DNA of 64,000 bases from an uncultured Pseudohongiella sp. (GTDB taxonomy: Bacteria; Pseudomonadota; Gammaproteobacteria; Pseudomonadales; Pseudohongiellaceae), in the NCBI GenBank assembly GCA_902591495.1, contig CACJAW010000001.1, positions 1 through 64,000 of the forward strand. Reading direction: 5' to 3'. Numbering within the stretch: the first letter of the stretch is position 1; the number at the start of each line of letters is the position of its first letter. The notes beneath the pieces are model-generated. The model made no database searches and was not told the DNA's origin. It saw nothing but the letters and a program-made list of their open reading frames with translations. A program made the position numbers and the translations under genes. Positions 1-64,000 of this stretch are shown piece after piece.

Positions 1-336
1 ACATAGTTTCTAGCATCCTGAAGTTTTCAGCGACTTTATAGGGGCTATAGTGTGGCAGCATAATGCCGCCAGAACTGATCAAGAACGGAGAGTTTTACTG
101 GATTTTGCATTTAGGCTCTTACTCCAAGCACCTATTCAGTTTTTAACGTGAATTTAGGTCATTAAAAGGTAAAAATCTGATACAAACTTATGTTAGCATG
201 TCGAGCGGTCGCATTAAGGCTTGACGTAAAAAAAAGCAAGCACCGTGCGATGAATCGACATAACAAACAGATAAAGAATAAAATACATATAAATCAGCAC
301 CTTAAGAGAGTAAAACTCAGAAAGAAAAGGGGAGAG

Positions 337-3300
337 ATGATGCAAAAGAAGTTTCCAAGCAAACGACGAGGTTTGGCGCTTGCCGTTATGGTAGCTGCGG
401 CGGGAGCAACCATGCCGCTTTCGGCCCAGCAGAATGAACCTGAGGTCGAAGAAGTCATAGTGACAGGTTCCTACATTCGAGGCAGTGCGTTGGATGCGCC
501 GTCGCCTGTTAGCATAGTTGACAGAGATAGCATCCAGGCTCAGGGAGCTTCAACAATCTGGGATGTAATCAGGAATTTAGAGGTAAACCAAGGTTCAGAT
601 ACCAATGTCGAGGGAGCGATGGCAGGGTCTGGTAGCCAGAATACGGGAACTGCTGGGGTCAACTTGCGAAATCTTGGTGGTAACTCGACCCTTACCCTAA
701 TTAACGGAAAGAGATCAACACCAGCCGCGGTTGTGACCGCTTCCGGACAGGAGAGCGTGAATTTAAATTCCATCCCGCTCGTCATGACTGAGAGGGTGGA
801 AGTTCTTACTGATGGCGGCTCAGCTTTATATGGAGCTGATGCGGTAGCAGGTGTGGTCAACATTATCATGCGGACCGACTTTGACGGCTTAGAATTGTAT
901 GCTGACACCAACGGTATACAGGAAGCTGGAGGTACGTATGAAGAGACTTTCAGTGGCATATGGGGAACTGATTGGAATAATGGAAATACTCGATTGGTTC
1001 TTTCTGGAGAGTATTTTGAGAGGGACCCGCAAAAGCTTGAGCATGCCCAATATTTTGATGAAGACAGGATTATCTCTAACAGCAGAGTAGGATCCTTCTC
1101 TCCCACTAGCCCACTCGGCGCGACCTTTAACATGGGCTATCTCGATATGCCTCTGACGGGTCAAAATAAGGCGGAGCGTGCAGGTATTGGAGAGGCTGCG
1201 GGCGGAACGCGAGGTTTTGTTTATTCGGATCCGTTATGTGAATCGGGCTCCGGAGAATTCGGTCAGTTTTATGTAGATAACCGATACACTGATTTCGCTC
1301 GACGTTCTGGCCAGTGCTCAGAAAATAACATGGGCAACCAATTCATGACCTATGGTCAAGAGCGATACAGTCTCGCAGGATCATTTGAGCATGATTTCAG
1401 CAATGGAATGGAGTTTTATTCGTTCTTTAATTCCTCTGACTCGGAGATTACTCGAGAGTGGGATGGTCGCTCTTTCTCGCGAACGTTGCATATCTTTTGG
1501 GGACCAGAGGCCCTTGGGTCATTAGCGCCTTATATTGGCAATACGCCGACAGGAATTGCTCAAAATAATCCTAACCTTCAATCGAATGGGGGCTTTGGGC
1601 AGGGTTGGTACGGAGGTGGCGTGGCTACAGGTTGGCCGACCACTAGAACATCTGGCCTTCCCACGGATCAGAAAGAGTCTAACGTCCAAGCAGGCTTCAG
1701 GGGTGATTTTGAAGGATTTGGTCGTAATTTAGAATGGGATCTGAGTGTGGCGTGGAGTGAATCGAGCATAGAGCAAGAGGTTTCCACCCTGCAGCGAGAT
1801 CGTACAGAGCTTGCCATCAACGGCCTAGGCGGGCCTAACTGTACGCCGAATGGCTCTTCAGAGCTTAACTTCATGGCGGTTCCTGCCTTTGCACCACTGG
1901 GTGGACTATTCAACTTGGTTTTCCCAAATTATGTACTGAATACTTATGATACCTCCGCCCTGGCCCTTACCAGTACAAACCATGGTAGGGACGGTTGTCA
2001 GTTCTTCAATCCATTCTTAACTTCATTAACAGATCCTAATCTGGCGAATAGTCCTGAGTTGATTGACTGGATGGATCAGAGAATTTTGAGGGCAGACAAG
2101 CGAAACGAGCTCTTTGTTGTTGATTACGTGATGAATGGAGATCTTGGTGAGATGTCCGGCGGCACTGCGGCATTTGCTGCGGGTTTGCAGTACAGGAAAA
2201 GGAATGCTTCTGGCAGAGCGCCAGAGATTAACTATCCTGGTCTTAGCCCGATCAAGAGTTATGCTGAAGGTCTTCCGTTCCCTGCAAGCTTGTTTGCACC
2301 GGTAACAGAGCGGTACTCAGAGATAACAAATAACCTAGAATGTGCCAACTGTATTTTTAATTTTGATGACCAGAGAGATATTCGCTCATTGTTTGTTGAG
2401 CTATCACTACCTTGGGCAGAAAATGTCGAGACACAAGTTGCGCTGCGTTATGAGGACTATGAGGATATTGGAAGTGCACTCTCACCCAAAGTTGCCCTAA
2501 GCTGGAGGCCTGTTGAAGAGCTACTGCTTCGTGCCTCTTGGTCTGAGTCCTTTCGGGCACCAAATATTGGGGTAGTTAACCAGGCTTTCGAAGCCAATGG
2601 CACTACCATCCAAGATCCAATTCGAAACCAAGAGGTTAGAGCTGGGCTATTGCCGGCGACTAACGAAAATGCTATCGCTAACTTCTTCTATACCCGAGGA
2701 CGGGCTAATCCAGACCTCGATCCGGAGTATGCTGATACTTTCAATGTTGGTTTTCAATGGACGCCAGGCGGTGATTTAGACGGCTTGTCGGTTGGCGCAG
2801 ATATCTGGCGCTTTGAGGTAGAAGACAGAGTTCTGCCCTTGGTTCCTCGCGCTGCTATTAATCCCGAAATCGAAAAGTTCAACTCGGTTGTGGGCGATGA
2901 GAATAACTACGTGCTGAACGACACCATACCCCTTGACTCCAGAGGTCCGGACGGTAATGCGATTCCATGTAGCCCGAGTGCCTTAGCATCCGAATATGGT
3001 GCAAATTCGGACCAGCGTATCAACTGCGTTGTTAATCCTGATTTATATGTTGTGGATGGGGTGCAGCGGCTTTACGGCAGTGACGCTGCGGCAGGTGTTA
3101 CGTTAGTGTTGCCGGCGGTGAATGCTGGCACTTACGAGGTACAGGGAGTTGATTTCAAGGCGGGTTATACTTGGAATAACGACTATGGAACCTTCCGTGT
3201 GGGATTGGACTATACGCACATCGATCAATTCAAAGTTGACATCCCGGGTCTAGACCTAGGTCTGCAGGCTACTGGCAAGATGGATGCTGCCGGCGTTGAT

Positions 3301-3681
3301 GGCGAGCAAAACATCGTGAGACCCGTTCCTGATAACAGAGGTAACATCAATTTCAGTTGGGCTAAGGATAATCATCGAGTATCGATCTTTAATCGTCACA
3401 TCGGCTCGTTTCAGGTGTTAAGTCATGATGACTTTATGGCGAATCCAAACAGTGCCGAGGCTAACAAGGCATATGCGAAGTCGATGACTGATAGTTACAA
3501 CACTTGGGACATACAATATGCCTACACGAGAGATTGGGGTGATAGCTCCTCTATCTTCACTGTTGGTGTGATTGATGCCACTAACGAGGATATACCTTTG
3601 TTCAGGAGACAAGCCTATCACTCTTCTGTATACGATCCACGAGGAAGACGTTGGTACGCAAGGGTTCTCTGGCAATTTTAA
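337..3681 (+). CDS. TonB-dependent outer-membrane receptor
   Basis: Large outer-membrane receptor that would import a ligand using TonB energy; the ligand cannot be told from sequence. The start is placed at the ATG ATG pair at 337/340 because AAGGGGAGAG sits directly upstream and the protein then opens with a signal peptide (MMQKKFPSKRRGLALAVMVA, cleavage near LSAQQ). The open frame continues upstream to 190 but that stretch is Lys/Arg-rich and not signal-like. After the signal comes the TonB-box-like EEVIVTGSYIRG, a plug domain (DAPSPVSIVDRDSIQAQGASTIWDVI; LINGKRSTP; DGGSALYGADAVAGVVNIIMR) and a long beta-barrel ending in the typical aromatic GRRWYARVLWQF. About 1,114 residues, in the size range of marine polymer or siderophore receptors. 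Transcribed alone, with a strong terminator behind it. Family very secure, substrate unknown. Confidence 0.93.
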   Translation: MMQKKFPSKRRGLALAVMVAAAGATMPLSAQQNEPEVEEVIVTGSYIRGSALDAPSPVSIVDRDSIQAQGASTIWDVIRNLEVNQGSDTNVEGAMAGSGSQNTGTAGVNLRNLGGNSTLTLINGKRSTPAAVVTASGQESVNLNSIPLVMTERVEVLTDGGSALYGADAVAGVVNIIMRTDFDGLELYADTNGIQEAGGTYEETFSGIWGTDWNNGNTRLVLSGEYFERDPQKLEHAQYFDEDRIISNSRVGSFSPTSPLGATFNMGYLDMPLTGQNKAERAGIGEAAGGTRGFVYSDPLCESGSGEFGQFYVDNRYTDFARRSGQCSENNMGNQFMTYGQERYSLAGSFEHDFSNGMEFYSFFNSSDSEITREWDGRSFSRTLHIFWGPEALGSLAPYIGNTPTGIAQNNPNLQSNGGFGQGWYGGGVATGWPTTRTSGLPTDQKESNVQAGFRGDFEGFGRNLEWDLSVAWSESSIEQEVSTLQRDRTELAINGLGGPNCTPNGSSELNFMAVPAFAPLGGLFNLVFPNYVLNTYDTSALALTSTNHGRDGCQFFNPFLTSLTDPNLANSPELIDWMDQRILRADKRNELFVVDYVMNGDLGEMSGGTAAFAAGLQYRKRNASGRAPEINYPGLSPIKSYAEGLPFPASLFAPVTERYSEITNNLECANCIFNFDDQRDIRSLFVELSLPWAENVETQVALRYEDYEDIGSALSPKVALSWRPVEELLLRASWSESFRAPNIGVVNQAFEANGTTIQDPIRNQEVRAGLLPATNENAIANFFYTRGRANPDLDPEYADTFNVGFQWTPGGDLDGLSVGADIWRFEVEDRVLPLVPRAAINPEIEKFNSVVGDENNYVLNDTIPLDSRGPDGNAIPCSPSALASEYGANSDQRINCVVNPDLYVVDGVQRLYGSDAAAGVTLVLPAVNAGTYEVQGVDFKAGYTWNNDYGTFRVGLDYTHIDQFKVDIPGLDLGLQATGKMDAAGVDGEQNIVRPVPDNRGNINFSWAKDNHRVSIFNRHIGSFQVLSHDDFMANPNSAEANKAYAKSMTDSYNTWDIQYAYTRDWGDSSSIFTVGVIDATNEDIPLFRRQAYHSSVYDPRGRRWYARVLWQF

Positions 3682-3700
3682 GTAGTGCTTGAGTGAGAAA

Positions 3701-3730
3701 AAGGCGATGAGAAATCATCGCCTTTTTTTT
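3701..3730 (+). terminator. Rho-independent terminator of the TonB receptor
   Basis: A perfect 10-bp stem (AAGGCGATGA / TCATCGCCTT) with a GAAA tetraloop at 3711-3714 is followed by a run of T, 20 nt after the receptor stop codon. The A-run before the stem pairs with the T-run after it, so it could also end transcription in the other direction. Confidence 0.92.
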
Positions 3731-3825
3731 ATCGGCTAATTATCTATCCTGTAATTTTAATTGATTTGTGTTTTCTGGAAGCACGAGTCATCCTTAATCC
3801 TTATCGAATTGTTTACAAAATAATA

Positions 3826-4230
3826 ATGAAGATTTTAAGTTTAATCGAGTCGGAGTTAAGTTTTTTGACGCTGCGGGCCAGCGGGCCGGGAGGGCAGCGG
3901 GTAAATAAAGTAGAAACTGCTGTTCAGCTAAGATTTGATATTCATAATTCAAGTCTACAACCAAAGGCTAAAGAAAGGTTATTACAGTATAGGGATCATC
4001 GAATTTCACAAGATGGTATTATACTGATTAAAGCTCAGCGCTATCGTAGTCAAGACAAAAACAAACAAGATGCTAGAGAGCGTCTGGTATCTTTGATTGT
4101 TAAGGCGACGAAAGTCGAGGCAAAAAGAATACCAACAAAACCGAGTCGAACCGCAAAAAAGAAACGCGCGATAAGTAAAAAGCGGACTGCACTAACAAAA
4201 GAACTTCGAAAAAAGCCTGGTCTTGAATAA
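3826..4230 (+). CDS. arfB: Alternative ribosome-rescue factor ArfB (RF-1 domain peptidyl-tRNA hydrolase)
   Basis: ArfB (YaeJ) enters ribosomes stalled on truncated mRNA and hydrolyses the peptidyl-tRNA. The catalytic GGQ is visible in ASGPGGQRVNKVETAVQLRFDI (about residues 18-39), followed by the family's HRISQDGIILIKAQRYRSQ segment and the Lys/Arg-rich tail (PTKPSRTAKKKRAISKKRT) that reads the empty mRNA channel. The ATG at 3826 gives MKILSLIESELSFLTLRA and a 134-residue protein, the usual family length; the frame is open a further 20 codons upstream without a good start. It lacks the codon-recognition domains of RF1/RF2, which separates it from prfA/prfB. Confidence 0.93.
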   Translation: MKILSLIESELSFLTLRASGPGGQRVNKVETAVQLRFDIHNSSLQPKAKERLLQYRDHRISQDGIILIKAQRYRSQDKNKQDARERLVSLIVKATKVEAKRIPTKPSRTAKKKRAISKKRTALTKELRKKPGLE

Positions 4231-4260
4231 TCGGAAATAATTTATAAGTAGGACCTTTAA

Positions 4261-4791
4261 TTGTCGATGAAAAATAAACTTAAATTCGCAACACTTACTT
4301 TGGTCTTGTTTTATTTTAAGAGTGGTCTTGCTCAGACTGAGATCTCTGACGCTGAGCAAACCTTTGTATATATCTCGAGTACATTAAATACTTTTAAAAC
4401 GACGGGCAGGCTGGTAAATAATCCAGGCATTGACGGTTCAGATCTCGAATCATTCATTGAGCTGTTAGAGTACTACTCTGAAGAATTTAGTAAGGAATTC
4501 AATTCAGATTCGGCAATGTGCGGATATTATTTAAATCCAGAAAATAGTCGGATGACCATCGAAGAAAAAGCTCAGATAAGTTTCAGTTTTTTAAATAGTC
4601 TAGAAACAAGGGTAGAGCACTATCTTACTGTTAATGAGTACTTTCAAGAAGAATTGGCGGAAGAGTTTGGGACTTTCTTACTAGATAATATAAACGAGTT
4701 AAAACTGCAGTCAGTAAGTCATTTATGGCTGCCATCATCCGCACTAGATGAGGCAGCCGTAATTAGCTTTCTTGACTCGACGTGTCAGTAG
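4261..4791 (+). CDS. Hypothetical secreted protein
   Basis: Unrecognised protein of about 175 residues with an N-terminal signal peptide (KNKLKFATLTLVLFYFKSGLAQ, cleavage after LAQ). The mature part is acidic and helix-rich with two cysteines (MCGYY and the C-terminal STCQ), which could form one disulfide in the periplasm. An AGGA at 4250-4253 is well placed for the TTG at 4261 and too far from the ATG at 4267; either start keeps the signal peptide. It follows arfB by 30 bp and may share its transcript. No function can be assigned. Confidence 0.7.
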   Translation: MSMKNKLKFATLTLVLFYFKSGLAQTEISDAEQTFVYISSTLNTFKTTGRLVNNPGIDGSDLESFIELLEYYSEEFSKEFNSDSAMCGYYLNPENSRMTIEEKAQISFSFLNSLETRVEHYLTVNEYFQEELAEEFGTFLLDNINELKLQSVSHLWLPSSALDEAAVISFLDSTCQ

Positions 4792-4839
4792 AGAGCAGAG
4801 CCACGATGTGTATTTCTTTGGGATCGTCGTGTGCGCTTC

Positions 4840-6024
4840 TTAAAATACCTCAAATAATCCCGCAGCACCCATCCCTCCGCCAACACACATAGTGCAGACG
4901 ACATATTTTGCGTTGCGTCTTTTGCCTTCAATAAGCGCATGGCCAACCATTCGCGCGCCACTCATCCCATAGGGGTGACCTATCGAAATAGCACCACCAT
5001 TGACGTTGAGAAGTTCATTCGGGATTCCGAGCTTATCTCGACAGTAAATGACTTGGACTGCGAAAGCTTCGTTAAGCTCCCATAAGCCGATGTCGTCCAT
5101 CGATAGATTAAACCTTTCCAGAAGTTTGGGTACCGCATATATCGGGCCGATCCCCATCTCGTCTGGGTCTAAACCAGCTACTGCAACCCCCTTATATGCG
5201 CCAAGAGGTTCAAGATTCTTCTGCTCTGCCAGTTTACTGTCCATTAAAACAGCGGCAGACGCTCCGTCTGAAAGCTGGCTTGCATTACCGGCTGTAATCA
5301 CTCCTCCTTCGAAGACGGTCTTCAAGCCTGCTAGGCCCTCGGCTGTTGTGGTAGGACGGTTGCCTTCATCCTTGTCAAGAGTCACATCATGGATGCTTTG
5401 TTTTTTGGTTTCTTTATCAACAAAAACCATTTTTGAAGGCAATGGCACAATTTCATCACTAAATTTGCCGGCTTCCTGGGCCGCAGCGGTGCGCTGCTGG
5501 CTTTGTAAGCCATATTCATCCTGCTGCTCTCGGGAAATGTCATATCTCTTTGCAACCGTCTCGGCTGTTTCTAACATGGACATGTATGCGTGCTGGGACT
5601 TTGCAATCACATTTGGATCTTGCGCCCGGTAGGCGTTCCTATGCTCATTTTGCACTAAGCTAATAGACTCCAGGCCACCACCAACAGTAATAGGCATATG
5701 GTCATGGACAATTTGCTTTGCAGCAGTCGCAATCGCTAACATCCCTGATGAACACTGGCGGTCTATACTCATTCCCGATACGGAGTTAGGAAGTCCCGCA
5801 GCTATTGCCGATGTCCGTCCTATGTTTTGGCCTGATGATCCTTGCTGCATCGCACAGCCCATGATTACATCATCCACCTCAGCAGAGTCTATTCCAGCTC
5901 GCTTCACAGCATTGGCAATTGCATGCCCTCCCAATGTCGGCGCGTCAGTGTCATTGAAGGCTCCGCGGTATGCTCTACCTATTGGGGTCCTTGCTGTTGA
6001 TACGATTACTGCTTGTCTAGTCAT
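4840..6024 (-). CDS. Acetyl-CoA acyltransferase (thiolase family)
   Basis: Condenses or cleaves acyl-CoA, as in beta-oxidation or acetoacetyl-CoA metabolism. The three thiolase signatures are present: nucleophilic Cys in IDRQCSSGM (near residue 90), the histidine in [20 protein letters not shown], and the second Cys in [15 protein letters not shown] near the C-terminus. The ATG at 6024 is preferred because GGAG lies six bases upstream; a TTG four codons earlier lies inside that ribosome-binding site. Length (394 aa) is normal for biosynthetic/degradative thiolases. No beta-oxidation partner lies next to it, so the exact substrate length is open. Confidence 0.92.
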
Positions 6025-6120
6025 TCGATTCTCCAATTAACTCCAAGAAAGTTGTGCCATGTAAAACTGATGTGGATCAGTGTTCTCTATATTTATCTAT
6101 GTAAAAGCAAGTTTCAAATT

Positions 6121-6639
6121 TTACTTGCTAATTAGTGCTATGACCTCATCTAGTGCTGATTTTGCAAGGTTAACCATTTCCTCGTCGGTTCGGTCTTGTA
6201 TGGGGTGGGGGACAAACACACGAGCGGGTTTAATGCCAAGAGATTTTCCTTGAGCATTCGCTGCTTGCTCGAATTCGCAAGATGCTATAAAACCTGATGG
6301 TAAGCCTCTTCCTTCTAAGTCCATGATGTCATGCAAACTGCACGAGGTACATGAGCCTCAGTCGGCTAACCCTTCAATAACCGCATCGCATTCAACGCTG
6401 ATCTGTTGGTTAAGCTCTTTAGGAGCTACACGAGCGAATGTTGGTTTTCTATAGCGCTTAACCTTGGCACCTAACGTTAGAAGATGCTTCTCAATCTCAT
6501 CCAAAAACTCTTTACCGCGAGGTTTGGAAATATCAAGCAACCCGATCGTTGCATCTTTTAGTGTTTCCAACCTTGGCAGAGTCTGTCGTTCCGCCGGAGC
6601 AAGCTCGGCAGTTGGATCTAACATGATTGTGTTACTCAT
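6121..6639 (-). CDS. UGSC-family selenoprotein, small subunit (in-frame UGA read as Sec)
   Basis: Two collinear reading frames (6358-6639 and 6121-6357) are joined through a single TGA at 6360-6358. Reading it as selenocysteine gives GLAD-U-GSCTSCSLHD, exactly the U-G-S-C motif after which the UGSC family is named; the homologous position is Cys in non-seleno members. The joined protein is about 172 residues, with the N-terminal half (LKDATIGLLDISKPRGKEF) and the C-terminal half (PARVFVPHPIQDRTDEEMVNLA) both typical of this family. The start ATG at 6639 has a strong AAGGAG. A hairpin 12 nt past the UGA fits a bacterial SECIS, and tRNA-Sec is encoded 9.6 kb away. It lies 15 bp behind its larger partner. 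The reaction is unknown; a redox role is inferred from Sec plus nearby Cys. Confidence 0.88.
6329..6345 (-). promoter_or_regulatory. Candidate bacterial SECIS hairpin
   Basis: On the coding strand a 7-bp stem TCGTGCA / TGCATGA encloses a GTT loop, with the loop starting 19 nt after the UGA. That spacing and the TGCA-G-U-TGCA arrangement are close to what I recall for the E. coli fdhF SECIS. Inference from sequence only. Confidence 0.55.
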
Positions 6640-6654
6640 GAGTGTCTCCTTATT

Positions 6655-8094
6655 TTAAATTCTTTGTGATACGAGCTGGCTTCCCTTTTCCCCTGAAGCC
6701 ACCCAGCCGCTAATGATAGCTGAAAACATTCCCGCTTTACTTCCAGTGGATGTAATGTGTAGTCCATCATCACGAAATTTGTTAATTATTTTGTTCTCAA
6801 ATTTTTTAGGCATCCCCTCTGCTATGCCTTTGGCTCCCACGATTAGATCTGCACCAGAGGCCATCAGATTATCATAAAGAGCAATTTTCAAATCTTCTTT
6901 CTTCCAGCCAGCATTTCTAAACACTCGTCTGTGCTCTGGACATACCACCAAGATTGCGTCTGCTCCGCCATATAGCTTTGTGTTTACCACAGACTTCAAG
7001 CTTGCTGCCATGCTTCTTACAAGCGAACCTGGTTCTCTGGATTTCTGATCTACAATTGGTTGTAACCCCTCGCCGGCAAAGAGACTGATGACTGAATCTC
7101 TTCTTTCAAAACCTTGATCTTGAGCTAACGTGCTCCAGTTTTCATCCGATTCATCCTCGGCAAAACAGAATGTGTACTTCCCTGGATTCCCCATCACGGC
7201 TCTATCGATGCCACCCGGCTTCCCGCCACCTACGTTACGAATTAGCAATTGAAGGGCCCGCCCTATTGTTGCGTTGGCTCGAGTTCCTTGCCCCAGCGCA
7301 TTAATACCATTATTCAAACCAATCTGTTGTATGACAGGCCCATTAACTATCATCACGGGGCCAGAGAAATAGGTTGTACAGAGTAAGCCATGCATACAGA
7401 ATCTGTCTTTTAGCGCGGCTTCAACGGAGGCGAGTACCACTGGGAAGTAATCGGGTTTACACCCTGCTAACACGGCATTAATAGCAACTTTCTCAATTGA
7501 GCAGGGCACATTGTCTGGTGGAATGTTACCAATTATCTCGCTAGGTGAACGATTAGTTCCTCTTAACATGCGTATTACCCGAACGGTTGTCGGTGGCACC
7601 ACCGGCAGCCCATCGCTCCAGCCCCGTTCGTAGCAACTTTCAATTTCGTCTTCGAGATCTGCTAGCTGAATACTTCGCGATAAAAGTAATTCTTTGTCGA
7701 AGCGAGCTGCTAATCGCTCTTCCATGCCCGGTTCTTGTGTCTTAGATCCACATCCAGGTTTGAAGTCGTCTAGGTCTTTTCCCAAGGATGATAGTTTAGT
7801 TAATTTCTGCCACTCTGCTTTATCCCATCCAAAAGTACGATCAGTCTCTTTTGACTGAGTTGAACAGATAAGAGTAGGGACAATTTCTATATTGTTTTTA
7901 TAGGAGAATTCCAGCGATGTATCGTCAATCTTATTCTCTACACTTTTTGGAAAGGAAGGGTCATCTTGGACATAGACAGAGACATTTTCAGGGTAATGAG
8001 CCAGTAACTCGGTTAATACTGGTTCAATCATTTCGCAAGTTGGACAATCTTTTTTTATTACTACCGAAAATTTTTGTTCTGATGATTGGGACAA
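6655..8094 (-). CDS. UGSC-associated large protein with N-terminal thioredoxin-like domain
   Basis: Partner of the downstream UGSC selenoprotein. Residues about 1-110 look thioredoxin-like, with a CPTC redox pair near residue 18 (VVIKKDCPTCEMIEPVL). The remainder (from LADLEDEIESCYERGWSDGLPVVPPT) is the large UGSC-associated domain with many conserved Gly/Pro stretches and several cysteines (FCMHGLLCTTYFSGP). The frame has an in-frame stop two codons upstream of TTG 8094, and no ATG precedes the CPTC motif, so TTG is the likely start, with AGAGAGA upstream. Together the pair probably forms a thiol/selenol redox enzyme; the substrate is not known. Standing next to a Sec-containing partner strengthens the redox reading. 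Confidence 0.75.
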   Translation of the reverse strand: MSQSSEQKFSVVIKKDCPTCEMIEPVLTELLAHYPENVSVYVQDDPSFPKSVENKIDDTSLEFSYKNNIEIVPTLICSTQSKETDRTFGWDKAEWQKLTKLSSLGKDLDDFKPGCGSKTQEPGMEERLAARFDKELLLSRSIQLADLEDEIESCYERGWSDGLPVVPPTTVRVIRMLRGTNRSPSEIIGNIPPDNVPCSIEKVAINAVLAGCKPDYFPVVLASVEAALKDRFCMHGLLCTTYFSGPVMIVNGPVIQQIGLNNGINALGQGTRANATIGRALQLLIRNVGGGKPGGIDRAVMGNPGKYTFCFAEDESDENWSTLAQDQGFERRDSVISLFAGEGLQPIVDQKSREPGSLVRSMAASLKSVVNTKLYGGADAILVVCPEHRRVFRNAGWKKEDLKIALYDNLMASGADLIVGAKGIAEGMPKKFENKIINKFRDDGLHITSTGSKAGMFSAIISGWVASGEKGSQLVSQRI

Positions 8095-8156
8095 GTTTTA
8101 TAATCTCTCTGGGTTTGTGATAGTTGTAATTTCTCTGTCAGCGTCGTCTTGGGTTT

Positions 8157-8513
8157 TCAATAAATAAAACCAAGGGTACAGATTCCGACAAGTATGTTTA
8201 TGATCATGAAAATAGAAGAAGTTCTGGACATTACTTTCCAAAGTTGTGGTCCCTGATAGGCGTTTCTTATTAATATCAATAGCAGAGCAGTATAGCCTAA
8301 CTGCAGGCTTGTGATAATTAAATAGGATATCCAGCGTTCGAGGTCTACCGCTCGACTTCCCAAAAAAAAATACACAGTACATCCCAGAAAGAAAAGGGCC
8401 CAATAAGTGACGGCTAGACCATATTCACCTGATAGAAGACGCTGCGCGAATGATCGATTGTCAGTGGAGTCCTTGTCGTTAAGTTGTTCCACGTTTGCAG
8501 ACTGATTTTCCAT
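8157..8513 (-). CDS. Hypothetical membrane protein (three predicted helices)
   Basis: A 118-residue protein with a hydrophilic N-terminus (MENQSANVEQLNDKDSTDNRS) followed by three hydrophobic stretches: YGLAVTYWALFFLGCTVYFFLG, WISYLIITSLQLGYTALLLIL and SSIFMIINILVGICTLGFIY. No family recognised. It sits upstream of the UGSC genes on the same strand, 62 bp away, and could be cotranscribed with them. Confidence 0.6.
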   Translation of the reverse strand: MENQSANVEQLNDKDSTDNRSFAQRLLSGEYGLAVTYWALFFLGCTVYFFLGSRAVDLERWISYLIITSLQLGYTALLLILIRNAYQGPQLWKVMSRTSSIFMIINILVGICTLGFIY

Positions 8514-8574
8514 TTCCTAAGTTTAACGTACAAGCATATAACTGAAAATAACTACTTCTAACTTGAAGCAGGAT

Positions 8575-9426
8575 TTATTTTTTTCCCATCAAACCTTGAA
8601 GGGCTGCAGGGATATCAGCCGGAAGGACTACGAATTTAGAATTTCCCGATTCAGAAAGCTGTTGCAATGATGAAATGTATTTTTCTCCGAGTAAATAGAC
8701 TACCGGGAGCTCTTTCTCACCAATAGCCTCGGTAACTTTGGTGATGGCTTGCTTACTAGCATCAGCAAGTATTACTTGCGCTTCGGCTTCTCTTTTAGAC
8801 GCTTCTAACTCCCCTTCGGCCTTTAGGATGGTAGCTTGTTTGTCACCATCTGCTCTCGTTACTGTTGCTCTTCTTTCTCGCTCTGCGGCTGCCTGCTCTT
8901 CCATTGCCTGCTGCATGGTGCTTGACGGATTTATATCCTGTATTTCCACTGTCTTTAGGGTTATGCCCCAATCCGCTATGTCATCCGATATGGCGGCTTT
9001 AAGCTTTGCTTTTATATGGTCACGCGATGAAAGTGCATCGTCTAAATTCATCTCACCCACTATTGAACGGAGCGATGTCTGTACTAATGTTTGTATGGCG
9101 ATTACGTAATTTTCCACCCCGTAAACGGCTTTTTCGGGGGATACTATGTTTATGTATGCGACTGCGTTGGTAATTATTACGGCATTATCCTTTGTGATTA
9201 CCTCTTGAGACGGGATATCGAGGACGATATCCTTAGTTGTGACTTTGAAGGCAACCGTATCAATGTAGGGTATGATAAAATTCAGGCCTGGGTTTAGGGT
9301 TGAGCTATATTTACCGAGCCGTTGGACAACCCACTTAAAACCCTGAGGAACTTGACGCACTCCCTGAGCCACTGTTACCAGTAAAAAAACAAAGACAGCA
9401 ATTGCTAAGATCATGCTAGGTTCCAT
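8575..9426 (-). CDS. qmcA: SPFH/Band 7 membrane protein QmcA-like
   Basis: Stomatin/prohibitin-type scaffold of the inner membrane. An N-terminal helix (MILAIAVFVFLLVTVAQGV) is followed by the Band 7 domain (VPQGFKWVVQRLGKYSSTLNPGLNFIIPYID) and a coiled segment rich in Ala/Glu (MEEQAAAERERRATVTRADG). Length 283 aa is close to E. coli QmcA. The next gene downstream of its start codes for an NfeD-like protein, the classic SPFH partner, and both are on the same strand 29 bp apart, so they form the usual two-gene operon for membrane quality control. Confidence 0.88.
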   Translation of the reverse strand: MEPSMILAIAVFVFLLVTVAQGVRQVPQGFKWVVQRLGKYSSTLNPGLNFIIPYIDTVAFKVTTKDIVLDIPSQEVITKDNAVIITNAVAYINIVSPEKAVYGVENYVIAIQTLVQTSLRSIVGEMNLDDALSSRDHIKAKLKAAISDDIADWGITLKTVEIQDINPSSTMQQAMEEQAAAERERRATVTRADGDKQATILKAEGELEASKREAEAQVILADASKQAITKVTEAIGEKELPVVYLLGEKYISSLQQLSESGNSKFVVLPADIPAALQGLMGKK

Positions 9427-9455
9427 TTTAAGTTTTCCTCAGTAAATTTTGAGTT

Positions 9456-9908
9456 TCATGCTTTTTTGACAATCAGGGCATTACCCGAAAGATCGACCAC
9501 GCTGACTCTATCGCCAATACTTACAGTTTCATGCGAAATAATAAGCCATTCATCGGACCCTAGAACGGGCGCAGGGAATCTTACTTTTCCTCTTTTGTCC
9601 CCACTTGGAACCTGAAGCACTTGGCCTATTTCTCCAATCAGAGCCTCTTTTGATAGACCTGCTTTGGTTTTATCAATGTTCAAGGGTTTGATTAGTTTAA
9701 ACCAGGCTAGAACAAATGCTGCAGAAGATACTACCCAGATAATTAATTGAGCAGTGGGGGACATGTCCGGGAGTGGCAAAATGAGTAACCCAACGACAAC
9801 GGCCGCTGCCCCAAACCAAAAAATAAAAAAGGATCCTATAAATATTTCAGATAGCATTAAGGCAATGCCAAAAATAATCCAGTGCCAATATTCAATGGCG
9901 AACTCCAT
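9456..9908 (-). CDS. NfeD-family membrane protein (SPFH partner)
   Basis: Short NfeD of 150 residues: N-terminal hydrophobic helices (HWIIFGIALMLSEIFIGSFFIFWFGAAAVVVGLLIL, then LIIWVVSSAAFVLAW) and a C-terminal soluble OB-fold-like domain starting at LIGEIGQVLQVPSGDKRGKV and ending VSVVDLSGNALIVKK. It resembles E. coli YbbJ and lies immediately ahead of the QmcA gene, so the two products very probably work together. It lacks the N-terminal protease domain found in long NfeD proteins. Confidence 0.85.
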   Translation of the reverse strand: MEFAIEYWHWIIFGIALMLSEIFIGSFFIFWFGAAAVVVGLLILPLPDMSPTAQLIIWVVSSAAFVLAWFKLIKPLNIDKTKAGLSKEALIGEIGQVLQVPSGDKRGKVRFPAPVLGSDEWLIISHETVSIGDRVSVVDLSGNALIVKKA

Positions 9909-10105
9909 TTAACTCTCCGTTATACTGCGTAGAAAACAATTAACAGTTGTTACCTCTCGGCTGAGTTCCATTCAGCTTCGGGCTAGAGGTGACATGACGT
10001 TTATTCAAGACACACTATCGCTGCGAGCTCAAAAAATCAAACTTATCAGTTTTTGTTGAACTCCAAGCTGTTCAGCATAGGCATGTTATGTAACTTTTTT
10101 GAGCG

Positions 10106-11335
10106 CTATTCGTATCGCAATGCGTCGATGGGATCGAGTCTGGCAGCTTTTGCTGCAGGTAAAATGCCAAACAATATGCCTACAAAACCTGAAAACCCCA
10201 GGGCGAGTAATGCAGCCCACAGAGGAACGCTTGCTGGCGGAAAATCAGGAATACTATTGGCAATGAGCATACCAAGCCCATAACCTGAAAGCAGTCCGAT
10301 TAGCCCTCCAAGTAGTGAGAGCAGTGTCGCTTCGATCAAAAATTGCATCAAAATATGGTTACTTTTGGCGCCAATCGCTTTGCAGATACCAATCTCTCGA
10401 GTCCGCTCAGTTACGGAAACAAGCATGATGTTCATAATCCCGATTCCGCCCACTAGCAGTGAGATACTCACGATGCCCCCAATTACCATCGTCAGAGTGC
10501 CGAGAATTTGGTCAAATTGTTCCATAAGTTGCTCAGCTGTTTGAATTCTAAAGTCATCATCCTCGTTACTTCCAAGGTCGTGAGCGCTACGTAAGATTGT
10601 TGTTAACTGAGAAACGACATTCTCTAAACTAGCTGTTGGGGTTAGACTGAGTTGAATACCAATGTCTATACGAGATTGATTGCCTAAGATACTGACCATA
10701 GTTGAATAAGGGATGAGTACAATGTTATCTCGACTCTGCCCCATAATGTCCCCCATAGGTTCCAGCAACCCGACAATCTTAAACCATTCCCCGCTAAGTT
10801 CGACATACTCATTAATTGGATTGTCAGGAAGGTTTAGGTTTTCTCTAACATCTTCTCCGATTACAACAACCCGACGCCTCGTTAAATTATCTGATTGAGC
10901 TAAAAAGCGTCCAATCTGTGTGTATGATTGAGCGACATCTTGATAAGCGTAAGTAGTACCCATGATGAGGCTGTAGGCAGTCTGTGGACCGTATTTGATC
11001 TGGCTTGATCTATTGGCCTCTAACACGGGTGTAACCGATGCAATCCCTTCTCCTCTTTTCTCAATCAACTCTAAGTCGTTAGGTGTCAATCTAGAACGAA
11101 TCCCTTTCATTAAGTCTTCAAACGGGGTGTAAGACCTAATCGTCAAACTGTCGGCGCCAAGAGATGCGAAAGAGTCCCCAATAAATGCACTCATCCCCCC
11201 GGTTACAGATACTACGGCTATGACGCTGGCCACACCGATTATGATGCCTAACGTAGTTAGGAAACTGCGTAATCGATTAGCGAATATGGCTGCCAACGCT
11301 GAACGCAAACTTTCTATCAGAGAGAAAAACATCAA
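10106..11335 (-). CDS. ABC transporter permease, MacB/FtsX type
   Basis: Inner-membrane permease of a MacAB-like tripartite exporter. An N-terminal helix near residues 20-42 (IFANRLRSFLTTLGIIIGVASVIAVVSV) is followed by a large periplasmic MacB domain (residues about 50-275) and three C-terminal helices of the FtsX domain (MVIGGIVSISLLVGGIGIMNIMLVSVTERTREIGICKAIGA). 409 residues, ending in the family-typical ARLDPIDALRYE. Its start overlaps the stop of the ATPase gene by four bases (ATGA), implying coupled translation. The substrate could be a macrolide, peptide, lipid or haem-like molecule. Confidence 0.92.
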   Translation of the reverse strand: MMFFSLIESLRSALAAIFANRLRSFLTTLGIIIGVASVIAVVSVTGGMSAFIGDSFASLGADSLTIRSYTPFEDLMKGIRSRLTPNDLELIEKRGEGIASVTPVLEANRSSQIKYGPQTAYSLIMGTTYAYQDVAQSYTQIGRFLAQSDNLTRRRVVVIGEDVRENLNLPDNPINEYVELSGEWFKIVGLLEPMGDIMGQSRDNIVLIPYSTMVSILGNQSRIDIGIQLSLTPTASLENVVSQLTTILRSAHDLGSNEDDDFRIQTAEQLMEQFDQILGTLTMVIGGIVSISLLVGGIGIMNIMLVSVTERTREIGICKAIGAKSNHILMQFLIEATLLSLLGGLIGLLSGYGLGMLIANSIPDFPPASVPLWAALLALGFSGFVGILFGILPAAKAARLDPIDALRYE

Positions 11336-12051
11336 ACACCCGCCAGATTAGCTTTTTCTTCTGAATCGTTGTCAGAAAATATTTTACCGTCTCTCATTTC
11401 AACAACTCTACGACAGTGCTGGGCAATTTCTTCTTCATGGGTTACCACAATTACGGTATGACCTTCTTTATGTAACTCATCAAACAACTCCATAATTTCT
11501 AGTGTTGTCTTTGAATCTAAATTTCCAGTTGGTTCATCTGCTAGAAGAATAGAAGGTTGAGTAACTAGCGCACGGGCGATGGCTACGCGTTGACGTTGAC
11601 CACCTGAAAGCTGGTTAGGAAGATGGTCAACTCGTTCTTTAAGTCCCACTCTAGTCAGAGCCTCCATTGCCATCTTCCTGCGATTATGAAACCCAATGTT
11701 GCGATAGACTAATGGTTGCATCACATTATTAAGCGCATCAGCTCTAGGCAGCAAATTGAAACTCTGAAAAATAAAACCGATTTCTAAATTTCTAATTTCC
11801 GAGAGATCATTTTGATAGAGTTCTGCCACATTCTTTCCATTGAGATGGTATTGGCCAGACGTCGGCCTATCGAGACAGCCAAGAATATTGAGCATGGTAG
11901 ACTTTCCAGATCCAGAAGAACCGACGAAGGCAAGATATTCATTTCGTTTAACTTCAATGTTAATTCCGTCAAGAGCTCTCACAAGTTGGGAGCCCATCTC
12001 ATAGTGCTTGGTAATATTCTTGAGATTTATGACTGCGGTATTATTCTCCAT
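11332..12051 (-). CDS. ABC transporter ATP-binding protein, MacB/LolD type
   Basis: Energises the adjacent FtsX-type permease. Walker A GSSGSGKST (near residue 44), signature LSGGQRQRVAIARAL, Walker B ILLADEPTGNLDS and the H-loop VVTHEEE are all intact. At 239 residues it is a stand-alone nucleotide-binding subunit, so this system keeps ATPase and permease as separate chains. It follows the membrane-fusion gene by 16 bp in a three-gene operon. Confidence 0.93.
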   Translation of the reverse strand: MENNTAVINLKNITKHYEMGSQLVRALDGINIEVKRNEYLAFVGSSGSGKSTMLNILGCLDRPTSGQYHLNGKNVAELYQNDLSEIRNLEIGFIFQSFNLLPRADALNNVMQPLVYRNIGFHNRRKMAMEALTRVGLKERVDHLPNQLSGGQRQRVAIARALVTQPSILLADEPTGNLDSKTTLEIMELFDELHKEGHTVIVVTHEEEIAQHCRRVVEMRDGKIFSDNDSEEKANLAGV

Positions 12052-12067
12052 AGCTTAAGGTATTACC

Positions 12068-13306
12068 TTAATCAAAGATTCTTCCGAGTTTAGCGCCGCC
12101 GTTACCTCGATTGCTTCGAAACGTTGATCCATCGAATGGTGTTGATTGGGTGTCAAGCCTGTCTCCATCGTTTAAGTTCCTGAGTTCGCGGTTTGGTCCA
12201 ACAACAAATTCAACATCTGAATCTATCTGACTAACTAGCTCTTGGTACTCATCGTCTGAAAGTCCCACTTCGATCTTAGTCTTTCTAGCGATACCATTGT
12301 CATTTATAAAAATAAAATGCTCGCTGCGAAGTTCGGCTCTATCCTCTTCAAAAATTATTGCTTCGATTGGAACTGCCGCCACTCGTTGCTCCTGTTGGGT
12401 AAATATCTCCGCTCTACAGGACATACCTGGCCTGAGAACAACAGGGCCTGGATCTGTGATGTCTATTTTGACAACGAAACTCAGGCCGGTCCGACCTTGA
12501 GCAATTTTTGCGGTATTCGCAATGAACCTGACTATCCCTGTCATTGGTTGGTCAGGATAAGCGATTGCTACTATCTCAGCTCGCTGCCCTAGCTCTATAT
12601 TCGCTATATCTGCTTCATCAACTAATACCTCTGTGTATATGCTAGCAGGATTTGCAATTGTCATAAGTGACGAGCCAGGTATATTAGTTGAACTCGCGAT
12701 TGCCGTTTCACCAACTTTTATATCAAGACTCGTAACTACGCCGTCGATAGGTGAGATGATCTTTGTTTTTGAAAGGTTATCCAGCACTTGATCAAGTTGA
12801 GCTTCTGCTTGTGCTAGTCTCTCAAGAGAAGACGAAAAATCTACCCTTGCGAGGTCGAGCTGGTTTCTAAGCGTTTCGTATTCTTCTTCACCAATTAGAC
12901 CTTGTTCATATAGGCGGCTACTTCGGGAGAACTGACGCTCCAGATTTTTGATTCTTATTTCTTGTCGCTCTATATCAATAGTATTGATGCGCACAGAAGC
13001 TTCGGACTGCTCAAGGCCGGCCAAAAAATTCTTATCGTCAACCCGCAACACCATGTCGCCAGTGCTAACTGAGTCACCTTCCTCGACCATTAGCTCATCA
13101 ACTTTTCCGATGACTTCCGAGCTCAGCATGACTTCCTCCTCATGTGCTAAGAATCCGGATGCTAAAATTGACGGGCTAATGATTTGTCTCGATACAGTAG
13201 CAATGTCAACCATCTTTCCTCTTGGTCCGAAATAGTCAGGCACAAGATAGGCTGATGCGGCAACTGCGGTCATGACAAGAAGCGCTAATATATTTCTGAG
13301 GCTCAT
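12068..13306 (-). CDS. Periplasmic adaptor (membrane fusion) protein, MacA/HlyD type
   Basis: First gene of the efflux operon; links the inner-membrane exporter to an outer-membrane channel. An N-terminal membrane anchor (ILALLVMTAVAASAYLVPDYF) precedes the split biotinyl-lipoyl domain (SEVIGKVDELMVEEGDSVSTGDMVLRVD and KIISPIDGVVTSLDIKVGETA), a coiled-coil hairpin between them (residues about 90-170) and a beta-barrel domain. 412 residues. No TolC-like gene lies nearby, so the channel must be encoded elsewhere. Confidence 0.9.
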   Translation of the reverse strand: MSLRNILALLVMTAVAASAYLVPDYFGPRGKMVDIATVSRQIISPSILASGFLAHEEEVMLSSEVIGKVDELMVEEGDSVSTGDMVLRVDDKNFLAGLEQSEASVRINTIDIERQEIRIKNLERQFSRSSRLYEQGLIGEEEYETLRNQLDLARVDFSSSLERLAQAEAQLDQVLDNLSKTKIISPIDGVVTSLDIKVGETAIASSTNIPGSSLMTIANPASIYTEVLVDEADIANIELGQRAEIVAIAYPDQPMTGIVRFIANTAKIAQGRTGLSFVVKIDITDPGPVVLRPGMSCRAEIFTQQEQRVAAVPIEAIIFEEDRAELRSEHFIFINDNGIARKTKIEVGLSDDEYQELVSQIDSDVEFVVGPNRELRNLNDGDRLDTQSTPFDGSTFRSNRGNGGAKLGRIFD

Positions 13307-13409
13307 TATTCGATTCTAGCTCGACGATTAGCTCATTTCGAGATAAATCCGACGGGTCCGCGCCCAAAATACCTAAAAGAGGGATAAGTTGAGAGGAGAG
13401 AGCATTTTG

Positions 13410-13748
13410 TCACATTCCCTCTTCATTTTGAGGAAGAATGTGAGCCTCTAGTTCAATGCCTTTGACTTTTATGCCTATCAGCTCGACTTGACCTTTATTA
13501 CGGATCATTCCAGTAGATGTGAATTCAAAATGATAGCGTCTCCGAAACTGGAGTTGACCATCAGCAGTTCGGATAGGCCACAACCCCCTTAAAACCATTG
13601 TTTGATCTAATAGTTGTAGATTTCGCTCGCGACAATATTTAAGAGTATGGGATATTGCATACGACTTTACGCTATCACTGCGCCACCAAAAAGAAACTAG
13701 AGCAGTTATAAGTGTTAGCCAGAAAAGAAGTGAAAGCGAAATCATCAA
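13410..13748 (-). CDS. DUF3301-like small membrane protein
   Basis: 112 residues with one N-terminal helix (LSLLFWLTLITALVSFWW) and a conserved soluble part: AISHTLKYCRERNLQLLDQTMVLRGLW followed by RRRYHFEFTSTGMIRNKGQVELIG. This arrangement matches the proteobacterial DUF3301 family as I remember it; function unknown. It stands between the FabH-like gene and the efflux operon on the same strand. Confidence 0.75.
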   Translation of the reverse strand: MMISLSLLFWLTLITALVSFWWRSDSVKSYAISHTLKYCRERNLQLLDQTMVLRGLWPIRTADGQLQFRRRYHFEFTSTGMIRNKGQVELIGIKVKGIELEAHILPQNEEGM

Positions 13749-13794
13749 TATAGATTTCTAGGGTTAATTGTGATTATCTTCTTTGTTATCAATA

Positions 13795-14886
13795 TTAGGA
13801 AACGGACTCTAGGCTGTGTTTTTTATAACGATCCACATGCGAAGCTATAATTTCTAGGCCGGTTTTCTCGCAAGGAGGTAATTCTGCATCGCAGGTTATT
13901 AGAGGACTAACGCGATTGCTCCATTTAATTAGGCCGGCACCATAAGTTAATCCTGCGCCAAAGGAAGCCATTAAAATATGATCGCCGGGTTTTATTCTAT
14001 CTTCTTCTAAGGCCTCGGCTAAAGCAACTGGAATAGTCCCCGCAGACGTATTGCCATATTTATGTACGTTGACGAATACCTTATCCTCGCTAATTCCAAT
14101 TCGCTTTGCTAGTGCGTCGAGTATTCTCTTATTTGCCTGGTGAGGTACTACCAACTTGACATCCTCAAGTGACATGCCAGCCTGGTCAAGTACGTCTGCA
14201 CTTGCCTGCGCCATAGCCTTAACAGCACGTTTGAAAACTTCCTGACCTTCAAAATTCCAAGCGTTATAAAGGAAGTCGTCGGTTAGGCGGGAATACCCCG
14301 AACCAACGTTGGTAATCTGAATGGCGTATTTTGCATCAGATTCACAACCAATTCTCGAAGCTATCATCCCTGTTTCTGATTCAGATGCCTCTATAACTAC
14401 CGCACCACAGGCATCCCCAAATAAAACTGCTACTTCCCTTTGACTCCAGTTCATGTAGTGGGTTATGAACTCACCACCAATGACGAGAATTTTTTGATGC
14501 GCTCCCGTTTTGATTAAGTTTGTTCCAAGATGAAGACCATAAAGAAAGCCAGTGCAGGCAGAATTGATATCGATCGCGGCAGCGTTTCGTGCTCCCAGCT
14601 GGTCGGCAACTATGGAAGCTGTATTCGGGCATTGGCTATCACTAGTAAGACTGCCTAATAGGATTAGGTCGATCTCCATCGGATCCAAATCCGCTGCTGC
14701 CAACGCATGTAAAGATGCTACTCTTGCCATGTCGGAAAGGTTGCAATGTAAGACCCGGCGCTCTTTGATGCCAGTTCGTGTGGTTATCCATTCGTCACTA
14801 GTATCAATGAATGTTGCGAGGTCTTCATTTCTTAGAACTGCAGGCGGTACGCATTTCCCCCAACCTGTAATTTCCGCATACGGCAT
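13795..14886 (-). CDS. fabH: 3-oxoacyl-ACP synthase III (FabH-like)
   Basis: Ketosynthase that starts fatty-acid or related chains by condensing an acyl-CoA with malonyl-ACP. The triad is visible: Cys in DINSACTGFLYG (near residue 112), His in VVPHQANKRI and Asn in VHKYGNTSAGTIP. The N-terminus (ATFIDTSDEWITTRTGIKERRV) is the FabH signature. 363 residues, about 40 longer than E. coli FabH because of a C-terminal extension (SNRVSPLITCDAELPPCEKT). It is not in a fab/acp cluster, so it may be a second, specialised copy for longer or branched primers; the housekeeping role is not proven. Confidence 0.85.
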   Translation of the reverse strand: MPYAEITGWGKCVPPAVLRNEDLATFIDTSDEWITTRTGIKERRVLHCNLSDMARVASLHALAAADLDPMEIDLILLGSLTSDSQCPNTASIVADQLGARNAAAIDINSACTGFLYGLHLGTNLIKTGAHQKILVIGGEFITHYMNWSQREVAVLFGDACGAVVIEASESETGMIASRIGCESDAKYAIQITNVGSGYSRLTDDFLYNAWNFEGQEVFKRAVKAMAQASADVLDQAGMSLEDVKLVVPHQANKRILDALAKRIGISEDKVFVNVHKYGNTSAGTIPVALAEALEEDRIKPGDHILMASFGAGLTYGAGLIKWSNRVSPLITCDAELPPCEKTGLEIIASHVDRYKKHSLESVS

Positions 14887-15008
14887 GGAATATCTCCGAA
14901 CTGAATTCGTTCTGCAAAGCGCAATGAAAAGAATACTTTATTTTCGTATTGTAGTGTAGTTTTTGGCTTTAAAACATCGAAAAACAAGAGAACCGCGTTA
15001 TTGACCTT

Positions 15009-15824
15009 ATGGGAAGTTTCAAAAATATACATTCATCATTCTGGGCTGCGGTTTTACTGATCTTTCCTTTAACTTGCTTGGCGCATTTTAATCACGAAAA
15101 GTGGGATAGACTTCTTAAGGATCATGTGATCTCGATTAGAAACGGGCAGGTAGCGCAAGTTGACTATGATGGTTTTTTAAAGAACAAGAGAATATTGGAT
15201 AACTACCTCGCAGATTTGTCTGCAGTGGGGCGCGCGGACTTCGATTCATGGGAAAAGTCAGAACAGCTGGCTTTTCTAATCAATGCTTATAATGCATGGA
15301 CCATCCAAGTTGTATTAGAGCGATATCCAGACCTTGAATCGATCAGAGAGATTGGATTATTTCCGTTCTCTGTTTGGAGGAGGAGGGTAGTAGAACTTTT
15401 CGGTGATAGTTACTCCCTAGATGAGGTGGAGCATGAAATGATCAGAGGCTCAGGCCTTTTTGAGGAGCCACGAATTCATTTTGCCCTTAACTGCGCTGCG
15501 GTTGGGTGTCCTGCGTTAAGGCCAGAGGCCTACGTTGGATCGCGCTTATACGAGCAATTGGAGGATAACACTAAACTTTTTTTATCTGATAAGTCTAGAA
15601 ACTACTTCAAAGACGAAACATTATATGTCTCAAGTATATTTGACTGGTACCGGGAAGACTTCGAGAAGGGGTGGTTTGGTGTTGACTCTGTTTGCCAATT
15701 TTTTAATGCTTATAGAGAGCAATTGGGTATTAATTTAGATTCAAACTTCTGTCTGCAGACAGACGATATTAGACTGAATTACCTCGACTATGACTGGTCT
15801 CTGAATCGTGTAACTCTTGATTAA
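15009..15824 (+). CDS. DUF547-domain secreted protein
   Basis: 271 residues with an N-terminal signal peptide (FWAAVLLIFPLTCLA). The mature part is a clear DUF547 protein: VDYDGFLKNKRILDNYLADLS, then LAFLINAYNAWTIQVVLERYP, the conserved DEVEHEMIR, and RIHFALNCAAVGCPALRPEAY. The family is widespread and its activity is not established; the conserved Cys pair in the last motif and His residues resemble a papain-like fold proposal. Single gene, divergent from the FabH gene, ending 100 bp before tRNA-Sec. Confidence 0.88.
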   Translation: MGSFKNIHSSFWAAVLLIFPLTCLAHFNHEKWDRLLKDHVISIRNGQVAQVDYDGFLKNKRILDNYLADLSAVGRADFDSWEKSEQLAFLINAYNAWTIQVVLERYPDLESIREIGLFPFSVWRRRVVELFGDSYSLDEVEHEMIRGSGLFEEPRIHFALNCAAVGCPALRPEAYVGSRLYEQLEDNTKLFLSDKSRNYFKDETLYVSSIFDWYREDFEKGWFGVDSVCQFFNAYREQLGINLDSNFCLQTDDIRLNYLDYDWSLNRVTLD

Positions 15825-15924
15825 TGTAATCCTTGCTAGCAGTCAGTACGCGAAAAAGACACGGGATTCTAGTTTTAAACTAAGACTGTTCTATGAAATC
15901 GCCATTATGCTAAACTCGCTGGCG

Positions 15925-16019
15925 GAAGAGTATCATCCCCGGTGGGGTGCCCGGACTTCAAACTCGGTGAAGTCTGTTTAAGACAGGCTTGGTGGGTTCG
16001 ACTCCTGCCTCTTCCGCCA
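15925..16019 (+). tRNA. selC: tRNA-Sec (selenocysteine, anticodon TCA)
   Basis: Long 95-nt tRNA beginning GGAAGAG and ending CTCTTCC-G-CCA, with the UCA anticodon at 15958-15960 in loop CTTCAAA, a long variable arm (AAGTCTGTTTAAGACAGGCTT) and the T-loop TTCGACT at 15997. These features, and close resemblance to E. coli selC, identify tRNA-Sec. It would decode the UGA of the UGSC gene at 6358. Its 3' end doubles as the attachment site of the island that follows; the tRNA remains complete, including encoded CCA. Confidence 0.96.
15997..16019 (+). repeat. attL: left copy of 23-bp attachment repeat in selC
   Basis: The T-loop to CCA end of tRNA-Sec (begins TTCGACTCCTGCC, ends CTTCCGCCA). Identical to 38468-38490; the flanking base differs on both sides, so the identity is exactly 23 bp. 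Confidence 0.9.
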
Positions 16020-16094
16020 AACTCCCTTTCAGTACAATTCAATAAAGCCAAGTTATCGGTAAAAATACAATAAATACAGTAATTTAATCGACAT

Positions 16095-16322
16095 TTGACC
16101 CAGGCTTACTTATCTGACATTCCTAGGAGTGATCGTATTTTGCGTTGGCCAGAACTTCGACAGAAGGTTGGCTATAGTCGCAGCAATATTTACTACCTTA
16201 CTGAGATGGGCGAGTTTCCTAAGTCCGTTAAACTTGGCGGCAGAGCTGTCGGTTGGCTCGAATCCGAAGTCGATAATTGGATTCAAGAAAGGATCGCTTT
16301 ATCTCGCAAAGGAGACGAGTGA
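16095..16322 (+). CDS. AlpA-family transcriptional regulator
   Basis: Small winged/HTH DNA-binding protein of the AlpA (MerR-like excisionase/regulator) family: RILRWPELRQKVGYSRSNIYYLTEMGEFPKSVKLGGRAVGWLESEVDNWI is the whole conserved domain, occupying most of its 75 residues. AlpA proteins control integrase/excision genes of cryptic prophages and islands, which fits its place 75 bp inside attL. No ATG precedes the domain, so a TTG at 16095 is the likely start. The stop overlaps the next ATG (TGATG), so the first genes of the island are translationally coupled. Confidence 0.88.
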   Translation: MTQAYLSDIPRSDRILRWPELRQKVGYSRSNIYYLTEMGEFPKSVKLGGRAVGWLESEVDNWIQERIALSRKGDE

Positions 16323-16540
16323 TGGCCAGTCTACGAAAACGTATCGATCAAAATTGCAAACGCTGCTCATACGATTCATCGGCCGCTGGAAGTTGGCGAC
16401 AGCAGGTAACCTTGTGCCCTGTCAATTCGTGCCAATTTCATGATGTCAGACCAAAGACGAACTATCCCATTCCCGAATCTGTTTTAAATTATTACGGCAT
16501 CAAATCATTCTCGTTTGAACGGCAAAAGGATGATTCCTAA
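16322..16540 (+). CDS. Small Cys-rich phage/island protein
   Basis: 72 residues with a C-x2-C and a second Cys pair: NCKRCSYDSSAAGSWRQQVTLCPVNSCQFHDVRP. This C..C.YD...GxWR.Q...C....C...RP layout is seen in small proteins of prophages and satellites, and could bind zinc; the function is unknown. The ATG at 16322 overlaps the AlpA stop codon. It supports a phage-satellite origin for the left end of the island. Confidence 0.7.
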   Translation: MASLRKRIDQNCKRCSYDSSAAGSWRQQVTLCPVNSCQFHDVRPKTNYPIPESVLNYYGIKSFSFERQKDDS

Positions 16541-17108
16541 TCGCGTTTGTAAACAGCCCATTGACGAGTGGCTTGATGAGTACGACAAATTTAGTGAGTA
16601 CGCAACTCATAGAGTAAGAGCTGTAATTGAAAGGCCAGTCAATGTTCCAGAGTTGGTGTTCGATCATCACAGAACTGCTAGAACGAAGTCGGGCAGCGTC
16701 ATTCCGTGCTTTGTGGAGGTAGCGACGGGAGAAGAGTATCTGGCTTTTTTTAACGCCGATTTGAATCAGCAACGCGGGAGTAATAAAGGACAACAGAGAA
16801 AGATTGGCCAAGGCGGGCAATTCCTTCCACCTAAGAGAGGAAAATTCAGGAAGTTCTGGATGAGTATAGTTGGAACAGAACCAAAGAGATGGTCGACCGT
16901 GCATAAAAACATCAATGCGCGGCTTAAAGATTTCACTTTCACTGGTGACGTTGATAAGAGCGTTAAAGCAGATGGCACACCATTTAATCGAATAAAAAAT
17001 GTAACAATTTTTGAGCGACAAAAAAGCAACAATTTTGATACATATGAGGAACAATTAAGGGACATTCCTCTTGAACAACGAATTAGGCGAAACACCTACA
17101 GGAATTAG
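16530..17108 (+). CDS. Hypothetical basic protein, mobile-element associated
   Basis: About 192 residues, rich in Lys/Arg/Asn, with no signal peptide or membrane helix. No family recognised. Visible features are RTARTKSGSVIPCFVEVATGEEYLAFFNADL, a Gly/Gln/Lys-rich loop (RGSNKGQQRKIGQGGQFLPP) followed by KRGKFRKFWMSIVG. The charge suggests nucleic-acid binding. It overlaps the previous gene by 11 bp (ATG 16530) or 26 bp (TTG 16515). It does not carry recombinase catalytic motifs. Third gene of the coupled left-end cluster. Confidence 0.6.
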   Translation: MIPNRVCKQPIDEWLDEYDKFSEYATHRVRAVIERPVNVPELVFDHHRTARTKSGSVIPCFVEVATGEEYLAFFNADLNQQRGSNKGQQRKIGQGGQFLPPKRGKFRKFWMSIVGTEPKRWSTVHKNINARLKDFTFTGDVDKSVKADGTPFNRIKNVTIFERQKSNNFDTYEEQLRDIPLEQRIRRNTYRN

Positions 17109-17223
17109 CTTTCCGAGGTTTTAAAGTACACATGATTTTAACTACACTAAAACACGTTAACACTATGACACTTACACACTTGATACATCACTTAGTAAAG
17201 GAGTGGTCTAGAAACTATCTACT

Positions 17224-17269
17224 CCGGAGGGTATGGTTAGCCCAGCCCTCTGGCATGTCATCTTATAAT
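17224..17269 (+). promoter_or_regulatory. Hairpin and -10-like element before the first membrane paralog
   Basis: An 8-bp stem (CCGGAGGG at 17224-17231 with CCCTCTGG at 17246-17253, one G-T pair) has an inner TGG/CCA extension and no T-run after it, so it is not a standard terminator. A TATAAT at 17264-17269 follows; no good -35 is seen. It lies in the 186-bp gap before the gene at 17295. Confidence 0.4.
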
Positions 17270-17294
17270 TGAATAAGAATAAAGGATTAAATTA

Positions 17295-17765
17295 ATGAAA
17301 ATGAATATTGCGCTAATGAATCAATACACTCAGTTCTTAGGTACTTTGGGTGTGATAGCTTCGCTTATTTTTGTGGGATTAGAACTTCGGCAAAATCAAC
17401 AAATCGCAATTGCGGGTCAGATTCAGGAACGTTTCAATACACAGGCTCAGATGCTTTTATCTCCTCTGCAAGACAATCGGGATATGCTCAGGATTATGAC
17501 CGTTAGACTTGGTGATATTGAGTATTCAATGACTGAAGATGAGCGATTAGCCTATATGCAACTTAATAGATGGCGCATAGCATCAACTGTAAATATATTT
17601 ACTCAATACCAAATGGGCATGTTGCCAGAAGGTACTTTTGAACAAGTCTTTCCAGCTATTACGAGTATGTATGAGAACTGCTCATTGAGATCATTATTTA
17701 ATATTTATGCAACGCCTGATTATCGGGAGTTTTTACAAACATTGAATGATCCATGTGATGAATAA
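17295..17765 (+). CDS. Small membrane-anchored protein, two-Cys paralog family (copy 1)
   Basis: Member of the paralog family that fills this island (group A). A positively charged start leads into one helix (YTQFLGTLGVIASLIFVGLELRQ, residues about 12-34), so the N-terminus should be cytoplasmic and the rest periplasmic. The remainder is helical and ends with the two conserved cysteines (YENCSLRSLF and LNDPCDE). 156 residues. ATG with GGATTA upstream. It is separated by 72 bp from the tight operon that follows and its N-terminus is more diverged from the other copies. Function unknown. Confidence 0.75.
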   Translation: MKMNIALMNQYTQFLGTLGVIASLIFVGLELRQNQQIAIAGQIQERFNTQAQMLLSPLQDNRDMLRIMTVRLGDIEYSMTEDERLAYMQLNRWRIASTVNIFTQYQMGMLPEGTFEQVFPAITSMYENCSLRSLFNIYATPDYREFLQTLNDPCDE

Positions 17766-17837
17766 AAATATGTCGCAATAGGTGCTTCTGAGGCTATTTT
17801 AAATCCTAATTAATGCAATTAACGGACATTACACATT

Positions 17838-18125
17838 ATGGGTGCTTTAACTAAGAAACGCGGAAGACCACAAGGTATGCGGGCTATACAGTTAGATTTG
17901 CAAGAACAGCTTTACAATCACCCCGACAACCACAAAGTCATTGAAACTATCTATCGTGCTGCCCTTGATGATAACCATAAGAACCAAGCTGCTGCACAAA
18001 AATTGCTGATGGATAGGATGTTGCCGATTAGTGTGTGCGATAAAAATGCCGATATTAGAGAGAAGATAACAATTAATATTTGTTCGGTTGAAATACCTGA
18101 CCGCGAAGAAAAGGTGGTTAACTAA
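17838..18125 (+). CDS. Phage-like small protein (possible DNA-binding/packaging type)
   Basis: 95 residues opening with a basic KKRGRPQGMRAIQLDLQEQL and continuing IETIYRAALDDNHKNQAAAQKLLMDRMLPIS. The 'repeated ALDD..K.QAAA.KLLMDR..P' layout is like short proteins encoded near terminase genes of marine phages; I cannot confirm that from memory alone. It heads the operon of paralogs: its stop overlaps the next start (TAATG at 18123-18127), so its translation is coupled to copy 2. Confidence 0.5.
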   Translation: MGALTKKRGRPQGMRAIQLDLQEQLYNHPDNHKVIETIYRAALDDNHKNQAAAQKLLMDRMLPISVCDKNADIREKITINICSVEIPDREEKVVN

Positions 18126-18586
18126 TGAAAAAAGAAAAAGTTAGTTTTGATGCCTTCATACAGCTGTTGGGTATGCTTGGAGTGTTGGGAGGTCTTATTT
18201 TTGTCGGGTTAGAGATGCAGCAGACTCAAACGATAGCACTTGCGGCTCAGGCTAACGCTAGAACAGAGATGCTGCTATCGAGGCAGTTGGTCAGCTTTGA
18301 GGGAAGAGCTGAGTTAATGCATAAAGTAACAACTTCTCAGGAAAAAGACTTAGATGAGTTCGAGCAGTGGGCGCAAAGAAGACTCTATAACTGGACTTAT
18401 GCTTTACAGGCCAATAACTATTTTCAATACCAACTAGGATTGCTTGATGACGAGCAATGGAAAGTGATTGAGCGACGAATCCAAATAAATTGGGATAGAT
18501 GTGAGATACGGCCACTATATACGCAAAATCCAGATACAGCTTTCGCAAATTATTTGGACTCTCTTACGGATAATTGCTCGGAGTAA
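18125..18586 (+). CDS. Membrane-anchored two-Cys paralog (copy 2)
   Basis: Group A paralog, 153 residues. Residues 1-11 are basic (MKKEKVSFDAF); a single helix follows (IQLLGMLGVLGGLIFVGLEMQ). The soluble part carries the family elements YNWTYALQANNYFQYQLGLL and the Cys pair in WDRCEIRPLY and SLTDNCSE. Start overlaps the preceding stop. Sits first of five head-to-tail copies separated by 3 bp each. Confidence 0.78.
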   Translation: MKKEKVSFDAFIQLLGMLGVLGGLIFVGLEMQQTQTIALAAQANARTEMLLSRQLVSFEGRAELMHKVTTSQEKDLDEFEQWAQRRLYNWTYALQANNYFQYQLGLLDDEQWKVIERRIQINWDRCEIRPLYTQNPDTAFANYLDSLTDNCSE

Positions 18587-18589
18587 ACC

Positions 18590-19057
18590 GTGAAAAAAAT
18601 TAAGGTTAGTTTTGATACTTGGATACAATTATTGGGAATGATTGGAGTATTAGGTGGGTTAGTATTTGTTGGCTTAGAAATGCAACAGACTCAGCGAATC
18701 GCGATAGCTGGGCAAGTGCAAGCACGAGCAGAAATGCAGGTAAATCGACTTCTCACTGGTCTTGAGGGCAATTTAGATGCCAACAGGCTTTTTTCCATTG
18801 GAACTTTTGATTATGAATTATTAAGTGATGAAGAAAAATTTATAGCAAGGGAGCTTCATCAGTGGAGAAGAATCATGTTAGAGAATAATTTTTTCCAGTA
18901 TCAGTCAGGATTATTCGCTGAAGACTATTGGCAACAGACTCAGCTGAGAATTCAAGGGTGGTGGGATAACTGTGTCTTACGCCCAGCAGGAGGAGGACAA
19001 GGTGTTACAGGTTTTTCGGAATACCTAAACTCTTTGCCTGATAACTGTGCGGAATAA
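18590..19057 (+). CDS. Membrane-anchored two-Cys paralog (copy 3)
   Basis: Group A paralog, 155 residues, with a GTG start at 18590 three bases after the previous stop. N-terminus MKKIKVSFDTWIQLLGMIGV, helix to about residue 31, then a helical domain with RIMLENNFFQYQSGLF and the Cys pair WDNCVLRPAG / SLPDNCAE. The first ~75 bases are nearly identical in DNA to copies 4-6, whereas the central region is not. It has a Gly-rich insert (AGGGQGVTGFS) between the two cysteines not seen in its neighbours. Confidence 0.78.
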   Translation: MKKIKVSFDTWIQLLGMIGVLGGLVFVGLEMQQTQRIAIAGQVQARAEMQVNRLLTGLEGNLDANRLFSIGTFDYELLSDEEKFIARELHQWRRIMLENNFFQYQSGLFAEDYWQQTQLRIQGWWDNCVLRPAGGGQGVTGFSEYLNSLPDNCAE

Positions 19058-19060
19058 AAA

Positions 19061-19522
19061 ATGAAAAGAATTAAGGTTAGTTTTGATACTTGGGTGCAAC
19101 TGTTGGGTATGTTGGGTGTACTAGGCGGATTAATATTTGTTGGTTTGGAAATGAGGCAAAACTACGAGATTGCCTTGGGTAATCAGCATCAAGGAAGAAC
19201 AGAATTAAGAGCTGCATTACTAATGTCGCCTCTCGAAGGAAATATAGATGCCGTTAAGGTGGAATTCTTAGAATGGGAGCAGCAAACTGAAGAGCAAAGA
19301 CAGATTAGCGTACAAATTCAAAGATTCAGGTGGGCGTTATTAGAGAATTTATTCTTTCAATATAATCTGGGGCTAATTTCTGAAGATGTATGGCGGCAAA
19401 CTGAAGGAAATATAAAGCGATGGTACGGCAGGTGTGAACTAAGGGAAGCCATGAATTTATCCTTAAGTAATCCAGCTTTCCAAGACTATGTAAATTCTTT
19501 TCCAGATATTTGTGCAGATTGA
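19061..19522 (+). CDS. Membrane-anchored two-Cys paralog (copy 4)
   Basis: Group A paralog, 153 residues, 3 bp after copy 3. N-terminus MKRIKVSFDTWVQLLGMLGV, one helix, then a variable domain (NYEIALGNQHQGRTELRAAL, RWALLENLFFQYNLGLIS) and cysteines in YGRCELREAM and SFPDICAD. Most closely related to copy 5 over the first 40 residues. Confidence 0.78.
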   Translation: MKRIKVSFDTWVQLLGMLGVLGGLIFVGLEMRQNYEIALGNQHQGRTELRAALLMSPLEGNIDAVKVEFLEWEQQTEEQRQISVQIQRFRWALLENLFFQYNLGLISEDVWRQTEGNIKRWYGRCELREAMNLSLSNPAFQDYVNSFPDICAD

Positions 19523-19525
19523 ATA

Positions 19526-19996
19526 ATGAAAAATATTAAGGTTAGTTTTGATACTTGGGTGCAACTGCTGGGCATGTTAGGCGTGCTAGGCGGATTAATA
19601 TTCGTTGGTTTAGAGATGAGACAATCTCAAATTATCGCAATAGGCAATCAAGTTCAAGCTCGTGCGGATACGCAACTAGCAATACTAACAACGCCTTTAG
19701 AGGGTGACCAAAGACTTCTGTCATTCTTTAGTTTTGGTTCGATACCAAATGAATCGGATTTATCAGAGGAAGATAGATTGCTGTTCGAGCAGCTAACTCG
19801 TATACGAATGGCTAGCCTGCAAGCCTCTTGGCAGCAATTCAACCTAGGGTTATTGCCTGAAGACGCGTGGCGGCTCGCCGAAAGACGAATATTTATAATC
19901 TATGATAGCTGTCAGTTCCGAGATGTTTTCGAGCGTACGTCTCAGCCTGAATTTTTAGAGTACGTAAGGTCAAATTCATCAAGCACTTGTGAATAA
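19526..19996 (+). CDS. Membrane-anchored two-Cys paralog (copy 5)
   Basis: Group A paralog, 156 residues, 3 bp after copy 4. The first 35 residues (MKNIKVSFDTWVQLLGMLGV and the helix) match copy 4 almost exactly; the rest resembles instead the minus-strand copy at 30076 (ASLQASWQQFNLGLLPED here, VSLENAWQQFNLGMIPEE there). Cys pair in YDSCQFRDVF and SSSTCE. This chimeric resemblance suggests exchange of 5' and 3' parts between copies. Confidence 0.78.
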   Translation: MKNIKVSFDTWVQLLGMLGVLGGLIFVGLEMRQSQIIAIGNQVQARADTQLAILTTPLEGDQRLLSFFSFGSIPNESDLSEEDRLLFEQLTRIRMASLQASWQQFNLGLLPEDAWRLAERRIFIIYDSCQFRDVFERTSQPEFLEYVRSNSSSTCE

Positions 19997-19999
19997 ATA

Positions 20000-20461
20000 A
20001 TGAAAAAAATTAAGGTTAGTTTTGATGCGTGGATACAGTTGCTAGGCATGCTGGGAGTATTGGGTGGATTAGTGTTTGTTGGCTTAGAGATGAGACAAAC
20101 ACAACAAATCGCTATCGCTTCACAAGTTGATGCGAGGAATCAAAGCCAACTTGCTAGAAGAAATATTTGGCTTGAGGGGCAGTGGGAGTTAGGACATAAA
20201 ATCACGACAACTCCATATGAGCAGCTCAGTGAAGCTGAAAAATTTGCAAGAAACCAAATGCTTCAATGGCAAAGGGATATTCAGACAAATAATTATTTTC
20301 AATACAGAATGGGTTTATTAACAGAGGAACAATGGGAGGTTGTGGCTTTTCGTATAGAAGGTCAATGGCGAGATTGCAGCACTAGACATACATACCAAAT
20401 GGAAGCTTTGGAAGCACCCTTCAGAGAATATTTACTTTCTTTAGATGACCCATGTAAATAA
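20000..20461 (+). CDS. Membrane-anchored two-Cys paralog (copy 6)
   Basis: Group A paralog, 153 residues, 3 bp after copy 5. MKKIKVSFDAWIQLLGMLGV, single helix, then a soluble part closest to copy 2 (EGQWELGHKITTTPYEQLSE; IQTNNYFQYRMGLLTEEQW). Cysteines at about 126 (WRDCSTRHTY) and 152 (LDDPCK). Its stop overlaps the ATG of the ribbon-helix-helix gene (TAATG), so the operon closes with a likely regulator. Confidence 0.78.
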   Translation: MKKIKVSFDAWIQLLGMLGVLGGLVFVGLEMRQTQQIAIASQVDARNQSQLARRNIWLEGQWELGHKITTTPYEQLSEAEKFARNQMLQWQRDIQTNNYFQYRMGLLTEEQWEVVAFRIEGQWRDCSTRHTYQMEALEAPFREYLLSLDDPCK

Positions 20462-20703
20462 TGCTTAAAGACTATCTTGAACAACGTCATATCACTTTAG
20501 CTTCAGGCAGAAGTTCTATTGCACTTGAGCGTGAGTATTGGAAAGCATTAGAAACGCTAGCCTATGAAGATGGTTGGCATAACTGGCGTGATTTCTTCTA
20601 TAGAAATATCTTACCTAACAAACCAGACGATATACCCCTAGCTAGTCATGTGCGGAAGTCTGTTACCGCTTTTCTTTTTTCTGAATACGATAAGGGTAGG
20701 TAG
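20461..20703 (+). CDS. Ribbon-helix-helix (RHH_4-like) DNA-binding protein
   Basis: 80 residues. ITLASGRSSIALEREYWKALETLAYEDGWHNWRDFFYR matches the RHH_4 layout: a beta strand with R.S.SLE, then 'E..YW.AL..LA..DG' helix, ending with the 'LASHVRKSVTAFLF' segment. Such proteins usually bind operators as dimers, so it may autoregulate the operon whose last gene it is. Its 3' half is copied in the fused relic at 31784-31929. Unlike its neighbours it has no membrane helix. Confidence 0.65.
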   Translation: MLKDYLEQRHITLASGRSSIALEREYWKALETLAYEDGWHNWRDFFYRNILPNKPDDIPLASHVRKSVTAFLFSEYDKGR

Positions 20704-20715
20704 TGTTCAATCTAA

Positions 20716-20865
20716 TTAAGCAAGAAAAACAAATAAAACTATAACCGCTATTATAAATATGACCCAGTATTCTGCATATGTGCGTTCTTGGGGATTGTTA
20801 GGTGTTGCGAACATAATCTTAATAAGAAACAACAAGGCAGCCACAAAAAAAATAATCTCAAACAT
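20716..20865 (-). CDS. Small membrane protein, 49 residues
   Basis: A short open frame opposite to the operon with a good ribosome-binding site (AGGGAAAGATAA before ATG). It encodes MFEIIFFVAALLFLIKIMFA, a polar turn (TPNNPQERTYAEY) and a second helix WVIFIIAVIVLFVFLA, i.e. a two-helix hairpin. No family recognised. It ends 13 bp from the RHH gene, tail to tail. Confidence 0.55.
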   Translation of the reverse strand: MFEIIFFVAALLFLIKIMFATPNNPQERTYAEYWVIFIIAVIVLFVFLA

Positions 20866-20917
20866 TTATCTTTCCCTATAGACACTCAAAGTATTAGTTA
20901 GATACGACTGCTATCAG

Positions 20918-21262
20918 TTAAAGCTCAACATCACTGAAGTCCAACTGAAAGGGGTTCTCGTTACGCCTCCTCACTTCAGCGACCTCCAGAGTCTCTGAGG
21001 TTACGATTCGGCAAATGTAAGGGTCAAGCAAAAGGTCGCTCGGTCCGAATGCTGAGGCCGGTACGCGACTAGTGCAGAGTTTAACAGTGCCAGTGCGCGT
21101 GTTGGTTAAATACCCTGCGCCGCCTACCAAGGAATTATCCACTGTTGTTGGCGTCCAAACCCACTCACCAACTTCACCAACGTCATCAGAGCCAAGCTCA
21201 AGTCGAATCTCACCACAACTAACAAGAGCAAGTGTTAAAAAAATACTGAATATTATTTTCAT
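20918..21262 (-). CDS. Hypothetical lipoprotein
   Basis: 114 residues; signal peptide MKIIFSIFLTLALVSCGE with lipobox LVSC at residues 13-16, so the mature protein should be lipid-anchored. The rest is soluble (EWVWTPTTVDNSLVGGAGYLTN; a Cys pair KLCTSR and YICRIV). No family recognised. The AATAAATATCGGCTAG leader in front is shared with the gene at 25954. Confidence 0.65.
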   Translation of the reverse strand: MKIIFSIFLTLALVSCGEIRLELGSDDVGEVGEWVWTPTTVDNSLVGGAGYLTNTRTGTVKLCTSRVPASAFGPSDLLLDPYICRIVTSETLEVAEVRRRNENPFQLDFSDVEL

Positions 21263-21282
21263 TTTTTAAATCCAATTTTTTT

Positions 21283-21306
21283 AAAAATCACTAATAAATA
21301 TCGGCT
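21283..21306 (-). repeat. Leader repeat variant upstream of a minus-strand gene
   Basis: TCACTAATAAATATCGGC here recurs at 26505-26522, in each case about 20-40 bases before a minus-strand start codon (21262 and 26469). It shares the ATATCGGCTA core with repeat R. The rest of the 193-bp gap to 21456 holds a GC-rich inverted repeat (CACCCC / GGGGTG near 21362-21386). Confidence 0.5.
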
Positions 21307-21455
21307 AGGTAACTATCATTATTAAGATAGGCAAAGGGATGCCCCCGCCCCTATATTTATGCCCACCCCTAATGTTTCGGGGGGTGAAATTGGTTAGAAT
21401 CAGGGCTTGAAGCGAAATACTCGAATTTTTGGGGATTTTGCGATAAGGTCAGTGA

Positions 21456-21851
21456 ATGAAAAAACAACTCCTAATATTTTCTGTGCTGCTCTCCACGACA
21501 ACGTTTTCGTCACTGTCTTTTGGGGAATGGATTAAATCTGCAGAATCTGAAGATGGATCGTTTTACATCAATTTCAGTGATATCAGAGAAGCCGATGGAT
21601 ATGTTTATTGGTGGCAACTGAATGACTTAATAGAACCAAATAAGGGGACTCTTTCCGCTACCACATACCACGAAACTGACTGCCGATGGTTCCGGACCAA
21701 ATATTTATTTGGAAAGAGGTATGAAGCCAATATGGCAGAGGGAACTGCAGAACGTGAGTATGATTACGAAAATCCAAAGTGGATTTATCCAGCAGGACAC
21801 TTACAGGGAAAACTCGTGCAAGATGTTTGCGATTACGTTGCTAGCAATTGA
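21456..21851 (+). CDS. Surface-adhesin-E-like secreted protein
   Basis: 131 residues with signal peptide (MKKQLLIFSVLLSTTTFSSL, cleavage near SFG). The mature part GEWIKSAESEDGSFYINFSDIREADGYVYWWQLNDL, followed by SATTYHETDCRW and a C-terminal DVCDYV, is the pattern of the small adhesin-E family (W..v....g..yid...i....g.v..w.l.d, DC ... C). The two cysteines probably pair. It is one of few plus-strand genes in this part of the island, and its 3' end overlaps a relic of a paralog on the other strand. Confidence 0.6.
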   Translation: MKKQLLIFSVLLSTTTFSSLSFGEWIKSAESEDGSFYINFSDIREADGYVYWWQLNDLIEPNKGTLSATTYHETDCRWFRTKYLFGKRYEANMAEGTAEREYDYENPKWIYPAGHLQGKLVQDVCDYVASN

Positions 21852-21886
21852 ATCCACGTGTCTCGGTTAACTTTCTTCATATTCAT
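21833..21886 (-). pseudogene. Truncated 5' end of a membrane paralog (17 codons)
   Basis: The minus strand reads MNMKKVNRDTWIQLLAT and stops. This is the start of a group A paralog (compare MNMKKISVDTWIQLLG at 30543) cut off before the helix by the end of the plus-strand gene 21456-21851. Repeat R lies directly in front of it, showing that R is natively the 5' leader of this family. Confidence 0.75.
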
Positions 21887-21902
21887 ACCCAGAAGATACT
21901 AT
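21876..21902 (-). repeat. Repeat R, left half (split copy)
   Basis: Carries the TTCATATTCATACCC...GATACTAT half of repeat R and then stops abruptly. The missing half begins at 22387, after the lipoprotein gene, and both halves share ATACTAT. Confidence 0.8.
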
Positions 21903-22023
21903 CCGGTGTAGTCGTCGCTTCTATGAACAAAAGCCATTTCGACGGTTAGTTTTCTAAGTCTCATATGTTCCTCTTTTTACACCTCATTTTTTTGAAGCAC
22001 AGCATCCACACTCTATGTGGTTT

Positions 22024-22377
22024 CTAATTACCTATAACAGTGCTATCTGAAATTCGTCCGCGGTTGTTGAATATTGTCCGAATGTGAACTCTCGATGACC
22101 CTTCTGTGTCTACTTCCGACCACTCTCGAATGGTCTTGCAAACTCGCTTCCTTATTATCTTTGAAGATTTAGCTTCCAGTCGGCATTCTATTTGATTAAG
22201 GATAGGTTGATCGTTGTTGTAGGCAAGGATTTCCTCTTCAGTCATTGATTCGTTGAACCCATCCCCGTGGTTGCTGCTAGGTATAGTAAAAAGCGCTTTT
22301 TCATTAACCATCTCATTCGATGTACAAGAAAATAACAGCACAAATACAGACAGGATTACGTATTTTATGAAACTCAT
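22024..22377 (-). CDS. Small lipoprotein with conserved CR...RRVCKT motif
   Basis: 117 residues; signal peptide MSFIKYVILSVFVLLFSCTS with lipobox at LFSC. Near the C-terminus QIECRLEAKSSKIIRKRVCKTIREW matches a motif common in small gammaproteobacterial secreted proteins (C R.E..GS.I..RVC.T..EW); a diverged form is in the gene at 27662. Function unknown. The whole gene lies between the two halves of a split repeat R, as if inserted there. Confidence 0.65.
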   Translation of the reverse strand: MSFIKYVILSVFVLLFSCTSNEMVNEKALFTIPSSNHGDGFNESMTEEEILAYNNDQPILNQIECRLEAKSSKIIRKRVCKTIREWSEVDTEGSSRVHIRTIFNNRGRISDSTVIGN

Positions 22378-22385
22378 CGTGAGAG

Positions 22386-22414
22386 CATACTATAGATATC
22401 GGCTAATGAGGAAG
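22386..22414 (-). repeat. Repeat R, right half (split copy)
   Basis: CATACTATAGATATCGGCTA then ATGAGGAAG, the upstream half of repeat R. It is followed (plus strand) by GGTTGATATCAATTAG, also found after the intact copy at 27537-27585. Confidence 0.8.
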
Positions 22415-22543
22415 GTTGATATCAATTAGATACGACTGCTGTCAAAAGAGATGCTCTAAGAAAGCCGTTGGACTTCAACCGGCGTAGCAATTATTCTTCC
22501 TATTCTGTCTCCTTGCATTTTAAAAATATTTCGGAGGTGTTCC

Positions 22544-23599
22544 ATGAGCTCAAGGCTCCTGAAGTATACCTGCTTGACCATCTTTGCTGTCGCGGGCATA
22601 GCCTGTACCCCAGCTACCGATGAAGCAGTGCAATCGGCGGGCGCGGCCTACACCCCACCGCCTGTAACTCCGGAATCACGCAATCTCGATCAATCTGACA
22701 TCGAGCGGATGATGGAAGAACTCTCCAACTGGGGTCGCTGGGGAGCCGATGACCAACTCGGTGCTGCAAATCTTATCACTCCTGCCAAACGGTTCGAGGC
22801 GATAGCTACGGTAACCGAAGGCATCACCGTGTCGCTGGAGCATCAGTTGCTGACCGAGACTGCTTCGGATGTTCCCTCGCCATTTCAGCGCCGCGTCCTG
22901 GCTGTGCCCGATCCGACCACTGAGCCTGCATTCCGTGGTGGTGTGAGCGACAATTACAACATCAGCTATCACGGCTATTCCCACAGTCACGTCGATTCAC
23001 TGTGCCATATTCTCTATAAAGGAAAGATGTATAACGGCAAGGACCAAGACACTATTACCGAAGCCGGCTGCACGACGAATTCCATTGCAAACCTCCAGGG
23101 TGGTATTGTTACCCGTGGGGTCCTCATCGACATCCCGCGCCTCAAGGGTGTGGATTATCTGGAGCCGGGCACACCGATTTACCAGGAAGATATCGAGGCA
23201 TTCGAGCAAATGGCAGGAGTCGTTGTCCGTCCGGGGGACGCCGTGTTCGTGCGCACGGGTCGTTGGGCGCGCCGCGCCGAGCTGGGTGCGTGGGACGTGG
23301 CACAATCGGCAGCTGGACTGCATGCTTCCACCATGCCTTGGATCAAGGCTCGCGATGTCTCTTTCCTTGGTGGTGACGCAGCCAGCGATTTAGTGCCATC
23401 ACAGATTGAAGGCGTGGGGCTACCGATCCACTTGCTGACCATCGTAGCCATGGGCGTTGACCTGTTCGACAATCAAGACCTAGAAGCCGTCGCCGAGACT
23501 GCTGCCCGACTTAATCGCTGGGAATTCATGGTGATTGCAGCACCGCTGGCGGTCGAAGGTGGAACTGGCTCACCGGTAAATGTGCTGGCTATCTTCTAG
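22544..23599 (+). CDS. Cyclase/kynurenine-formamidase-family metal hydrolase, lipoprotein
   Basis: 351 residues, cyclase family (PF04199 type). A lipoprotein signal (LTIFAVAGIACTPAT) is followed by WGADDQLGAANLITPAKR and the metal-binding region YHGYSHSHVDSLCHILYKGKMYNG, the counterpart of the H-x-G-T-H-x-D-x-P-x-H motif. Later VRPGDAVFVRTGRWARR and FLGGDAASDLVP are typical. Strong GGAGGTG ribosome-binding site. It is visibly richer in G and C, and in GC-ending codons, than its neighbours and runs against the surrounding minus-strand array, interrupting a signal-peptide module. A recent, separate acquisition is the simplest reading. Substrate unknown. Confidence 0.85.
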   Translation: MSSRLLKYTCLTIFAVAGIACTPATDEAVQSAGAAYTPPPVTPESRNLDQSDIERMMEELSNWGRWGADDQLGAANLITPAKRFEAIATVTEGITVSLEHQLLTETASDVPSPFQRRVLAVPDPTTEPAFRGGVSDNYNISYHGYSHSHVDSLCHILYKGKMYNGKDQDTITEAGCTTNSIANLQGGIVTRGVLIDIPRLKGVDYLEPGTPIYQEDIEAFEQMAGVVVRPGDAVFVRTGRWARRAELGAWDVAQSAAGLHASTMPWIKARDVSFLGGDAASDLVPSQIEGVGLPIHLLTIVAMGVDLFDNQDLEAVAETAARLNRWEFMVIAAPLAVEGGTGSPVNVLAIF

Positions 23600-23649
23600 G
23601 AAGCAACAGAAAAGCAGAGTAGGGTTATTGTTGTTAGTAGTTTGTTCAT
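23596..23649 (-). pseudogene. Orphan signal-peptide module S (17 codons), truncated by the cyclase gene
   Basis: Reads MNKLLTTITLLCFSVAS then a stop created by the end of the cyclase gene. Nearly base-for-base identical to the 5' end of the intact gene at 26571-27023. Its ATG overlaps the sulfatase stop codon (ATGA), as if it had been the next gene of the operon. Confidence 0.75.
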
Positions 23650-25286
23650 TGCAATGTGCCTGCGCTTGGCGGAAGTTCTCCCTGCCAGCCTGTTGCAAGT
23701 CTGTCAGAAAGTTCAGCCATTAAGTCAGCGTTCGCGGGATCGTCCTTGATATTGAAGTATTCTATTGGATCTCGTTGGAGATCGTACAGCTCAACAAGCA
23801 CTTCACCCTCGCGCCCTAAAGGTGTCCACTCGGTATAGCGATACCTGGCCGTTCTAATGGTTTGACCGTCATGACCTTCTGTGGTCATCAAAGGATTGTT
23901 GCTTGAGCTGGAGTCGGTCATGCGCCTAGATGCGGAAAATGCTGCAGTCTTCCATGGACTATGGGGCCTATTAATAAGTGGCTTAAAGCTCATCCCTTCC
24001 AAATCATGCGTTGGATCTGGCAACGAAGCTAGGTCCATTAATGTCGGATATAGATCAACTAACTCCACAATTCCGTCTGAGACAGTACCCGCATTCCTTC
24101 CATCAGGCATTCGCACGATTAAGGGTACGCGAATGGACTCATCATACTGAAACTGCTTGCGCCAAAGGCCACCATGCTCATTCAAATGAAATCCGTGGTC
24201 GCTGGTGAATACAACTATTGTGGACTCGGCAAGACCAAAATCTTCTAGCCCCTTGAGAAGTCGGCCAACATGATGGTCAACCATTGAAACCATGGCGTGA
24301 TAAGCCGCTATTGCCTGTTTCTTCTGCTGTTGCGAAAGTGCAGCATCATCATCTAAAACTAGCGTTGCGGGAGGGGGAGTATTTCCATCGTCACTCACTG
24401 GAATCGGGGGAAGGACAATTTCGGCTAAAGGGTGTTGGTTAAAAAACTCGACGGGGCCAACCCACGGTTGATGAGGCTTATGCAGACCAGCAGCAATGAA
24501 GAAAGGTTTATCGCGGTTTTCTGCCATTAACTCGATAACTCTCGTGGCGGTTGTGCCGTCAGGCGTCATTGGTGGCGATTCGTTGGTAGCGCGCCAGGTC
24601 AGAGGTAGGCTCAGCCCGCGGCCGCCTCCAACAGCAGCAAAAATTTCCTGGCGCGACATTCCATTTTCTGAACCTTCAGCCCACGTATTGTCTCTCACCT
24701 CTGAAAGGTCTATTCCAGGTAGGTAACTTGAGGGATGATAAAGTTGGGACGGGTCTCTGGACAAAGCATACTTCGATTCATCCCAGCTAATCGCATGCTC
24801 AAATTGGCTGTGACCAACTTTGCCCACTCTAGCAGTAAAATAACCATGGTCATCGAAGTGTTCAGGTAACATGCGCAACGCATCACCTATTTTGTGACGC
24901 GGCCAGGTTGAGGTGTCATGCACATCAACAGTATCAGGCCTAAGTCCACTTAATATAGATGCACGGGAGGGGTTACATAAGGGGTTTTGGGCAAAAGCGT
25001 TAGTGAACAGAATACCCTCTGAGGCAAGCTTATCTAAATTTGGTGTGCTTACGGTGGCGTAGTGAGGTCGATTGTTGGAGTCAGAGTAGGCTCCCAGAGC
25101 GGTACTCAGGTCATCTACAATAATAAATAAAATATTTGGTGGGTCTTCATCATGAACCATACGAAGCGGAGGGGCCATCTCGCTCAGGAACCTTGTAGAT
25201 CGATCAGCGTTTTGTGCTGAGGTATTTACCCATAGGTTAGAAAACAGTACGCACCAAATTAGTGTAGTGACATTCAAATCTCGTTT
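23646..25286 (-). CDS. Sulfatase (iduronate-2-sulfatase-like)
   Basis: Secreted sulfatase, about 546 residues, likely acting on sulfated polysaccharides. Signal peptide MKRDLNVTTLIWCVLFSNLW (ATG 25286; the frame is open to an ATG at 25334 supplied by repeat R). The metal site DDLSTALGAY and the formylglycine motif in NPLCNPSRASILSG (C-x-P-S-R, the maturation target Cys) are intact, as are KPHQPWVGP and the FTSDHGFHLNEHGGLWRKQ metal/substrate segment. A maturase or sulfatase-activating enzyme is not seen in the window. It is the largest enzyme on the island and sits behind a full copy of R. Confidence 0.92.
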   Translation of the reverse strand, partial: KRDLNVTTLIWCVLFSNLWVNTSAQNADRSTRFLSEMAPPLRMVHDEDPPNILFIIVDDLSTALGAYSDSNNRPHYATVSTPNLDKLASEGILFTNAFAQNPLCNPSRASILSGLRPDTVDVHDTSTWPRHKIGDALRMLPEHFDDHGYFTARVGKVGHSQFEHAISWDESKYALSRDPSQLYHPSSYLPGIDLSEVRDNTWAEGSENGMSRQEIFAAVGGGRGLSLPLTWRATNESPPMTPDGTTATRVIELMAENRDKPFFIAAGLHKPHQPWVGPVEFFNQHPLAEIVLPPIPVSDDGNTPPPATLVLDDDAALSQQQKKQAIAAYHAMVSMVDHHVGRLLKGLEDFGLAESTIVVFTSDHGFHLNEHGGLWRKQFQYDESIRVPLIVRMPDGRNAGTVSDGIVELVDLYPTLMDLASLPDPTHDLEGMSFKPLINRPHSPWKTAAFSASRRMTDSSSSNNPLMTTEGHDGQTIRTARYRYTEWTPLGREGEVLVELYDLQRDPIEYFNIKDDPANADLMAELSDRLATGWQGELPPSAGTLQ

Positions 25287-25325
25287 CATGTGTAGATCTC
25301 TGAGGATAAATGAGGTTATTTTTCC

Positions 25326-25373
25326 CATATTCATACCCAGAAGATACTATAGATATCGGCTAACAAGGAAGCG
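25326..25373 (-). repeat. Repeat R, full copy
   Basis: About 48 bp: CATATTCATACCCAGAAG, then ATACTATAGATATCGG, then CTAACAAGGAAGCG on the plus strand. Read on the minus strand it is a leader ending GGGTATGAATATG in front of the sulfatase. It starts just 10 bp after the end of the upstream gene (25384). Confidence 0.85.
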
Positions 25374-25383
25374 GGGATGATGT

Positions 25384-25863
25384 TTACACTTCCCCAAACT
25401 CTTGAATAATCGATTTGATGAACTGACCAAAGCCGGGAGTGGTAACGTCAAAAGGAAAATAATTGAATATCTCAAGAAACCCGGGTTGCCGCAGAAGTTC
25501 ATTAGTGAGGGCCATTAACTGCTCCCTTTCCTGCGGGTAAGCAATATAACGAAATTCGAGATACTCAATTCTTCTCTGTACAATGTTTTGGAATTGACGG
25601 TGATCAGTGTTGTAAAACCTATCAAAGTTCTCTATTCCATTTTCGTCAATAAACTGACCGACTCTAACTAAAATATCAGTAACGTCTGACTGGTAAGCTG
25701 CCGGACCAAAAGCTGCATCGGTAGCACTGAATTCTGCGATTGCCGACTCTATTCTAATTGCCTCTGTATTTTGGTTGATCTCTATTACCAAGAATATAAT
25801 ACCCAATAGAACACCTAGGTTAGCGATTAATGTTAACCATTGGTTTAACCTTTCAAAGGGCAT
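25384..25863 (-). CDS. Membrane-anchored paralog, divergent group A type
   Basis: 159 residues. NQWLTLIANLGVLLGIIFLVIEINQNTEAI gives one helix followed by the family's 'EINQNT' turn; the remainder is helical (NTDHRQFQNIVQRRIEYLEFRYIAY) and lacks the C-terminal Cys pair. Similar small proteins with an 'IFVGxEIxQNT' motif occur widely in marine bacteria, without known function. It lies upstream of the sulfatase with R between them. Confidence 0.65.
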   Translation of the reverse strand: MPFERLNQWLTLIANLGVLLGIIFLVIEINQNTEAIRIESAIAEFSATDAAFGPAAYQSDVTDILVRVGQFIDENGIENFDRFYNTDHRQFQNIVQRRIEYLEFRYIAYPQEREQLMALTNELLRQPGFLEIFNYFPFDVTTPGFGQFIKSIIQEFGEV

Positions 25864-25953
25864 GCAATACTCCTTTGATTTCTAGACAAGTTTTTATCTT
25901 TCATTTTTCTAGCTCCAATTTTTTTGACATCGTCTTTTAAGTATATGAATAAG

Positions 25954-26469
25954 TTACTCACCTTTAACCCAATATGAATGATTCCTCGCAAAATCTTCCG
26001 AAGAAGTAGTTCTTGCGTCCAACTTCTTTGTCATTTCTTGATAGAAGTCATCAGCTAGTACGATTGATTCGTCATCCCACCATTTTCTTCTTCCGGGAGA
26101 TTGGAAAATAACAAGGTAGTATTGCTCCTTTGATTCATAGACCAATGGGTCTAGAGCACCTTGCTTGTGAAGTCTATATGACATCTCCCAAAAGCCAGCC
26201 TCTTTAAGGAAAAAAAGTGAAGCTACTGATCTTTCATCCTCTGATAGTGAGAGCCAATCCAAATTTGCCTTCCTGACTGTCGCCCACAGGCTTGGGTTTG
26301 CGCACAGCTCTTCACAAAGTGTCCTTAGATAATTATGCACGGCTATCGTTGATGAGCCTTCTAGTTGTTTGCTGTTATGACTAATTTGCCGCGACAAGTA
26401 GATCAACGTAACGATTACGCCAATCGCTCCGAGTAATTCTGCAACTGCGCCAAGTGCTTCCCAATTCAT
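25954..26469 (-). CDS. Membrane-anchored paralog, group B (NWEA type)
   Basis: 171 residues starting MNWEALGAVAELLGAIGVIVTLIYLSRQI: a glycine/alanine-rich first helix, then a helical soluble part (FFLKEAGFWEMSYRLHKQGAL; YYLVIFQSPGRRKWWDD). This 'NWEAxGAxxELxGAxxVxxTLxYL' pattern also opens 36196, 36897 and 37699. It lacks the Cys pair of group A. Related proteins of unknown function are common in proteobacteria. Confidence 0.68.
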   Translation of the reverse strand: MNWEALGAVAELLGAIGVIVTLIYLSRQISHNSKQLEGSSTIAVHNYLRTLCEELCANPSLWATVRKANLDWLSLSEDERSVASLFFLKEAGFWEMSYRLHKQGALDPLVYESKEQYYLVIFQSPGRRKWWDDESIVLADDFYQEMTKKLDARTTSSEDFARNHSYWVKGE

Positions 26470-26499
26470 GATTTAACTCCATGTTAATTAATTTTGTTA

Positions 26500-26523
26500 A
26501 ATTCACTAATAAATATCGGCCAG
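26500..26523 (-). repeat. Leader repeat variant (partial R-like)
   Basis: TTCACTAATAAATATCGGCC upstream of the minus-strand gene starting at 26469; matches 21288-21306 and shares ATATCGGC with repeat R. Confidence 0.5.
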
Positions 26524-26570
26524 AGAGGGAGGCTATAGAGCGACTGAGCGAGAAGTGGTTGCGATTTAGC

Positions 26571-27023
26571 TTAGCTATTGGGAATCAACATTGTATGATT
26601 TGAAAGAATCACGCAATCACCAGAATCTAACACATAAGTACGCATAAAATTATAGGTAAAAGTTTGACCATTTCTAAATACATCACTGTAGCCAAATACG
26701 ACGCCTGTATTTGAATGAATTAGAGCCGCGACATCATATTGTTCTCGCGTGGTTTTAGCTTCAGGATTTTTCCTCCAAGTATCTCCCAAGAAATCAAGGA
26801 GTTCTTGTCTAGAATTATCAATTTGACCGGCATGATTGTGTATCCATACAAAGTTTGGATGAAGCAGTTTAGTCAAGCCTTCGAGAGACTTCTCGACTAG
26901 AAGCCTCTCAAATTCAGCGTCTTTTTTAATAAGCGAATCCTGATTAATACAATTCCCCATTACGGCCGCATTAGCAGCAACCGAAAAGCAGAGTAGGGTT
27001 ATTGTTGTTAGTAGTTTGTTCAT
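26571..27023 (-). CDS. Secreted NTF2-like (DUF4440-type) protein
   Basis: 150 residues. Signal peptide MNKLLTTITLLCFSVAANA, the only intact gene copy of module S. The mature part (DAEFERLLVEKSLEGLTKLLHPNFVWIHNHAGQIDNSRQELLDFL...YNFMRTYVLDSGDCVILSNHTM) follows the DUF4440/SnoaL cone fold: helices, 'FVWIHN' strand, then a curved sheet. Such folds bind or isomerise small molecules or serve as immunity-like proteins; no catalytic assignment possible. 8 bp from the next minus-strand gene upstream. Confidence 0.75.
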   Translation of the reverse strand: MNKLLTTITLLCFSVAANAAVMGNCINQDSLIKKDAEFERLLVEKSLEGLTKLLHPNFVWIHNHAGQIDNSRQELLDFLGDTWRKNPEAKTTREQYDVAALIHSNTGVVFGYSDVFRNGQTFTYNFMRTYVLDSGDCVILSNHTMLIPNS

Positions 27024-27030
27024 GCTTATA

Positions 27031-27465
27031 TCATAAGTCTGGCAAGGCTGACCCCTGCATTAGAAATAATTTCCAGCCGGATTCCGTCTCCTTAAAGAAA
27101 TTATAAGAAGTACCCTCGAACAAGACGTGATCAGCACTATTGTGCCTAGTAAATGTGTTTGTTAGGCAATAAATTTTGTCCGTAACTTGATTAATCTCTA
27201 GGTTACTTTTGCTATATGCATAACCACTTTGAATGTTTTCTTTAAGAACACGATAGTAATTTTTGACAGCATTTTCATCTTGCATTACTTGTGTCGAAGG
27301 ACCGATGAACATTACAGGAGCAGTAAAATGAGATGCTATACCTTCAAAATCGAAGACCATGAAATCTTCTAAATAGCCATTATATTCTTTTTCGATCTCA
27401 GACTCTTGAGCTAGTAGCATAACTGGAAAGGAGATTAATGTTAGTATTATTGCTCTTAAAGACAT
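27031..27465 (-). CDS. Secreted NTF2-like (SnoaL-like) protein
   Basis: About 144 residues. Signal peptide MSLRAIILTLISFPVMLLAQ (ATG 27465 with GGAG nine bases upstream; an ATG pair at 27483 is possible). YLEDFMVFDFEGIASHFTAPVMFIGPST and VTDKIYCLTNTFTRHNSADHVLFEGTSYNFF fit an NTF2-like cone. It forms a pair with the DUF4440-like gene behind it, so two related secreted proteins are made together. Confidence 0.65.
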   Translation of the reverse strand: MSLRAIILTLISFPVMLLAQESEIEKEYNGYLEDFMVFDFEGIASHFTAPVMFIGPSTQVMQDENAVKNYYRVLKENIQSGYAYSKSNLEINQVTDKIYCLTNTFTRHNSADHVLFEGTSYNFFKETESGWKLFLMQGSALPDL

Positions 27466-27536
27466 TGTTTGCTGCTCCATCATTTAAAAACTATTTCAGT
27501 GAAAATTTACCTAGAAAGCTGGATTACTTGTATTTT

Positions 27537-27585
27537 TTCATATTCATACCCAGAAGATACTATAGATATCGGCTAATGAGGAAGG
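27537..27585 (-). repeat. Repeat R, full copy
   Basis: TTCATATTCATACCCAGAAG through CGGCTAATGAGGAAGG, followed by TTGATATCAATTAGG as at 22415-22430. On the minus strand the ATGAATATGAAAAAA start of a paralog runs into a stop after seven codons before the NTF2-like gene begins. Confidence 0.85.
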
Positions 27586-27661
27586 TTGATATCAATTAGG
27601 TAGGCAATACTAATTAGAATTTAGTGCAGTTATAAAAACGGTTATGGCGTTCGGATGCCTT

Positions 27662-27997
27662 TTACTGCATGAATCCCCCGCCAACTTGACCTGCATTGGG
27701 ATTAGGCTGGCTTGCTGAATTGCTGCCTCTAGAAGCAAATTCAGCGTCGCGCTGTAGCTGCTTTAATTGGGCTACCGTGAAGCACCTCCGAGGAATACGT
27801 TGAAACCTGCCTCCAACCCAATCCGATATTTCTTCCTGACAGACAATTTGCTCGTTCTCTGGCAATAAAGCGTTGTGCATGACGAGTTCAATTTCACTCA
27901 TCTCTTCATACTTTGGCAGGTCTGTTGCCTCGCAGGCAACTAAGATAGTGACTATTAGTAAGAGAACTAATCTATAATTAAGCACAAGCTTTTTCAT
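27662..27997 (-). CDS. Small lipoprotein with C...RRCFT motif
   Basis: 111 residues; signal peptide (NYRLVLLLIVTILVACEA) with lipobox LVAC near residue 22. The core IVCQEEISDWVGGRFQRIPRRCFTVAQL resembles the motif of 22024 (C..E...... I..R.C.T). The C-terminal tail is Gly/Asn/Gln-rich (SNSASQPNPNAGQVGGGFMQ). Function unknown. Confidence 0.6.
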   Translation of the reverse strand: MKKLVLNYRLVLLLIVTILVACEATDLPKYEEMSEIELVMHNALLPENEQIVCQEEISDWVGGRFQRIPRRCFTVAQLKQLQRDAEFASRGSNSASQPNPNAGQVGGGFMQ

Positions 27998-28103
27998 TCC
28001 TAAAATTTATAAGGGTAAAGACATTTGATTCACAAAAATAAATATCCGCATTAGCGGCAACAGAAAAGCAGAGTAGGGTTATTGTTGTTAGTAGTTTGTT
28101 CAA
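27978..28103 (-). pseudogene. Orphan signal-peptide module S with unrelated 3' tail
   Basis: Reads (L)NKLLTTITLLCFSVAANA then DIYFCESNVFTLINFRNEKA and a stop; the ATG of other copies is TTG here. It bridges the end of the paralog at 28107 and the start of the lipoprotein gene at 27997, which it overlaps. Probably a relic of a lost secreted-protein gene; translation of the 41-residue product cannot be excluded. Confidence 0.6.
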
Positions 28104-28106
28104 TTT

Positions 28107-28571
28107 TCACCTGTCACAATTATCAGGAATGCTGTTTAGGAAATTTTGAAATGCAGTCTCAAGCGCTGCGCTAAAAAGATGCCGTCTTTCGCAGTTATCA
28201 TATAGTTGTTGAATACGAATTTTTGTCGGCAGCCATCGGTCCTCGCTAAGAAAACCTTTCTGATACATCCAAACTGAAGTTTGTTGCATCTGAAGTTGCC
28301 ACCTACCTTGAATGTCGCTAAGCCACTTTTGCTTTTCAGTTAACTGGCTGTAGTCTTCATAGGCGATGGCGTAAAGATCATCAGGATCAGCGGTCTCAAG
28401 AAAAGCCAAATTGTAGTCAGTTATTTGCTCAGCTCTTGACTGCATTTGACCAGCAAGGGCAATTTGCTGTGACTGGCGCATCTCAAGACCAACAAATATC
28501 AAACCGCCTAGAACGCCTAGCATTCCGAGTAACTGCATCAATACATCTAGACTAAAATTCTTCATATTCAT
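28107..28571 (-). CDS. Membrane-anchored two-Cys paralog (minus-strand copy)
   Basis: Group A, 154 residues from ATG 28571 (MNMKNFSLDVLMQLLGMLGV). One helix to GLEMRQ, variable soluble domain (ADPDDLYAIAYEDYSQLTEK; WQLQMQQTSVWMYQKGFLSEDRW) and Cys pair in YDNCERRHLF and SIPDNCDR. The start region keeps the first third of repeat R (TTCATATTCATACCC at 28561-28575). First of five consecutive paralogs on the minus strand. Confidence 0.78.
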   Translation of the reverse strand: MNMKNFSLDVLMQLLGMLGVLGGLIFVGLEMRQSQQIALAGQMQSRAEQITDYNLAFLETADPDDLYAIAYEDYSQLTEKQKWLSDIQGRWQLQMQQTSVWMYQKGFLSEDRWLPTKIRIQQLYDNCERRHLFSAALETAFQNFLNSIPDNCDR

Positions 28572-28583
28572 ACCCAAAAGGAG

Positions 28584-29042
28584 CTATTGATTCCACGGCT
28601 GTTGCTCAAAAAATTGTACAAAATCAGGCGTAAGTTGTGTTTTTACTTCCACCCAAAACTCTCGGAAGTAGTCATTGTTTAACAATAGACCTCCGCCGAT
28701 ATTTGTATTCCTTATGGTTTCTTCTGGGAGCAATCCAGACTGCCAAGACCTGAACAATCCTTCCCAAGTTCTAACAGTGGCAGTCTGCATAGAGTTAAGC
28801 CTTACTTGATCCTCTAGCGAAAAATCATTCACAGTTTCGCCCTCTACTGTTCTTGCTACTAGACTAGGAAGAACATCATCCGTTGCGACTTGCAAAGTAA
28901 GATCTTTCAAACTTTCAGCAAAATCAAGATAAGCCTGATTTCGAGTAAGATTGGTATTTTGATTGATTTCGACTCCAACGAAAATTAGAGAAAGAACAAC
29001 GCTTATGGTTCCAAATATTTCTGCTAGTCGGGAAGTCTTCAT
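28584..29042 (-). CDS. Membrane-anchored paralog, Cys-less type
   Basis: 152 residues, MKTSRLAEIFGTISVVLSLIFVGVEINQNTNLTRNQAY: single helix and 'EINQNT' turn as in 25384, but without the group A Cys pair. Soluble region VNDFSLEDQVRLNSMQTATVRTWEGLFRSWQSGLLPEETI carries the '...W...QxGLLPEE' element shared by all members. It sits between two two-Cys paralogs. Confidence 0.68.
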   Translation of the reverse strand: MKTSRLAEIFGTISVVLSLIFVGVEINQNTNLTRNQAYLDFAESLKDLTLQVATDDVLPSLVARTVEGETVNDFSLEDQVRLNSMQTATVRTWEGLFRSWQSGLLPEETIRNTNIGGGLLLNNDYFREFWVEVKTQLTPDFVQFFEQQPWNQ

Positions 29043-29076
29043 AGAATTAGCATTCTCTTATTTTTTAAAACTAAAA

Positions 29077-29541
29077 TTATTTCGAGCACACATCGGGTAA
29101 CTCACTGATGTAGTCACGGAGAGGCTGATAGCTCACCGAAGCGTCATATATATCACGCAGGTGGCATTCAGAATAACGAGCATTTATGTAACCTTCTACT
29201 TGACTCCAAAGAGCATCACTTAGGAGCTCCATTTCATTTTGGAAAAAATGATTTTCTAAAAGAGCCCAAAACCATCGCTGAATTTGCTGTCGGATTGCCC
29301 GTTGTTCGACTGTCATTTCACCCCATTCCACATTACTTGTGATTGCATCAGGTCCAATCTCTCCAAATAGTTCCAATTCTGTTAGGAGTCTATTTGAGAT
29401 CAGTTCTGTTCTCGCCTGTTGCTGATTTGCGAGGGCTATTCTTTGGGTTTGTTGCATTTCTAAACCTACAAATACTAACCCAGCAACAACACTGAGCATC
29501 CCTAGTAACTGAATCCAAGTATCTATACTGACTTTTTTCAT
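29077..29541 (-). CDS. Membrane-anchored two-Cys paralog (minus-strand copy)
   Basis: Group A, 154 residues: MKKVSIDTWIQLLGMLSVVA, helix, then a soluble part closest to plus-strand copy 4 (LLTELELFGEIGPDAITSNVEWGEMTVEQRAI; WALLENHFFQNEMELLS). Cys pair in YSECHLRDIY and ELPDVCSK. Upstream of its ATG lies an orphan signal-peptide module. Confidence 0.78.
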   Translation of the reverse strand: MKKVSIDTWIQLLGMLSVVAGLVFVGLEMQQTQRIALANQQQARTELISNRLLTELELFGEIGPDAITSNVEWGEMTVEQRAIRQQIQRWFWALLENHFFQNEMELLSDALWSQVEGYINARYSECHLRDIYDASVSYQPLRDYISELPDVCSK

Positions 29542-29543
29542 AA

Positions 29544-29606
29544 CTAGTAATCAGCAACCGCAAAAGCAAGGCAGAGTAGGGTTATTGTTGTTAGTAGTTT
29601 TTTCAT
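29544..29606 (-). pseudogene. Orphan signal-peptide module S (20 codons)
   Basis: Reads MKKLLTTITLLCLAFAVADY then TAG. The ATG overlaps the stop of the upstream paralog (TAATG), and the stop is directly followed by the next paralog's start region. Matches the modules at 23596, 26977 and 28060. Confidence 0.7.
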
Positions 29607-30064
29607 TAGTTTTGCCCAAGCCTGTCTCTTATTCTTTGTTTCCATTCAAAAGGCTGAATTCTCTCTGTCAAATCCAGCTCCTCCCATTTTTGGTATATGC
29701 CGCTTGCCAAGTCGTTGAGGGTTTGCTCCAAAGCGGCCTCTTCGAGAAAACCCTGTTGATACTGATAAAACTGTCCTTGCATTCGCCACTGCATAGCAGA
29801 GTGCCATGCTACAACTCTGCTTCTTTCGCCAAGCGTCAGAGAGTCAACGCCTTGAGAATCAAACTTTTGGAGTATTTCGGCGAAGTCTTCTGAAAGTGCA
29901 AGTTCTCTTTGTGCCTCTTGTATCTCGGAGTTTCTTGCTTGGTAGGCACTCGCCTGAGACAGCCTCTGGGATTGATTCAGTTCGATGATCAATGCCACTA
30001 AACCACCTAATACTCCCAACATACCAATCAACTGAATCCATACATCTAAGCTAACTTTCTTCAT
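29606..30064 (-). CDS. Membrane-anchored paralog, Cys-less group A
   Basis: 152 residues. N-terminus MKKVSLDVWIQLIGMLGVLG, helix with VALIIELNQSQ, and a basic/acidic helical domain (YQARNSEIQEAQRELALSEDFAEILQKFDSQG; WHSAMQWRMQGQFYQYQQGFLEEAAL). The C-terminus (IQPFEWKQRIRDRLGQN) has replaced the Cys-containing tail of its neighbours, so any disulfide is absent here. 11 bp from the next paralog upstream. Confidence 0.72.
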   Translation of the reverse strand: MKKVSLDVWIQLIGMLGVLGGLVALIIELNQSQRLSQASAYQARNSEIQEAQRELALSEDFAEILQKFDSQGVDSLTLGERSRVVAWHSAMQWRMQGQFYQYQQGFLEEAALEQTLNDLASGIYQKWEELDLTERIQPFEWKQRIRDRLGQN

Positions 30065-30075
30065 GGCTATTTATG

Positions 30076-30543
30076 TTATTCGCAATTATTTTTGGAGATA
30101 GATTTGAGGTATGAAAGAAAGCCTGCAGAAATTCTAGAATCAAATAGCGGGCGTATTTGACAATTATCATACATCGAAATCATTCTGCTTTCAGTTGCTT
30201 CAATTGTTTCTTCTGGAATCATCCCTAAATTGAATTGTTGCCATGCATTTTCGAGGCTAACTGATCTAATAAGAGTTAGTTGCCCAATAATAATTCTCTC
30301 TTCTTCGGAGAGAGTCTCAAGGTCAGGAACAGGAAATCTAAAAAGCTCCATTGCATCAGTATTGCCTTCAAGGGGGGCGGTAAAAAATGCCATGAGGGCG
30401 TCATTTCGAGCTTGTACTTGGCTTGCGATGGCAATCCTTTGAGATTGCTGCATTTCTAGACCAACAAATACTAAGCCACCTAGAACGCCAACCATACCCA
30501 ATAACTGAATCCACGTATCTACGCTTATTTTCTTCATATTCAT
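30076..30543 (-). CDS. Membrane-anchored two-Cys paralog, directly behind repeat R
   Basis: Group A, 155 residues: MNMKKISVDTWIQLLGMVGV with both start codons provided by repeat R. Helix, then a soluble part very like plus-strand copy 5 (SLENAWQQFNLGMIPEETIEATESRMISMYDNCQIRPLF). Cys pair in YDNCQIRPLF and ISKNNCE. This is the one place where R, start codon and a complete paralog are all intact, so it is the best model for the ancestral module. Confidence 0.8.
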   Translation of the reverse strand: MNMKKISVDTWIQLLGMVGVLGGLVFVGLEMQQSQRIAIASQVQARNDALMAFFTAPLEGNTDAMELFRFPVPDLETLSEEERIIIGQLTLIRSVSLENAWQQFNLGMIPEETIEATESRMISMYDNCQIRPLFDSRISAGFLSYLKSISKNNCE

Positions 30544-30583
30544 ACCCAGAAGATACTATAGATATTAACTAACAAAGGAAGCG
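30533..30583 (-). repeat. Repeat R, full copy (with intact paralog start)
   Basis: TTCATATTCATACCCAGAAG, ATACTATAGATATTAACTAA, CAAAGGAAGCG. Differs in the middle (ATTAACTAAC for ATCGGCTAAC). Its minus-strand end is the ATGAATATG start of the paralog at 30543. Confidence 0.85.
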
Positions 30584-30679
30584 GATACGTAGCTGAGTTA
30601 AAGGAGTCGCGCTCACGACTCCTCTAAATGAATCCTCATAGCGTAAATTCGATTATTTGCTAGAATGCAAAACTTCGGC

Positions 30680-31063
30680 CTACAATCGGTAGACGCTGCC
30701 CTCCCATATCAAGGTTTCTAGAGATATTTTACTTACAGTCCTTAAGTCACCCTCACGACTATCTTTTCCCGACATTTCTAGCTCAACCGCATGTTGGCCG
30801 ACCTTTTTCCAAGTACCTTCTTGAAAGCCGATTGTTTTAGTGCCATCGGGGTGAAATCCTTCACCGGCGAAGCTAACTTCTCCGCTGTCAGCGTCTGGGG
30901 TTTCAAAGTTTTGTAAGAAAGTAAGAGTAGCCCAAACTTCTCCATAGACAGCCATATCGGCCTGGCTCTTCACGTTTACTTGCGTAACTAATTGGCCTTC
31001 AGAATTGCGTGAATAAACGTTAGAGACATGGACCATTTTGAAGTCATCAATTTTTTCAGACAT
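30680..31063 (-). CDS. Small beta-rich protein of a four-member local family
   Basis: 127 residues without a signal peptide. VSNVYSRNSEGQLVTQVNVKSQADMAVYGEVWATLTF and GEGFHPDGTKTIGFQEGTWKKVGQHAVELEM are strand-like and match the genes at 39276 (VNTVYSTNSNGQIVKQINWK; GEAFLPDGTRGLGVGFGVWRKDG), 39685 and 31169. The repeating 'G..YGxx..T... GxGxxxDGx...GxGxWxxxG' suggests a small barrel, perhaps lipocalin- or cyclase-barrel-like. Function unknown. Confidence 0.62.
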   Translation of the reverse strand: MSEKIDDFKMVHVSNVYSRNSEGQLVTQVNVKSQADMAVYGEVWATLTFLQNFETPDADSGEVSFAGEGFHPDGTKTIGFQEGTWKKVGQHAVELEMSGKDSREGDLRTVSKISLETLIWEGSVYRL

Positions 31064-31168
31064 TGCTTTATCCTTTTAGGTGTTTTTGAACGGAGAATGA
31101 TCGTAATTTATACAAATCAGAATTTCAAATATAGTATTACTGATAGTCAGGAAAGGATTAATCATTCT

Positions 31169-31600
31169 TTATTTTGGGTAAAATTTCATTTCGACCGAAT
31201 CATCTTGTAAATTCATTGTTGTAATGCATATGTACTGATTACCATCGCTGACATCATCTAACGAATAAAAAGAATAGATAAATCCATTCCTACTCCAAAC
31301 ACCTTGACGAGATGAACTTACTCTAGACCCATCATTATTTATCGCCGTGGCTCGACCTTGGAAAGAGCCTTGATCTGCGGAGTTAGGGTTATCTAAATTT
31401 ATGTTATAAGTCAGCCAAGTCTTTCCGTATATTTCATTGTCAGAGACGACATTAAGAACACCGCCTTCGTCTGTCAATACTATGGAACTTATAGTGCCTG
31501 AAAGACTTACTTCGTCACCTGTTACATCAAAGCCAAAGGTAAGCAGCGGTGTGGCAAAAGTGAAGATAAACACAATTATTAGCGAAAATACTTTAGACAT
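31169..31600 (-). CDS. Secreted member of the small beta-barrel family
   Basis: 143 residues with signal peptide (MSKVFSLIIVFIFTFATPLL, cleavage near TFG). The mature part shares the family layout: IYGKTWLTYNINLDN..., SFQGRATAINNDGSRVSSSRQGVWSRNGF. The neighbouring 30680 product lacks a signal, so related proteins may act on both sides of the inner membrane. Confidence 0.6.
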   Translation of the reverse strand: MSKVFSLIIVFIFTFATPLLTFGFDVTGDEVSLSGTISSIVLTDEGGVLNVVSDNEIYGKTWLTYNINLDNPNSADQGSFQGRATAINNDGSRVSSSRQGVWSRNGFIYSFYSLDDVSDGNQYICITTMNLQDDSVEMKFYPK

Positions 31601-31649
31601 TCTTAACTCCTATTTATTTGGAAATAATCTTAAACTTGTCAAATGAGCA

Positions 31650-31840
31650 TTTCAGCTCCTAAGGTTGGGAAAGACAATTCATGAGATGAATAAATTTCAA
31701 TTTCTAGGTTAGATTTTTTTAAGAAACTTCATGAGATGAATTATAGAGTGATATTAAAATCCTAATAAATTTTTATTAGCTTTATGAATAAAATTAACTT
31801 AGACACTTGGATACAGCTTTTGGGCATGCTTGGAGTGATT
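31650..31840 (+). repeat. About 190-bp direct repeat, island copy (partner 40170-40361)
   Basis: Contains a paralog's whole upstream region and its first ~19 codons. Two palindromes TTCATGAGATGAA (31678-31690 and 31728-31740) lie 50 bp apart upstream of the ATG and may be operators. The same arrangement is found 8.5 kb away, beyond attR. Confidence 0.8.
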
Positions 31841-31929
31841 TCTTCTATAGAAATATCTTACCTAACAAACCAGATGATATGCCCCTAGCTAGTCATGTGC
31901 GGAAATCTGTTACTGATTTACTTTATTGA
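31784..31929 (+). pseudogene. Fused relic: paralog 5' end joined to RHH gene 3' end
   Basis: Begins as a paralog (MNKINLDTWIQLLGMLGV) and, at GTGATTTCTTCTATAGAAAT, switches to the 3' half of the ribbon-helix-helix gene (20594-20690), but in another frame: the ATG frame stops at 31888, while the RHH frame still reads DFFYRNILPNKPDDMPLASH and ends at 31929. The junction falls where GGAGTGATT of the paralog and GGCGTGATTTC of the RHH gene resemble each other. Confidence 0.82.
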
Positions 31930-31944
31930 AGAAAGATAAGTGCC

Positions 31945-32676
31945 TCATTCTATACGAAGTAATGTTGCTAGCAGCAACGAGATTGACAATACTAATGAGA
32001 AGATAGCAAAACCTAAGTACTGCCAAGAAGAACTTTTATATTCTTGAGCATTTTTCGAGAGTCCTAGTTTTATAGCAACAGATATCCAGTTCGTGTAACA
32101 CATGGTAAGAAAAGAAAATGCCAATGCTGGTCCGATGGTAGTTGGATCACCCAAATCTATAATCATCGAGCTTATACCTATGAAAAATCCGATAAGGCCA
32201 GCGTAAGGTAAATACTCACCGCACAACCTAAGGGACCCTTCAGTATTAGCTCTACCAAAGGTAGCAATTATCAAGATTGATAGTGCTACAAATAACAAAG
32301 AAGGAATATTTATAAAAGCTAGAAAACCACTTCCAAAAGCTACCGCCCAAAAGGTTATAGCAATCCATAGTATGATAGCGATGGTGCTGAAGCTCGGTCT
32401 CAATTCAGGAGATTCTGGGGAAATCTTAAGACTTGCTAAGGTAAAAACGGAAGAGGTAATGAGTGCATATAAAATTGTAAGAGAAGCAATAGACAGCCCT
32501 GGCCCGATTGCCGCCGGATCCGACATATTTCCCAACATTGTTACCAGGCCAATCAATGTGCCTACCAAACCAGTTTGAAGGATAATGCTATTTGCTAGCT
32601 TAATTCCTTGTTTAGTAAATTGCGACGCTATAAACGCACCTAATACTGGTACTAAGACAAAAATAGCGGAAGGCAA
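31945..32676 (-). CDS. Polytopic membrane protein with two MotA-like repeats
   Basis: 243 residues, about seven helices, no long soluble domain. LQTGLVGTLIGLVTMLGNMSDPAAIGPGLSIASLTILYA resembles the pore region of MotA-type proton channels (GL.GT.IGL..ML.N..DP..IGP), and the pattern repeats near residue 175 as AGLIGFFIGISSMIIDLGDPTTIGPALAFSFLTMCY. The protein therefore seems to be an internal duplication of a MotA-like helix pair. No MotB/ExbD-like partner is next to it. Whether it conducts ions is unknown. Confidence 0.6.
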   Translation of the reverse strand: MPSAIFVLVPVLGAFIASQFTKQGIKLANSIILQTGLVGTLIGLVTMLGNMSDPAAIGPGLSIASLTILYALITSSVFTLASLKISPESPELRPSFSTIAIILWIAITFWAVAFGSGFLAFINIPSLLFVALSILIIATFGRANTEGSLRLCGEYLPYAGLIGFFIGISSMIIDLGDPTTIGPALAFSFLTMCYTNWISVAIKLGLSKNAQEYKSSSWQYLGFAIFSLVLSISLLLATLLRIE

Positions 32677-32720
32677 ATTAAGTAAGCTTATAATATCTAT
32701 TTTCCTATAGTGAAGACGTT

Positions 32721-32765
32721 ATATTCATACCCAGAAGATACTATAGATATCGGCTAATGAGGAAG
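32721..32765 (-). repeat. Repeat R, full copy
   Basis: ATATTCATACCCAGAAGATA, CTATAGATATCGGC, TAATGAGGAAG. It lies between the serine hydrolase gene (ends 32809) and the start of the MotA-like gene (32676). Confidence 0.85.
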
Positions 32766-32808
32766 TTTGATACTTTACTTATCAAGCAAAATACAGATAC
32801 CTAGACCA

Positions 32809-34038
32809 TTAATTAAGGTTGGTATAAATTGCTTCTTCAAATCTCTTAAGGATTTCGATATGAACCTCATCATCGAAGGGCAGATATTGCATCATTAGTA
32901 CAGCCGCAATGTTTTTCTCTCGATCAATCCAAAACTCAGTATTGAAGATGCCAGCCCAAGACATAGACCCAAAAGATCTTTCATTTAACTCTGACGAACC
33001 GCTTAATTGGAAACCGAGCCCCCACGTATCAATTCCTGGTCTTTGAGGGAATGCTTTTGCAAAATCTGGTCTTGAGGCCGGTTGTAATTCAGCTCTTAGC
33101 TCACCAATATGATTTCTTGAAATTAAATTGATCGTACTAGGATCAAATATGCGGACTCCTGTATCAGTTATTCCGTCTCGAAGAAATAACCGCATAAATT
33201 TAGCGTAATCCGGAGCTGTAGAGCTTAGACCACCATGTCCTAACTCCGGGAAAGCTATTTTTGAAGGTTGCGGAAGTTCACTAAAATTATCTCCAACCTT
33301 AGCATGGCGTGTAACGACCCGGGTCATTTTGCTATCAGGCACTACAAAGAAAGTCTCCTCCATAGACAGTGGAACAAACAGTTTCTCTTGCATGTATTCA
33401 AATAATCCCAATCCCGAGTGCTCTTCTATTACTTCCCCCAAAAGATTTGTTGATGGGCCATAAGTCCATTTTTCTCCTGGCTCATGCTGAAGGAGATATC
33501 GTTCTGAGTTAAAGAGTGGTTGGTTAGTGGCAGCAAGTTCAAAGCTGTTAAAATTATATGCCAGCCCGGAAGTATGGGTAAAAAGATGTCTAATAGTAAT
33601 CGGGTTCTTTGCAATTTTCGTTGAAAAGGTTCCTGTTTCCAAATTAACCTGTTCAAAAATTTCAAATGGTGTAAGATCATTAATATGGTCAGATATGTTG
33701 TCATCCAATTTGACCAGGCCTTGTTGTACCAAAATCATTAACCCCGCGGAAGTTATAGGCTTTGTCATAGAAGCTATTTGAAAGATGCTGTCTACTTGCA
33801 TAGGCTCACCTTTAGCAACGTTAGCCAAGCCGAATGCTTCTGAGTAAATATTCTTATCAGAATTAGTAACGAGGGCTACGAAACCAGGAATCTTGAATTC
33901 TTCTAAACTCTTCTCTAGAACCTCTGTAATTTTTAGCTGACCAACCTCGTTTAATTCTTGCGCAGCAGATGAAATAGGTAAAAAGCTCAATAAAAACAGT
34001 TTTATAGATATTAAATAGCGATTATTTTTTTTTAACAT
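32809..34038 (-). CDS. Serine hydrolase, beta-lactamase (class C-like) family
   Basis: 409 residues; secreted esterase/peptidase of the penicillin-binding-like fold. Signal peptide NNRYLISIKLFLLSFLPISS. Catalytic S-x-x-K in FQIASMTKPITSAG (near residue 85 from this start) and the Tyr motif in WTYGPSTNLLGEVIEEHSG are intact. ATG 34038 has GGAG five bases upstream; the open frame extends 54 codons further but that stretch contains a decayed signal-peptide module and part of the next gene, so it is not used. Natural substrate unknown; antibiotic resistance is not implied. Confidence 0.88.
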   Translation of the reverse strand: MLKKNNRYLISIKLFLLSFLPISSAAQELNEVGQLKITEVLEKSLEEFKIPGFVALVTNSDKNIYSEAFGLANVAKGEPMQVDSIFQIASMTKPITSAGLMILVQQGLVKLDDNISDHINDLTPFEIFEQVNLETGTFSTKIAKNPITIRHLFTHTSGLAYNFNSFELAATNQPLFNSERYLLQHEPGEKWTYGPSTNLLGEVIEEHSGLGLFEYMQEKLFVPLSMEETFFVVPDSKMTRVVTRHAKVGDNFSELPQPSKIAFPELGHGGLSSTAPDYAKFMRLFLRDGITDTGVRIFDPSTINLISRNHIGELRAELQPASRPDFAKAFPQRPGIDTWGLGFQLSGSSELNERSFGSMSWAGIFNTEFWIDREKNIAAVLMMQYLPFDDEVHIEILKRFEEAIYTNLN

Positions 34039-34064
34039 TAATACTCCATAGGACTTATTTCGAT

Positions 34065-34098
34065 TCAGTAAGTTAATTACTGTCAGTAGTCTGTTCAT
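34065..34098 (-). repeat. Decayed signal-peptide module S (in frame before the serine hydrolase)
   Basis: Minus strand reads MNRLLTVINLLNRNKSYG, a diverged copy of MNKLLTTITLLCFS. It precedes the real start of the hydrolase and is in the same frame; probably a relic. Confidence 0.5.
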
Positions 34099-34106
34099 TG
34101 AGCTAA

Positions 34107-34511
34107 TCAAGTCATATCCGTTAGCTTTTCCGTGTTTGAACATAAATTGATCCAAGGTTGAGCTTTGCTGGTGTAAAACTCTATAGCGGGCTCTAGCCAA
34201 GAGCTATCGTCGAGCGTTGTGTAACTTACTCCGACTCCAACACCTCCCTCTAACTCAACCATTATCCTCGTTCCACAAATTGGACAGAAATTTCGAGTAA
34301 TACCGTTACCACTGTCGGCTTTCACCCTGTAACTTTTAAGTTCGCCACTTACTTTTACCGAGCCTTCTGGGACTAGAACGCCGGTTATGAATGCTGACCC
34401 TGCAATTTGTTGGCAGTCCCCGCAATGACAGTTAACCACGGTTGTTGGTTCCTCCGAACAAATGTAACGCACAGCACCGCAATGACATCCACCTTCAAAA
34501 GGAATAGGCAT
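34107..34511 (-). CDS. GFA-family zinc protein (CENP-V/GFA type)
   Basis: 134 residues with the GFA zinc pattern: GGCHCGAVRYIC (C-x-C), VNCHCGDCQQIAGSAF (C-x-C-x2-C) and NFCPICGTRI (C-x2-C). These small proteins bind zinc and are annotated as glutathione-dependent formaldehyde-activating enzymes, but few have a proven activity. Length is typical. Repeat R lies directly upstream, and the start ATG at 34511 follows a short open frame carried by R. Confidence 0.88.
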   Translation of the reverse strand: MPIPFEGGCHCGAVRYICSEEPTTVVNCHCGDCQQIAGSAFITGVLVPEGSVKVSGELKSYRVKADSGNGITRNFCPICGTRIMVELEGGVGVGVSYTTLDDSSWLEPAIEFYTSKAQPWINLCSNTEKLTDMT

Positions 34512-34525
34512 ATGTTTCTCCTAGT

Positions 34526-34572
34526 TTCATATTCATACCCAGAAGATACTATAGATATCAGCTAATGAGGAA
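34526..34572 (-). repeat. Repeat R, full copy
   Basis: TTCATATTCATACCCAGAAG, ATACTATAGATATCAGC, TAATGAGGAAT. Its minus-strand ATGAATATGAAA runs toward the GFA gene. Confidence 0.85.
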
Positions 34573-34593
34573 TCAATGACAGAACTTATTCAG

Positions 34594-34962
34594 TTAATCA
34601 TCAAATGCTAGTGATAAGAATTGAATAATATAGCCGTAAAGAAGCGGATGCATTGAATATGCTACAGCTGCGCCCAATTCATTTGGCCTAAAACTATAAA
34701 AGCCATTATATGCAATATATGTCCCGGCAATTAGCAGACCTAGCCAACCAAAAAACACGGCTCCTTCGCCGATTCTATGGGCCATCGATTTCTTCTTATT
34801 AACTATAAGTGAATAGCTAGTCGTTCCACCCACTATAAGCAGAGCTGCCTCCAGATGAAAATAGGCACTAATATCTAATGATATCATTGTGCCTAAAATA
34901 GTCAGCGCTGCTATAAATACGCCCAGCGATTTTAAGTTTCCCTCAGACAATTTAATGCTCAT
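34594..34962 (-). CDS. Small membrane protein with MotA N-terminus-like region
   Basis: 122 residues, about four helices. SLGVFIAALTILGTMISLDISAYFHLEAALLIVGGTTSYSLIV resembles the first helices of MotA (Fldl.SLLIVlGGT), and AAVAYSMHPLLYGYIIQFLSLAF resembles the later 'a..LLPLLYGyll' helix. It lacks the large cytoplasmic domain of motor stators. Second MotA-like gene on the island (see 31945). Confidence 0.55.
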   Translation of the reverse strand: MSIKLSEGNLKSLGVFIAALTILGTMISLDISAYFHLEAALLIVGGTTSYSLIVNKKKSMAHRIGEGAVFFGWLGLLIAGTYIAYNGFYSFRPNELGAAVAYSMHPLLYGYIIQFLSLAFDD

Positions 34963-35020
34963 AAGAGCTAGCCCTAATAGAAAAGCAGGGTAGAGTTATT
35001 TTTATTAGAATTTTGTTCAT
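34952..35020 (-). pseudogene. Diverged signal-peptide module S
   Basis: Reads MNKILIKITLPCFSIRASSY and stops inside the start of the next gene (34962). DNA is recognisably related to the S modules at 26977 and 28060 (AAAGCAGGGTAGAGTTATT for AAAGCAGAGTAGGGTTATT). Confidence 0.55.
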
Positions 35021-35064
35021 ACCCTTCCTTGCTGTCGATTGGTTCTCTCATTCTAGTTAGAAAG

Positions 35065-35274
35065 CTACTTGTCTGATTGGTCACTAATTTGCGAGGGTTT
35101 TACTTCTACAGTTTTCGAGTTATCCGCATTTTCATTTAAAGTTTGATTTTGATTTTGCGTCCACTTTATTCGATTTTCCCGGTTTAATTGTTTTGTTGAG
35201 GCTTTAATTTTCCCTAGTTTCAGGAAAATAAATAATGAGATGATAGTAAGAAGGCCAAAAATAAGGATATTCAT
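35065..35274 (-). CDS. Small single-helix membrane protein
   Basis: 69 residues: helix NILIFGLLTIISLFIFLKLG, then a polar, Asn/Gln/Lys-rich tail (NRENRIKWTQNQNQTLNENA). Starts 1 bp after the end of the Bax-inhibitor-like gene on the same strand, so the two are cotranscribed. No family recognised. Confidence 0.5.
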   Translation of the reverse strand: MNILIFGLLTIISLFIFLKLGKIKASTKQLNRENRIKWTQNQNQTLNENADNSKTVEVKPSQISDQSDK

Positions 35275-35275
35275 T

Positions 35276-36022
35276 TTATCTGCTTCTAAGCTTCATCAAT
35301 AAGCGTAAAATCTCAATATATAGCCAGACCAAAGTAACCATTAATGAAAAAGCTCCATACCATTCCATGTGTTTAGGTAGCCCTTGGTCTGCCCCTTCTT
35401 CGATAAAGTCAAAATCTAACACAAGATTGAGGGCCGCGATTCCAACTACAAATAAAGAAAAACCAATTCCAAACAAACCATTTGAATGAATAAAACCGAT
35501 GCCCGATCCAAAGAATGACATCACAAAACTAACGAGATAGAGAAGTCCTATTCCCATAGTTGCCGAGAAGATCATTAGTCTAAAATTTTCCGTTGGTTTT
35601 ATTATTCCGGTCTTATAGCAGAAGAGCAATGAGGCCAATATTCCAAAAGTTAAGCCTATGGCTTGGATGCCAATCCCGGGGTACTGCGCCTCTGCAAACA
35701 CAGTAATACCTCCGAGGGCGACCCCTTGGAAGGCAGCGTAAAATGGAGCTGTAGAGCCTGCTTTCGTGGGACTTCTAAATATTGTCACAAATGATAGGAT
35801 TGCGCCAACGATTAGAGCCGGCATCGTTAGAGCTGGAGTATTCCACCCTATGAAAGCCCCCGCAAAGCATAGAGATAGTAAGATCACCGTTTTGTTAACG
35901 GCTCCATCTAGCGTCATGCGGTCTTCTCGAGCTATCGCCCCCGCTCCAGCAAGGTTGAAATTTCTAGAAAATGCCGGGTTGCCAGATCTACCAAAAGTGT
36001 TCAATGCGGAATGTTTCGACAT
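35276..36022 (-). CDS. Bax inhibitor-1/YccA-like membrane protein
   Basis: 248 residues. A soluble N-terminus (FGRSGNPAFSRNFNLAGAGAIAREDRMTLDGAVNKT) is followed by seven helices; the end GADQGLPKHMEWYGAFSLMVTLVWLYIEILRLLMKLRSR is characteristic of the Bax inhibitor-1-like (BaxI_1) family. Members are proton/calcium-leak or membrane-stress proteins, role in bacteria uncertain. R lies about 60 bp upstream. Confidence 0.85.
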   Translation of the reverse strand: MSKHSALNTFGRSGNPAFSRNFNLAGAGAIAREDRMTLDGAVNKTVILLSLCFAGAFIGWNTPALTMPALIVGAILSFVTIFRSPTKAGSTAPFYAAFQGVALGGITVFAEAQYPGIGIQAIGLTFGILASLLFCYKTGIIKPTENFRLMIFSATMGIGLLYLVSFVMSFFGSGIGFIHSNGLFGIGFSLFVVGIAALNLVLDFDFIEEGADQGLPKHMEWYGAFSLMVTLVWLYIEILRLLMKLRSR

Positions 36023-36083
36023 AATTTATCCTTCGTAAAAAACATTTTTCTGTTCATTAGCTGATTAATTTATTTACTGCTTT

Positions 36084-36130
36084 ATATTCATACCCAGAAG
36101 ATACTATAGATATCGGCTAACAAGGAAGCG
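36084..36130 (-). repeat. Repeat R, full copy
   Basis: ATATTCATACCCAGAAGATA, CTATAGATATCGGCTAACAA, GGAAGCG; like the copy at 25326. Lies between the gene ending at 36196 and the Bax-inhibitor-like gene. Confidence 0.85.
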
Positions 36131-36195
36131 TCCACCGAGAGTTGTGTGGTTGGTCCTGTAGTGTTGCCTATCTTTTGAGGCTATTAAAAGCTTGT

Positions 36196-36630
36196 CTAAG
36201 ACTCTTCGAGCAGCCTCACAAAATCCTCACTTAGAGCGCCTTGCCTTTGCTTCGCCACTGGCAATACCATACTACTTTTCAAAAATTGCATGTTATTTAT
36301 AATGATGTTGTTCCAAAGGTCTTCATCAACCTGTCCTTTTTTAAACAAGCAATAGAGGATTTCATGACCAAATATGAAGGCGGTTGCTAAGCTTGCGGAA
36401 TAGCTCTCCTCAACTGGGTCAAGTACTTCTCCACTTTCTATCTTGACTGAAAGTCTTGCAAACTCTGGGTGAAGCCCTGACTGCAGTATTTGTCCGATTC
36501 CATCGTGATATGTTGTTACCTTAGACACATCCGTACTATGCTTAATTTGCTTTGCCAAATAAATTAAGGAAACCAATACAGCTAAAGCTCCTAATATTTC
36601 ACCAATAGAACCAATTGCTTCTATATTCAT
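36196..36630 (-). CDS. Membrane-anchored paralog, group B
   Basis: 144 residues: MNIEAIGSIGEILGALAVLVSLIYLAKQI, one helix, then a helical domain (VSKVTTYHDGIGQILQSGLHPEF; FIFGHEILYCLFKKGQVDEDLW). Same first-helix pattern as 25954, 36897 and 37699. Function unknown. Confidence 0.68.
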   Translation of the reverse strand: MNIEAIGSIGEILGALAVLVSLIYLAKQIKHSTDVSKVTTYHDGIGQILQSGLHPEFARLSVKIESGEVLDPVEESYSASLATAFIFGHEILYCLFKKGQVDEDLWNNIIINNMQFLKSSMVLPVAKQRQGALSEDFVRLLEES

Positions 36631-36896
36631 TTTTCAATCTCCTCTTTTTTAAATTCAGAAGCCTTTCTTCTTCTCTTCTTATTGTTGAAAGCAAAAGCAC
36701 CTTCTTCACCAGGTTTTAAAAGCTAAGTCGTGATTAAGCCTTTGGGCAGGTTAGAACTTAGTACAGTTGAAATACACAATGTAAATATTGTCATTATCTC
36801 TGATATCTGGTGGTAGAACGGCAGCGAATAGATTTGACAATCCTGCCTGACCAAAAGTCGTGATATGAGATCAGTATCTAATCTCGATTCCATGGT
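36631..36896 (-). other. Spacer with a small coding relic
   Basis: 266 bp without a gene. At 36640-36725 the minus strand reads LKPGEEGAFAFNNKKRRRKA to a stop, sharing LKPGEE (and the DNA CTTCACCAGGTTTTA) with the 48-residue gene at 37495; no start codon is present. Nothing else recognised. Confidence 0.4.
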
Positions 36897-37394
36897 TCAG
36901 TTGTTAGTATTTTTCGGAGTAATGATTTCTTCAACAAAGTTAACAAAGTCATTCTCAAGTGCAGGCTTAGCGAATGGACTGTTGTTCCACACGAGTTGAA
37001 CGCCAGGATTGTTGTAGAATAGTTGGACAACGCCCGTCAGCTCTTCGACGTCCTTTTTAGTCACCGTAGATGCATACTGCCCCCAGTGTAACCAGAACCA
37101 TGCAAGCATTGTCCAGTGCATGATGAAAGCTTCATCTTTGGAGATACCAAGCTCTTTAGAAAACATGTCATGTAAAGGACTTGTTCCCAGACCTTTTTCC
37201 AATGCTTGCCTAATTTCGGTGTTCGAGATGCTTGCGAGCATTATTTCCCTTACACCGTTGGAGCGATGGAGCCGATTGGTGTCAGCTGCTGCCTCTCGAG
37301 CCGCTCGAACCTGTATTCCAAAATATCCGAGAGTAAGTACAACTGCTAATGCACCAGTTATCTCCCCAATCGCACTAATCGCCTCCCAATTCAT
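36897..37394 (-). CDS. Membrane-anchored paralog, group B
   Basis: 165 residues starting MNWEAISAIGEITGALAVVLTLGYFGIQVR, then a helical part (TNRLHRSNGVREIMLASISNTE; IMHWTMLAWFWLHWGQYASTV). Ends FAKPALENDFVNFVEEII. Similar proteins are common and uncharacterised. Confidence 0.68.
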   Translation of the reverse strand: MNWEAISAIGEITGALAVVLTLGYFGIQVRAAREAAADTNRLHRSNGVREIMLASISNTEIRQALEKGLGTSPLHDMFSKELGISKDEAFIMHWTMLAWFWLHWGQYASTVTKKDVEELTGVVQLFYNNPGVQLVWNNSPFAKPALENDFVNFVEEIITPKNTNN

Positions 37395-37494
37395 CGTATA
37401 TCTCCCAAAAGTGATTAATTAATTGTCGTATCGGCTCAACGAGCAAATTTTTAAAACCAAGTTAGGTACAAGTGGGACTCGCATATTCCCTTGA

Positions 37495-37641
37495 CTAATT
37501 TTTCTCTACGACTACAACTGTGATTTCTTCTTCACCAGGTTTTAGTGGCGGATGATCTGGATTAGGCACTACCACTCGCCAATGATTTGAATGATCTTTC
37601 TCAACAACTGGTTCTTTCTTACCACCTTTAATCAACTTCAT
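37495..37641 (-). CDS. Small hypothetical protein, 48 residues
   Basis: Short frame between two group B paralogs: MKLIKGGKKEPVVEKDHSNH, then WRVVVPNPDHPPLKPGEEEI and a valine-rich end (TVVVVEKN). Charged, no helix or signal. A partial copy (LKPGEE) lies at 36.7 kb, which suggests it is a real, duplicated gene. Role unknown. Confidence 0.45.
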   Translation of the reverse strand: MKLIKGGKKEPVVEKDHSNHWRVVVPNPDHPPLKPGEEEITVVVVEKN

Positions 37642-37698
37642 TTTTTTCAAAATCGTCTTTTATGTATGGGGGTAGGTACTACCAGTATTATCCTTAAG

Positions 37699-38220
37699 TT
37701 AAATGGTTAAAGGCATATGAAAAGGCAAAGGGCCATTTTCATTATAGCTATCGCTTTTCATGTCTTCACGAATAAGATTAACTTGATCGACAAAATCCTT
37801 TGCATACGTGTCTAATCCCACAGAAATCCAATATTCTTGAACTCCTTGATTCTTTAAAAGATAACCTATTATTACTTTTACGGCATTAGAGGACTCAGAT
37901 TTTATCCCGCCATGTTTCGCTGCTTCTAAACAAGCTTCGCAGGCTGTAAATATATCGAATACTATAGCTGAGAATCGAAGTTTATTTTCAATCTGAAGAT
38001 CATTATAACTTTTAGTACCTTGAATCCATGCTTCCATTAAATCCGTAGAGTTAGCAATTCTCGATTGCCAGCCAACAATTCTATCTATAATGTCATTGAT
38101 AGCTTTATATTTGTCAGCAAGGGTATTTGCTCGTATCTGTAACGCTAAGTAAAGGAGAGTTGCTACCGTAGCTATCGCTCCAATCAATTCTCCTACACTT
38201 CCTAATTCACTGATTGTCAT
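37699..38220 (-). CDS. Membrane-anchored paralog, group B, last island gene
   Basis: 173 residues: MTISELGSVGELIGAIATVATLLYLALQIRANT, then a helical domain (INDIIDRIVGWQSRIANSTDLMEAW; FSAIVFDIFTACEACLEAAKHGG). It is the last gene before attR, which lies 248 bp further right across an AT-rich stretch with no other recognisable feature. Confidence 0.66.
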   Translation of the reverse strand: MTISELGSVGELIGAIATVATLLYLALQIRANTLADKYKAINDIIDRIVGWQSRIANSTDLMEAWIQGTKSYNDLQIENKLRFSAIVFDIFTACEACLEAAKHGGIKSESSNAVKVIIGYLLKNQGVQEYWISVGLDTYAKDFVDQVNLIREDMKSDSYNENGPLPFHMPLTI

Positions 38221-38467
38221 TACATTTCACCTTTAAATTTATATATAAATTTTCAAATCTACTTTAACGTATCGAGGTTGGTACTATAACAATTAACGAC
38301 AACGTAGAGCCTCCCCCGGCCCTAAAATAAAACCCACCTAATGATAAAAAAGAAAGAAAATTTAGTTAGGAATGGTAAGTAAGGTTGAGGTTTAGTAACA
38401 CTGGAAGTAACATTAGAATAGAGACAGGAATTAAAAAAGTAATTATTTCAATGGGATGTAAGGTTAA

Positions 38468-38490
38468 TTCGACTCCTGCCTCTTCCGCCA
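38468..38490 (+). repeat. attR: right copy of 23-bp selC attachment repeat
   Basis: Exact copy of the selC 3' end (TTCGACTCCTGCC...CTTCCGCCA) with no tRNA body before it; marks the right edge of the island. Confidence 0.9.
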
Positions 38491-38504
38491 CATTGTAAAA
38501 AAAT

Positions 38505-39176
38505 ATGCAAATTCATATACCTATACTGCTTTTCATGACTATTGCACTTTTGGGAAGTTTTTGTCTCTCACATCCTGGTCGGACAGACGCTAACGGTGGT
38601 CATTATGATAGATCAGCCTCTATGTATCACTGCCACGACAGTACTTGCTTAGAAACCGTCGTTGATACAGACGCGAATCAAGCAGGAACAGAGCGATATA
38701 ACAGAAAGGAATGGAGGCATTGGATTGATGAGGACGGAGATTGTCAAAACACTCGGACAGAAATTTTGATATCTCAATCGGAGTTAAGCGTAGAATTTGC
38801 GACTTCCAGGCAGTGTCGAGTGGTGAAAGGTTCTTGGCTTGGTGGGCTTACGGGAATCCGTCTTTTAGATGCGTCAGATGTGGATATAGATCATGTAATT
38901 CCGCTTAGTTATGCCCATCGCCATGGAGGAGCGTCTTGGTCAGCACAAAAAAAAGAACAATTTGCAAACGATCCGCTAAATCTTCTCCCAACATATGATA
39001 TGGAAAATAGGGAAAAATCTGATAAGGGACCATCTGGGTATTTGCCTTCTAATAAAAATCTTGTCTATGCTTATATAAAACGATGGTATGAGATAGGGGT
39101 CAAGTATTCCATAAATATAGCATCAGACGACATGGTTATTATTCGAGATATAATTTCTAGCGTCGAAACCTTTTAG
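38505..39176 (+). CDS. Secreted HNH nuclease (DUF1524-like)
   Basis: 223 residues. Signal peptide (IPILLFMTIALLGSFCLS), a YHYH-like segment (HPGRTDANGGHYDRSASMYHCHD) and a nuclease core: YNRKEWRHWIDEDGDCQNTRTEIL, VKGSWLGGLTG, VDIDHVIPLSYAHRHGGASW and FANDPLNLLPTYDMENREKSDKGP. The D-H-V-I-P...N-D-P-x-N arrangement is that of secreted HNH/DUF1524 nucleases. It begins 15 bp after attR, so its promoter now lies in island DNA. Likely digests extracellular DNA. Confidence 0.85.
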   Translation: MQIHIPILLFMTIALLGSFCLSHPGRTDANGGHYDRSASMYHCHDSTCLETVVDTDANQAGTERYNRKEWRHWIDEDGDCQNTRTEILISQSELSVEFATSRQCRVVKGSWLGGLTGIRLLDASDVDIDHVIPLSYAHRHGGASWSAQKKEQFANDPLNLLPTYDMENREKSDKGPSGYLPSNKNLVYAYIKRWYEIGVKYSINIASDDMVIIRDIISSVETF

Positions 39177-39275
39177 TCCTTTCAGAGAAAATTTAAAACC
39201 GCCCAGAGAATAAGGCGGTAGAAATCTGACGGAAGTTTCTGTCACTTCCGTCAGATATGATGCGAGTTCATGAAT

Positions 39276-39662
39276 TCAGTCTCGACTGTAGACAGTGCCT
39301 ATAAGGGTTTTTGTGGCAAGTTCTATTTTTCCCTCAAAGTGTACCTTACCAACTACTGAATCTTCACCATCCCAATGGACGGTCCATTCATGTTCGCCGT
39401 CTTTTCTCCAGACACCGAAGCCGACACCAAGTCCGCGTGTTCCATCGGGTAAAAACGCTTCACCAGTCCAGGTGCATTCCCCACCTTCGGCATTGGCTTC
39501 ATGCATATTTTCCACCACGGTGAGAGTGCCGTAACCCTCACCATAGACGGGTAGGTCTTGGTCGCTCTTCCAGTTTATCTGCTTTACGATTTGTCCGTTG
39601 GAATTTGTAGAGTAAACAGTATTTATAAAGCTTAATGATACATCAGAAATTTTTTTAGACAT
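39276..39662 (-). CDS. Small beta-rich protein, relative of 30680
   Basis: 128 residues without signal peptide: VNTVYSTNSNGQIVKQINWKSDQDLPVYGEGYGTLTV then CTWTGEAFLPDGTRGLGVGFGVWRKDGEHEW. Clearly related to the island gene at 30680 and followed on the same strand by 39685. Function unknown. Confidence 0.62.
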   Translation of the reverse strand: MSKKISDVSLSFINTVYSTNSNGQIVKQINWKSDQDLPVYGEGYGTLTVVENMHEANAEGGECTWTGEAFLPDGTRGLGVGFGVWRKDGEHEWTVHWDGEDSVVGKVHFEGKIELATKTLIGTVYSRD

Positions 39663-39684
39663 TCTGTGCTCTCCTTAACTCAGA

Positions 39685-40050
39685 CTAAGATATTATGTAA
39701 ACATCCATAGTCATCGTTTTCTTAATTGGATCAATTACAATTTTTCCAAGATTCTGTGTTCCATCATTTATATTGACAAGTTCATCCATATGAAGAAGCG
39801 ATCCTTCTCGTCGCCAAACACCCACTGCGGCTCCAGAGGCCATAGAATCAGCGTCTATAAAGCCCCGGCCTTGTGCGGTATAAGTTCCACCAGATCGATC
39901 TGCGTTATAGCTTAGATGATAGCTAGCATATACGCGACCATATTCACCCATATGGCCTTCTGCTGTTAGCACAGTCTCTGTTTCACCAAAATCAACGGAT
40001 GTAATTTCCATGTCTGTTCTGGGTTGTCTTTCTTCTAGCGTGATTGACAT
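39685..40050 (-). CDS. Small beta-rich protein, relative of 31169/39276
   Basis: 121 residues: ITSVDFGETETVLTAEGHMGEYGRVYASYHLSYNAD, GGTYTAQGRGFIDADSMASGAAVGVWRREGSLLHM. Same strand pattern as the other three members but with a different start. Gap of 22 bp to 39276, so the two form an operon. Confidence 0.6.
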   Translation of the reverse strand: MSITLEERQPRTDMEITSVDFGETETVLTAEGHMGEYGRVYASYHLSYNADRSGGTYTAQGRGFIDADSMASGAAVGVWRREGSLLHMDELVNINDGTQNLGKIVIDPIKKTMTMDVYIIS

Positions 40051-40169
40051 AACTGCCTCCAGTGTGCAAAGTTCTACGTTTGTGTAATTAAGTGTCTGTC
40101 CAAAGTTGATTAGCCTAGTTTTTTGAAAATTAGAACGGCTTCAAGATTGAGGACAAATGTGATTGAGTA

Positions 40170-40361
40170 TTTCAGCTCCTAATAGTTGGTAAGGCAATTC
40201 ATGAGATGAATAAGTTTCGATCTCTTCGTTAGATTTTTTAGAAGAATCTTCATCAGGTGAATTTTAGAGTGAAATTATAATCCTAATAAATTTTTATAAG
40301 CTTTATGAATAAAATTAACGTAGACACTTGGATCCAGTTATTGGGAATGTTTGGAGTGATT
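40170..40361 (+). repeat. About 190-bp direct repeat, outer copy (partner 31650-31840)
   Basis: Upstream region and first codons of the paralog at 40305. Carries TTCATGAGATGAA at 40198-40210 and a weaker TTCATCAGGTGAA at 40249-40261, the same 50-51 bp apart as in the island copy. Confidence 0.8.
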
Positions 40362-40769
40362 GCCTCCCTCATTTTCGTTGGACTGGAAATGAGGCAGTCG
40401 CAAAGGATTGCGCTTGTCAGTCAAATGCAAGAGAGATCTTATACAGCCTCAAGTGAGGCATACGCATTCACAGAGGCTAATCTGGATTGGTTTTCCAGCA
40501 AGTTCAGCATTGCGCCAAGTATTGAGCTAACAACCGAGCAAAAAGCAGCTAGAAATTCTGAAAATGTAAGTTGGTTTATTTACGAGGCAGATTATTTCCA
40601 ATACTCACAAGGTTTAATGACCGAACCAGTATGGCAGGCAAAACTAAGGGCTATGGAAGTCAACCTGAAGAGGTGTGAGTACCCTGAAATATATCAAGTA
40701 CGAAGCCAACTTGTGGAGGATGAATTCAAGAGTATTTTAGACAGTATGCCCTCTCAGTGTGAAGATTAG
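40305..40769 (+). CDS. Membrane-anchored two-Cys paralog outside the island
   Basis: Group A, 154 residues: MNKINVDTWIQLLGMFGVIA, helix to VGLEMRQ, soluble part with WFIYEADYFQYSQGLMTEPVW and Cys pair in LKRCEYPEIY and SMPSQCED. It lies 1.8 kb right of attR. Its upstream region is duplicated in front of the fused relic at 31784, so this gene or its relative was probably the donor. Codon by codon it is the intact version of that relic. Confidence 0.78.
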   Translation: MNKINVDTWIQLLGMFGVIASLIFVGLEMRQSQRIALVSQMQERSYTASSEAYAFTEANLDWFSSKFSIAPSIELTTEQKAARNSENVSWFIYEADYFQYSQGLMTEPVWQAKLRAMEVNLKRCEYPEIYQVRSQLVEDEFKSILDSMPSQCED

Positions 40770-40806
40770 AATCAACTCAAATGACACTTAATCTATTCTT
40801 TGCACT

Positions 40807-42285
40807 TCAAATCTTCTTGAGATACAAATTGAGCTCGCGTTTTATTGACGGCGCAAAAAAATACAACCCAATTATGTTTGGTATTGATATTAGGAAAACC
40901 ATTGCGTCAGAGAAATCCAAGACGGCTGTGAGTTGGATTGTGCTTCCCAACATAATGAAGCCACAGAAAACCAACTTGAAACCCAGTTGCGCCCCCGAGG
41001 AATCGCCGACCAAATACAACCAGCCTTGGAGACCATAATAAGACCAGGCTAAGCTGGTCGAGAATGCAAATAATAATCCAGCGATCGCCAAAGGATAGGG
41101 CGCCCAGCTGATGTGATAGGCGAAGGCCGCCGAGGTCAATTCAATTCCCTCCAAGCCACTATCCATAAGCCCCGCGGGATAAGCGGTAGACACTATCACT
41201 AAAGAGGTCAATGTACATATCACCATGGTATCTATGAACGGCTCAAGCAAGGAGACGATTCCCTCAGAAACAGGTTCTTTTGTTTGCACTGCTGAGTGTG
41301 CAATAGAAGCGGACCCAATGCCGGCTTCATTAGAAAATACTGCGCGCTGAAAACCAATTATCATTGCACCAACCATTCCCCCTGTCGTGCTTTGAGTCGA
41401 AAATGCCTCGGATACAATGAGAATAATTGAATCAATTAAATGTTCGGCGCTTAAGATTAAAATAACTAATGAGGAGATGAAGTAAAGGATTCCCATGAAT
41501 GGAACTATTCTACTTGCTGCTCTAGCGATAGACTTTATACCGCCAATAATTACTATGCCTACTGTAAATGCCATGAGAAGCCCAAAGAGCCATCCACGCT
41601 CATTAAAAAAACTTTCGCTCCCGCCAGTGATGTTGACGAACTGAACGTAGGCTTGATTAGACTGAAACATGTTGCCGATTCCAAAACAGCCGATAACTAA
41701 TGCGAGTGCATAAAAGCCACCAAAGAATTTACCCAGCTTTGGAAGCTGGCTTTCTGCTAACAAAGTTTCCAGATAGTGCATGGGTCCGCCAGAAACTGAC
41801 CCATCTTGGTTGATTATTCGATACTTGACTCCTAATGTGCACTCCACAAGCTTTGTAGACATTCCTAAGAATCCAGCAAAAAACAACCAGAAAGCAGCCC
41901 CAGGACCACCGATACCGATAGCTACTGCGACACCCCCTATGTTGCCAATGCCAACTGTTCCAGAAATTGCAGTAGATACCGCTTGGAAATGTGATATTTC
42001 TCCGTCCGCATCTGGCTCTTTGTAGTCACCCCTCGCGACTCTGATTGCATGGCCGAACCCTCTGATATTTATGAATCCTAAGTAAATAGTAAAAAACAAA
42101 CCCGCTGTCACAAGCCATAAGACTATCAATGGCATCGCTTGACCAAAGAAGTTTATTTCAAAAAAGACTGCCGAAGACAAAGCCTTGGTAATAGGGCCAA
42201 CTGCGCTCTCTACTGCTTCGTCGATCGATGCTCCAAACGAAGATTGGGTGAAAAAAATAGAGAACAGGGTTATTGCTTTTTTCAT
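40807..42285 (-). CDS. Sodium:alanine symporter (AGCS family)
   Basis: 492 residues, about eleven helices; imports alanine or glycine with sodium. The family core GTVGIGNIGGVAVAIGIGGPGAAFW and FFGGFYALALVIGCFGIGNM are intact. An extra N-terminal signal-like helix (ITLFSIFFTQSSFGAS) precedes the usual start VGPITKALSSAVFF. First clear core gene right of the accessory region. Confidence 0.92.
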   Translation of the reverse strand: MKKAITLFSIFFTQSSFGASIDEAVESAVGPITKALSSAVFFEINFFGQAMPLIVLWLVTAGLFFTIYLGFINIRGFGHAIRVARGDYKEPDADGEISHFQAVSTAISGTVGIGNIGGVAVAIGIGGPGAAFWLFFAGFLGMSTKLVECTLGVKYRIINQDGSVSGGPMHYLETLLAESQLPKLGKFFGGFYALALVIGCFGIGNMFQSNQAYVQFVNITGGSESFFNERGWLFGLLMAFTVGIVIIGGIKSIARAASRIVPFMGILYFISSLVILILSAEHLIDSIILIVSEAFSTQSTTGGMVGAMIIGFQRAVFSNEAGIGSASIAHSAVQTKEPVSEGIVSLLEPFIDTMVICTLTSLVIVSTAYPAGLMDSGLEGIELTSAAFAYHISWAPYPLAIAGLLFAFSTSLAWSYYGLQGWLYLVGDSSGAQLGFKLVFCGFIMLGSTIQLTAVLDFSDAMVFLISIPNIIGLYFFAPSIKRELNLYLKKI

Positions 42286-42349
42286 TGAGTATTTGTCACT
42301 TTATAAAATTTATGACTTGTTGTTAATAAGTTGCCGCAATATTTTTGTA

Positions 42350-42535
42350 ATGTACAGCAATATTCAACGAATGGTTAGGGATAACAATAGCAATATGAGA
42401 TTTATGAAGAACAATTCTAATTTGTTGGTAACACTAATCTTGGTGTATGATTTTTCAGACAATATTCAACGAGTTTTTGAAAAACACAAAGTTAATTTAA
42501 ATCCAGAGGCAGGTTCGCCTGATTTTGAAAAATAG
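42350..42535 (+). CDS. Doubtful small protein before the dioxygenase
   Basis: 61 residues (MYSNIQRMVRDNNSNMRFMK; LVTLILVYDFSDNIQRVFEK) whose TAG overlaps the GTG start of the next gene. No family and no clear ribosome-binding site; it may just be leader sequence. Confidence 0.25.
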   Translation: MYSNIQRMVRDNNSNMRFMKNNSNLLVTLILVYDFSDNIQRVFEKHKVNLNPEAGSPDFEK

Positions 42536-43359
42536 TGATTATTGAGAAACCATTGGCCGGCGCTCTTGGTGCTGAAATAGAAGGTATAGATTTAACTAAG
42601 CCCCTTTCTAAAAGCGACTACAAGCAGATTCGTAAACTGTTGATAGAACATGAGGTGATATTTTTTAGAAAACAAGATATCAGCCCAGCTCAGCAGAAGG
42701 CTCTAGCTGATTCATTCGGACCATTGCAAAGCCATCCTGCTTATCAAACTGTTAAAGGTTATCCAGAAATTACTATTCTGGAAAGTACTGCTGAGCAGCC
42801 AACTAAAATTGAGGCATGGCATAGTGATATGACATTTCGCCAGCATCCGCCTCTCGCGTCACTTCTTCGTTCAAAAATTGTTCCAGAGAAGGGGGGGGAT
42901 ACGTTGTGGGCGAGCATGACTGTTGCATATGAGAATCTTTCAGAAAATATGAAGCACTTTTTGACTGGCTTGTCGGCTATTCATGATTTCCGACACGGTT
43001 TTAAGGAAAGCTTAGAAGAAGAAGGGGGAGCAGAGAGGCTTGCAGAGGCTGTAAAGAAAAACCCGCCGGTAGAACATCCCGTGATTCACACTCATCCAGA
43101 GAGTGGCAAGAAGGTAATCTTTGTTAATAGCCTCTTTACAACGCATATTGTCGGCCTGCATCGATCAGAAAGTCGTGCAGTATTAGACTTCTTATTTGAA
43201 CACATTAAAACGCCAGAGTTTACCTGTCGTTTTAGTTGGGAGCCAAATTGTGTCGCTTTGTGGGATAATCGCAGCACCCAACATAAACCAATAAATGATT
43301 ATTTCCCGGCGCACCGAAAGCTGCATCGCATTACTATATTTGGTGACAAGCCATACTAG
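42535..43359 (+). CDS. TauD/TfdA-family dioxygenase (Fe(II)/2-oxoglutarate)
   Basis: 274 residues. Likely hydroxylates a sulfonate, aryloxy acid or similar substrate with 2-oxoglutarate and Fe(II). The metal triad is visible: His and Asp in EAWHSDMTF (near residue 100) and the distal His in NRSTQHKPINDY, with the 2-oxoglutarate-binding Arg in HRKLHRITIFG. The N-terminus IEKPLAGALGAEIEGIDLTKPLS is typical. Starts with GTG. Its stop overlaps by a few bases with the convergent amidotransferase gene. Confidence 0.9.
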   Translation: MIIEKPLAGALGAEIEGIDLTKPLSKSDYKQIRKLLIEHEVIFFRKQDISPAQQKALADSFGPLQSHPAYQTVKGYPEITILESTAEQPTKIEAWHSDMTFRQHPPLASLLRSKIVPEKGGDTLWASMTVAYENLSENMKHFLTGLSAIHDFRHGFKESLEEEGGAERLAEAVKKNPPVEHPVIHTHPESGKKVIFVNSLFTTHIVGLHRSESRAVLDFLFEHIKTPEFTCRFSWEPNCVALWDNRSTQHKPINDYFPAHRKLHRITIFGDKPY

Positions 43360-44078
43360 AGTTGATGCGAAGTCGGATTACCTTTAATAAAGTTCACAAT
43401 CCATCTACCTACTTCATGGGCGTCCGTATTCTTAGTCAGGGAGTCTAAACCTTCTTGGTAGGTATTTTCTTCAAAATCGTTTTTTCGCAAATCCAACAGT
43501 GAACGAGAAAAATCTTTGTTGAATTCCGGATGTCCCTGAAAAGTGAGAAAATGATCTCCAATTTGAAGCATAGAATAAGGGCAAAATTCACTGCTCGCTA
43601 GAATTACGCTTGATGGCGCAGGCTTTACTACTTGATCTTGATGACTACATACTAGATTGTAGTTCTGTCCCTTTATCCCATAATGTTTAGCTGAGTCTGT
43701 TAGAATAGACTCATGTATTCCGATTCCCCATCCCTTGTCAGATTTTTGAGTTTTTCCACCCAGAAAATGCGCTACTAATTGATGTCCGAAGCAGATGCCA
43801 ATAAGTTTTTTCTTTTTTTTGTGTAACTCTTGAACGAATTTTCCGAGTTGTTTAATCCAGCCAATCTGCTCATAAACACTCATCTTGCTCCCTGTAATAA
43901 TGTATCCTTGAACCTCATCGATCATCTCAGGATAAACACCGGAGATGACATCATAGACTACTATTTCTATATCAGGCTCGATGTTAAGTAACAAATTACC
44001 AAACATACCTGGGTATTCGCCGAAATGATGTGCAAGTTCAGGTCGAACTTTATCTGCGTTAAGAATGCCGATTTTCAT
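43356..44078 (-). CDS. Class I glutamine amidotransferase (GMP-synthase-like)
   Basis: 240 residues. Catalytic Cys in LIGICFGHQLVAHFLGG (near residue 95), His-Glu in LTFQGHPEFNKDF. Stand-alone domain of the type used for gamma-glutamyl hydrolysis or amino transfer in polyamine or other catabolism; no synthetase partner is adjacent. Convergent with and touching the TauD gene. Confidence 0.88.
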   Translation of the reverse strand: MKIGILNADKVRPELAHHFGEYPGMFGNLLLNIEPDIEIVVYDVISGVYPEMIDEVQGYIITGSKMSVYEQIGWIKQLGKFVQELHKKKKKLIGICFGHQLVAHFLGGKTQKSDKGWGIGIHESILTDSAKHYGIKGQNYNLVCSHQDQVVKPAPSSVILASSEFCPYSMLQIGDHFLTFQGHPEFNKDFSRSLLDLRKNDFEENTYQEGLDSLTKNTDAHEVGRWIVNFIKGNPTSHQL

Positions 44079-44285
44079 GAATCAAACTCTTAAAATATTT
44101 CTATGTTGGGTAATTAAAGAGCCAGATGATTAGCATAACGTAACAGAGACAAACAGGTAAATGGGTACTTTAAGAGAGGCGCACATGATATCTCAAGTTT
44201 TCACCAATCAGAGCCACGTTACCTGTGTTCCGTGTACGATTATTTGTTTAATTGCTACCAGCAAACCAAGGAAAATTATGTCGAG

Positions 44286-44447
44286 TTAATGCTGAACTCG
44301 ATCGCTAAGCTCTTCCAGGTAATCAATTTCATTGTCAATTTTTCTCTGATCCATGCGCTCTTCAAGACGCCGTCGTCTCTGAGTGAGCTCTGGCTTAGGC
44401 ATCGACTCATTAGACAACACTACCGAATCATTCAAGATTTTTTCCAT
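44286..44447 (-). CDS. PA3496-like small protein, 53 residues
   Basis: Short frame with GGGGA before ATG 44447: MEKILNDSVVLSNESMPKPE, then LTQRRRRLEERMDQRKIDNE and IDYLEELSDRVQH. The RRR.LE.R...+.+D.E..+L pattern resembles the PA3496 family (putative envelope integrity) of gammaproteobacteria. The rest of the 44079-44585 interval shows no other gene. Confidence 0.6.
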   Translation of the reverse strand: MEKILNDSVVLSNESMPKPELTQRRRRLEERMDQRKIDNEIDYLEELSDRVQH

Positions 44448-44585
44448 AGTAGTCCCCAAATAATAGTTTGCTAAGAATTACGGTTGGGAATGAGAATAGG
44501 TTTTTAGTAAGTAACTTAAATTCGACATAATCTTGTCCAAATTGTAGTACTTTGATTATTTGCTTTGGGCGATTTTAGACAGTAG

Positions 44586-44882
44586 TTATTTTACTTTCTG
44601 TTTCTCAGCCCATTTTACATGACGCATAATAATTGGATCGTTTGCAAGCCTGCTAAGGCTATTGAAATTCTTTGCTAAATCGAGTTCAGAATAAGTTCTA
44701 TGAATCCCCTTATGACAGAGTCTACAGATCCATGCCCCACGGCTCAGTTCTTCTCTAGAAAAATTCTTGCGAAAAAAATTCCTCCTATGAACTTTTTTTG
44801 GAATTAGGTGATGGAATTCGAGTGTTCTTTCTTGCTTACAAAGGCCGCAGGTGATGTGTAAGTTAGAACGATTTCTTGGCAT
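44586..44882 (-). CDS. Small HNH endonuclease-like protein
   Basis: 98 residues: CGLCKQERTLEFHHLIPKKVHRRNFF and WICRLCHKGIHRTYSELDLA give two C-x2-C zinc knuckles around H-H...H, the HNH layout. No signal peptide. Target unknown; common as a stand-alone nuclease of uncertain role. Confidence 0.75.
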   Translation of the reverse strand: MPRNRSNLHITCGLCKQERTLEFHHLIPKKVHRRNFFRKNFSREELSRGAWICRLCHKGIHRTYSELDLAKNFNSLSRLANDPIIMRHVKWAEKQKVK

Positions 44883-44909
44883 TTTCAGAAAAGAAAAATT
44901 GATTTTTAA

Positions 44910-45440
44910 TTAGCGATCGTTGCAGGAATTTACCTGCATCACCCGATAACCATTATCTCGCCACATGTCAACGACGTGTTGACGATCATCAAATATACAA
45001 AGCACATTTCCTGGGAGCAACTTGAATTGTTGCATCATCTCAAGCTTAACAACACTATCATCCCTAAGGTCAGTCTCTTTTCTCATCGATAATGTGACAC
45101 CTAGTTCTTCTAAAAGATGTTCCTTGTCACTAGGTGAGCTATCTTTATTGAAAAAATTCTTTATAAGCCAGAGCAGCGTATTTTCTCTAACGAAATTATT
45201 TCTTCCAGTAAAAAATTTTAAGTTAAATCTTGAATAGGATTGGGAGCTTCCACTGAGCCATAGCAATTTCACAATACGTATCACATCTACAATGGGCTGA
45301 TCGTTTAAACACGCTTGATTGAATGAATCCCAATCTGGGTTTTTTAGCAAGTTGCCTGAATGATCCTTTATATAGTGAAGTCGATGTTTGATATCTGCTA
45401 TTGTGCCATCTATGTCACAAATGATCGTTTCTTTAGTCAA
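44910..45440 (-). CDS. HAD-family phosphatase (polynucleotide kinase phosphatase-like)
   Basis: 176 residues. The nucleophile motif ICDIDGTIADIKHRLHYI and the C-terminal acidic motif CIFDDRQHVVDMWRDNGYRVMQV, with FFTGRN in between, match the phosphatase domain of T4 PseT/Pnkp-type enzymes that remove 3' phosphates. No kinase domain is attached. 27 bp from the HNH gene on the same strand, perhaps a nucleic-acid-repair pair. Confidence 0.78.
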   Translation of the reverse strand: MTKETIICDIDGTIADIKHRLHYIKDHSGNLLKNPDWDSFNQACLNDQPIVDVIRIVKLLWLSGSSQSYSRFNLKFFTGRNNFVRENTLLWLIKNFFNKDSSPSDKEHLLEELGVTLSMRKETDLRDDSVVKLEMMQQFKLLPGNVLCIFDDRQHVVDMWRDNGYRVMQVNSCNDR

Positions 45441-45504
45441 GGGTTGACCTCTTCAATCTTAAATGAGTTTTATTGTCCTCGCTAAGGAAGACTATTGAAA
45501 ATTA

Positions 45505-46377
45505 TCAGCGATTTGTCACGGTTAACATCATTACTCCAGAGATTGCAATTAGAGCGCTGCCGAAGATCATTAAACTGTTTATGGATTCGTTGAAAAAGAC
45601 AACGGACAATACGAGAGCAAATAAAAGTCGCGAGTACCGGAACGGGGCGACCACCGAAATTTCTCCAGAGCGAGTTGCGAGCACCACAGCACAATACGCA
45701 AGCGAGGCAGTGCAAACCGAACTTGTCAATAGTAAAGCGTCCTTTGAGGAAGGTGTTTGAAAAGACTCAAAGAATGGCACTGTGATTAATCCTGCGAACA
45801 GAGAAGCAAAAAAAGCCCAGAATGAGATGGTGATTACTGGGATGGAATCTGAAATTGATCTGGTAATAATGTCCCTTATCGCAAGGAAGAAAACTGCCGC
45901 AACCGCAAACAAAGTCGCGGGTTTGAACCCCTCAAGGCCGGGTTGAGTGACCATCAGCACTCCTATAAAGCCTGTAAGCACAAGCGCCCAACTTAACCCC
46001 GAGACCTCTTGTTTGAGAATAAATGCTCCACCTATTACTACAGCTAAGGGAGTCGCCTGAATGATCGCGGATGAGATGGATAGGGAGCCATGGACAATGG
46101 CAGTCACAAAAGATATCGCTGCCGCGAGTTCACACAGTGAGCGAATCAGAAATCTAGGGTTCTTGATTTCGGCGCTTAATATTCGAATTGCCCAATATCG
46201 AGCGGCAAGGGAAAAAATAACCAGGCCACCAATTCCGATTAGTATCAAAATCTCAGAAATTGGCATCGAATTTGACAGTTGTTTAATGATTGCATCTTCA
46301 ATGGCAAATCCAGCCATGGCAATTATCATGTAAAAGATACAACGCATATTCTCAAGGTGAGTAGATTTTTGTGACAT
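45505..46377 (-). CDS. EamA-family (DMT) transporter
   Basis: 290 residues, ten hydrophobic segments in two EamA halves (FYMIIAMAGFAIEDAIIKQLS...; ...FFASLFAGLITVPFF). Export of metabolites or amino acids is typical of the family; substrate unknown. Ends GVMMLTVTNR. Confidence 0.88.
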   Translation of the reverse strand: MSQKSTHLENMRCIFYMIIAMAGFAIEDAIIKQLSNSMPISEILILIGIGGLVIFSLAARYWAIRILSAEIKNPRFLIRSLCELAAAISFVTAIVHGSLSISSAIIQATPLAVVIGGAFILKQEVSGLSWALVLTGFIGVLMVTQPGLEGFKPATLFAVAAVFFLAIRDIITRSISDSIPVITISFWAFFASLFAGLITVPFFESFQTPSSKDALLLTSSVCTASLAYCAVVLATRSGEISVVAPFRYSRLLFALVLSVVFFNESINSLMIFGSALIAISGVMMLTVTNR

Positions 46378-46525
46378 CCTTTAAATCCTTTCTGAGCAAC
46401 TAGTACATCTCTATTTTTGTGCTGTAGTCACGTCGTTGGCCGACAACATGCCGTATTTCTTTTTAATTATATGCTATAAAAGGGAAAGAGAACTCTAAGT
46501 ATTGACCAAAAGAGCTTTATTAAAG

Positions 46526-47563
46526 ATGGAAAGCAACACTGTCCTATACTTCCTACTCGTAATCCTAATTCTTAGTTTTAGCTCGCCGCATTATGCTCAA
46601 GACGATATACCGCGAAATGCGCTAGGCCGACCAGATTTTGCGGGGTATTGGGAGAATTTGCATCAGATAGCAGAGCAAAGGCCAGAAAGATTCGGTGAAA
46701 GACGTGCGTATACGGATGAGGAGGTTTCGGAAATCTTGTTAGGCATGGAACAAAATCAGCAGGCTAGGGACGCGACCCTAGAGGCTGACCGAGCGCCCCC
46801 AAAGGTAGGTGCGAGAATTACTAATAGGGCGGATGATGATTTCGACGAGTTTCCAAGTGAGCTCATGCGGATAGATGGCGAGTATAGGACTTCAATAATT
46901 GTAAAGCCGTTGAATGGTCGCATCCAGAAAGTTGAAAATACGGTGGATTATTATGAAAGGTTTCGCAGACAAGGATTTAGAATTTATGACGGTCCTGAGA
47001 TGACTGGCGCCAATGACCGATGTCTGCATATGGGTTGGGTTTTCCCTTATATGGGTACGACTGGATTGAGCAGGTTTGGGCAGATTGTTCAAACAGATGA
47101 GTTTTTGATGATTTTAGGCGAATACCCTTACACGCCTCGGATAATTCCCATACGGCGAAACGGTGCTGACGGTAATTTCTTTACTAATAAATTTCCGCGA
47201 TGGATGGGACACTCTTACGCCTTCTGGGAGGGCGACAAACTGAAAGTAATAACAAGAAAGATTCGAGATGAGCAATCTAATGCGCCAGCAAATGCTCTAA
47301 CAAGGAATGGTCTTCCAGTTTCAAGTAAAACCTCCTCAGTCGAGGAGACTTACGAGCTTCTTTCAGATACCGAGATCTTGTACCGATGGGAATTTATTGA
47401 CGATGAACTTTTAGTGGAAAGTGTTGTGGGTGAGGTTTTACTGACACGTATGGATAGGGGTAGACGGATTTATGAATATGCGTGTCATGAGGGGAACTAT
47501 AACTTAGAACTTATCCTTCGTGGAGCCCGTCGCGCTGATTGGGATCGTTTGCAGACTAATTAG
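46526..47563 (+). CDS. Conserved secreted protein, paralog of 54244
   Basis: About 345 residues with a signal peptide (VLYFLLVILILSFSSPHYAQ). Conserved stretches LGRPDFAGYWENLHQ, PPKVGARITNRADDDFDEFP, GEYRTSIIVKPLNGRI, DRCLHMG, KFPRWMGHSYAFWEGDKL and the C-terminal YEYACHEGNYNLELILRGAR recur in the gene at 54244. The family is frequent in marine and soil bacteria that degrade diverse organics; function unknown. A TTG at 46502 would add eight residues. Confidence 0.75.
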   Translation: MESNTVLYFLLVILILSFSSPHYAQDDIPRNALGRPDFAGYWENLHQIAEQRPERFGERRAYTDEEVSEILLGMEQNQQARDATLEADRAPPKVGARITNRADDDFDEFPSELMRIDGEYRTSIIVKPLNGRIQKVENTVDYYERFRRQGFRIYDGPEMTGANDRCLHMGWVFPYMGTTGLSRFGQIVQTDEFLMILGEYPYTPRIIPIRRNGADGNFFTNKFPRWMGHSYAFWEGDKLKVITRKIRDEQSNAPANALTRNGLPVSSKTSSVEETYELLSDTEILYRWEFIDDELLVESVVGEVLLTRMDRGRRIYEYACHEGNYNLELILRGARRADWDRLQTN

Positions 47564-47665
47564 TTCTGTAAATTCAGCCTAATGTGAAACATCTGTCTGA
47601 TTTTAGTGAATGGACGTCACTAGAGGCGGCATTTATTTTTGGTAAACTTTTTTACGGAGATTTTT

Positions 47666-48856
47666 ATGCAGGCTAAACTCGTTCATTGTTTACTATTTTT
47701 GCCATTTATCTTGCTGTCTCAAAGCCAAGTTCATGGTCAACAGATTGGTATTCCTGTTGAACCACTGGAGGATGGACCTTGGGTTTTTGATACTGCTGAG
47801 CAACATAGAATTAAGGTTAGTGTCGTAGCGAGAGGCATGTCTCATCCTTGGGCAATTGCATTTTTGCCAAATGGAGACATGTTGGTTACTGAGAGAGAAG
47901 GAAGGCTCAGGCTTGTGCAAAATGATAGGCTGATAGAGGAGCCTATTGCTGGTGTTCCCTCTGTTCGAACTGAGGGTAATGGCGGCTTGATGGATATCGC
48001 TATCCATCCAGGATTTTTGGAAAACCAACTGGTCTACCTGACATATACAAAGCCGGTAGAAAAAGGGTGGGGCGCGCCTGCGTTAGCAGTCGGAAGGCTA
48101 GATAACGGTGTCTTAGTCGATACGCGAGACATACTTGTCACTGAAGCTTATGAGGGCAATTCTGGTCTGAATGGGAGAGTAGTCTTTGGCCCTGACGGCA
48201 AGGTGTATATGTCGACGGGTGGGAGGATAGGTGAGGTATCACAGGACCCGATGAGTCTAAGAGGAAAAGTTCTTAGATTGGAAGATGATGGAGGGATACC
48301 TGTTGATAATCCATTCAGAAATCGGCTCAATTACAGACAAGAAATTTTCACACTCGGGCACCGCAACACATTAGCTCTTATTCAACATCCGGTTACAGGT
48401 GAGATATGGCAGCATGAAAATGGTCCCAATGGGGGAGATGAAATAAATATCCTGTTACCTGGACGCAACTACGGGTGGCCGCTTGTCAGCTTTGGAAGAT
48501 TTTACTCGGGTGGTCGGGTAAATGAGCATCCCACTCGAGAGGGATTGGAATCTCCTCTACTAGTTTGGTTACCAGCGATTGCCGCATCAGGAATGGCGGT
48601 TTATACCGGTAACAAGTTTCCGGCATGGCAAAATAACGTTTTTATAGGGTCACTCCGAATGGGAGGTATTCCAGGGACAGGCCATTTGCAGAGAATCGTA
48701 TTTAACGAGAATGCTGAGGAAATGCGACGAGAGTTGCTTCTAACTGAGTTAAAAAGAAGAATTAGGGAAGTGCGCGAAGGGCCAGATGGTCTGCTTTATC
48801 TACTGACGGACGAAGAAAATGATGGTGCCTTGCTTCGAATTGAACCCGTTTCTTAA
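47666..48856 (+). CDS. PQQ-dependent sugar dehydrogenase-like (GSDH) protein
   Basis: About 396 residues with a signal peptide (VHCLLFLPFILLSQSQVHGQ); ATG 47666 has ACGGAG upstream. A six-bladed propeller of the soluble glucose/sorbosone dehydrogenase type: VVARGMSHPWAIAFLPNGDMLVTEREGRL, GLMDIAIHPGF, FTLGHRNTLALIQHPVTGEIWQHENGPNGGDEIN, GRNYGWPLVSFG. The His and Arg/Lys positions used for PQQ binding in this family are present in the HRN and HENGP motifs. Probably periplasmic aldose/alcohol oxidation. Confidence 0.88.
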   Translation: MQAKLVHCLLFLPFILLSQSQVHGQQIGIPVEPLEDGPWVFDTAEQHRIKVSVVARGMSHPWAIAFLPNGDMLVTEREGRLRLVQNDRLIEEPIAGVPSVRTEGNGGLMDIAIHPGFLENQLVYLTYTKPVEKGWGAPALAVGRLDNGVLVDTRDILVTEAYEGNSGLNGRVVFGPDGKVYMSTGGRIGEVSQDPMSLRGKVLRLEDDGGIPVDNPFRNRLNYRQEIFTLGHRNTLALIQHPVTGEIWQHENGPNGGDEINILLPGRNYGWPLVSFGRFYSGGRVNEHPTREGLESPLLVWLPAIAASGMAVYTGNKFPAWQNNVFIGSLRMGGIPGTGHLQRIVFNENAEEMRRELLLTELKRRIREVREGPDGLLYLLTDEENDGALLRIEPVS

Positions 48857-48957
48857 ACTAAATGAAGCCTGTTTATTTCGCGATTGGGGAACTATGTGCC
48901 CGGTTTAGTCGTTAAGTACTATCTCAATTAATCACCTATAAATTAGTGGAATTAAGT

Positions 48958-49326
48958 ATGATGAGTTCGCTACAAATTCTTTTGTCTGGTGTCATTGTGG
49001 GTATGATTGTTTTTCAGGCCGGTGTTGTTGCGCCAGTATTGTTTAAAACTCTATCACCTGAGCAAGCAGGGCCTTTCTTACGCGCTATATTCCCGAAATT
49101 ATTTGGTTTAGTATTTTTTCTTGGATGCGCTGCATTAGCACTCTCTTTTTTTGGCATTGGAGGAACCATCTCAATAGGTGTTTTTCTGATTACTGCCATT
49201 TTTATGGCAATTTGTTATTTAATCATTCCAGCTACAAACTCAGCGAAAGATTCAGGAGATGAAAAAACTTTCAAAAAGTTACACAGCTTGAGTGTTTTCC
49301 TGACAATAGCGATTCTTTTTTTTTAA
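48958..49326 (+). CDS. DUF4149-like membrane protein
   Basis: About 122 residues, four helices: LLSGVIVGMIVFQAGVVAPVLFKTLSPEQAGPFLRAIFPKLFGLVFFLG is the DUF4149 signature (Q.vvaP.lF..L....Ag.......l). ATG 48958 follows GTGGAATTAAGT; a GTG at 48946 is possible. Function unknown. Confidence 0.75.
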   Translation: MMSSLQILLSGVIVGMIVFQAGVVAPVLFKTLSPEQAGPFLRAIFPKLFGLVFFLGCAALALSFFGIGGTISIGVFLITAIFMAICYLIIPATNSAKDSGDEKTFKKLHSLSVFLTIAILFF

Positions 49327-49396
49327 CGTTATTTGGATTTTCCTTAGCTAGATTTCGGTTCGAATTTTTTAAATTGCCTTCGTGAGGACTCACCGA

Positions 49397-49855
49397 ATGA
49401 ATGAAATACAGCAAAGCAGCTTTATGTACGCGACGATAATGCTGGTTGCTGGAATCGGAATTCCAATTATGGCGGCATTAAATGCAGAATTAGGAATAAG
49501 ACTGCAAAGTCCCGGAACTGCCTCAAGTGTTCTATTTCTTGTCGGCCTACTTGGATCACTAATTTATCTGGCCATAGCAGAAAAAACATTGCCGAACGCT
49601 TCAAATTTTGAAGCTCCAATCTACTTTTATCTTGGTGGGGGGTTTGTTTTGTTCTATGTTCTAAGTATTGCCTGGGTGGCTCCAGTTTTTGGGGTAGGGA
49701 ATGCCATCGCTTTCGTCCTCCTCGGCCAATTGATTGCGATGGCGACGATTGATCAATTTGGTTTACTTGGTGCTCCTCAGATAAGTCTTACCCCCTTGAG
49801 AATTCTTGGCCTAATTCTAATGGCCGCTGGGGTTTTCTTTGTAGTGAGAAAATAA
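49397..49855 (+). CDS. DMT-type membrane protein (YdcZ/DUF606-like)
   Basis: About 152 residues, five helices: MYATIMLVAGIGIPIMAALNAELGIRLQSPGTASSVLFLVGLLGSLIYL and the end GAPQISLTPLRILGLILMAAGVFFVVRK match the half-size DMT family. Substrate unknown. A GTG start five codons upstream is possible. Confidence 0.78.
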   Translation: MNEIQQSSFMYATIMLVAGIGIPIMAALNAELGIRLQSPGTASSVLFLVGLLGSLIYLAIAEKTLPNASNFEAPIYFYLGGGFVLFYVLSIAWVAPVFGVGNAIAFVLLGQLIAMATIDQFGLLGAPQISLTPLRILGLILMAAGVFFVVRK

Positions 49856-49909
49856 TAAAAAGTCGTATATACTGAATTGATTACAATAAAAACAAGTGGA
49901 GGCTAGGAC

Positions 49910-51028
49910 ATGATAGAGAAAAAAGGTTTCATAGGAGCGCTTTTGACCTTTACATTAGTTAGCTGTGGGGGAGTGGATAATAGTGCTAATGTAGTTACCG
50001 GAGAGGGTTATCCAAATCCAAACCCTGTGATTGAAAACGAGTGGGGAGCTTTGCCCGCTGGACGTCAATGGGGATCTACAGCTGGGATCGATATAGATCC
50101 CACCGATGGTCATGTAGTTGCATACGAGCGCTGCGGAGCGGGCGCGCTTGGTGGTTCTGGGGTGAGTTGTGATACCAACCCGGTCGATCCCGTTTTCAAA
50201 TTTGACCGTCATTCTGGAGAAGTTCTAGCCAATTTTGGTGCAGGAATCATGGTCACGCCACATGGCATCCATGTTGATGATCAGGGCAACGTTTGGGTTG
50301 CGGATTTCGCGGGAAACATTGCCAGAACTAAGGGGCATCAAGTCCATAAATTTAGCCCGACTGGCGAATTATTGATGAGCTTGGGTACGGCTGGACAACC
50401 AGGTAATGACAGTACTCACTTGAATCAACCTAACGATGTCATCGTCGGTCCCGACGGGAGTATTTATGTGGCAGATGGGCATAGTGGTCAAAACATGTTG
50501 GATGCTGAAGCATTAGAAGCCGGCAGGCGCGCCGGATTGACTGCGCGAATTGTCAAGTATGCTCCTGATGGAACTTATATTAAGGAATGGGGGCAGCTTG
50601 GAACGGATCATGGGGAATTTCGAACGCCCCATGCGCTAGAGTTTGATTCACAGGGTCGGCTATGGGTCGCTGATCGTGGAAATCATCGACTGGAAATTTA
50701 TGACCAGGACGGTAACTACCTTGAATCGAGGTATAGTTACGGTCGAATCAGTGGATTGTTTATTACTGATGATGACATGGTGTATGCAATTGATTCGGAA
50801 TCAAGCCCGCTCCGGCATGAGCCTTGGCACTGCGGTGTGAGAGTTGGCCCATTGAATGAGGATTACATCACAGCGTTTATCCCAGGGTATCAAACAGCAA
50901 GTCGCGGAGAACAAGGCACTGCAGGCGAAGGGGTTGCCGTAGATGAGGATGGTAACGTATTCGCAGCAGAAGGACCTGCTTCGTTACCGCTGGCTGGTGG
51001 AGCGTTTACCAAATACACTGCGCGCTGA
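49910..51028 (+). CDS. NHL-repeat lipoprotein (six-bladed propeller)
   Basis: 372 residues. Signal MIEKKGFIGALLTFTLVSCG with lipobox LVSC. NHL-type repeats: TPHGIHVDDQGNVWVADFAGN, LNQPNDVIVGPDGSIYVADGHSG, FRTPHALEFDSQGRLWVADRGNHRLEIYDQDG, VAVDEDGNVFAAEGP. Resembles peptidyl-alpha-hydroxyglycine lyase-like and other secreted NHL proteins; no catalytic residues can be assigned. Adjacent to the cytochrome b/molybdenum pair. Confidence 0.85.
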   Translation: MIEKKGFIGALLTFTLVSCGGVDNSANVVTGEGYPNPNPVIENEWGALPAGRQWGSTAGIDIDPTDGHVVAYERCGAGALGGSGVSCDTNPVDPVFKFDRHSGEVLANFGAGIMVTPHGIHVDDQGNVWVADFAGNIARTKGHQVHKFSPTGELLMSLGTAGQPGNDSTHLNQPNDVIVGPDGSIYVADGHSGQNMLDAEALEAGRRAGLTARIVKYAPDGTYIKEWGQLGTDHGEFRTPHALEFDSQGRLWVADRGNHRLEIYDQDGNYLESRYSYGRISGLFITDDDMVYAIDSESSPLRHEPWHCGVRVGPLNEDYITAFIPGYQTASRGEQGTAGEGVAVDEDGNVFAAEGPASLPLAGGAFTKYTAR

Positions 51029-51042
51029 ATAATTTTTTACTG

Positions 51043-51080
51043 ATAGAACATTCGTCTTAATTGAGAGGCGAATGTTCTAT
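51043..51080 (+). promoter_or_regulatory. 12-bp inverted repeat between the NHL and cytochrome genes
   Basis: ATAGAACATTCG (51043-51054) and its exact complement (51069-51080) around a 14-nt loop. No T-run follows, so it may be an operator or attenuator rather than a plain terminator. It covers the TTG at 51061 and so argues for a later start of the next gene. Confidence 0.6.
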
Positions 51081-51099
51081 TCACGAGTTTTCATCGGAA

Positions 51100-51822
51100 A
51101 TGCTTAAAAAACAGGATAACGTGACAGTCAGACATTCGTTAAACTCGAGGATCTGTCATTGGATAATGGCATTATCTTTTTTTTATCTTCTATACAGTGG
51201 GGTAATGATATTTCTCCATTTTCCTGAACTTTATTGGGGTAAAGTTGGGTTTCAGGGTTACCCGGCAATTTTTAAACTTGAGGACTGGGGTATTTCATGG
51301 GAGCTGGCCGAAAGGTTAGGTGATAGACGTTGGGGTCGGAACTACCATTATCTTTTTGCTTGGGTATTTGTGATTAATGGTCTTGTATATTTATTGTGGA
51401 ATGGAGTTAGAAAGGATTTCTATTTAAAGATATTCCCTAGATTCTCAGAGTTGTCTTTCAAAAATATAAAGAGGGTCTTTATTTTTCAGATAAGATTTTC
51501 AGTGAAAAATGATGTGAGTATGCCTGGCTACAACGTAATTCAAAAACTATGCTACGTATTTGTCTTGTTTATTCTCTTCCCGTTTATGATCATAAGTGGA
51601 TTAGCTCAAATGCCTGCTTTCACTGCGATTTCACCAGAGTTGATCGATTTATTCGGAGGCAGACAAACTGCACGAACTCTCCACGTGATTTGTTCTCTAT
51701 TGCTTGTTGTATTTTTCATCGTCCACTTGGTTCAAGTGTTTGCATCTGGAGCAGTAACACAAGTTAGAACCATGGTAACTGGGAGCTACGTTGGGTCCAA
51801 AAGTGAAATGAAGGTGCAATAA
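51100..51822 (+). CDS. Membrane cytochrome b (b561/FdnI-like)
   Basis: About 240 residues, four main helices with histidines for haem: VRHSLNSRICHWIMALSFFYLLYSGVMIF, NYHYLFAWVFVINGLVYLLW and ARTLHVICSLLLVVFFIVHLVQVF. The fold resembles the cytochrome b subunits of formate dehydrogenase or the hydrogenase-type b561. ATG 51100 or GTG 51121 (AGGA upstream) are likely starts. Its stop overlaps the start of the molybdopterin oxidoreductase gene (TAATG), so the two subunits are coupled. Confidence 0.82.
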   Translation: MLKKQDNVTVRHSLNSRICHWIMALSFFYLLYSGVMIFLHFPELYWGKVGFQGYPAIFKLEDWGISWELAERLGDRRWGRNYHYLFAWVFVINGLVYLLWNGVRKDFYLKIFPRFSELSFKNIKRVFIFQIRFSVKNDVSMPGYNVIQKLCYVFVLFILFPFMIISGLAQMPAFTAISPELIDLFGGRQTARTLHVICSLLLVVFFIVHLVQVFASGAVTQVRTMVTGSYVGSKSEMKVQ

Positions 51823-52604
51823 TGAAAAAATTTCAATCGTCGTTGAAAACTAAAAGAGCGCGCCTCACACGAAGAGAAATTATAAGAAGGGGAGGAGCCC
51901 TAACAGCATTTTTGATAACTGGATGCGACTCTCAGTTTTATAAACCTCCAGTAGTAAGGGGTGGTTTGATGGGAATTGCAGACACTTTAACCATGGCCAC
52001 TCAACGCAGTTTAATGTCAAATGATCAATTAGTTCAGGAGCATGACCCAAGAGAGGTTACCCAAAATTTTCCAGTATGGAATCAGAGTAATCCAGAGGAT
52101 GAGGATTATCAACGACTTAAAGCAAATGGCTTTGAGGATTGGGTTCTACCAGTTACCGGCTTGGTGAACAATCCAGTATCAATATCTCTGTCAGATTTGA
52201 AGAAAATGTCACGTAGGACGCAAACTACGATGCATATCTGCGAGCAGGGTTGGTCCGCGATTGCAACATGGACAGGCACACCTCTCCTTTCGGTGATTCA
52301 GGCTGCGGGGGGTATAAAACCTGAAGCCAAATATGTAATGATAAATGCTTTTGGCGGTTGGTATGAGGGGTACGATATGTTTGACGTCAGTCATCCGCAG
52401 ACTATCTTAGCCTATGGCATGAATGGTAAAGACCTGCCGGCAGGGAATGGTGCTCCTGTTAGATTAAGGGTTGAGCGGCATTGTGGTTACAAACAGCTTA
52501 AATTCATTAAATCGATTGAGGTAGTTTCCACAGTTGAACACCATGGTCGAGGGACCGGGGGCATAAACTCAGATTTTGGTTTTCATTGGTATGCCGGTGC
52601 TTAG
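51822..52604 (+). CDS. Molybdopterin-dependent oxidoreductase (sulfite-oxidase fold, Tat-exported)
   Basis: 260 residues. A twin-arginine signal (RARLTRREIIRRGGALTAFL) leads to a sulfite-oxidase-type domain: NPVSISLSDLKKMSRRTQTTMHICEQGWSAIATWTGTPLLSVI contains the Mo-ligand Cys (HICEQGWS), followed by FGGWYEGYDMFDVSHPQTILAYGMNGKDLPAGNGAPVRLRVERHCGYKQLKFIKSI. A lipobox-like ITGCDSQ follows the twin arginine. With the cytochrome b it should form a membrane-bound reductase or dehydrogenase like MsrPQ, though its substrate is unknown. Confidence 0.88.
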   Translation: MKKFQSSLKTKRARLTRREIIRRGGALTAFLITGCDSQFYKPPVVRGGLMGIADTLTMATQRSLMSNDQLVQEHDPREVTQNFPVWNQSNPEDEDYQRLKANGFEDWVLPVTGLVNNPVSISLSDLKKMSRRTQTTMHICEQGWSAIATWTGTPLLSVIQAAGGIKPEAKYVMINAFGGWYEGYDMFDVSHPQTILAYGMNGKDLPAGNGAPVRLRVERHCGYKQLKFIKSIEVVSTVEHHGRGTGGINSDFGFHWYAGA

Positions 52605-52614
52605 ATTACGGTAA

Positions 52615-54162
52615 TTATTCTCGAGCAGGTCCAGGGAATTTCTCTCGTAACTCCCGTTTAAGTACTTTACCGTTTGCATTTCTAGGAATTGTTTCAATGA
52701 ATGCCGCTCCCTTTGGTAATTTGAAACGAGCTAATTTTCCTTCACAGTAATTGAGGATGTCATCTTCGTTGATATTCGCGTCACTGCGAACAACCACCGC
52801 AAATGGAGATTCACCCCATGTGTTGCTTGACTGTCCAATTACCGCTACTTCGACGATCCCTGGATGACTGATCAGGATGTTCTCAATCTCTGCTGGATAT
52901 ACATTCTCTCCACCTGAAATAATCATGTCTTTAATTCTATCCTGGATATAGACATAGCCCTCTTCATCCATTGATGCTACATCTCCGGTTCGCAGCCATC
53001 CATCCCTGGTAATTGTCTCCGCGGTAGCTTCCGGTCTGTTCCAATATTCCAACATGATATGTTTCCCCCTAATCCAAATTTCTCCCTGCTCGCCTGGTTG
53101 ACAATCAATTCCGTTCTCATCAACAACGCGACCCTCCGTATGGAAAAAAACTTGTCCAGTTGAGCCTATTCTTTTTAATGCATTCTCAGCGTTGATTACA
53201 CACGCCGGGCCACATACTTCTGTGAGTCCATAAATTTGATGAACTTCAATGTTCCAATCAGCATATGTTTGTATGAGGTTCTCTGGAAGGGGCGCTGCGC
53301 CGCTCTGAATCCATCTCAGTGTTGAATAGTCATAGCCGGTTATATTGGGAACTTGAGACATGAAATTTAGCATCGCAGGAACTAACAACGAGCAAGTTAT
53401 CTTTTCCTCTGGAATCAATTCCCATGCCTTAAGAGGGTCAAATTCTCGCATAACCACGCTGGTTACTCCCCAATAAATATTGAGTGTGACTGGCACCAGT
53501 GATCCAACGTGAAAGAGCGGGAGCGCAACGAGATATCGATCTCCATCCCTTAGGTCAGTCGATGCTATAAATGTGGTGAGTGCCCACATTGATGTGTTAT
53601 GTGAATGCACCACGCCTTTTGGTGAGCCTGTGGTGCCTGATGTGTACATGATGTAGAGTAAATCATCTTCCTCAGCGCCGATAGGTGGCTCTGTCTCTTC
53701 TCCAGCATCTCTGAATAAAACATAGTCTTCTGAAAATGTAAGATCATTTCTCGAGTCGGATACTTGAATCCATGTATCTATGTTCGTTTTTCTGCCGCGA
53801 CTATAAAGTTCTTGAAATATATCATTGAACTCCTCACCAAAAATTAAAGTCGTAGAGCCACTGTCTTTGAGAATAAACTCTAACTCATCAGCTATCAGGC
53901 GCCAGTTCAAGGGGACGACAACACCACCTATCTTTGCTATGGCGAAATATGCTTCAAGGAATTCGGCACTATTCATCAGTGCCAAAGCAACGCGATCACC
54001 TGGTTTAACGCCGCTTTTTATCAGGGAGTTTGCCAATCGATTGCAGCGTTTGTTGAGTTCCTCAAAACTAAGGCGCAACCCGGATTGTGAGTCAACGTAG
54101 GCCTCTCTTTGAGGGTTAATCAATGCCCTTTTGGTCAGGAGTAGTCCGATATTGTTTTTCAT
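52615..54162 (-). CDS. Acyl-CoA synthetase (AMP-dependent ligase)
   Basis: 515 residues, class I adenylate-forming enzyme. P-loop YTSGTTGSPKGVV, the AYFAIAKIGGVVVPLNWRL core, YGLTEVCG, the RTGDVA and DRIKDMIISGGENVYPAEIE motifs and the C-terminal catalytic Lys in RNANGKVLKRELRE are intact. Activates a fatty or aromatic acid to its CoA ester; specificity unknown. Convergent with the molybdenum enzyme gene, 10 bp apart. Confidence 0.92.
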   Translation of the reverse strand: MKNNIGLLLTKRALINPQREAYVDSQSGLRLSFEELNKRCNRLANSLIKSGVKPGDRVALALMNSAEFLEAYFAIAKIGGVVVPLNWRLIADELEFILKDSGSTTLIFGEEFNDIFQELYSRGRKTNIDTWIQVSDSRNDLTFSEDYVLFRDAGEETEPPIGAEEDDLLYIMYTSGTTGSPKGVVHSHNTSMWALTTFIASTDLRDGDRYLVALPLFHVGSLVPVTLNIYWGVTSVVMREFDPLKAWELIPEEKITCSLLVPAMLNFMSQVPNITGYDYSTLRWIQSGAAPLPENLIQTYADWNIEVHQIYGLTEVCGPACVINAENALKRIGSTGQVFFHTEGRVVDENGIDCQPGEQGEIWIRGKHIMLEYWNRPEATAETITRDGWLRTGDVASMDEEGYVYIQDRIKDMIISGGENVYPAEIENILISHPGIVEVAVIGQSSNTWGESPFAVVVRSDANINEDDILNYCEGKLARFKLPKGAAFIETIPRNANGKVLKRELREKFPGPARE

Positions 54163-54243
54163 CTTATGATTCTCAGGTGGAGATTTTATTGAGCTTTATG
54201 AGACTATGAGTAAATACATAAAGCTTACTGGTGGCAAGGTAAA

Positions 54244-55284
54244 ATGTTTCCGGATTACACAAAATATTCTCTAAGTTTAATTATTTTCATTTTGATCATC
54301 AGTTTGCCAGTTAACGCGCAGGTTGTGCAAGAATTGACATCGGAATTAACAGAACATGGCCATCCAAATTTTCAGGGTTACTGGACAAACCCCTTTCAGA
54401 CCCCGCTGGAGAGACCTCTTGCACTTGGTGACCAGCGTGTATATTCGAAATCTGAGGTCGAGGATTTGAGGGAGTTAGCGATTGCCTTAGATAAGAAAAG
54501 AAGATCGCCAATAGATCCGAAAAGGTCTGCCCCAAAGATTGGAGGAGAGATTAATAATCAGGCAGATGGAAATTTTGAGATCATGCCGATTGAGTTGGCT
54601 CAAATCTCAGGCGAATTTCGAACATCGTTGATAGTCAAGCCAAAATCAGGTCGAATTCCTTGGCGGAGAGGCGCGAGGGACATTCATCAAATTTGGCGTG
54701 GAGAGGGGAAGGGCAGATTTGACGGTCCTGAGGGATTAACGCCGTTGGATCGCTGTTTGACTCCAGGAGGACAACTGCCCCTGCTCTATATGTTTGGCGG
54801 TGTAGAATCTGAGCTTGGAAATCCAGCTGGAGATAACCCGGTAAGGAATATCCAGATAGTTCAGAATAAAGACTATGTTTTAATTCTCTCGGAGTATTTT
54901 AGTCTATATAGAGTTATCAGGTTAGATGATGATTTTAGATCCGGCCTGGGTCGGAAGTGGATGGGGGATTCAATAGGATACTACGAAGGTAATTCGCTTT
55001 TTGTGCACACAAAAAATTTTAGAGAGGAACAATCGATTTCTCCGATGCGATCATCTCCCGATTTCGAGGTTAAGGAAATTTACACACGGATCAGTGAAGA
55101 TGAGATCTTGTTCAAATATGAAATTACTGACCTAAACATTTACACAGAGCCCTGGTCCGCAGAAATACCGATACAAAGAATGGGCGCTGATCAAAAGCTT
55201 TATGAGTATGCTTGCCATGAGGGTAATTATTCAGTACCTATTATGCTTCGTACAGCCAGAATGGAAGAAGCTGGGCTTTTGTGA
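54244..55284 (+). CDS. Conserved secreted protein, paralog of 46526
   Basis: 346 residues with signal peptide (YSLSLIIFILIISLPVNAQ). Shares HPNFQGYWTNPFQ, SAPKIGGEINNQADGNFEIMP, GEFRTSLIVKPKSGRI, LDRCLTPG, RKWMGDSIGYYEGNSLFV and YEYACHEGNYSVPIMLRTAR with the gene at 46526. Function unknown. Divergent from the acyl-CoA ligase. Confidence 0.75.
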   Translation: MFPDYTKYSLSLIIFILIISLPVNAQVVQELTSELTEHGHPNFQGYWTNPFQTPLERPLALGDQRVYSKSEVEDLRELAIALDKKRRSPIDPKRSAPKIGGEINNQADGNFEIMPIELAQISGEFRTSLIVKPKSGRIPWRRGARDIHQIWRGEGKGRFDGPEGLTPLDRCLTPGGQLPLLYMFGGVESELGNPAGDNPVRNIQIVQNKDYVLILSEYFSLYRVIRLDDDFRSGLGRKWMGDSIGYYEGNSLFVHTKNFREEQSISPMRSSPDFEVKEIYTRISEDEILFKYEITDLNIYTEPWSAEIPIQRMGADQKLYEYACHEGNYSVPIMLRTARMEEAGLL

Positions 55285-55419
55285 TCTTGAGCTCAGTAGA
55301 TTAAAGAGTATATTATCCGCGCTGGAATTCGACGGCAACTTAGCGAACAAAAGAACTCTGCTCTTGCTGTTACTTAATTAATATCACCAAATCTTTTCTT
55401 ATCGAGGAACTTATATACA

Positions 55420-55797
55420 ATGAAAGTAGCCTACGTATTTCGCAATGATATGCCAGCAACATTTCAGCTAGCCTCCATGATCTTGCCGCAATTAGAGCAG
55501 GGTACGCATGGTGTTGAGGTTGTTGGGATGATGTTCTTTGACGAAAATGTTTATGCTCTGAGTGCTGATAACGACATAGGTAAACGTTTATCAAAAATCG
55601 CTGAACAGAAAAATATCCTTTTAATGATTTGTGATCAATGTGCGCTGCGCAGAGGTTTGGCGGAGGGTGATTTCTCACAGTGCGGCTCTGGCGAAGTGAA
55701 GGCTAAAAATACCGTGAATGGAGTTGTAGCAGGGTGTTTTCCTCAACTGTACAGTGCGCTTTCAGGCAATATGCCTGATCAAATTATCACGCTTTGA
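55420..55797 (+). CDS. DsrE-family protein, SaoD-like
   Basis: 125 residues: MKVAYVFRNDMPATFQLASM, then ILPQLEQGTHGVEVVGMMFFDENVYALSADNDIGKRL and ILLMICDQCALRRGLAEG, ending VAGCFPQLYSALSG...DQIITL. The C-D-Q-C-A pair and layout match DsrE-related SaoD proteins, which handle sulfur in reduced form. Its stop overlaps a TTG start of the next gene. No other sulfur-oxidation genes are next to it. Confidence 0.75.
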   Translation: MKVAYVFRNDMPATFQLASMILPQLEQGTHGVEVVGMMFFDENVYALSADNDIGKRLSKIAEQKNILLMICDQCALRRGLAEGDFSQCGSGEVKAKNTVNGVVAGCFPQLYSALSGNMPDQIITL

Positions 55798-55826
55798 TTT
55801 ATAAAATACTCTCACTCACTAAAAAG

Positions 55827-56399
55827 ATGATTGCCATTTGGTTAAAAGTATTCTTGTCTCTATTGTTAGTTTTACCAGTTATGGGTCACTGTGGTTCCTT
55901 TACTCTTGGCCCGGCCTTAGGGGTAGAGAGAGTCAACGATACCTTTAATGTCGACCTGGATATTGTGCGCGGGCTTTATAGATTTGATAGCGGAGTAACT
56001 TTAGGTTCAGTCGTGATGTTTGGTTACGTCGATTATCTTGACGTGCCAGATGAAGGCAGATATGAGGCCATTATTGGTTACTCGCCGACGTTATCGAGTT
56101 CAAAAATTTCACCTTACGCATTCATTACGAAAGGGGTGCGATCGTATTTTGGTGTTGATTCAAGCATTCACTATCACACTGCAACCTTTGGTAGTAGGTA
56201 TATTTTAAATGAGAGGATTTATTTTGATTCCTCTTACAGGCATAGAAATACGAGTGATATGAGCTGGGAAACGGGGACCATTTCGTTTGGGGTAGGCTAC
56301 AATATCTCAACTCGGTTTTCTCTTCAATTCAATGTTGGCACTACATGGGGTGACTACCAGGGTGATCAGGCTGTTCTCGCGTTAATAAGTCGTTTTTAA
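55827..56399 (+). CDS. Outer-membrane beta-barrel-like protein
   Basis: About 190 residues. Signal peptide (MIAIWLKVFLSLLLVLPVMG) then alternating strands (VNVDLDIVRGLYRF, TLGSVVMFGYVDYLDVPDEGRYEAIIGYSP...) ending in the barrel-type LISRF. Family not recognised; probably an eight-stranded barrel. ATG 55827 preferred over TTG 55794. Confidence 0.6.
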   Translation: MIAIWLKVFLSLLLVLPVMGHCGSFTLGPALGVERVNDTFNVDLDIVRGLYRFDSGVTLGSVVMFGYVDYLDVPDEGRYEAIIGYSPTLSSSKISPYAFITKGVRSYFGVDSSIHYHTATFGSRYILNERIYFDSSYRHRNTSDMSWETGTISFGVGYNISTRFSLQFNVGTTWGDYQGDQAVLALISRF

Positions 56400-56414
56400 T
56401 AAACGTTAATTAGT

Positions 56415-57941
56415 TTACTCTGAAGTAGACCATCCCAAAGCATCGTAGGCTGTCCCGATATCTACAAACCCTTGGACAGCAAGTAGGCAGCCTGTGATTA
56501 AAATACCCAGAACCGAAGTGATCAATTTATTGTCTGCGGCTTGACCAAGGATGCCGGTCGGTGCATGAGTGAGGTCGTTAAAGGTGGCTGTATCAATGGC
56601 TGTTTGTAGAATCGAAATAGACCGCTGCTTAATATCACTATTCGACGAATTAGTATTTCCTGCGGTTATAGAACACTCCATGGCTAGGCATTCAGTTCGT
56701 AAAAAGTCAATGTCAGCGATTCTTTGCTGTTGCAATCGTATTGCATTAAACATTGCGAACAAACTTATCGACCCTATCGCCAGTATGATCAAGAGGATCA
56801 TAACTACTGTGGCTGCATGATGGGACGCCTGTGTCCATATAATAGAATTAAGCATGATGACTGAAAAAACAGCAGCTAAGATTAAAATTGAGGTGTAGCC
56901 TTGAATACGAAGGTAGAATTGCTCTCCAAACCGGATTATGCAATTTCGGATTTCCATAAAAGCTATAACATTTCCTGAGTCTAGCAAAGATAATTTGTAA
57001 TTGAGATCCGATTCAGCTGATTTAACATTAAGAAATTTAGAGATATTGAGACCTTGCGAGTCAATCAAGCTTCTAAGAACTTTTAGCGCCTGATGTCTTC
57101 TTTTAAAATCGAAAGCACAGACGAGGCCAAAGCCCATTATTCCAATACCACTCATACATGCCAGAAAGCGTGCTACGCTCCCTAGGAATGAATCACCTAG
57201 TAAAAAAAATGAATCCGGATATAGGAAGTTGTGAAATAGTGGAGGAACTATTGCAATGGAAAGAGCCATTATAATCACATAAGCATCATAAGCCCGGGGT
57301 TTTTTTGTTGCGTATATTGTTTTTATAATCTCAGTAAATAATGACTTAGGTGATAGTTGGATATCACCATCACTCTCTGCGTTTGAAAGTGGCCTTAAAC
57401 AAATTTGATTTTTTTCAAAATCACCACGTGAATTTTGAATTGAAAAATCTATTTCACTCTCAAGCAAGCCAGGAAAATTAGTGGGTGAACTCCAGCCAAT
57501 ACCTACTAGTTTTCGGGTGGTTCGGTCATAAGTCCATTCTGGTGCTGGCTGTGCTAAGGCTTCAAATTCCTCGACAGTAAAATATGCATACTTTACTGAA
57601 ATAATGAGTCGACGGAGAAATAAAAACATGTACGCTAGTACAATTTGGTAGGGGTCAATGCTTGTTACGCTAGATTGATTAAACAGAGTGGTAAAAAATC
57701 CCACTGTAATAATCCAAGACGATGGGTAGACTAAGAACCATGAAAATATCATTGCGCGCAATGGGCGGTATTTCGTAGATAGAGACCATAAATTTCTGTT
57801 CTCACAAACATACCAAGCACGTATCAATGAACGCTCAATTAACAGTGCGGCAAGAGGAGATATCAGAACCGGTGGGAGATTCTCATAGACAAATGTGATC
57901 CAAAACTGTTTCCAAGAGAAATTAAGCTTCTGATTTTTCAT
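56415..57941 (-). CDS. Hypothetical polytopic membrane protein
   Basis: 508 residues with about eight helices in two blocks, separated by a soluble segment at about 115-205 (FTVEEFEALAQPAPEWTYDRTTRKLVGIGW) that includes the acidic KNQICLRPLSNAESDGDIQ. The C-terminal block (NSNSDIKQRSISILQTAIDT...SVLGILITGCLLAVQGFV) is followed by no known domain. No family recognised. It follows the lectin/hydrolase gene on the same strand by 22 bp. Confidence 0.6.
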   Translation of the reverse strand: MKNQKLNFSWKQFWITFVYENLPPVLISPLAALLIERSLIRAWYVCENRNLWSLSTKYRPLRAMIFSWFLVYPSSWIITVGFFTTLFNQSSVTSIDPYQIVLAYMFLFLRRLIISVKYAYFTVEEFEALAQPAPEWTYDRTTRKLVGIGWSSPTNFPGLLESEIDFSIQNSRGDFEKNQICLRPLSNAESDGDIQLSPKSLFTEIIKTIYATKKPRAYDAYVIIMALSIAIVPPLFHNFLYPDSFFLLGDSFLGSVARFLACMSGIGIMGFGLVCAFDFKRRHQALKVLRSLIDSQGLNISKFLNVKSAESDLNYKLSLLDSGNVIAFMEIRNCIIRFGEQFYLRIQGYTSILILAAVFSVIMLNSIIWTQASHHAATVVMILLIILAIGSISLFAMFNAIRLQQQRIADIDFLRTECLAMECSITAGNTNSSNSDIKQRSISILQTAIDTATFNDLTHAPTGILGQAADNKLITSVLGILITGCLLAVQGFVDIGTAYDALGWSTSE

Positions 57942-57963
57942 AGCTAATCCATGTAATTCTCAT

Positions 57964-59933
57964 TTAGTGGACGACAGAGTCAATGACTGTCTGGAAAAAT
58001 TCGATATGATCCCATTTCGCAGGAAATTCTGTTAAGTGATAAGAGTTTTTTCGCTCATTCGTATCCCCCACTATCTCAAGGGTACTATTTCTCACTGCAA
58101 CGAGATCGAGTCCTGGATGCACATAGATATTGTTGCTCCGACTTCCTAGTGCCATGAACCACTCATTAGAAACACTTGGCCACCAAAAATATCCATAACC
58201 GTAAGGTAGAGAGGACGTAATTGACGTCGTCAGGGCCGTTGACTCGGCTACCCATTTACCTGAAATAATGGTTTCTTGCTCCCATTTGCCTTCTCGAGCA
58301 TAAAGTAATCCAAAGCGGGCGAAGTCTCTAGTTGTGGCGTCGATGCAGCACCATGGCATGTAATTATCAAACGCGTCCTTCCACCATGATGCAGTCATAC
58401 CAATTTTTGAAAATAACACGCTATTAGCAAAGTCATATAAGTTCATTTTAGTTGTTTTCTCAATTATCTCGCCAATGACTTGGGTATCCGCATTTTGGTA
58501 ATTCCAGTTATAGTTAGCACCTCTCCAATGAGCCCTAGTAGGGTCAACTTCTCTGTCTTGAATGCTGAATGTTCTATTATTGACAGGTTTTGAATAATCG
58601 ATTGATCCATCTTCTTTTAAAGTGCCCGAATACATCACTAGACCATCATTGCCACCTTTTTCTTTCAAGCCTGAAGACATCATTAATAGATTCTTTATAA
58701 GAACATTTTCGCTTTCGTTGTTTTTCCATTCTTCAATAAAATCCGCTGCCGGAATATCAATGGATGAGATATAACCTTTGTCCAAGGCCACGCCCATAAG
58801 TGCACTCGTAAACGATTTTGCTGACGACCAAGAGGTGGCGATGGTGTCTTTAGTTGATTCAGCAGCATACTTTTCAGCGACTACAGCCCCATGCCGGATA
58901 ATTACCAGCCCTTGGGTATTTTGCGATAAGGATTCTCCGTCAACTGTTACTTGGTCAAACGCATAATTTACCGCCTCTTGCAGTTTGTCGCTATTCATTC
59001 CTACTTCTTCAGGTTCGACGACAATCCAAGAGGTTGACGGAAATGTCTGTAGAGAGCTGGTCAAGTTTGAGTTAATTGCCTCAAATAGGAGATTCTCTGA
59101 GTCAGTAAGTCTCAGATTTACTTCATAGAATTTATCTTTGTACTTCAGTTTTTTGATTTTCAGTGTGTCAAATTCAAACTTATTTGAAAGATCAGTAGAG
59201 GGGATATTGACTTCTTTAGCAGAAGTTAATTTTAAGCATATTGTTCTACAAGGAGTAATACTAAAAGTAGCTCGGTAGTTTTTTTCACCTGCGGTAAGAT
59301 GCTTAACCTGAAGTATGCCCTCGTCGAAATTCGCTGAGGTATCATACTCTATAACAAAGGCTAGTTTGTTCTCACAAGAAATATCATTCCATTCTCCAGG
59401 TTTGCCTAGATAATTCGTGGCATCTGCTTTCTTGGGCCAGGATTTTACACCCATGGCCAGACAGTCTTGATTATCCATAAAATCGTCTGGCTCTCCGTAT
59501 TGAGTATTAAAACCAGGTCCTTTACCCCATAAGTCGTATGCGGTGATCTGTGAGGTATCTATCTTGGTCCGATCACTCCATCTCCAGTCGCCCTCTATGT
59601 CTATGTCTGATCCCCCTAGCCAAAAATATTCTGATCCGCCACCATCACTAGCAGATGTTTGAGTTTGAGACATAAAAGACCTCAGGAAGGTATTCTCTTG
59701 AAACGATTCTATTTTGACGAGTGCTCCGGATTTTTCGCCAGCAAATTTTGATGCATCGGTCCAACTCATTGGTAATTCAACTTTCTCATAAGTATGGCCA
59801 TTAAAAGTATGCAGATTTTGGGACTTTCGGTTATCTGCTGAAATGAGATCAGAGGAAAATAGCAGACAAATTGTTAGTTTGATTATTAGAAGCTCTTTTC
59901 GAAATTTGTCGATCTTAACTTTTTTTTACGCAT
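57964..59933 (-). CDS. C-type lectin domain fused to serine hydrolase, start behind a slippery A-run
   Basis: The main frame (59769 to 57964) begins inside a C-type lectin-like domain (SWTDASKFAGEKSGALVKIESFQENTFL ... WSDRTK, GEWNDISCENKLAFVIEY), followed near residue 270 by a beta-lactamase-family esterase with SxxK in SWSSAKSFTSALMG. No ATG, GTG or TTG precedes the domain in that frame. An ATG at 59933, overlapping the MFS stop, opens MRKKK and reaches A-AAA-AAG; one base back in frame gives KIDKFRKELLIIKLTICLLF, a convincing signal peptide, and then HTFNGHTYEKVELPMSWTDA. So the true product is probably a -1 frameshift/slippage product, or the A8 run has lost one base. Secreted hydrolase that binds a glycan-like partner is inferred. 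Confidence 0.72.
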
Positions 59934-61161
59934 CGATTGCCTGCTTATAGGTTTGCAATTTATCGTGATAGCTATCCTCTTTAATGTAAAAATGAAGAAT
60001 GGCGGCTATTAAGCCTAGCACAATGCCTGCAAACCAAACTCTGTCATAGCTTCCAAAATTTTCATAAAGCCATCCTCCCAACCATACGCCGGTGAAACTG
60101 CCTACTTGATGGCTGAAAAATACTATACCGTATAGGAATGACATATAACGAGTTCCAAAAAAAGTCGCTACTAAACTTGATGTTGGCGGTACTGTAGCCA
60201 ACCACAGGAATCCCATCACAGCACTGAAAATCAAAACACTTGTGGTTGAGATGGGAAGAGATAAAAAAAATGTAATTGCAATCGCTCTACCGAGATAAAT
60301 AGAAATCAAGAGTTTACGCTTAGAAAAAGAGTTACTTGCCACTCCGGCATAATATGCACCAAATATATTACAAAAACCGATGATGCTGATGCTCAATGCA
60401 CCTAAATACGCTGAAAATCCTAAGTCAATCAAGTAGGCTGGCATGTGCACTGTGATGAATGCTAAGTGAAAACCACAAACATAGAACCCAAAGATTAGAA
60501 GTAAGTACGAGCGAACACGTAGAGCAAGGCTCGCAACCTCAAATATCGGCATCGAAGTTTCGCTTGAATTCTCTTTTGGGGCTCCACCGCCACTTTTAGT
60601 TATTGGTATTAAGAAAATAAACATGCCACAAACTGATAAGCTTATAATCTGGAGAGCCTGAAACCAGCCTGTAGTTTCTATTAGCAGCTGAATTAGCGGA
60701 ACTATTATAAATTGACCTAAACTGCCTGCAGCTGTCCCGATTCCTAATGCCCAACCTTGTTTTTTTTCTGGTACCAATTTAACTAAGACCGGCAGTATTA
60801 TCCCGAAAGAAGTCCCGGCGATTCCAGCGCCAACCAATAAGCCTGCTGTCAAGATGATCGTTAATTGGGAGCTTGCATATGCCATCCCGCTAACGCCCAG
60901 TGAGTAGCATATAATTCCGGCAATTAGCACTCTTGTGCTTCCATGCTTGTCAGCGATTCCCCCTGCGAAGATCGCGAATATGCCCCAGGCTAAATTTTGG
61001 GATGCAAGGGCCAGTCCCAGAATATCTCTTCCCCAATCACGGTCAGCTGACATAGGCTCAAGAAATAAACCAAATCCTGCACGAAAACCGAAGGAGAGCA
61101 TGACGAAAACACAGCCTGCAATAACAACTGATACATATGCATTATTTTTCTCTGAGGTCAT
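59926..61161 (-). CDS. MFS transporter
   Basis: 411 residues, twelve helices: VIAGCVFVMLSFGFRAGFGLFLEPMSADRDWGRDILGLA and GGIADKHGSTRVLIAG (family loop 2-3 motif). The C-terminal tail is short and charged. Substrate unknown; related MFS proteins import monocarboxylates. Its stop overlaps the ATG of the lectin gene, so they are coupled. Confidence 0.85.
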   Translation of the reverse strand: MTSEKNNAYVSVVIAGCVFVMLSFGFRAGFGLFLEPMSADRDWGRDILGLALASQNLAWGIFAIFAGGIADKHGSTRVLIAGIICYSLGVSGMAYASSQLTIILTAGLLVGAGIAGTSFGIILPVLVKLVPEKKQGWALGIGTAAGSLGQFIIVPLIQLLIETTGWFQALQIISLSVCGMFIFLIPITKSGGGAPKENSSETSMPIFEVASLALRVRSYLLLIFGFYVCGFHLAFITVHMPAYLIDLGFSAYLGALSISIIGFCNIFGAYYAGVASNSFSKRKLLISIYLGRAIAITFFLSLPISTTSVLIFSAVMGFLWLATVPPTSSLVATFFGTRYMSFLYGIVFFSHQVGSFTGVWLGGWLYENFGSYDRVWFAGIVLGLIAAILHFYIKEDSYHDKLQTYKQAIDA

Positions 61162-61246
61162 TTTCGAGTATTGTTCTTTTACTGGTTGATTAACGGAAAA
61201 CTAAATCAAAAAGTTACTTGTAGATTGGCAACTTGGTTCGCCGGTT

Positions 61247-62521
61247 CTAGCTGAAAATTCCTTTAAAAATAAAGAAAAATACAATAGACAGTATAGCACC
61301 GGCGGGAAGTGTGACGATCCAAGATAGAAATATTCTACCGACGACGCCAAAGTTTAGGGCACTCATGCCCCTCGCAAGCCCGACACCTAAAACGGCCCCA
61401 ACGAGAGTGTGTGTTGTTGATACGGGGATACCCGTGCCGGAGGCGATAACTACGGTTGTAGCGGCAGCAATTTCGGCGGCGAATCCACGACTCGGCGTAA
61501 GTTCGGTGATATTTTTTCCAATGGTCCTGATTACTCTGTGGCCCCACATTGCCAGTCCAGTGACTATTCCAAAGCCACCCAGAAGCAATATCCATACTGG
61601 TAGCGCAGATTCAGCTTCGAACGCACCATTATTCGCGATCACGCTATTTATAGCTGCTAATGGGCCAATCGCGTTAGCGACATCGTTTGATCCATGAGCA
61701 AAAGCCATAGAGCAAGCCGTGAAAATCATTAATACTCCAAATACACGCTCAACGCTTTGCATCTGTGCAGTTGGCTGATCAGAGTCGGGTAATCTTAGTC
61801 TGCGCAGCAAAAAAATACCGATGATGGCGGTCAGGAGCGCAAATGCCAGAGCTAGGAAGGCACTTTGACTAAATGTTACTTCCAGACCAACATGACTCAA
61901 ACCTTTTACAAGTGTGACCATTGCGATTACGAAGCCGACAAGAAACATATAATAAGGAACAAATTTCTTAGCGTACTTTAGCGGATCCTCTCTGCTCAAA
62001 ACTAATTTTTCGACTGAAAGAAAGAGTATGAAAGCAATGGTTCCTGAAAACACAGGAGAAATGATCCAGCTGGCAACTATCTCGAGTACTTGACCCCACA
62101 TAACTGAATCCGCTGAGATACCGACCACGGCAAAACCGACAATAGCACCAATGATGGAGTGAGTAGTTGATACAGGCCAGCCGTATTTTGAGGCCACTAC
62201 CAACCATATACCTGCTGCCAAGAGGGATGAAAGCATCCCAAAAATAAGTAATTCTGGTCTATCGTCAAAACCAGCACTCTCAATATCGATAATGCTGCTT
62301 CTTATGGTTGAGGTAACCTCTCCTCCCGCGAGCCAGGCGCCAGTGAACTCAAAAACCATTGCGATAATTATGGCTTGCTTAATTGTAATCGCTCGGGCTC
62401 CCACAGAGGTGCCCATTGCATTCGCGACGTCGTTTGCACCAACACCCCACGCCATAAAAAAGCCAAAGAAGCAGGCCATGATTAATAGCAAAAAACCGTA
62501 TTGGGAAATTACATCAGACAT
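61247..62521 (-). CDS. pitA: PiT-family inorganic phosphate transporter
   Basis: 424 residues, about ten helices. The duplicated PiT signature is visible: MAWGVGANDVANAMGTSVGARAITIKQA near the start and ACSMAFAHGSNDVANAIGPLAAI in the second half, with GWPVSTTHSIIGA and GTGIPVSTTHTLVGA. Low-affinity, proton- or sodium-coupled phosphate uptake; no PhoU-like partner is adjacent. Confidence 0.92.
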   Translation of the reverse strand: MSDVISQYGFLLLIMACFFGFFMAWGVGANDVANAMGTSVGARAITIKQAIIIAMVFEFTGAWLAGGEVTSTIRSSIIDIESAGFDDRPELLIFGMLSSLLAAGIWLVVASKYGWPVSTTHSIIGAIVGFAVVGISADSVMWGQVLEIVASWIISPVFSGTIAFILFLSVEKLVLSREDPLKYAKKFVPYYMFLVGFVIAMVTLVKGLSHVGLEVTFSQSAFLALAFALLTAIIGIFLLRRLRLPDSDQPTAQMQSVERVFGVLMIFTACSMAFAHGSNDVANAIGPLAAINSVIANNGAFEAESALPVWILLLGGFGIVTGLAMWGHRVIRTIGKNITELTPSRGFAAEIAAATTVVIASGTGIPVSTTHTLVGAVLGVGLARGMSALNFGVVGRIFLSWIVTLPAGAILSIVFFFIFKGIFS

Positions 62522-62758
62522 TATTTAGGGGAATTTAGTCGTCAATTTTATTATAATAAAAACCTGTTTTTGTTCTTGGTCGTTATGAACAGAGCGCAGT
62601 TTACTAACATCTAGCGACGAATACTATGGCAGAAATATAATATGCCAAGACTTTGCTGATATCATCGTCTGGCTAAAAGCTTGTAAACTTTTAAAGACCT
62701 CCTTGATTAACTCGATGGAGAATATTTTTGAAAATCAGAAACACTGGAAGGGTGATCA

Positions 62759-63079
62759 ATGATTAGCATTACTTATATCGAACATGACGGAACTGAGAGA
62801 TCTATTGAAGCCAGGCCAGGCTCGTCGGTTATGTTGGCAGCTGTTACAAATGGAGTGCCAGGAATCGATGCAGATTGCGGAGGCTCATGCTCTTGTGCAA
62901 CCTGTCATGTTTTTGTAAATGAAGAATGGTTAAGCAAGATCGGGGAAATTAATCCTACGGAAGAAGCAATGCTCAGCTTGAGTCCAGACCGCAAGGAAAA
63001 CTCAAGATTAGCCTGTCAGATTCCCGTTACGGAAGATCTGGATGGTTTGGTAGTTACCACTCCAGAATTTCAGTTCTAA
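62759..63079 (+). CDS. [2Fe-2S] ferredoxin
   Basis: 106 residues of the adrenodoxin/putidaredoxin type: cluster Cys in DADCGGSCSCATCHVFV (C-x5-C-x2-C) and a later Cys in SRLACQIPVT. Electron donor for the P450 gene 54 bp downstream, which completes a typical bacterial class I pair; the reductase is not in the window. Confidence 0.92.
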   Translation: MISITYIEHDGTERSIEARPGSSVMLAAVTNGVPGIDADCGGSCSCATCHVFVNEEWLSKIGEINPTEEAMLSLSPDRKENSRLACQIPVTEDLDGLVVTTPEFQF

Positions 63080-63132
63080 TATTACGCGCTAACTAATTCA
63101 CTATGCTGTTCAAGAAAGGGGGCAACGCGTAT

Positions 63133-64000
63133 ATGAATAAGTCTGATATTAAAAAACACCGTCGCAGTAAATGGAGTATGGTGGGTAAAGATCCGTACTC
63201 AATCCCTTTGGAACAAATCGATTTATCCCATCCGGGTATTTGGCAAGCTAATGAGTACCTGCCCTTCCTGAAGCGTTTGAGAGATGAAGACCCAGTACAT
63301 TTTTGCTCAAATTCTGCAGTGGGCCCTTATTGGTCAATAATGAAATATAAGGACATTATGGAGGTTGATACTTCACCAAATATCTACTCCTCTGAACCAA
63401 CAATTGGAATAGTAGACACGTTTGAGGAATTCACGCTCCCGTCATTCATTGCGATGGATCCTCCTAAGCATGACGAGCAGCGAAGAATAGCGCAGCCGGT
63501 TGTAGCTCCAGCTAACTTGAAAAATCTTGAGGTTACTATACGAGAGCGAGCTTGCAAGATTTTGGATAAACTTCCCTTGGGCGAAGAAATAGACTGGGTT
63601 GAAATGGTTTCAATTGAGTTGACTACACAAATGTTAGCAGTTTTGTTTGATTTCCCCTTTGAAGATCGAAAAAAGTTGACCTACTGGTCTGATATGACAA
63701 CTGCGATACCTAATAGGGGTGGTGTGGCAGATTCTCAAGAACAGCGCTGGGGAGCTATAGAGGAATGTCTGGAGTATTTTCAACGGTTATGGGATGTACG
63801 GATCAATCAAAGCCCAGGATTTGATTTGATATCGATGCTTGCTCATGGTGAGGCAACCAGGAATATGCCTCCAAAGGAATTTCTGGGAAACCTGCTCTTA
63901 CTGATCGTAGGCGGTAACGATACGACACGCAATTCAATAACTGGGGGAGTGGTTGCGTTAAATGAGAATCCTGAAGAATATGAAAAGCTCAGAAGAAATA
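63133..64000 (+). CDS. Cytochrome P450, CYP153-like (cut by window end)
   Basis: At least 289 codons, running off the window. RLRDEDPVHFCSNSAVGPYWSIMKYKDIMEVD, SFIAMDPPKHDEQRRIAQP and the I-helix oxygen-binding motif LIVGGNDTTRNSITGG are typical of CYP153 alkane hydroxylases; the haem Cys lies beyond the end. ATG 63133 with AAGGGGG upstream. With the preceding ferredoxin it would oxidise the ends of medium-chain alkanes or fatty acids. Confidence 0.9.
   Translation, partial: MNKSDIKKHRRSKWSMVGKDPYSIPLEQIDLSHPGIWQANEYLPFLKRLRDEDPVHFCSNSAVGPYWSIMKYKDIMEVDTSPNIYSSEPTIGIVDTFEEFTLPSFIAMDPPKHDEQRRIAQPVVAPANLKNLEVTIRERACKILDKLPLGEEIDWVEMVSIELTTQMLAVLFDFPFEDRKKLTYWSDMTTAIPNRGGVADSQEQRWGAIEECLEYFQRLWDVRINQSPGFDLISMLAHGEATRNMPPKEFLGNLLLLIVGGNDTTRNSITGGVVALNENPEEYEKLRRN

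Follow-up and report, generated by a model that had tools for sequence, protein, structure and literature searches.

The described systems that come closest to the locus presented here are the sedentary chromosomal integrons, the attC arrays of the Vibrio type. Vibrio integrons store anti-phage genes, with 9 out of 57 tested Vibrio cassettes being defence genes (PMC12409362), and the proteins encoded by cassettes are frequently exported or bound to the membrane (PMC10963911). The window that we analyzed (a stretch of 64,000 nucleotides from an uncultured Pseudohongiella sp.) carries 17 genes for small membrane-anchored proteins, and in relatives of this organism the same family occurs as attC-flanked single-gene cassettes, just as in such integrons. 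In contrast, the array in the window has neither an integrase gene (intI) beside it nor attC sites between its genes: attC model R1, which detects attC in the arrays of other genomes but could miss a very different kind of attC, found none in the window even at E values up to 10, and TIGR02249 gave no integron-integrase match in the window's genome (G000, 66% complete).

Three further classes are comparable. The tRNA-anchored islands and mobilizable elements (tycheposons, satellites) share with the window a tRNA 3' end with its repeat as well as accessory cargo, whereas in the window island no integrase is found and the exchanged units tend to end at constant boxes. CALINs (clusters of attC without an integrase) resemble the window in that small units form an array and an integrase is missing, but the window contains no attC and its boxes show no fold. 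Finally, the proteins of superinfection exclusion and bacteriocin immunity are like the family in being small, membrane-anchored, variable in one domain and encoded in mobile DNA, yet neither sequence nor profile nor fold searches connect the two convincingly.

The initial annotation had described 17 intact copies of one family in about 24 kb. All 17 open reading frames were confirmed at 17295-40769, and 16 of them lie in one 22.5 kb stretch between 23-nt repeats of the tRNA-SeC 3' end. They comprise ten copies of group A, three of a cysteine-less type (B) and four of the NWEA type (N). On the forward strand we find group A copies A01 (17295..17765), A02 (18125..18586), A03 (18590..19057), A04 (19061..19522), A05 (19526..19996) and A06 (20000..20461). 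On the reverse strand follow B1 (25384..25863), N1 (25954..26469), A07 (28107..28571, with ATG at 28571 rather than TTG at 28577 as its likely start), B2 (28584..29042), A08 (29077..29541), B3 (29606..30064), A09 (30076..30543), N2 (36196..36630), N3 (36897..37394) and N4 (37699..38220). The remaining copy, A10 (40305..40769, forward strand), is located beyond the right repeat. Truncated 5' ends of two group A genes are present as well: one at 21846..21902 on the reverse strand, together with part of a LEADER box (described below), and one at 31784..31858 on the forward strand.

Within group A, identities range from 26-36% to A01 and from 32-53% to A03. Profile-profile comparison aligns the A type with the cysteine-less type (probability 99.9, E 2e-31) and with the NWEA type (probability 98.4, E 7e-15), and an iterated profile, which by then had absorbed the B and N types, recovers all 17 copies. 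Rather than belonging to many unrelated families, the three types thus form one superfamily that is homologous over its length, as judged from these comparisons and from two predicted structure models. In these models (A03 and N1) the first six helices are common and occur in the same order, with two extra helices at the end of N1. It is well supported that each copy consists of one membrane helix continuing into a helical domain, in line with the membrane anchor plus variable domain proposed initially. The cysteine motif '..C.LR..' has to be relaxed: as C.LR it occurs in only four group A copies, but as C-x-x-R in nine out of ten (A10 has CEYP).

After residue 45, two cysteines are present in 98 out of 141 members, none in 36, one in 6 and four in 1. 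This two-cysteine pattern supports a location of the domain on the periplasmic side, which we consider probable. The charge flanking the helix gives no decision about topology (31 against 33 for the two orientations among 96 A-like members, 16 against 22 among the other 45).

The array was first interpreted as a family that had expanded by tandem duplication on the spot and whose exposed end had then come under diversifying selection. Several observations agree with this: A02-A06 follow one another head to tail, separated by 3 nt each and sharing DNA repeats that are 62-71% identical, and the N-terminal part is far more conserved than the remainder. The ten group A copies do show the 'constant start, variable end', mean pN being 0.19 for codons 1-40 and 0.51 for the remainder. 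Moreover, nine out of ten group A copies fall within one 38-row set of the tree, and therefore share an older branch; a 7-row set contains A02, A06 and A07. Nonetheless, the supported sister is a foreign copy for 11 of the 17 window copies and nowhere do two window copies pair as sole sisters, which speaks against expansion by local copying; many forks of this tree, made with FastTree, are weak, and its rows were thinned at 80% identity, by which some window rows have lost their nearest foreign copies. In addition, dN is lower than dS in the soluble part for 7 out of 7 testable cross-genome pairs (dS being saturated in the A08 pair), where a partner of at least 55% identity in the loci used was needed and the other 10 members had none. 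Selection on the soluble part is thus purifying and not diversifying in all seven pairs, and the subtypes are separately conserved; diversifying use in the sense of positive selection is therefore not supported. Local duplication with diversifying selection can be regarded as largely refuted. A recent homogenization of the N-terminal part by gene conversion was rejected also: pS is near saturation in both parts (0.83 in codons 1-40 and 0.77 in the remainder), and given this saturation an amino-acid constraint suffices to account for the N-terminal conservation.

The family was found in at least 65 out of 84 genomes of the genus at E 1e-5, with up to 39 matches per genome among the matches listed, against 8 out of 298 other genomes of the phylum (1-2 matches each, at the stricter cut-off of E 1e-8 and with at most 12 candidates scored per genome). 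Going by these counts, for which the cut-offs differ, the copy load seems to be lineage-bound. Of 21 genomes that match an integron integrase, 13 chosen ones were searched for the family. Here 41 of the 146 family matches are situated beside an integrase or a fragment of it in cassette orientation (7 loci in 6 genomes), and 37 of 124 if G017 and G098 are set aside, two genomes that were included because family matches had already been seen on the contigs of their integrase fragments. In six relatives (G025, G062, G059, G060, G072 and G017) the family genes are single-gene cassettes flanked by attC, in an array next to and opposite to intI or its fragment, the attC sites around them being found with a model built from G025 alone. 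In G062, family genes make up 6 out of the 7 cassettes that adjoin intI, with no counterpart among the publications listed in our literature search. Seven of the 13 genomes searched have no family gene beside the integrase in cassette orientation, and G059 and G098 each have two family genes near the integrase on the wrong side. Taken together, the cassettes in relatives suggest a traded envelope-protection gene rather than local duplication.

The window genes themselves reside in an island at tRNA-SeC (selC, 15923..16018, forward strand), which is the integration site and the sole Rfam match in the window at gathering scores. The left repeat (15997-16019) recurs on the forward strand as an exact copy of the tRNA 3' end at 38468..38490 (23 of 23 nt identical), giving a direct repeat at both borders as in tRNA-anchored islands; at loci L033 and L063 this 3'-end sequence is seen solely as the copy inside the tRNA. 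No PF00589 integrase match was obtained in G000 (66% complete). The proposed location in mobile DNA is supported, and in two further genomes family genes adjoin tRNA-SeC, as had been suggested to be looked for on other selC islands. Overall, tRNAs are near 14 out of 32 family loci, a count in which two pairs are one place each and which is given without a background rate. A conserved 95-aa 'KRGRP' protein (17838..18125, forward strand) is encoded upstream of family genes in several genomes, with a family gene at most 300 nt behind it in 9 out of 15 places, and an RHH_4 ribbon-helix-helix protein (20461..20703, forward strand) closes the A02-A06 run.

Given the tRNA site with its flanking repeats and the KRGRP-family-RHH module, which in G006 has a phage-type (PF00589) integrase next to one of its places, it might be argued that the genes are morons of a prophage or phage satellite that block superinfection. 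We consider this improbable: viral_contigs gave no match with the A-type or cysteine-less profiles and phages and plasmids none with A03 or N1, so that a home in phage is not supported by these collections, and only one of eight module proteins has a match in PHROGs (E 0.047).

Genes of the island have two constant boxes in common, all on the reverse strand: LEADER (box sequence GATATCTATAGTATCTTCTGGGT, start ATGAATATG), a promoter-like leader, and SPFRAG (ATGAACAAACTACTAACAACAATAACC), a putative signal-peptide start. LEADER is found at the start of a gene that we take to be sulfatase-like (25324..25363), ahead of a SnoaL_3 gene (27537..27578), in degenerate form at the start of A07 (28563..28594), at the start of A09 (30533..30572), and ahead of a MotA_ExbB-type gene (32718..32757) and a GFA gene (34526..34565). 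SPFRAG marks the start of a DUF4440/SnoaL gene (26988..27023), recurs at 28068..28103 and is present, with a 20-aa ORF immediately ahead of A08, at 29571..29606. A box is followed by a family gene in 8 of 40 and 9 of 32 cases, which are low estimates since the full downstream flank was required.

Against 83% identity to the core DNA of G033 over 8.7 kb, two box-framed units stand out. The unit 22387-23650 is 98.4% identical to G033, begins inside a partial LEADER (22369..22400) and has SPFRAG at its other end (23614..23649). The unit 34968-36131 (89.7% identical) contains LEADER at 36081..36120, and SPFRAG with 6 mismatches is located at 34980..35020. Other blocks shared with G033 end off the boxes, at both ends for 25908-26504 and at one end for 29997-30575. 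Exchange in the island tends to occur at the two constant boxes, in a block-end test where loci partly overlap, within-genome blocks are included and loci fetched by their boxes are over-represented, and where stricter box cut-offs leave two ends of the window units uncounted. Hidden attC sites were rejected as an identity for the boxes, since these lack a fold: z is -0.6 and +0.5 for the boxes, while two attC sites reach -3.9 and -4.5.

A rather speculative extension is that the island represents a second type of bacterial cassette array without attC, built from units of one to few genes between two constant boxes of 32-40 nt. Cargo swapped in at the boxes would then at once be expressed and often exported, and the membrane-anchored family would be a frequent passenger as well as a bridge to true integrons. 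Such an array would suggest that no dedicated recombination site is required for cassette-like arrays to arise, if genes are swapped at expression starts that they share.

The company of the boxes also bears on function. The other genes behind the leader are of the SnoaL, GFA and MotA_ExbB types, together with the presumably sulfatase-like gene, and many integron cassettes are non-defence. Both points fit an adaptive envelope cargo other than immunity (chaperone, accessory of a transporter or receptor, stress protection), with copies kept for dosage or for condition-specific expression via the leader. This is a serious competitor, which we hold to be about as plausible as protection itself although neither reaches even odds; dosage leaves the old, separately conserved subtypes unexplained.

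The family does not correspond to a known one. The best matches were E 0.021 in Pfam (one member, below cut-off) and E 0.048 in NCBIfam (a single member), each for 10 of the 17 members, and, for all 17, E 0.016 in PADLOC (one member, without qualifying as a known anti-phage system) and E 0.0026 in PHROGs (one member, to a virion structural protein). Profiles of solved structures gave E 0.067 at best, and fold searches returned nothing at E 0.001 or below (PDB with two models, a viral library with one). With no convincing match, the family is without a description in Pfam, NCBIfam, PADLOC and PHROGs. The same searches weigh on the idea of orphan immunity proteins, which would serve not in phage exclusion but against toxins that diffuse or are delivered by contact (bacteriocins, T6SS effectors). 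Such proteins would be suited by the runs of divergent single-gene copies and by a membrane anchor with a cysteine pair, as well as by a putative likeness to orphan immunity arrays; yet no toxin gene was noticed beside the copies in the part of the neighbours scanned and no immunity family is matched. This explanation is unlikely, if slightly less so than phage morons.

Summarizing, the locus as a whole is best explained as mobile envelope cargo, perhaps protective, to which we assign a probability of roughly 0.5. That the 17 genes are cargo of horizontal exchange and not of local duplication is very probable, given the foreign supported sisters for 11 of them, the integron cassettes in relatives, the selC island and the units shared with G033. 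The gene lineages circulate among related marine bacteria by different carriers: some of these bacteria have them as single-gene cassettes in true integrons, others in islands anchored at a tRNA. Each protein would act on its own in the envelope and expose its domain to the periplasm, held in group A by one disulphide, and may protect the cell from one particular incoming agent, either phage DNA entry or an envelope-directed toxin; many copies per cell would be kept because each covers a different agent. The protective function is the more tentative part: no toxin or phage partner was identified, no defence, immunity or phage family is matched convincingly and most cassettes are non-defence. 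Exclusion, immunity or surface recognition, as put forward in the initial annotation, is retained as a first guess for function, without the positive selection attached to it. What emerges is an undescribed family that is a frequent passenger of both integrons and islands in a marine bacterial group. Because its conserved subtypes stand alone in integrons, they are open to single cloning and screening, and the old question about the role of most integron cassettes thereby becomes testable for a large family.

All 17 ORFs that the initial annotation had placed at 17295-40769 are present there: ten group A copies (A01-A10), three cysteine-less copies (B1-B3) and four of the NWEA type (N1-N4). 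Within group A, a C-x-x-R motif is found in nine of the ten copies and a C-terminal cysteine in all of them, and profile-profile comparison joined the other two types to this group. The predicted models of A03 (mean pLDDT 92.5, pTM 0.80) and N1 (mean pLDDT 88.9, pTM 0.74) have a common plan: helix 1 (49 or 55 residues) opens with a hydrophobic segment and is followed by five shorter helices in identical order, with two further helices at the end of N1. Two 5' stubs of family genes lie within the tRNA-SeC-anchored island, and further matches occur on contigs C4 and C5 of the same genome (2.1 Mb in 100 contigs, estimated completeness 66%). The relatives identified by name include uncultured Pseudohongiella and OM182 gammaproteobacteria, also Woeseiaceae and others. 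The family was found in 65 of 84 genus genomes (E 1e-5; up to 39 matches among the matches listed) and in 8 of 298 other genomes of a phylum sample, with one or two matches each, at a different cut-off (E 1e-8).

Searches of Pfam and NCBIfam (ten members) and of PADLOC and PHROGs (all 17) returned only weak matches, each of single members; the best library match was a PHROG of virion structural protein (E 0.0026). PDB chains gave no good match by profile (best E 0.067) or, for the family models, by fold, and neither did viral predicted structures. Neither the family nor integrons of this group were found described in the literature searched, most subscription journals lying outside the search.

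The origin of the copies was analyzed with a FastTree phylogeny of 141 members (rows thinned at 80% identity). Foreign sister rows with a support of at least 83 were obtained for 11 of the 17 copies (A03, A05, A08, A09, A10, B2, B3, N1, N2, N3 and N4), which rules against local duplication, though long branches are involved in the joins of N2 and N1. In this tree no pair of sole sisters consists of two window rows. Pointing the other way, all group A copies but one fall within one 38-row set (support 99), and A02, A06 and A07 share one 7-row set. Diversifying use of the soluble part, as originally proposed, is not supported by the seven of 17 members with a counterpart at least 55% identical at hand: dN is below dS in all seven. 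Values of dN and dS are 0.02 and 0.14 for A09, 0.02 and 0.16 for N1, 0.08 and 0.63 for A05, 0.06 and 2.28 for A10, 0.44 and 2.17 for A03, 0.18 and saturated for A08, and 0.044 and 0.188 for N3 against an intact copy (0.05 and 0.32 against the copy first used, in locus L037, which holds a stop). These seven are thus old, separate subtypes under purifying selection.

The last 23 nt of tRNA-SeC (15997-16019) have an exact second copy at 38468-38490, framing 22.5 kb that hold 16 of the 17 copies; A10 lies outside. In two other genomes (loci L033 and L063) family genes again lie 3' of tRNA-SeC, preceded by two chromosomal genes apparently the same as in the window, and only the repeat copy inside the tRNA was seen there. 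The A02-A06 run is flanked by the gene of a 95-aa protein, KRGRP (17838-18125, +), and by that of an RHH_4 protein. Of the 84 genus genomes, 8 have KRGRP, at 15 places in all (16 rows, two being pieces of one gene; positions in L202 and L212 are from the genus-wide KRGRP search); at nine of these it is followed on the same strand by a family gene within 300 nt, and at eight within 50 nt. Genomes G098 and G099 likewise have KRGRP, then two family genes, then RHH, and at one such place in G006 a phage-type integrase is also present; PF00589 (integrase) has no match in the window's genome, which is 66% complete.

Several other features of the region were observed. Directly adjoining the right repeat, 38505-39176 encodes a protein that looks secreted and carries a GmrSD C-terminal nuclease domain. 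The stretch 31644-31927 is chimeric, as though a deletion had removed the genes in between: 31644-31845 is similar (84-87%) to the DNA that runs from upstream of A10 into that gene, and 31823-31927 is similar (90%) to 20576-20680 in the RHH gene. Four related proteins of 121-143 aa (30680-31063, 31169-31600, 39276-39662 and 39685-40050, all on the minus strand) form a second family (phmmer E 1e-32 to 1e-6 for most pairs), and by eye similar proteins adjoin family genes in G016 (L122). Genes resembling the MFS and phosphate transporters of the window (59926-62521, about 44 kb from tRNA-SeC) were likewise recognized by eye in G006 (L033, 17464-20373), about 10 kb from tRNA-SeC; given these distances, the variable region may extend past the right repeat.

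In relatives the family is also found in integrons. G025, a single-contig genome of 6.6 Mb, has an integron integrase (C1:3027022-3027960, 370 bits); 13 family matches lie on the opposite strand, no more than about 25 kb from the integrase start, interspersed with attC sites that we take to be Vibrio-like. A covariance model built from ten of these sites found further sites in five other genomes' arrays (G062, G059, G060, G072 and G017), none of which was used for its construction. In G062, family genes make up six of the seven cassettes adjoining intI, one gene a cassette. An integrase match (E 1e-20) is present in 21 of the 84 genus genomes, 11 of them above the curated cut-off; these 11 were profile-searched together with G017 and G098, added since family matches were already known on their integrase contigs. 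By hand count of rows (of which two in G059 probably represent a single gene in pieces), 41 of the 146 matches are in cassette orientation and lie on the cassette side of an integrase or integrase fragment, about 25 kb or less away (seven loci, six genomes); without G017 and G098 the figure is 37 of 124. By our own arithmetic, one or two matches would be expected by chance in some 20 flanks of this kind over 51 Mb. Seven of the 13 genomes have no match adjoining the integrase in this position and orientation, and G059 and G098 each have two matches near it on the wrong side. In the G059 array (L186), family cassettes are mixed with several two-gene cassettes, presumably toxin-antitoxin pairs.

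The window array differs from these integrons in having two constant boxes between its genes, without an attC match: with the cut-off relaxed to E 10 the model found none in the window, and at E 1 none in the G033, G019, G006 and G016 island loci (L115-L122). The promoter-like LEADER box consists of GATATCTATAGTATCTTCTGGGT then ATGAATATG; six copies have at most 3 mismatches in a 40-nt pattern (shuffles 0), and a 42-nt pattern recurs at the same tolerance in 3 of 61 genus genomes. The SPFRAG box, ATGAACAAACTACTAACAACAATAACCCTACTCTGC, is the start of a short signal-peptide-like ORF and occurs in 20 of 84 genus genomes, its reversed control never. In several species this ORF (about 22 aa) reads MNKLLTTITLLCFSVAANADLL or nearly so, and in L147, L150, L157, L162, L164 and L169 its stop codon overlaps a group A-like start, an arrangement that looks like translational coupling. 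LEADER directly precedes SPFRAG in L167. Neither box shows attC-like folding. Among places with enough flank, a family gene follows SPFRAG at 8 of 40 and LEADER at 9 of 32 (low estimates), other genes being commoner. The gene preceding SPFRAG has a near-identical 3' end (coding ..SDYQDCE) in L155, L156, L160 and L161, which may point to a third conserved box.

Exchange at the boxes is visible in comparison with G033, whose core DNA is 83% identical to the window over 8.7 kb. Units 22387-23650 (98.4% identical) and 34968-36131 (89.7%) both end within 17 nt of LEADER (partial for the former) on one side and of SPFRAG on the other; beside the former the window has one gene, presumably sulfatase-like, where G033 has two family genes. 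Two further shared blocks (25908-26504, 94%; 29997-30575, 93%) have three of their four ends away from boxes. The 59 box-bearing loci have 97 distinct block ends, of which 35 fall no more than 25 nt from a box, whereas 300 shifted placements gave 4.1 on average and 14 at most; block ends occur at 33 of 150 boxes versus 19 of 368 other ORF starts; these counts are non-independent, because loci partly overlap and within-genome blocks are included. Homologous recombination at shared starts is the simpler reading, a dedicated enzyme acting at the boxes the less simple one.

After residue 45, exactly two cysteines are present in 98 of the 141 members, none in 36, one in 6 and four in 1, and in 62 of 65 group A-like rows the first cysteine is present together with one among the last 12 residues. 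Such gain and loss as a pair, among rows related to one another, suggests a disulphide and hence a periplasmic domain; the charges flanking the helix did not settle the orientation in the 141 members. Single-gene integron cassettes, an envelope position and conserved, separate subtypes, many a cell, fit a stand-alone envelope protein of which each subtype would meet one particular outside agent. Vibrio chromosomal integrons are described as recognised stores of anti-phage genes, with 9 of 57 tested cassettes anti-phage in one study recounted there (PMC12409362), and cassette products as often membrane-bound or exported (PMC10963911). With this fit and these precedents, we place envelope immunity or exclusion first as the possible function of the family, at a probability of about 0.35, an envelope role of another kind being an equal rival.
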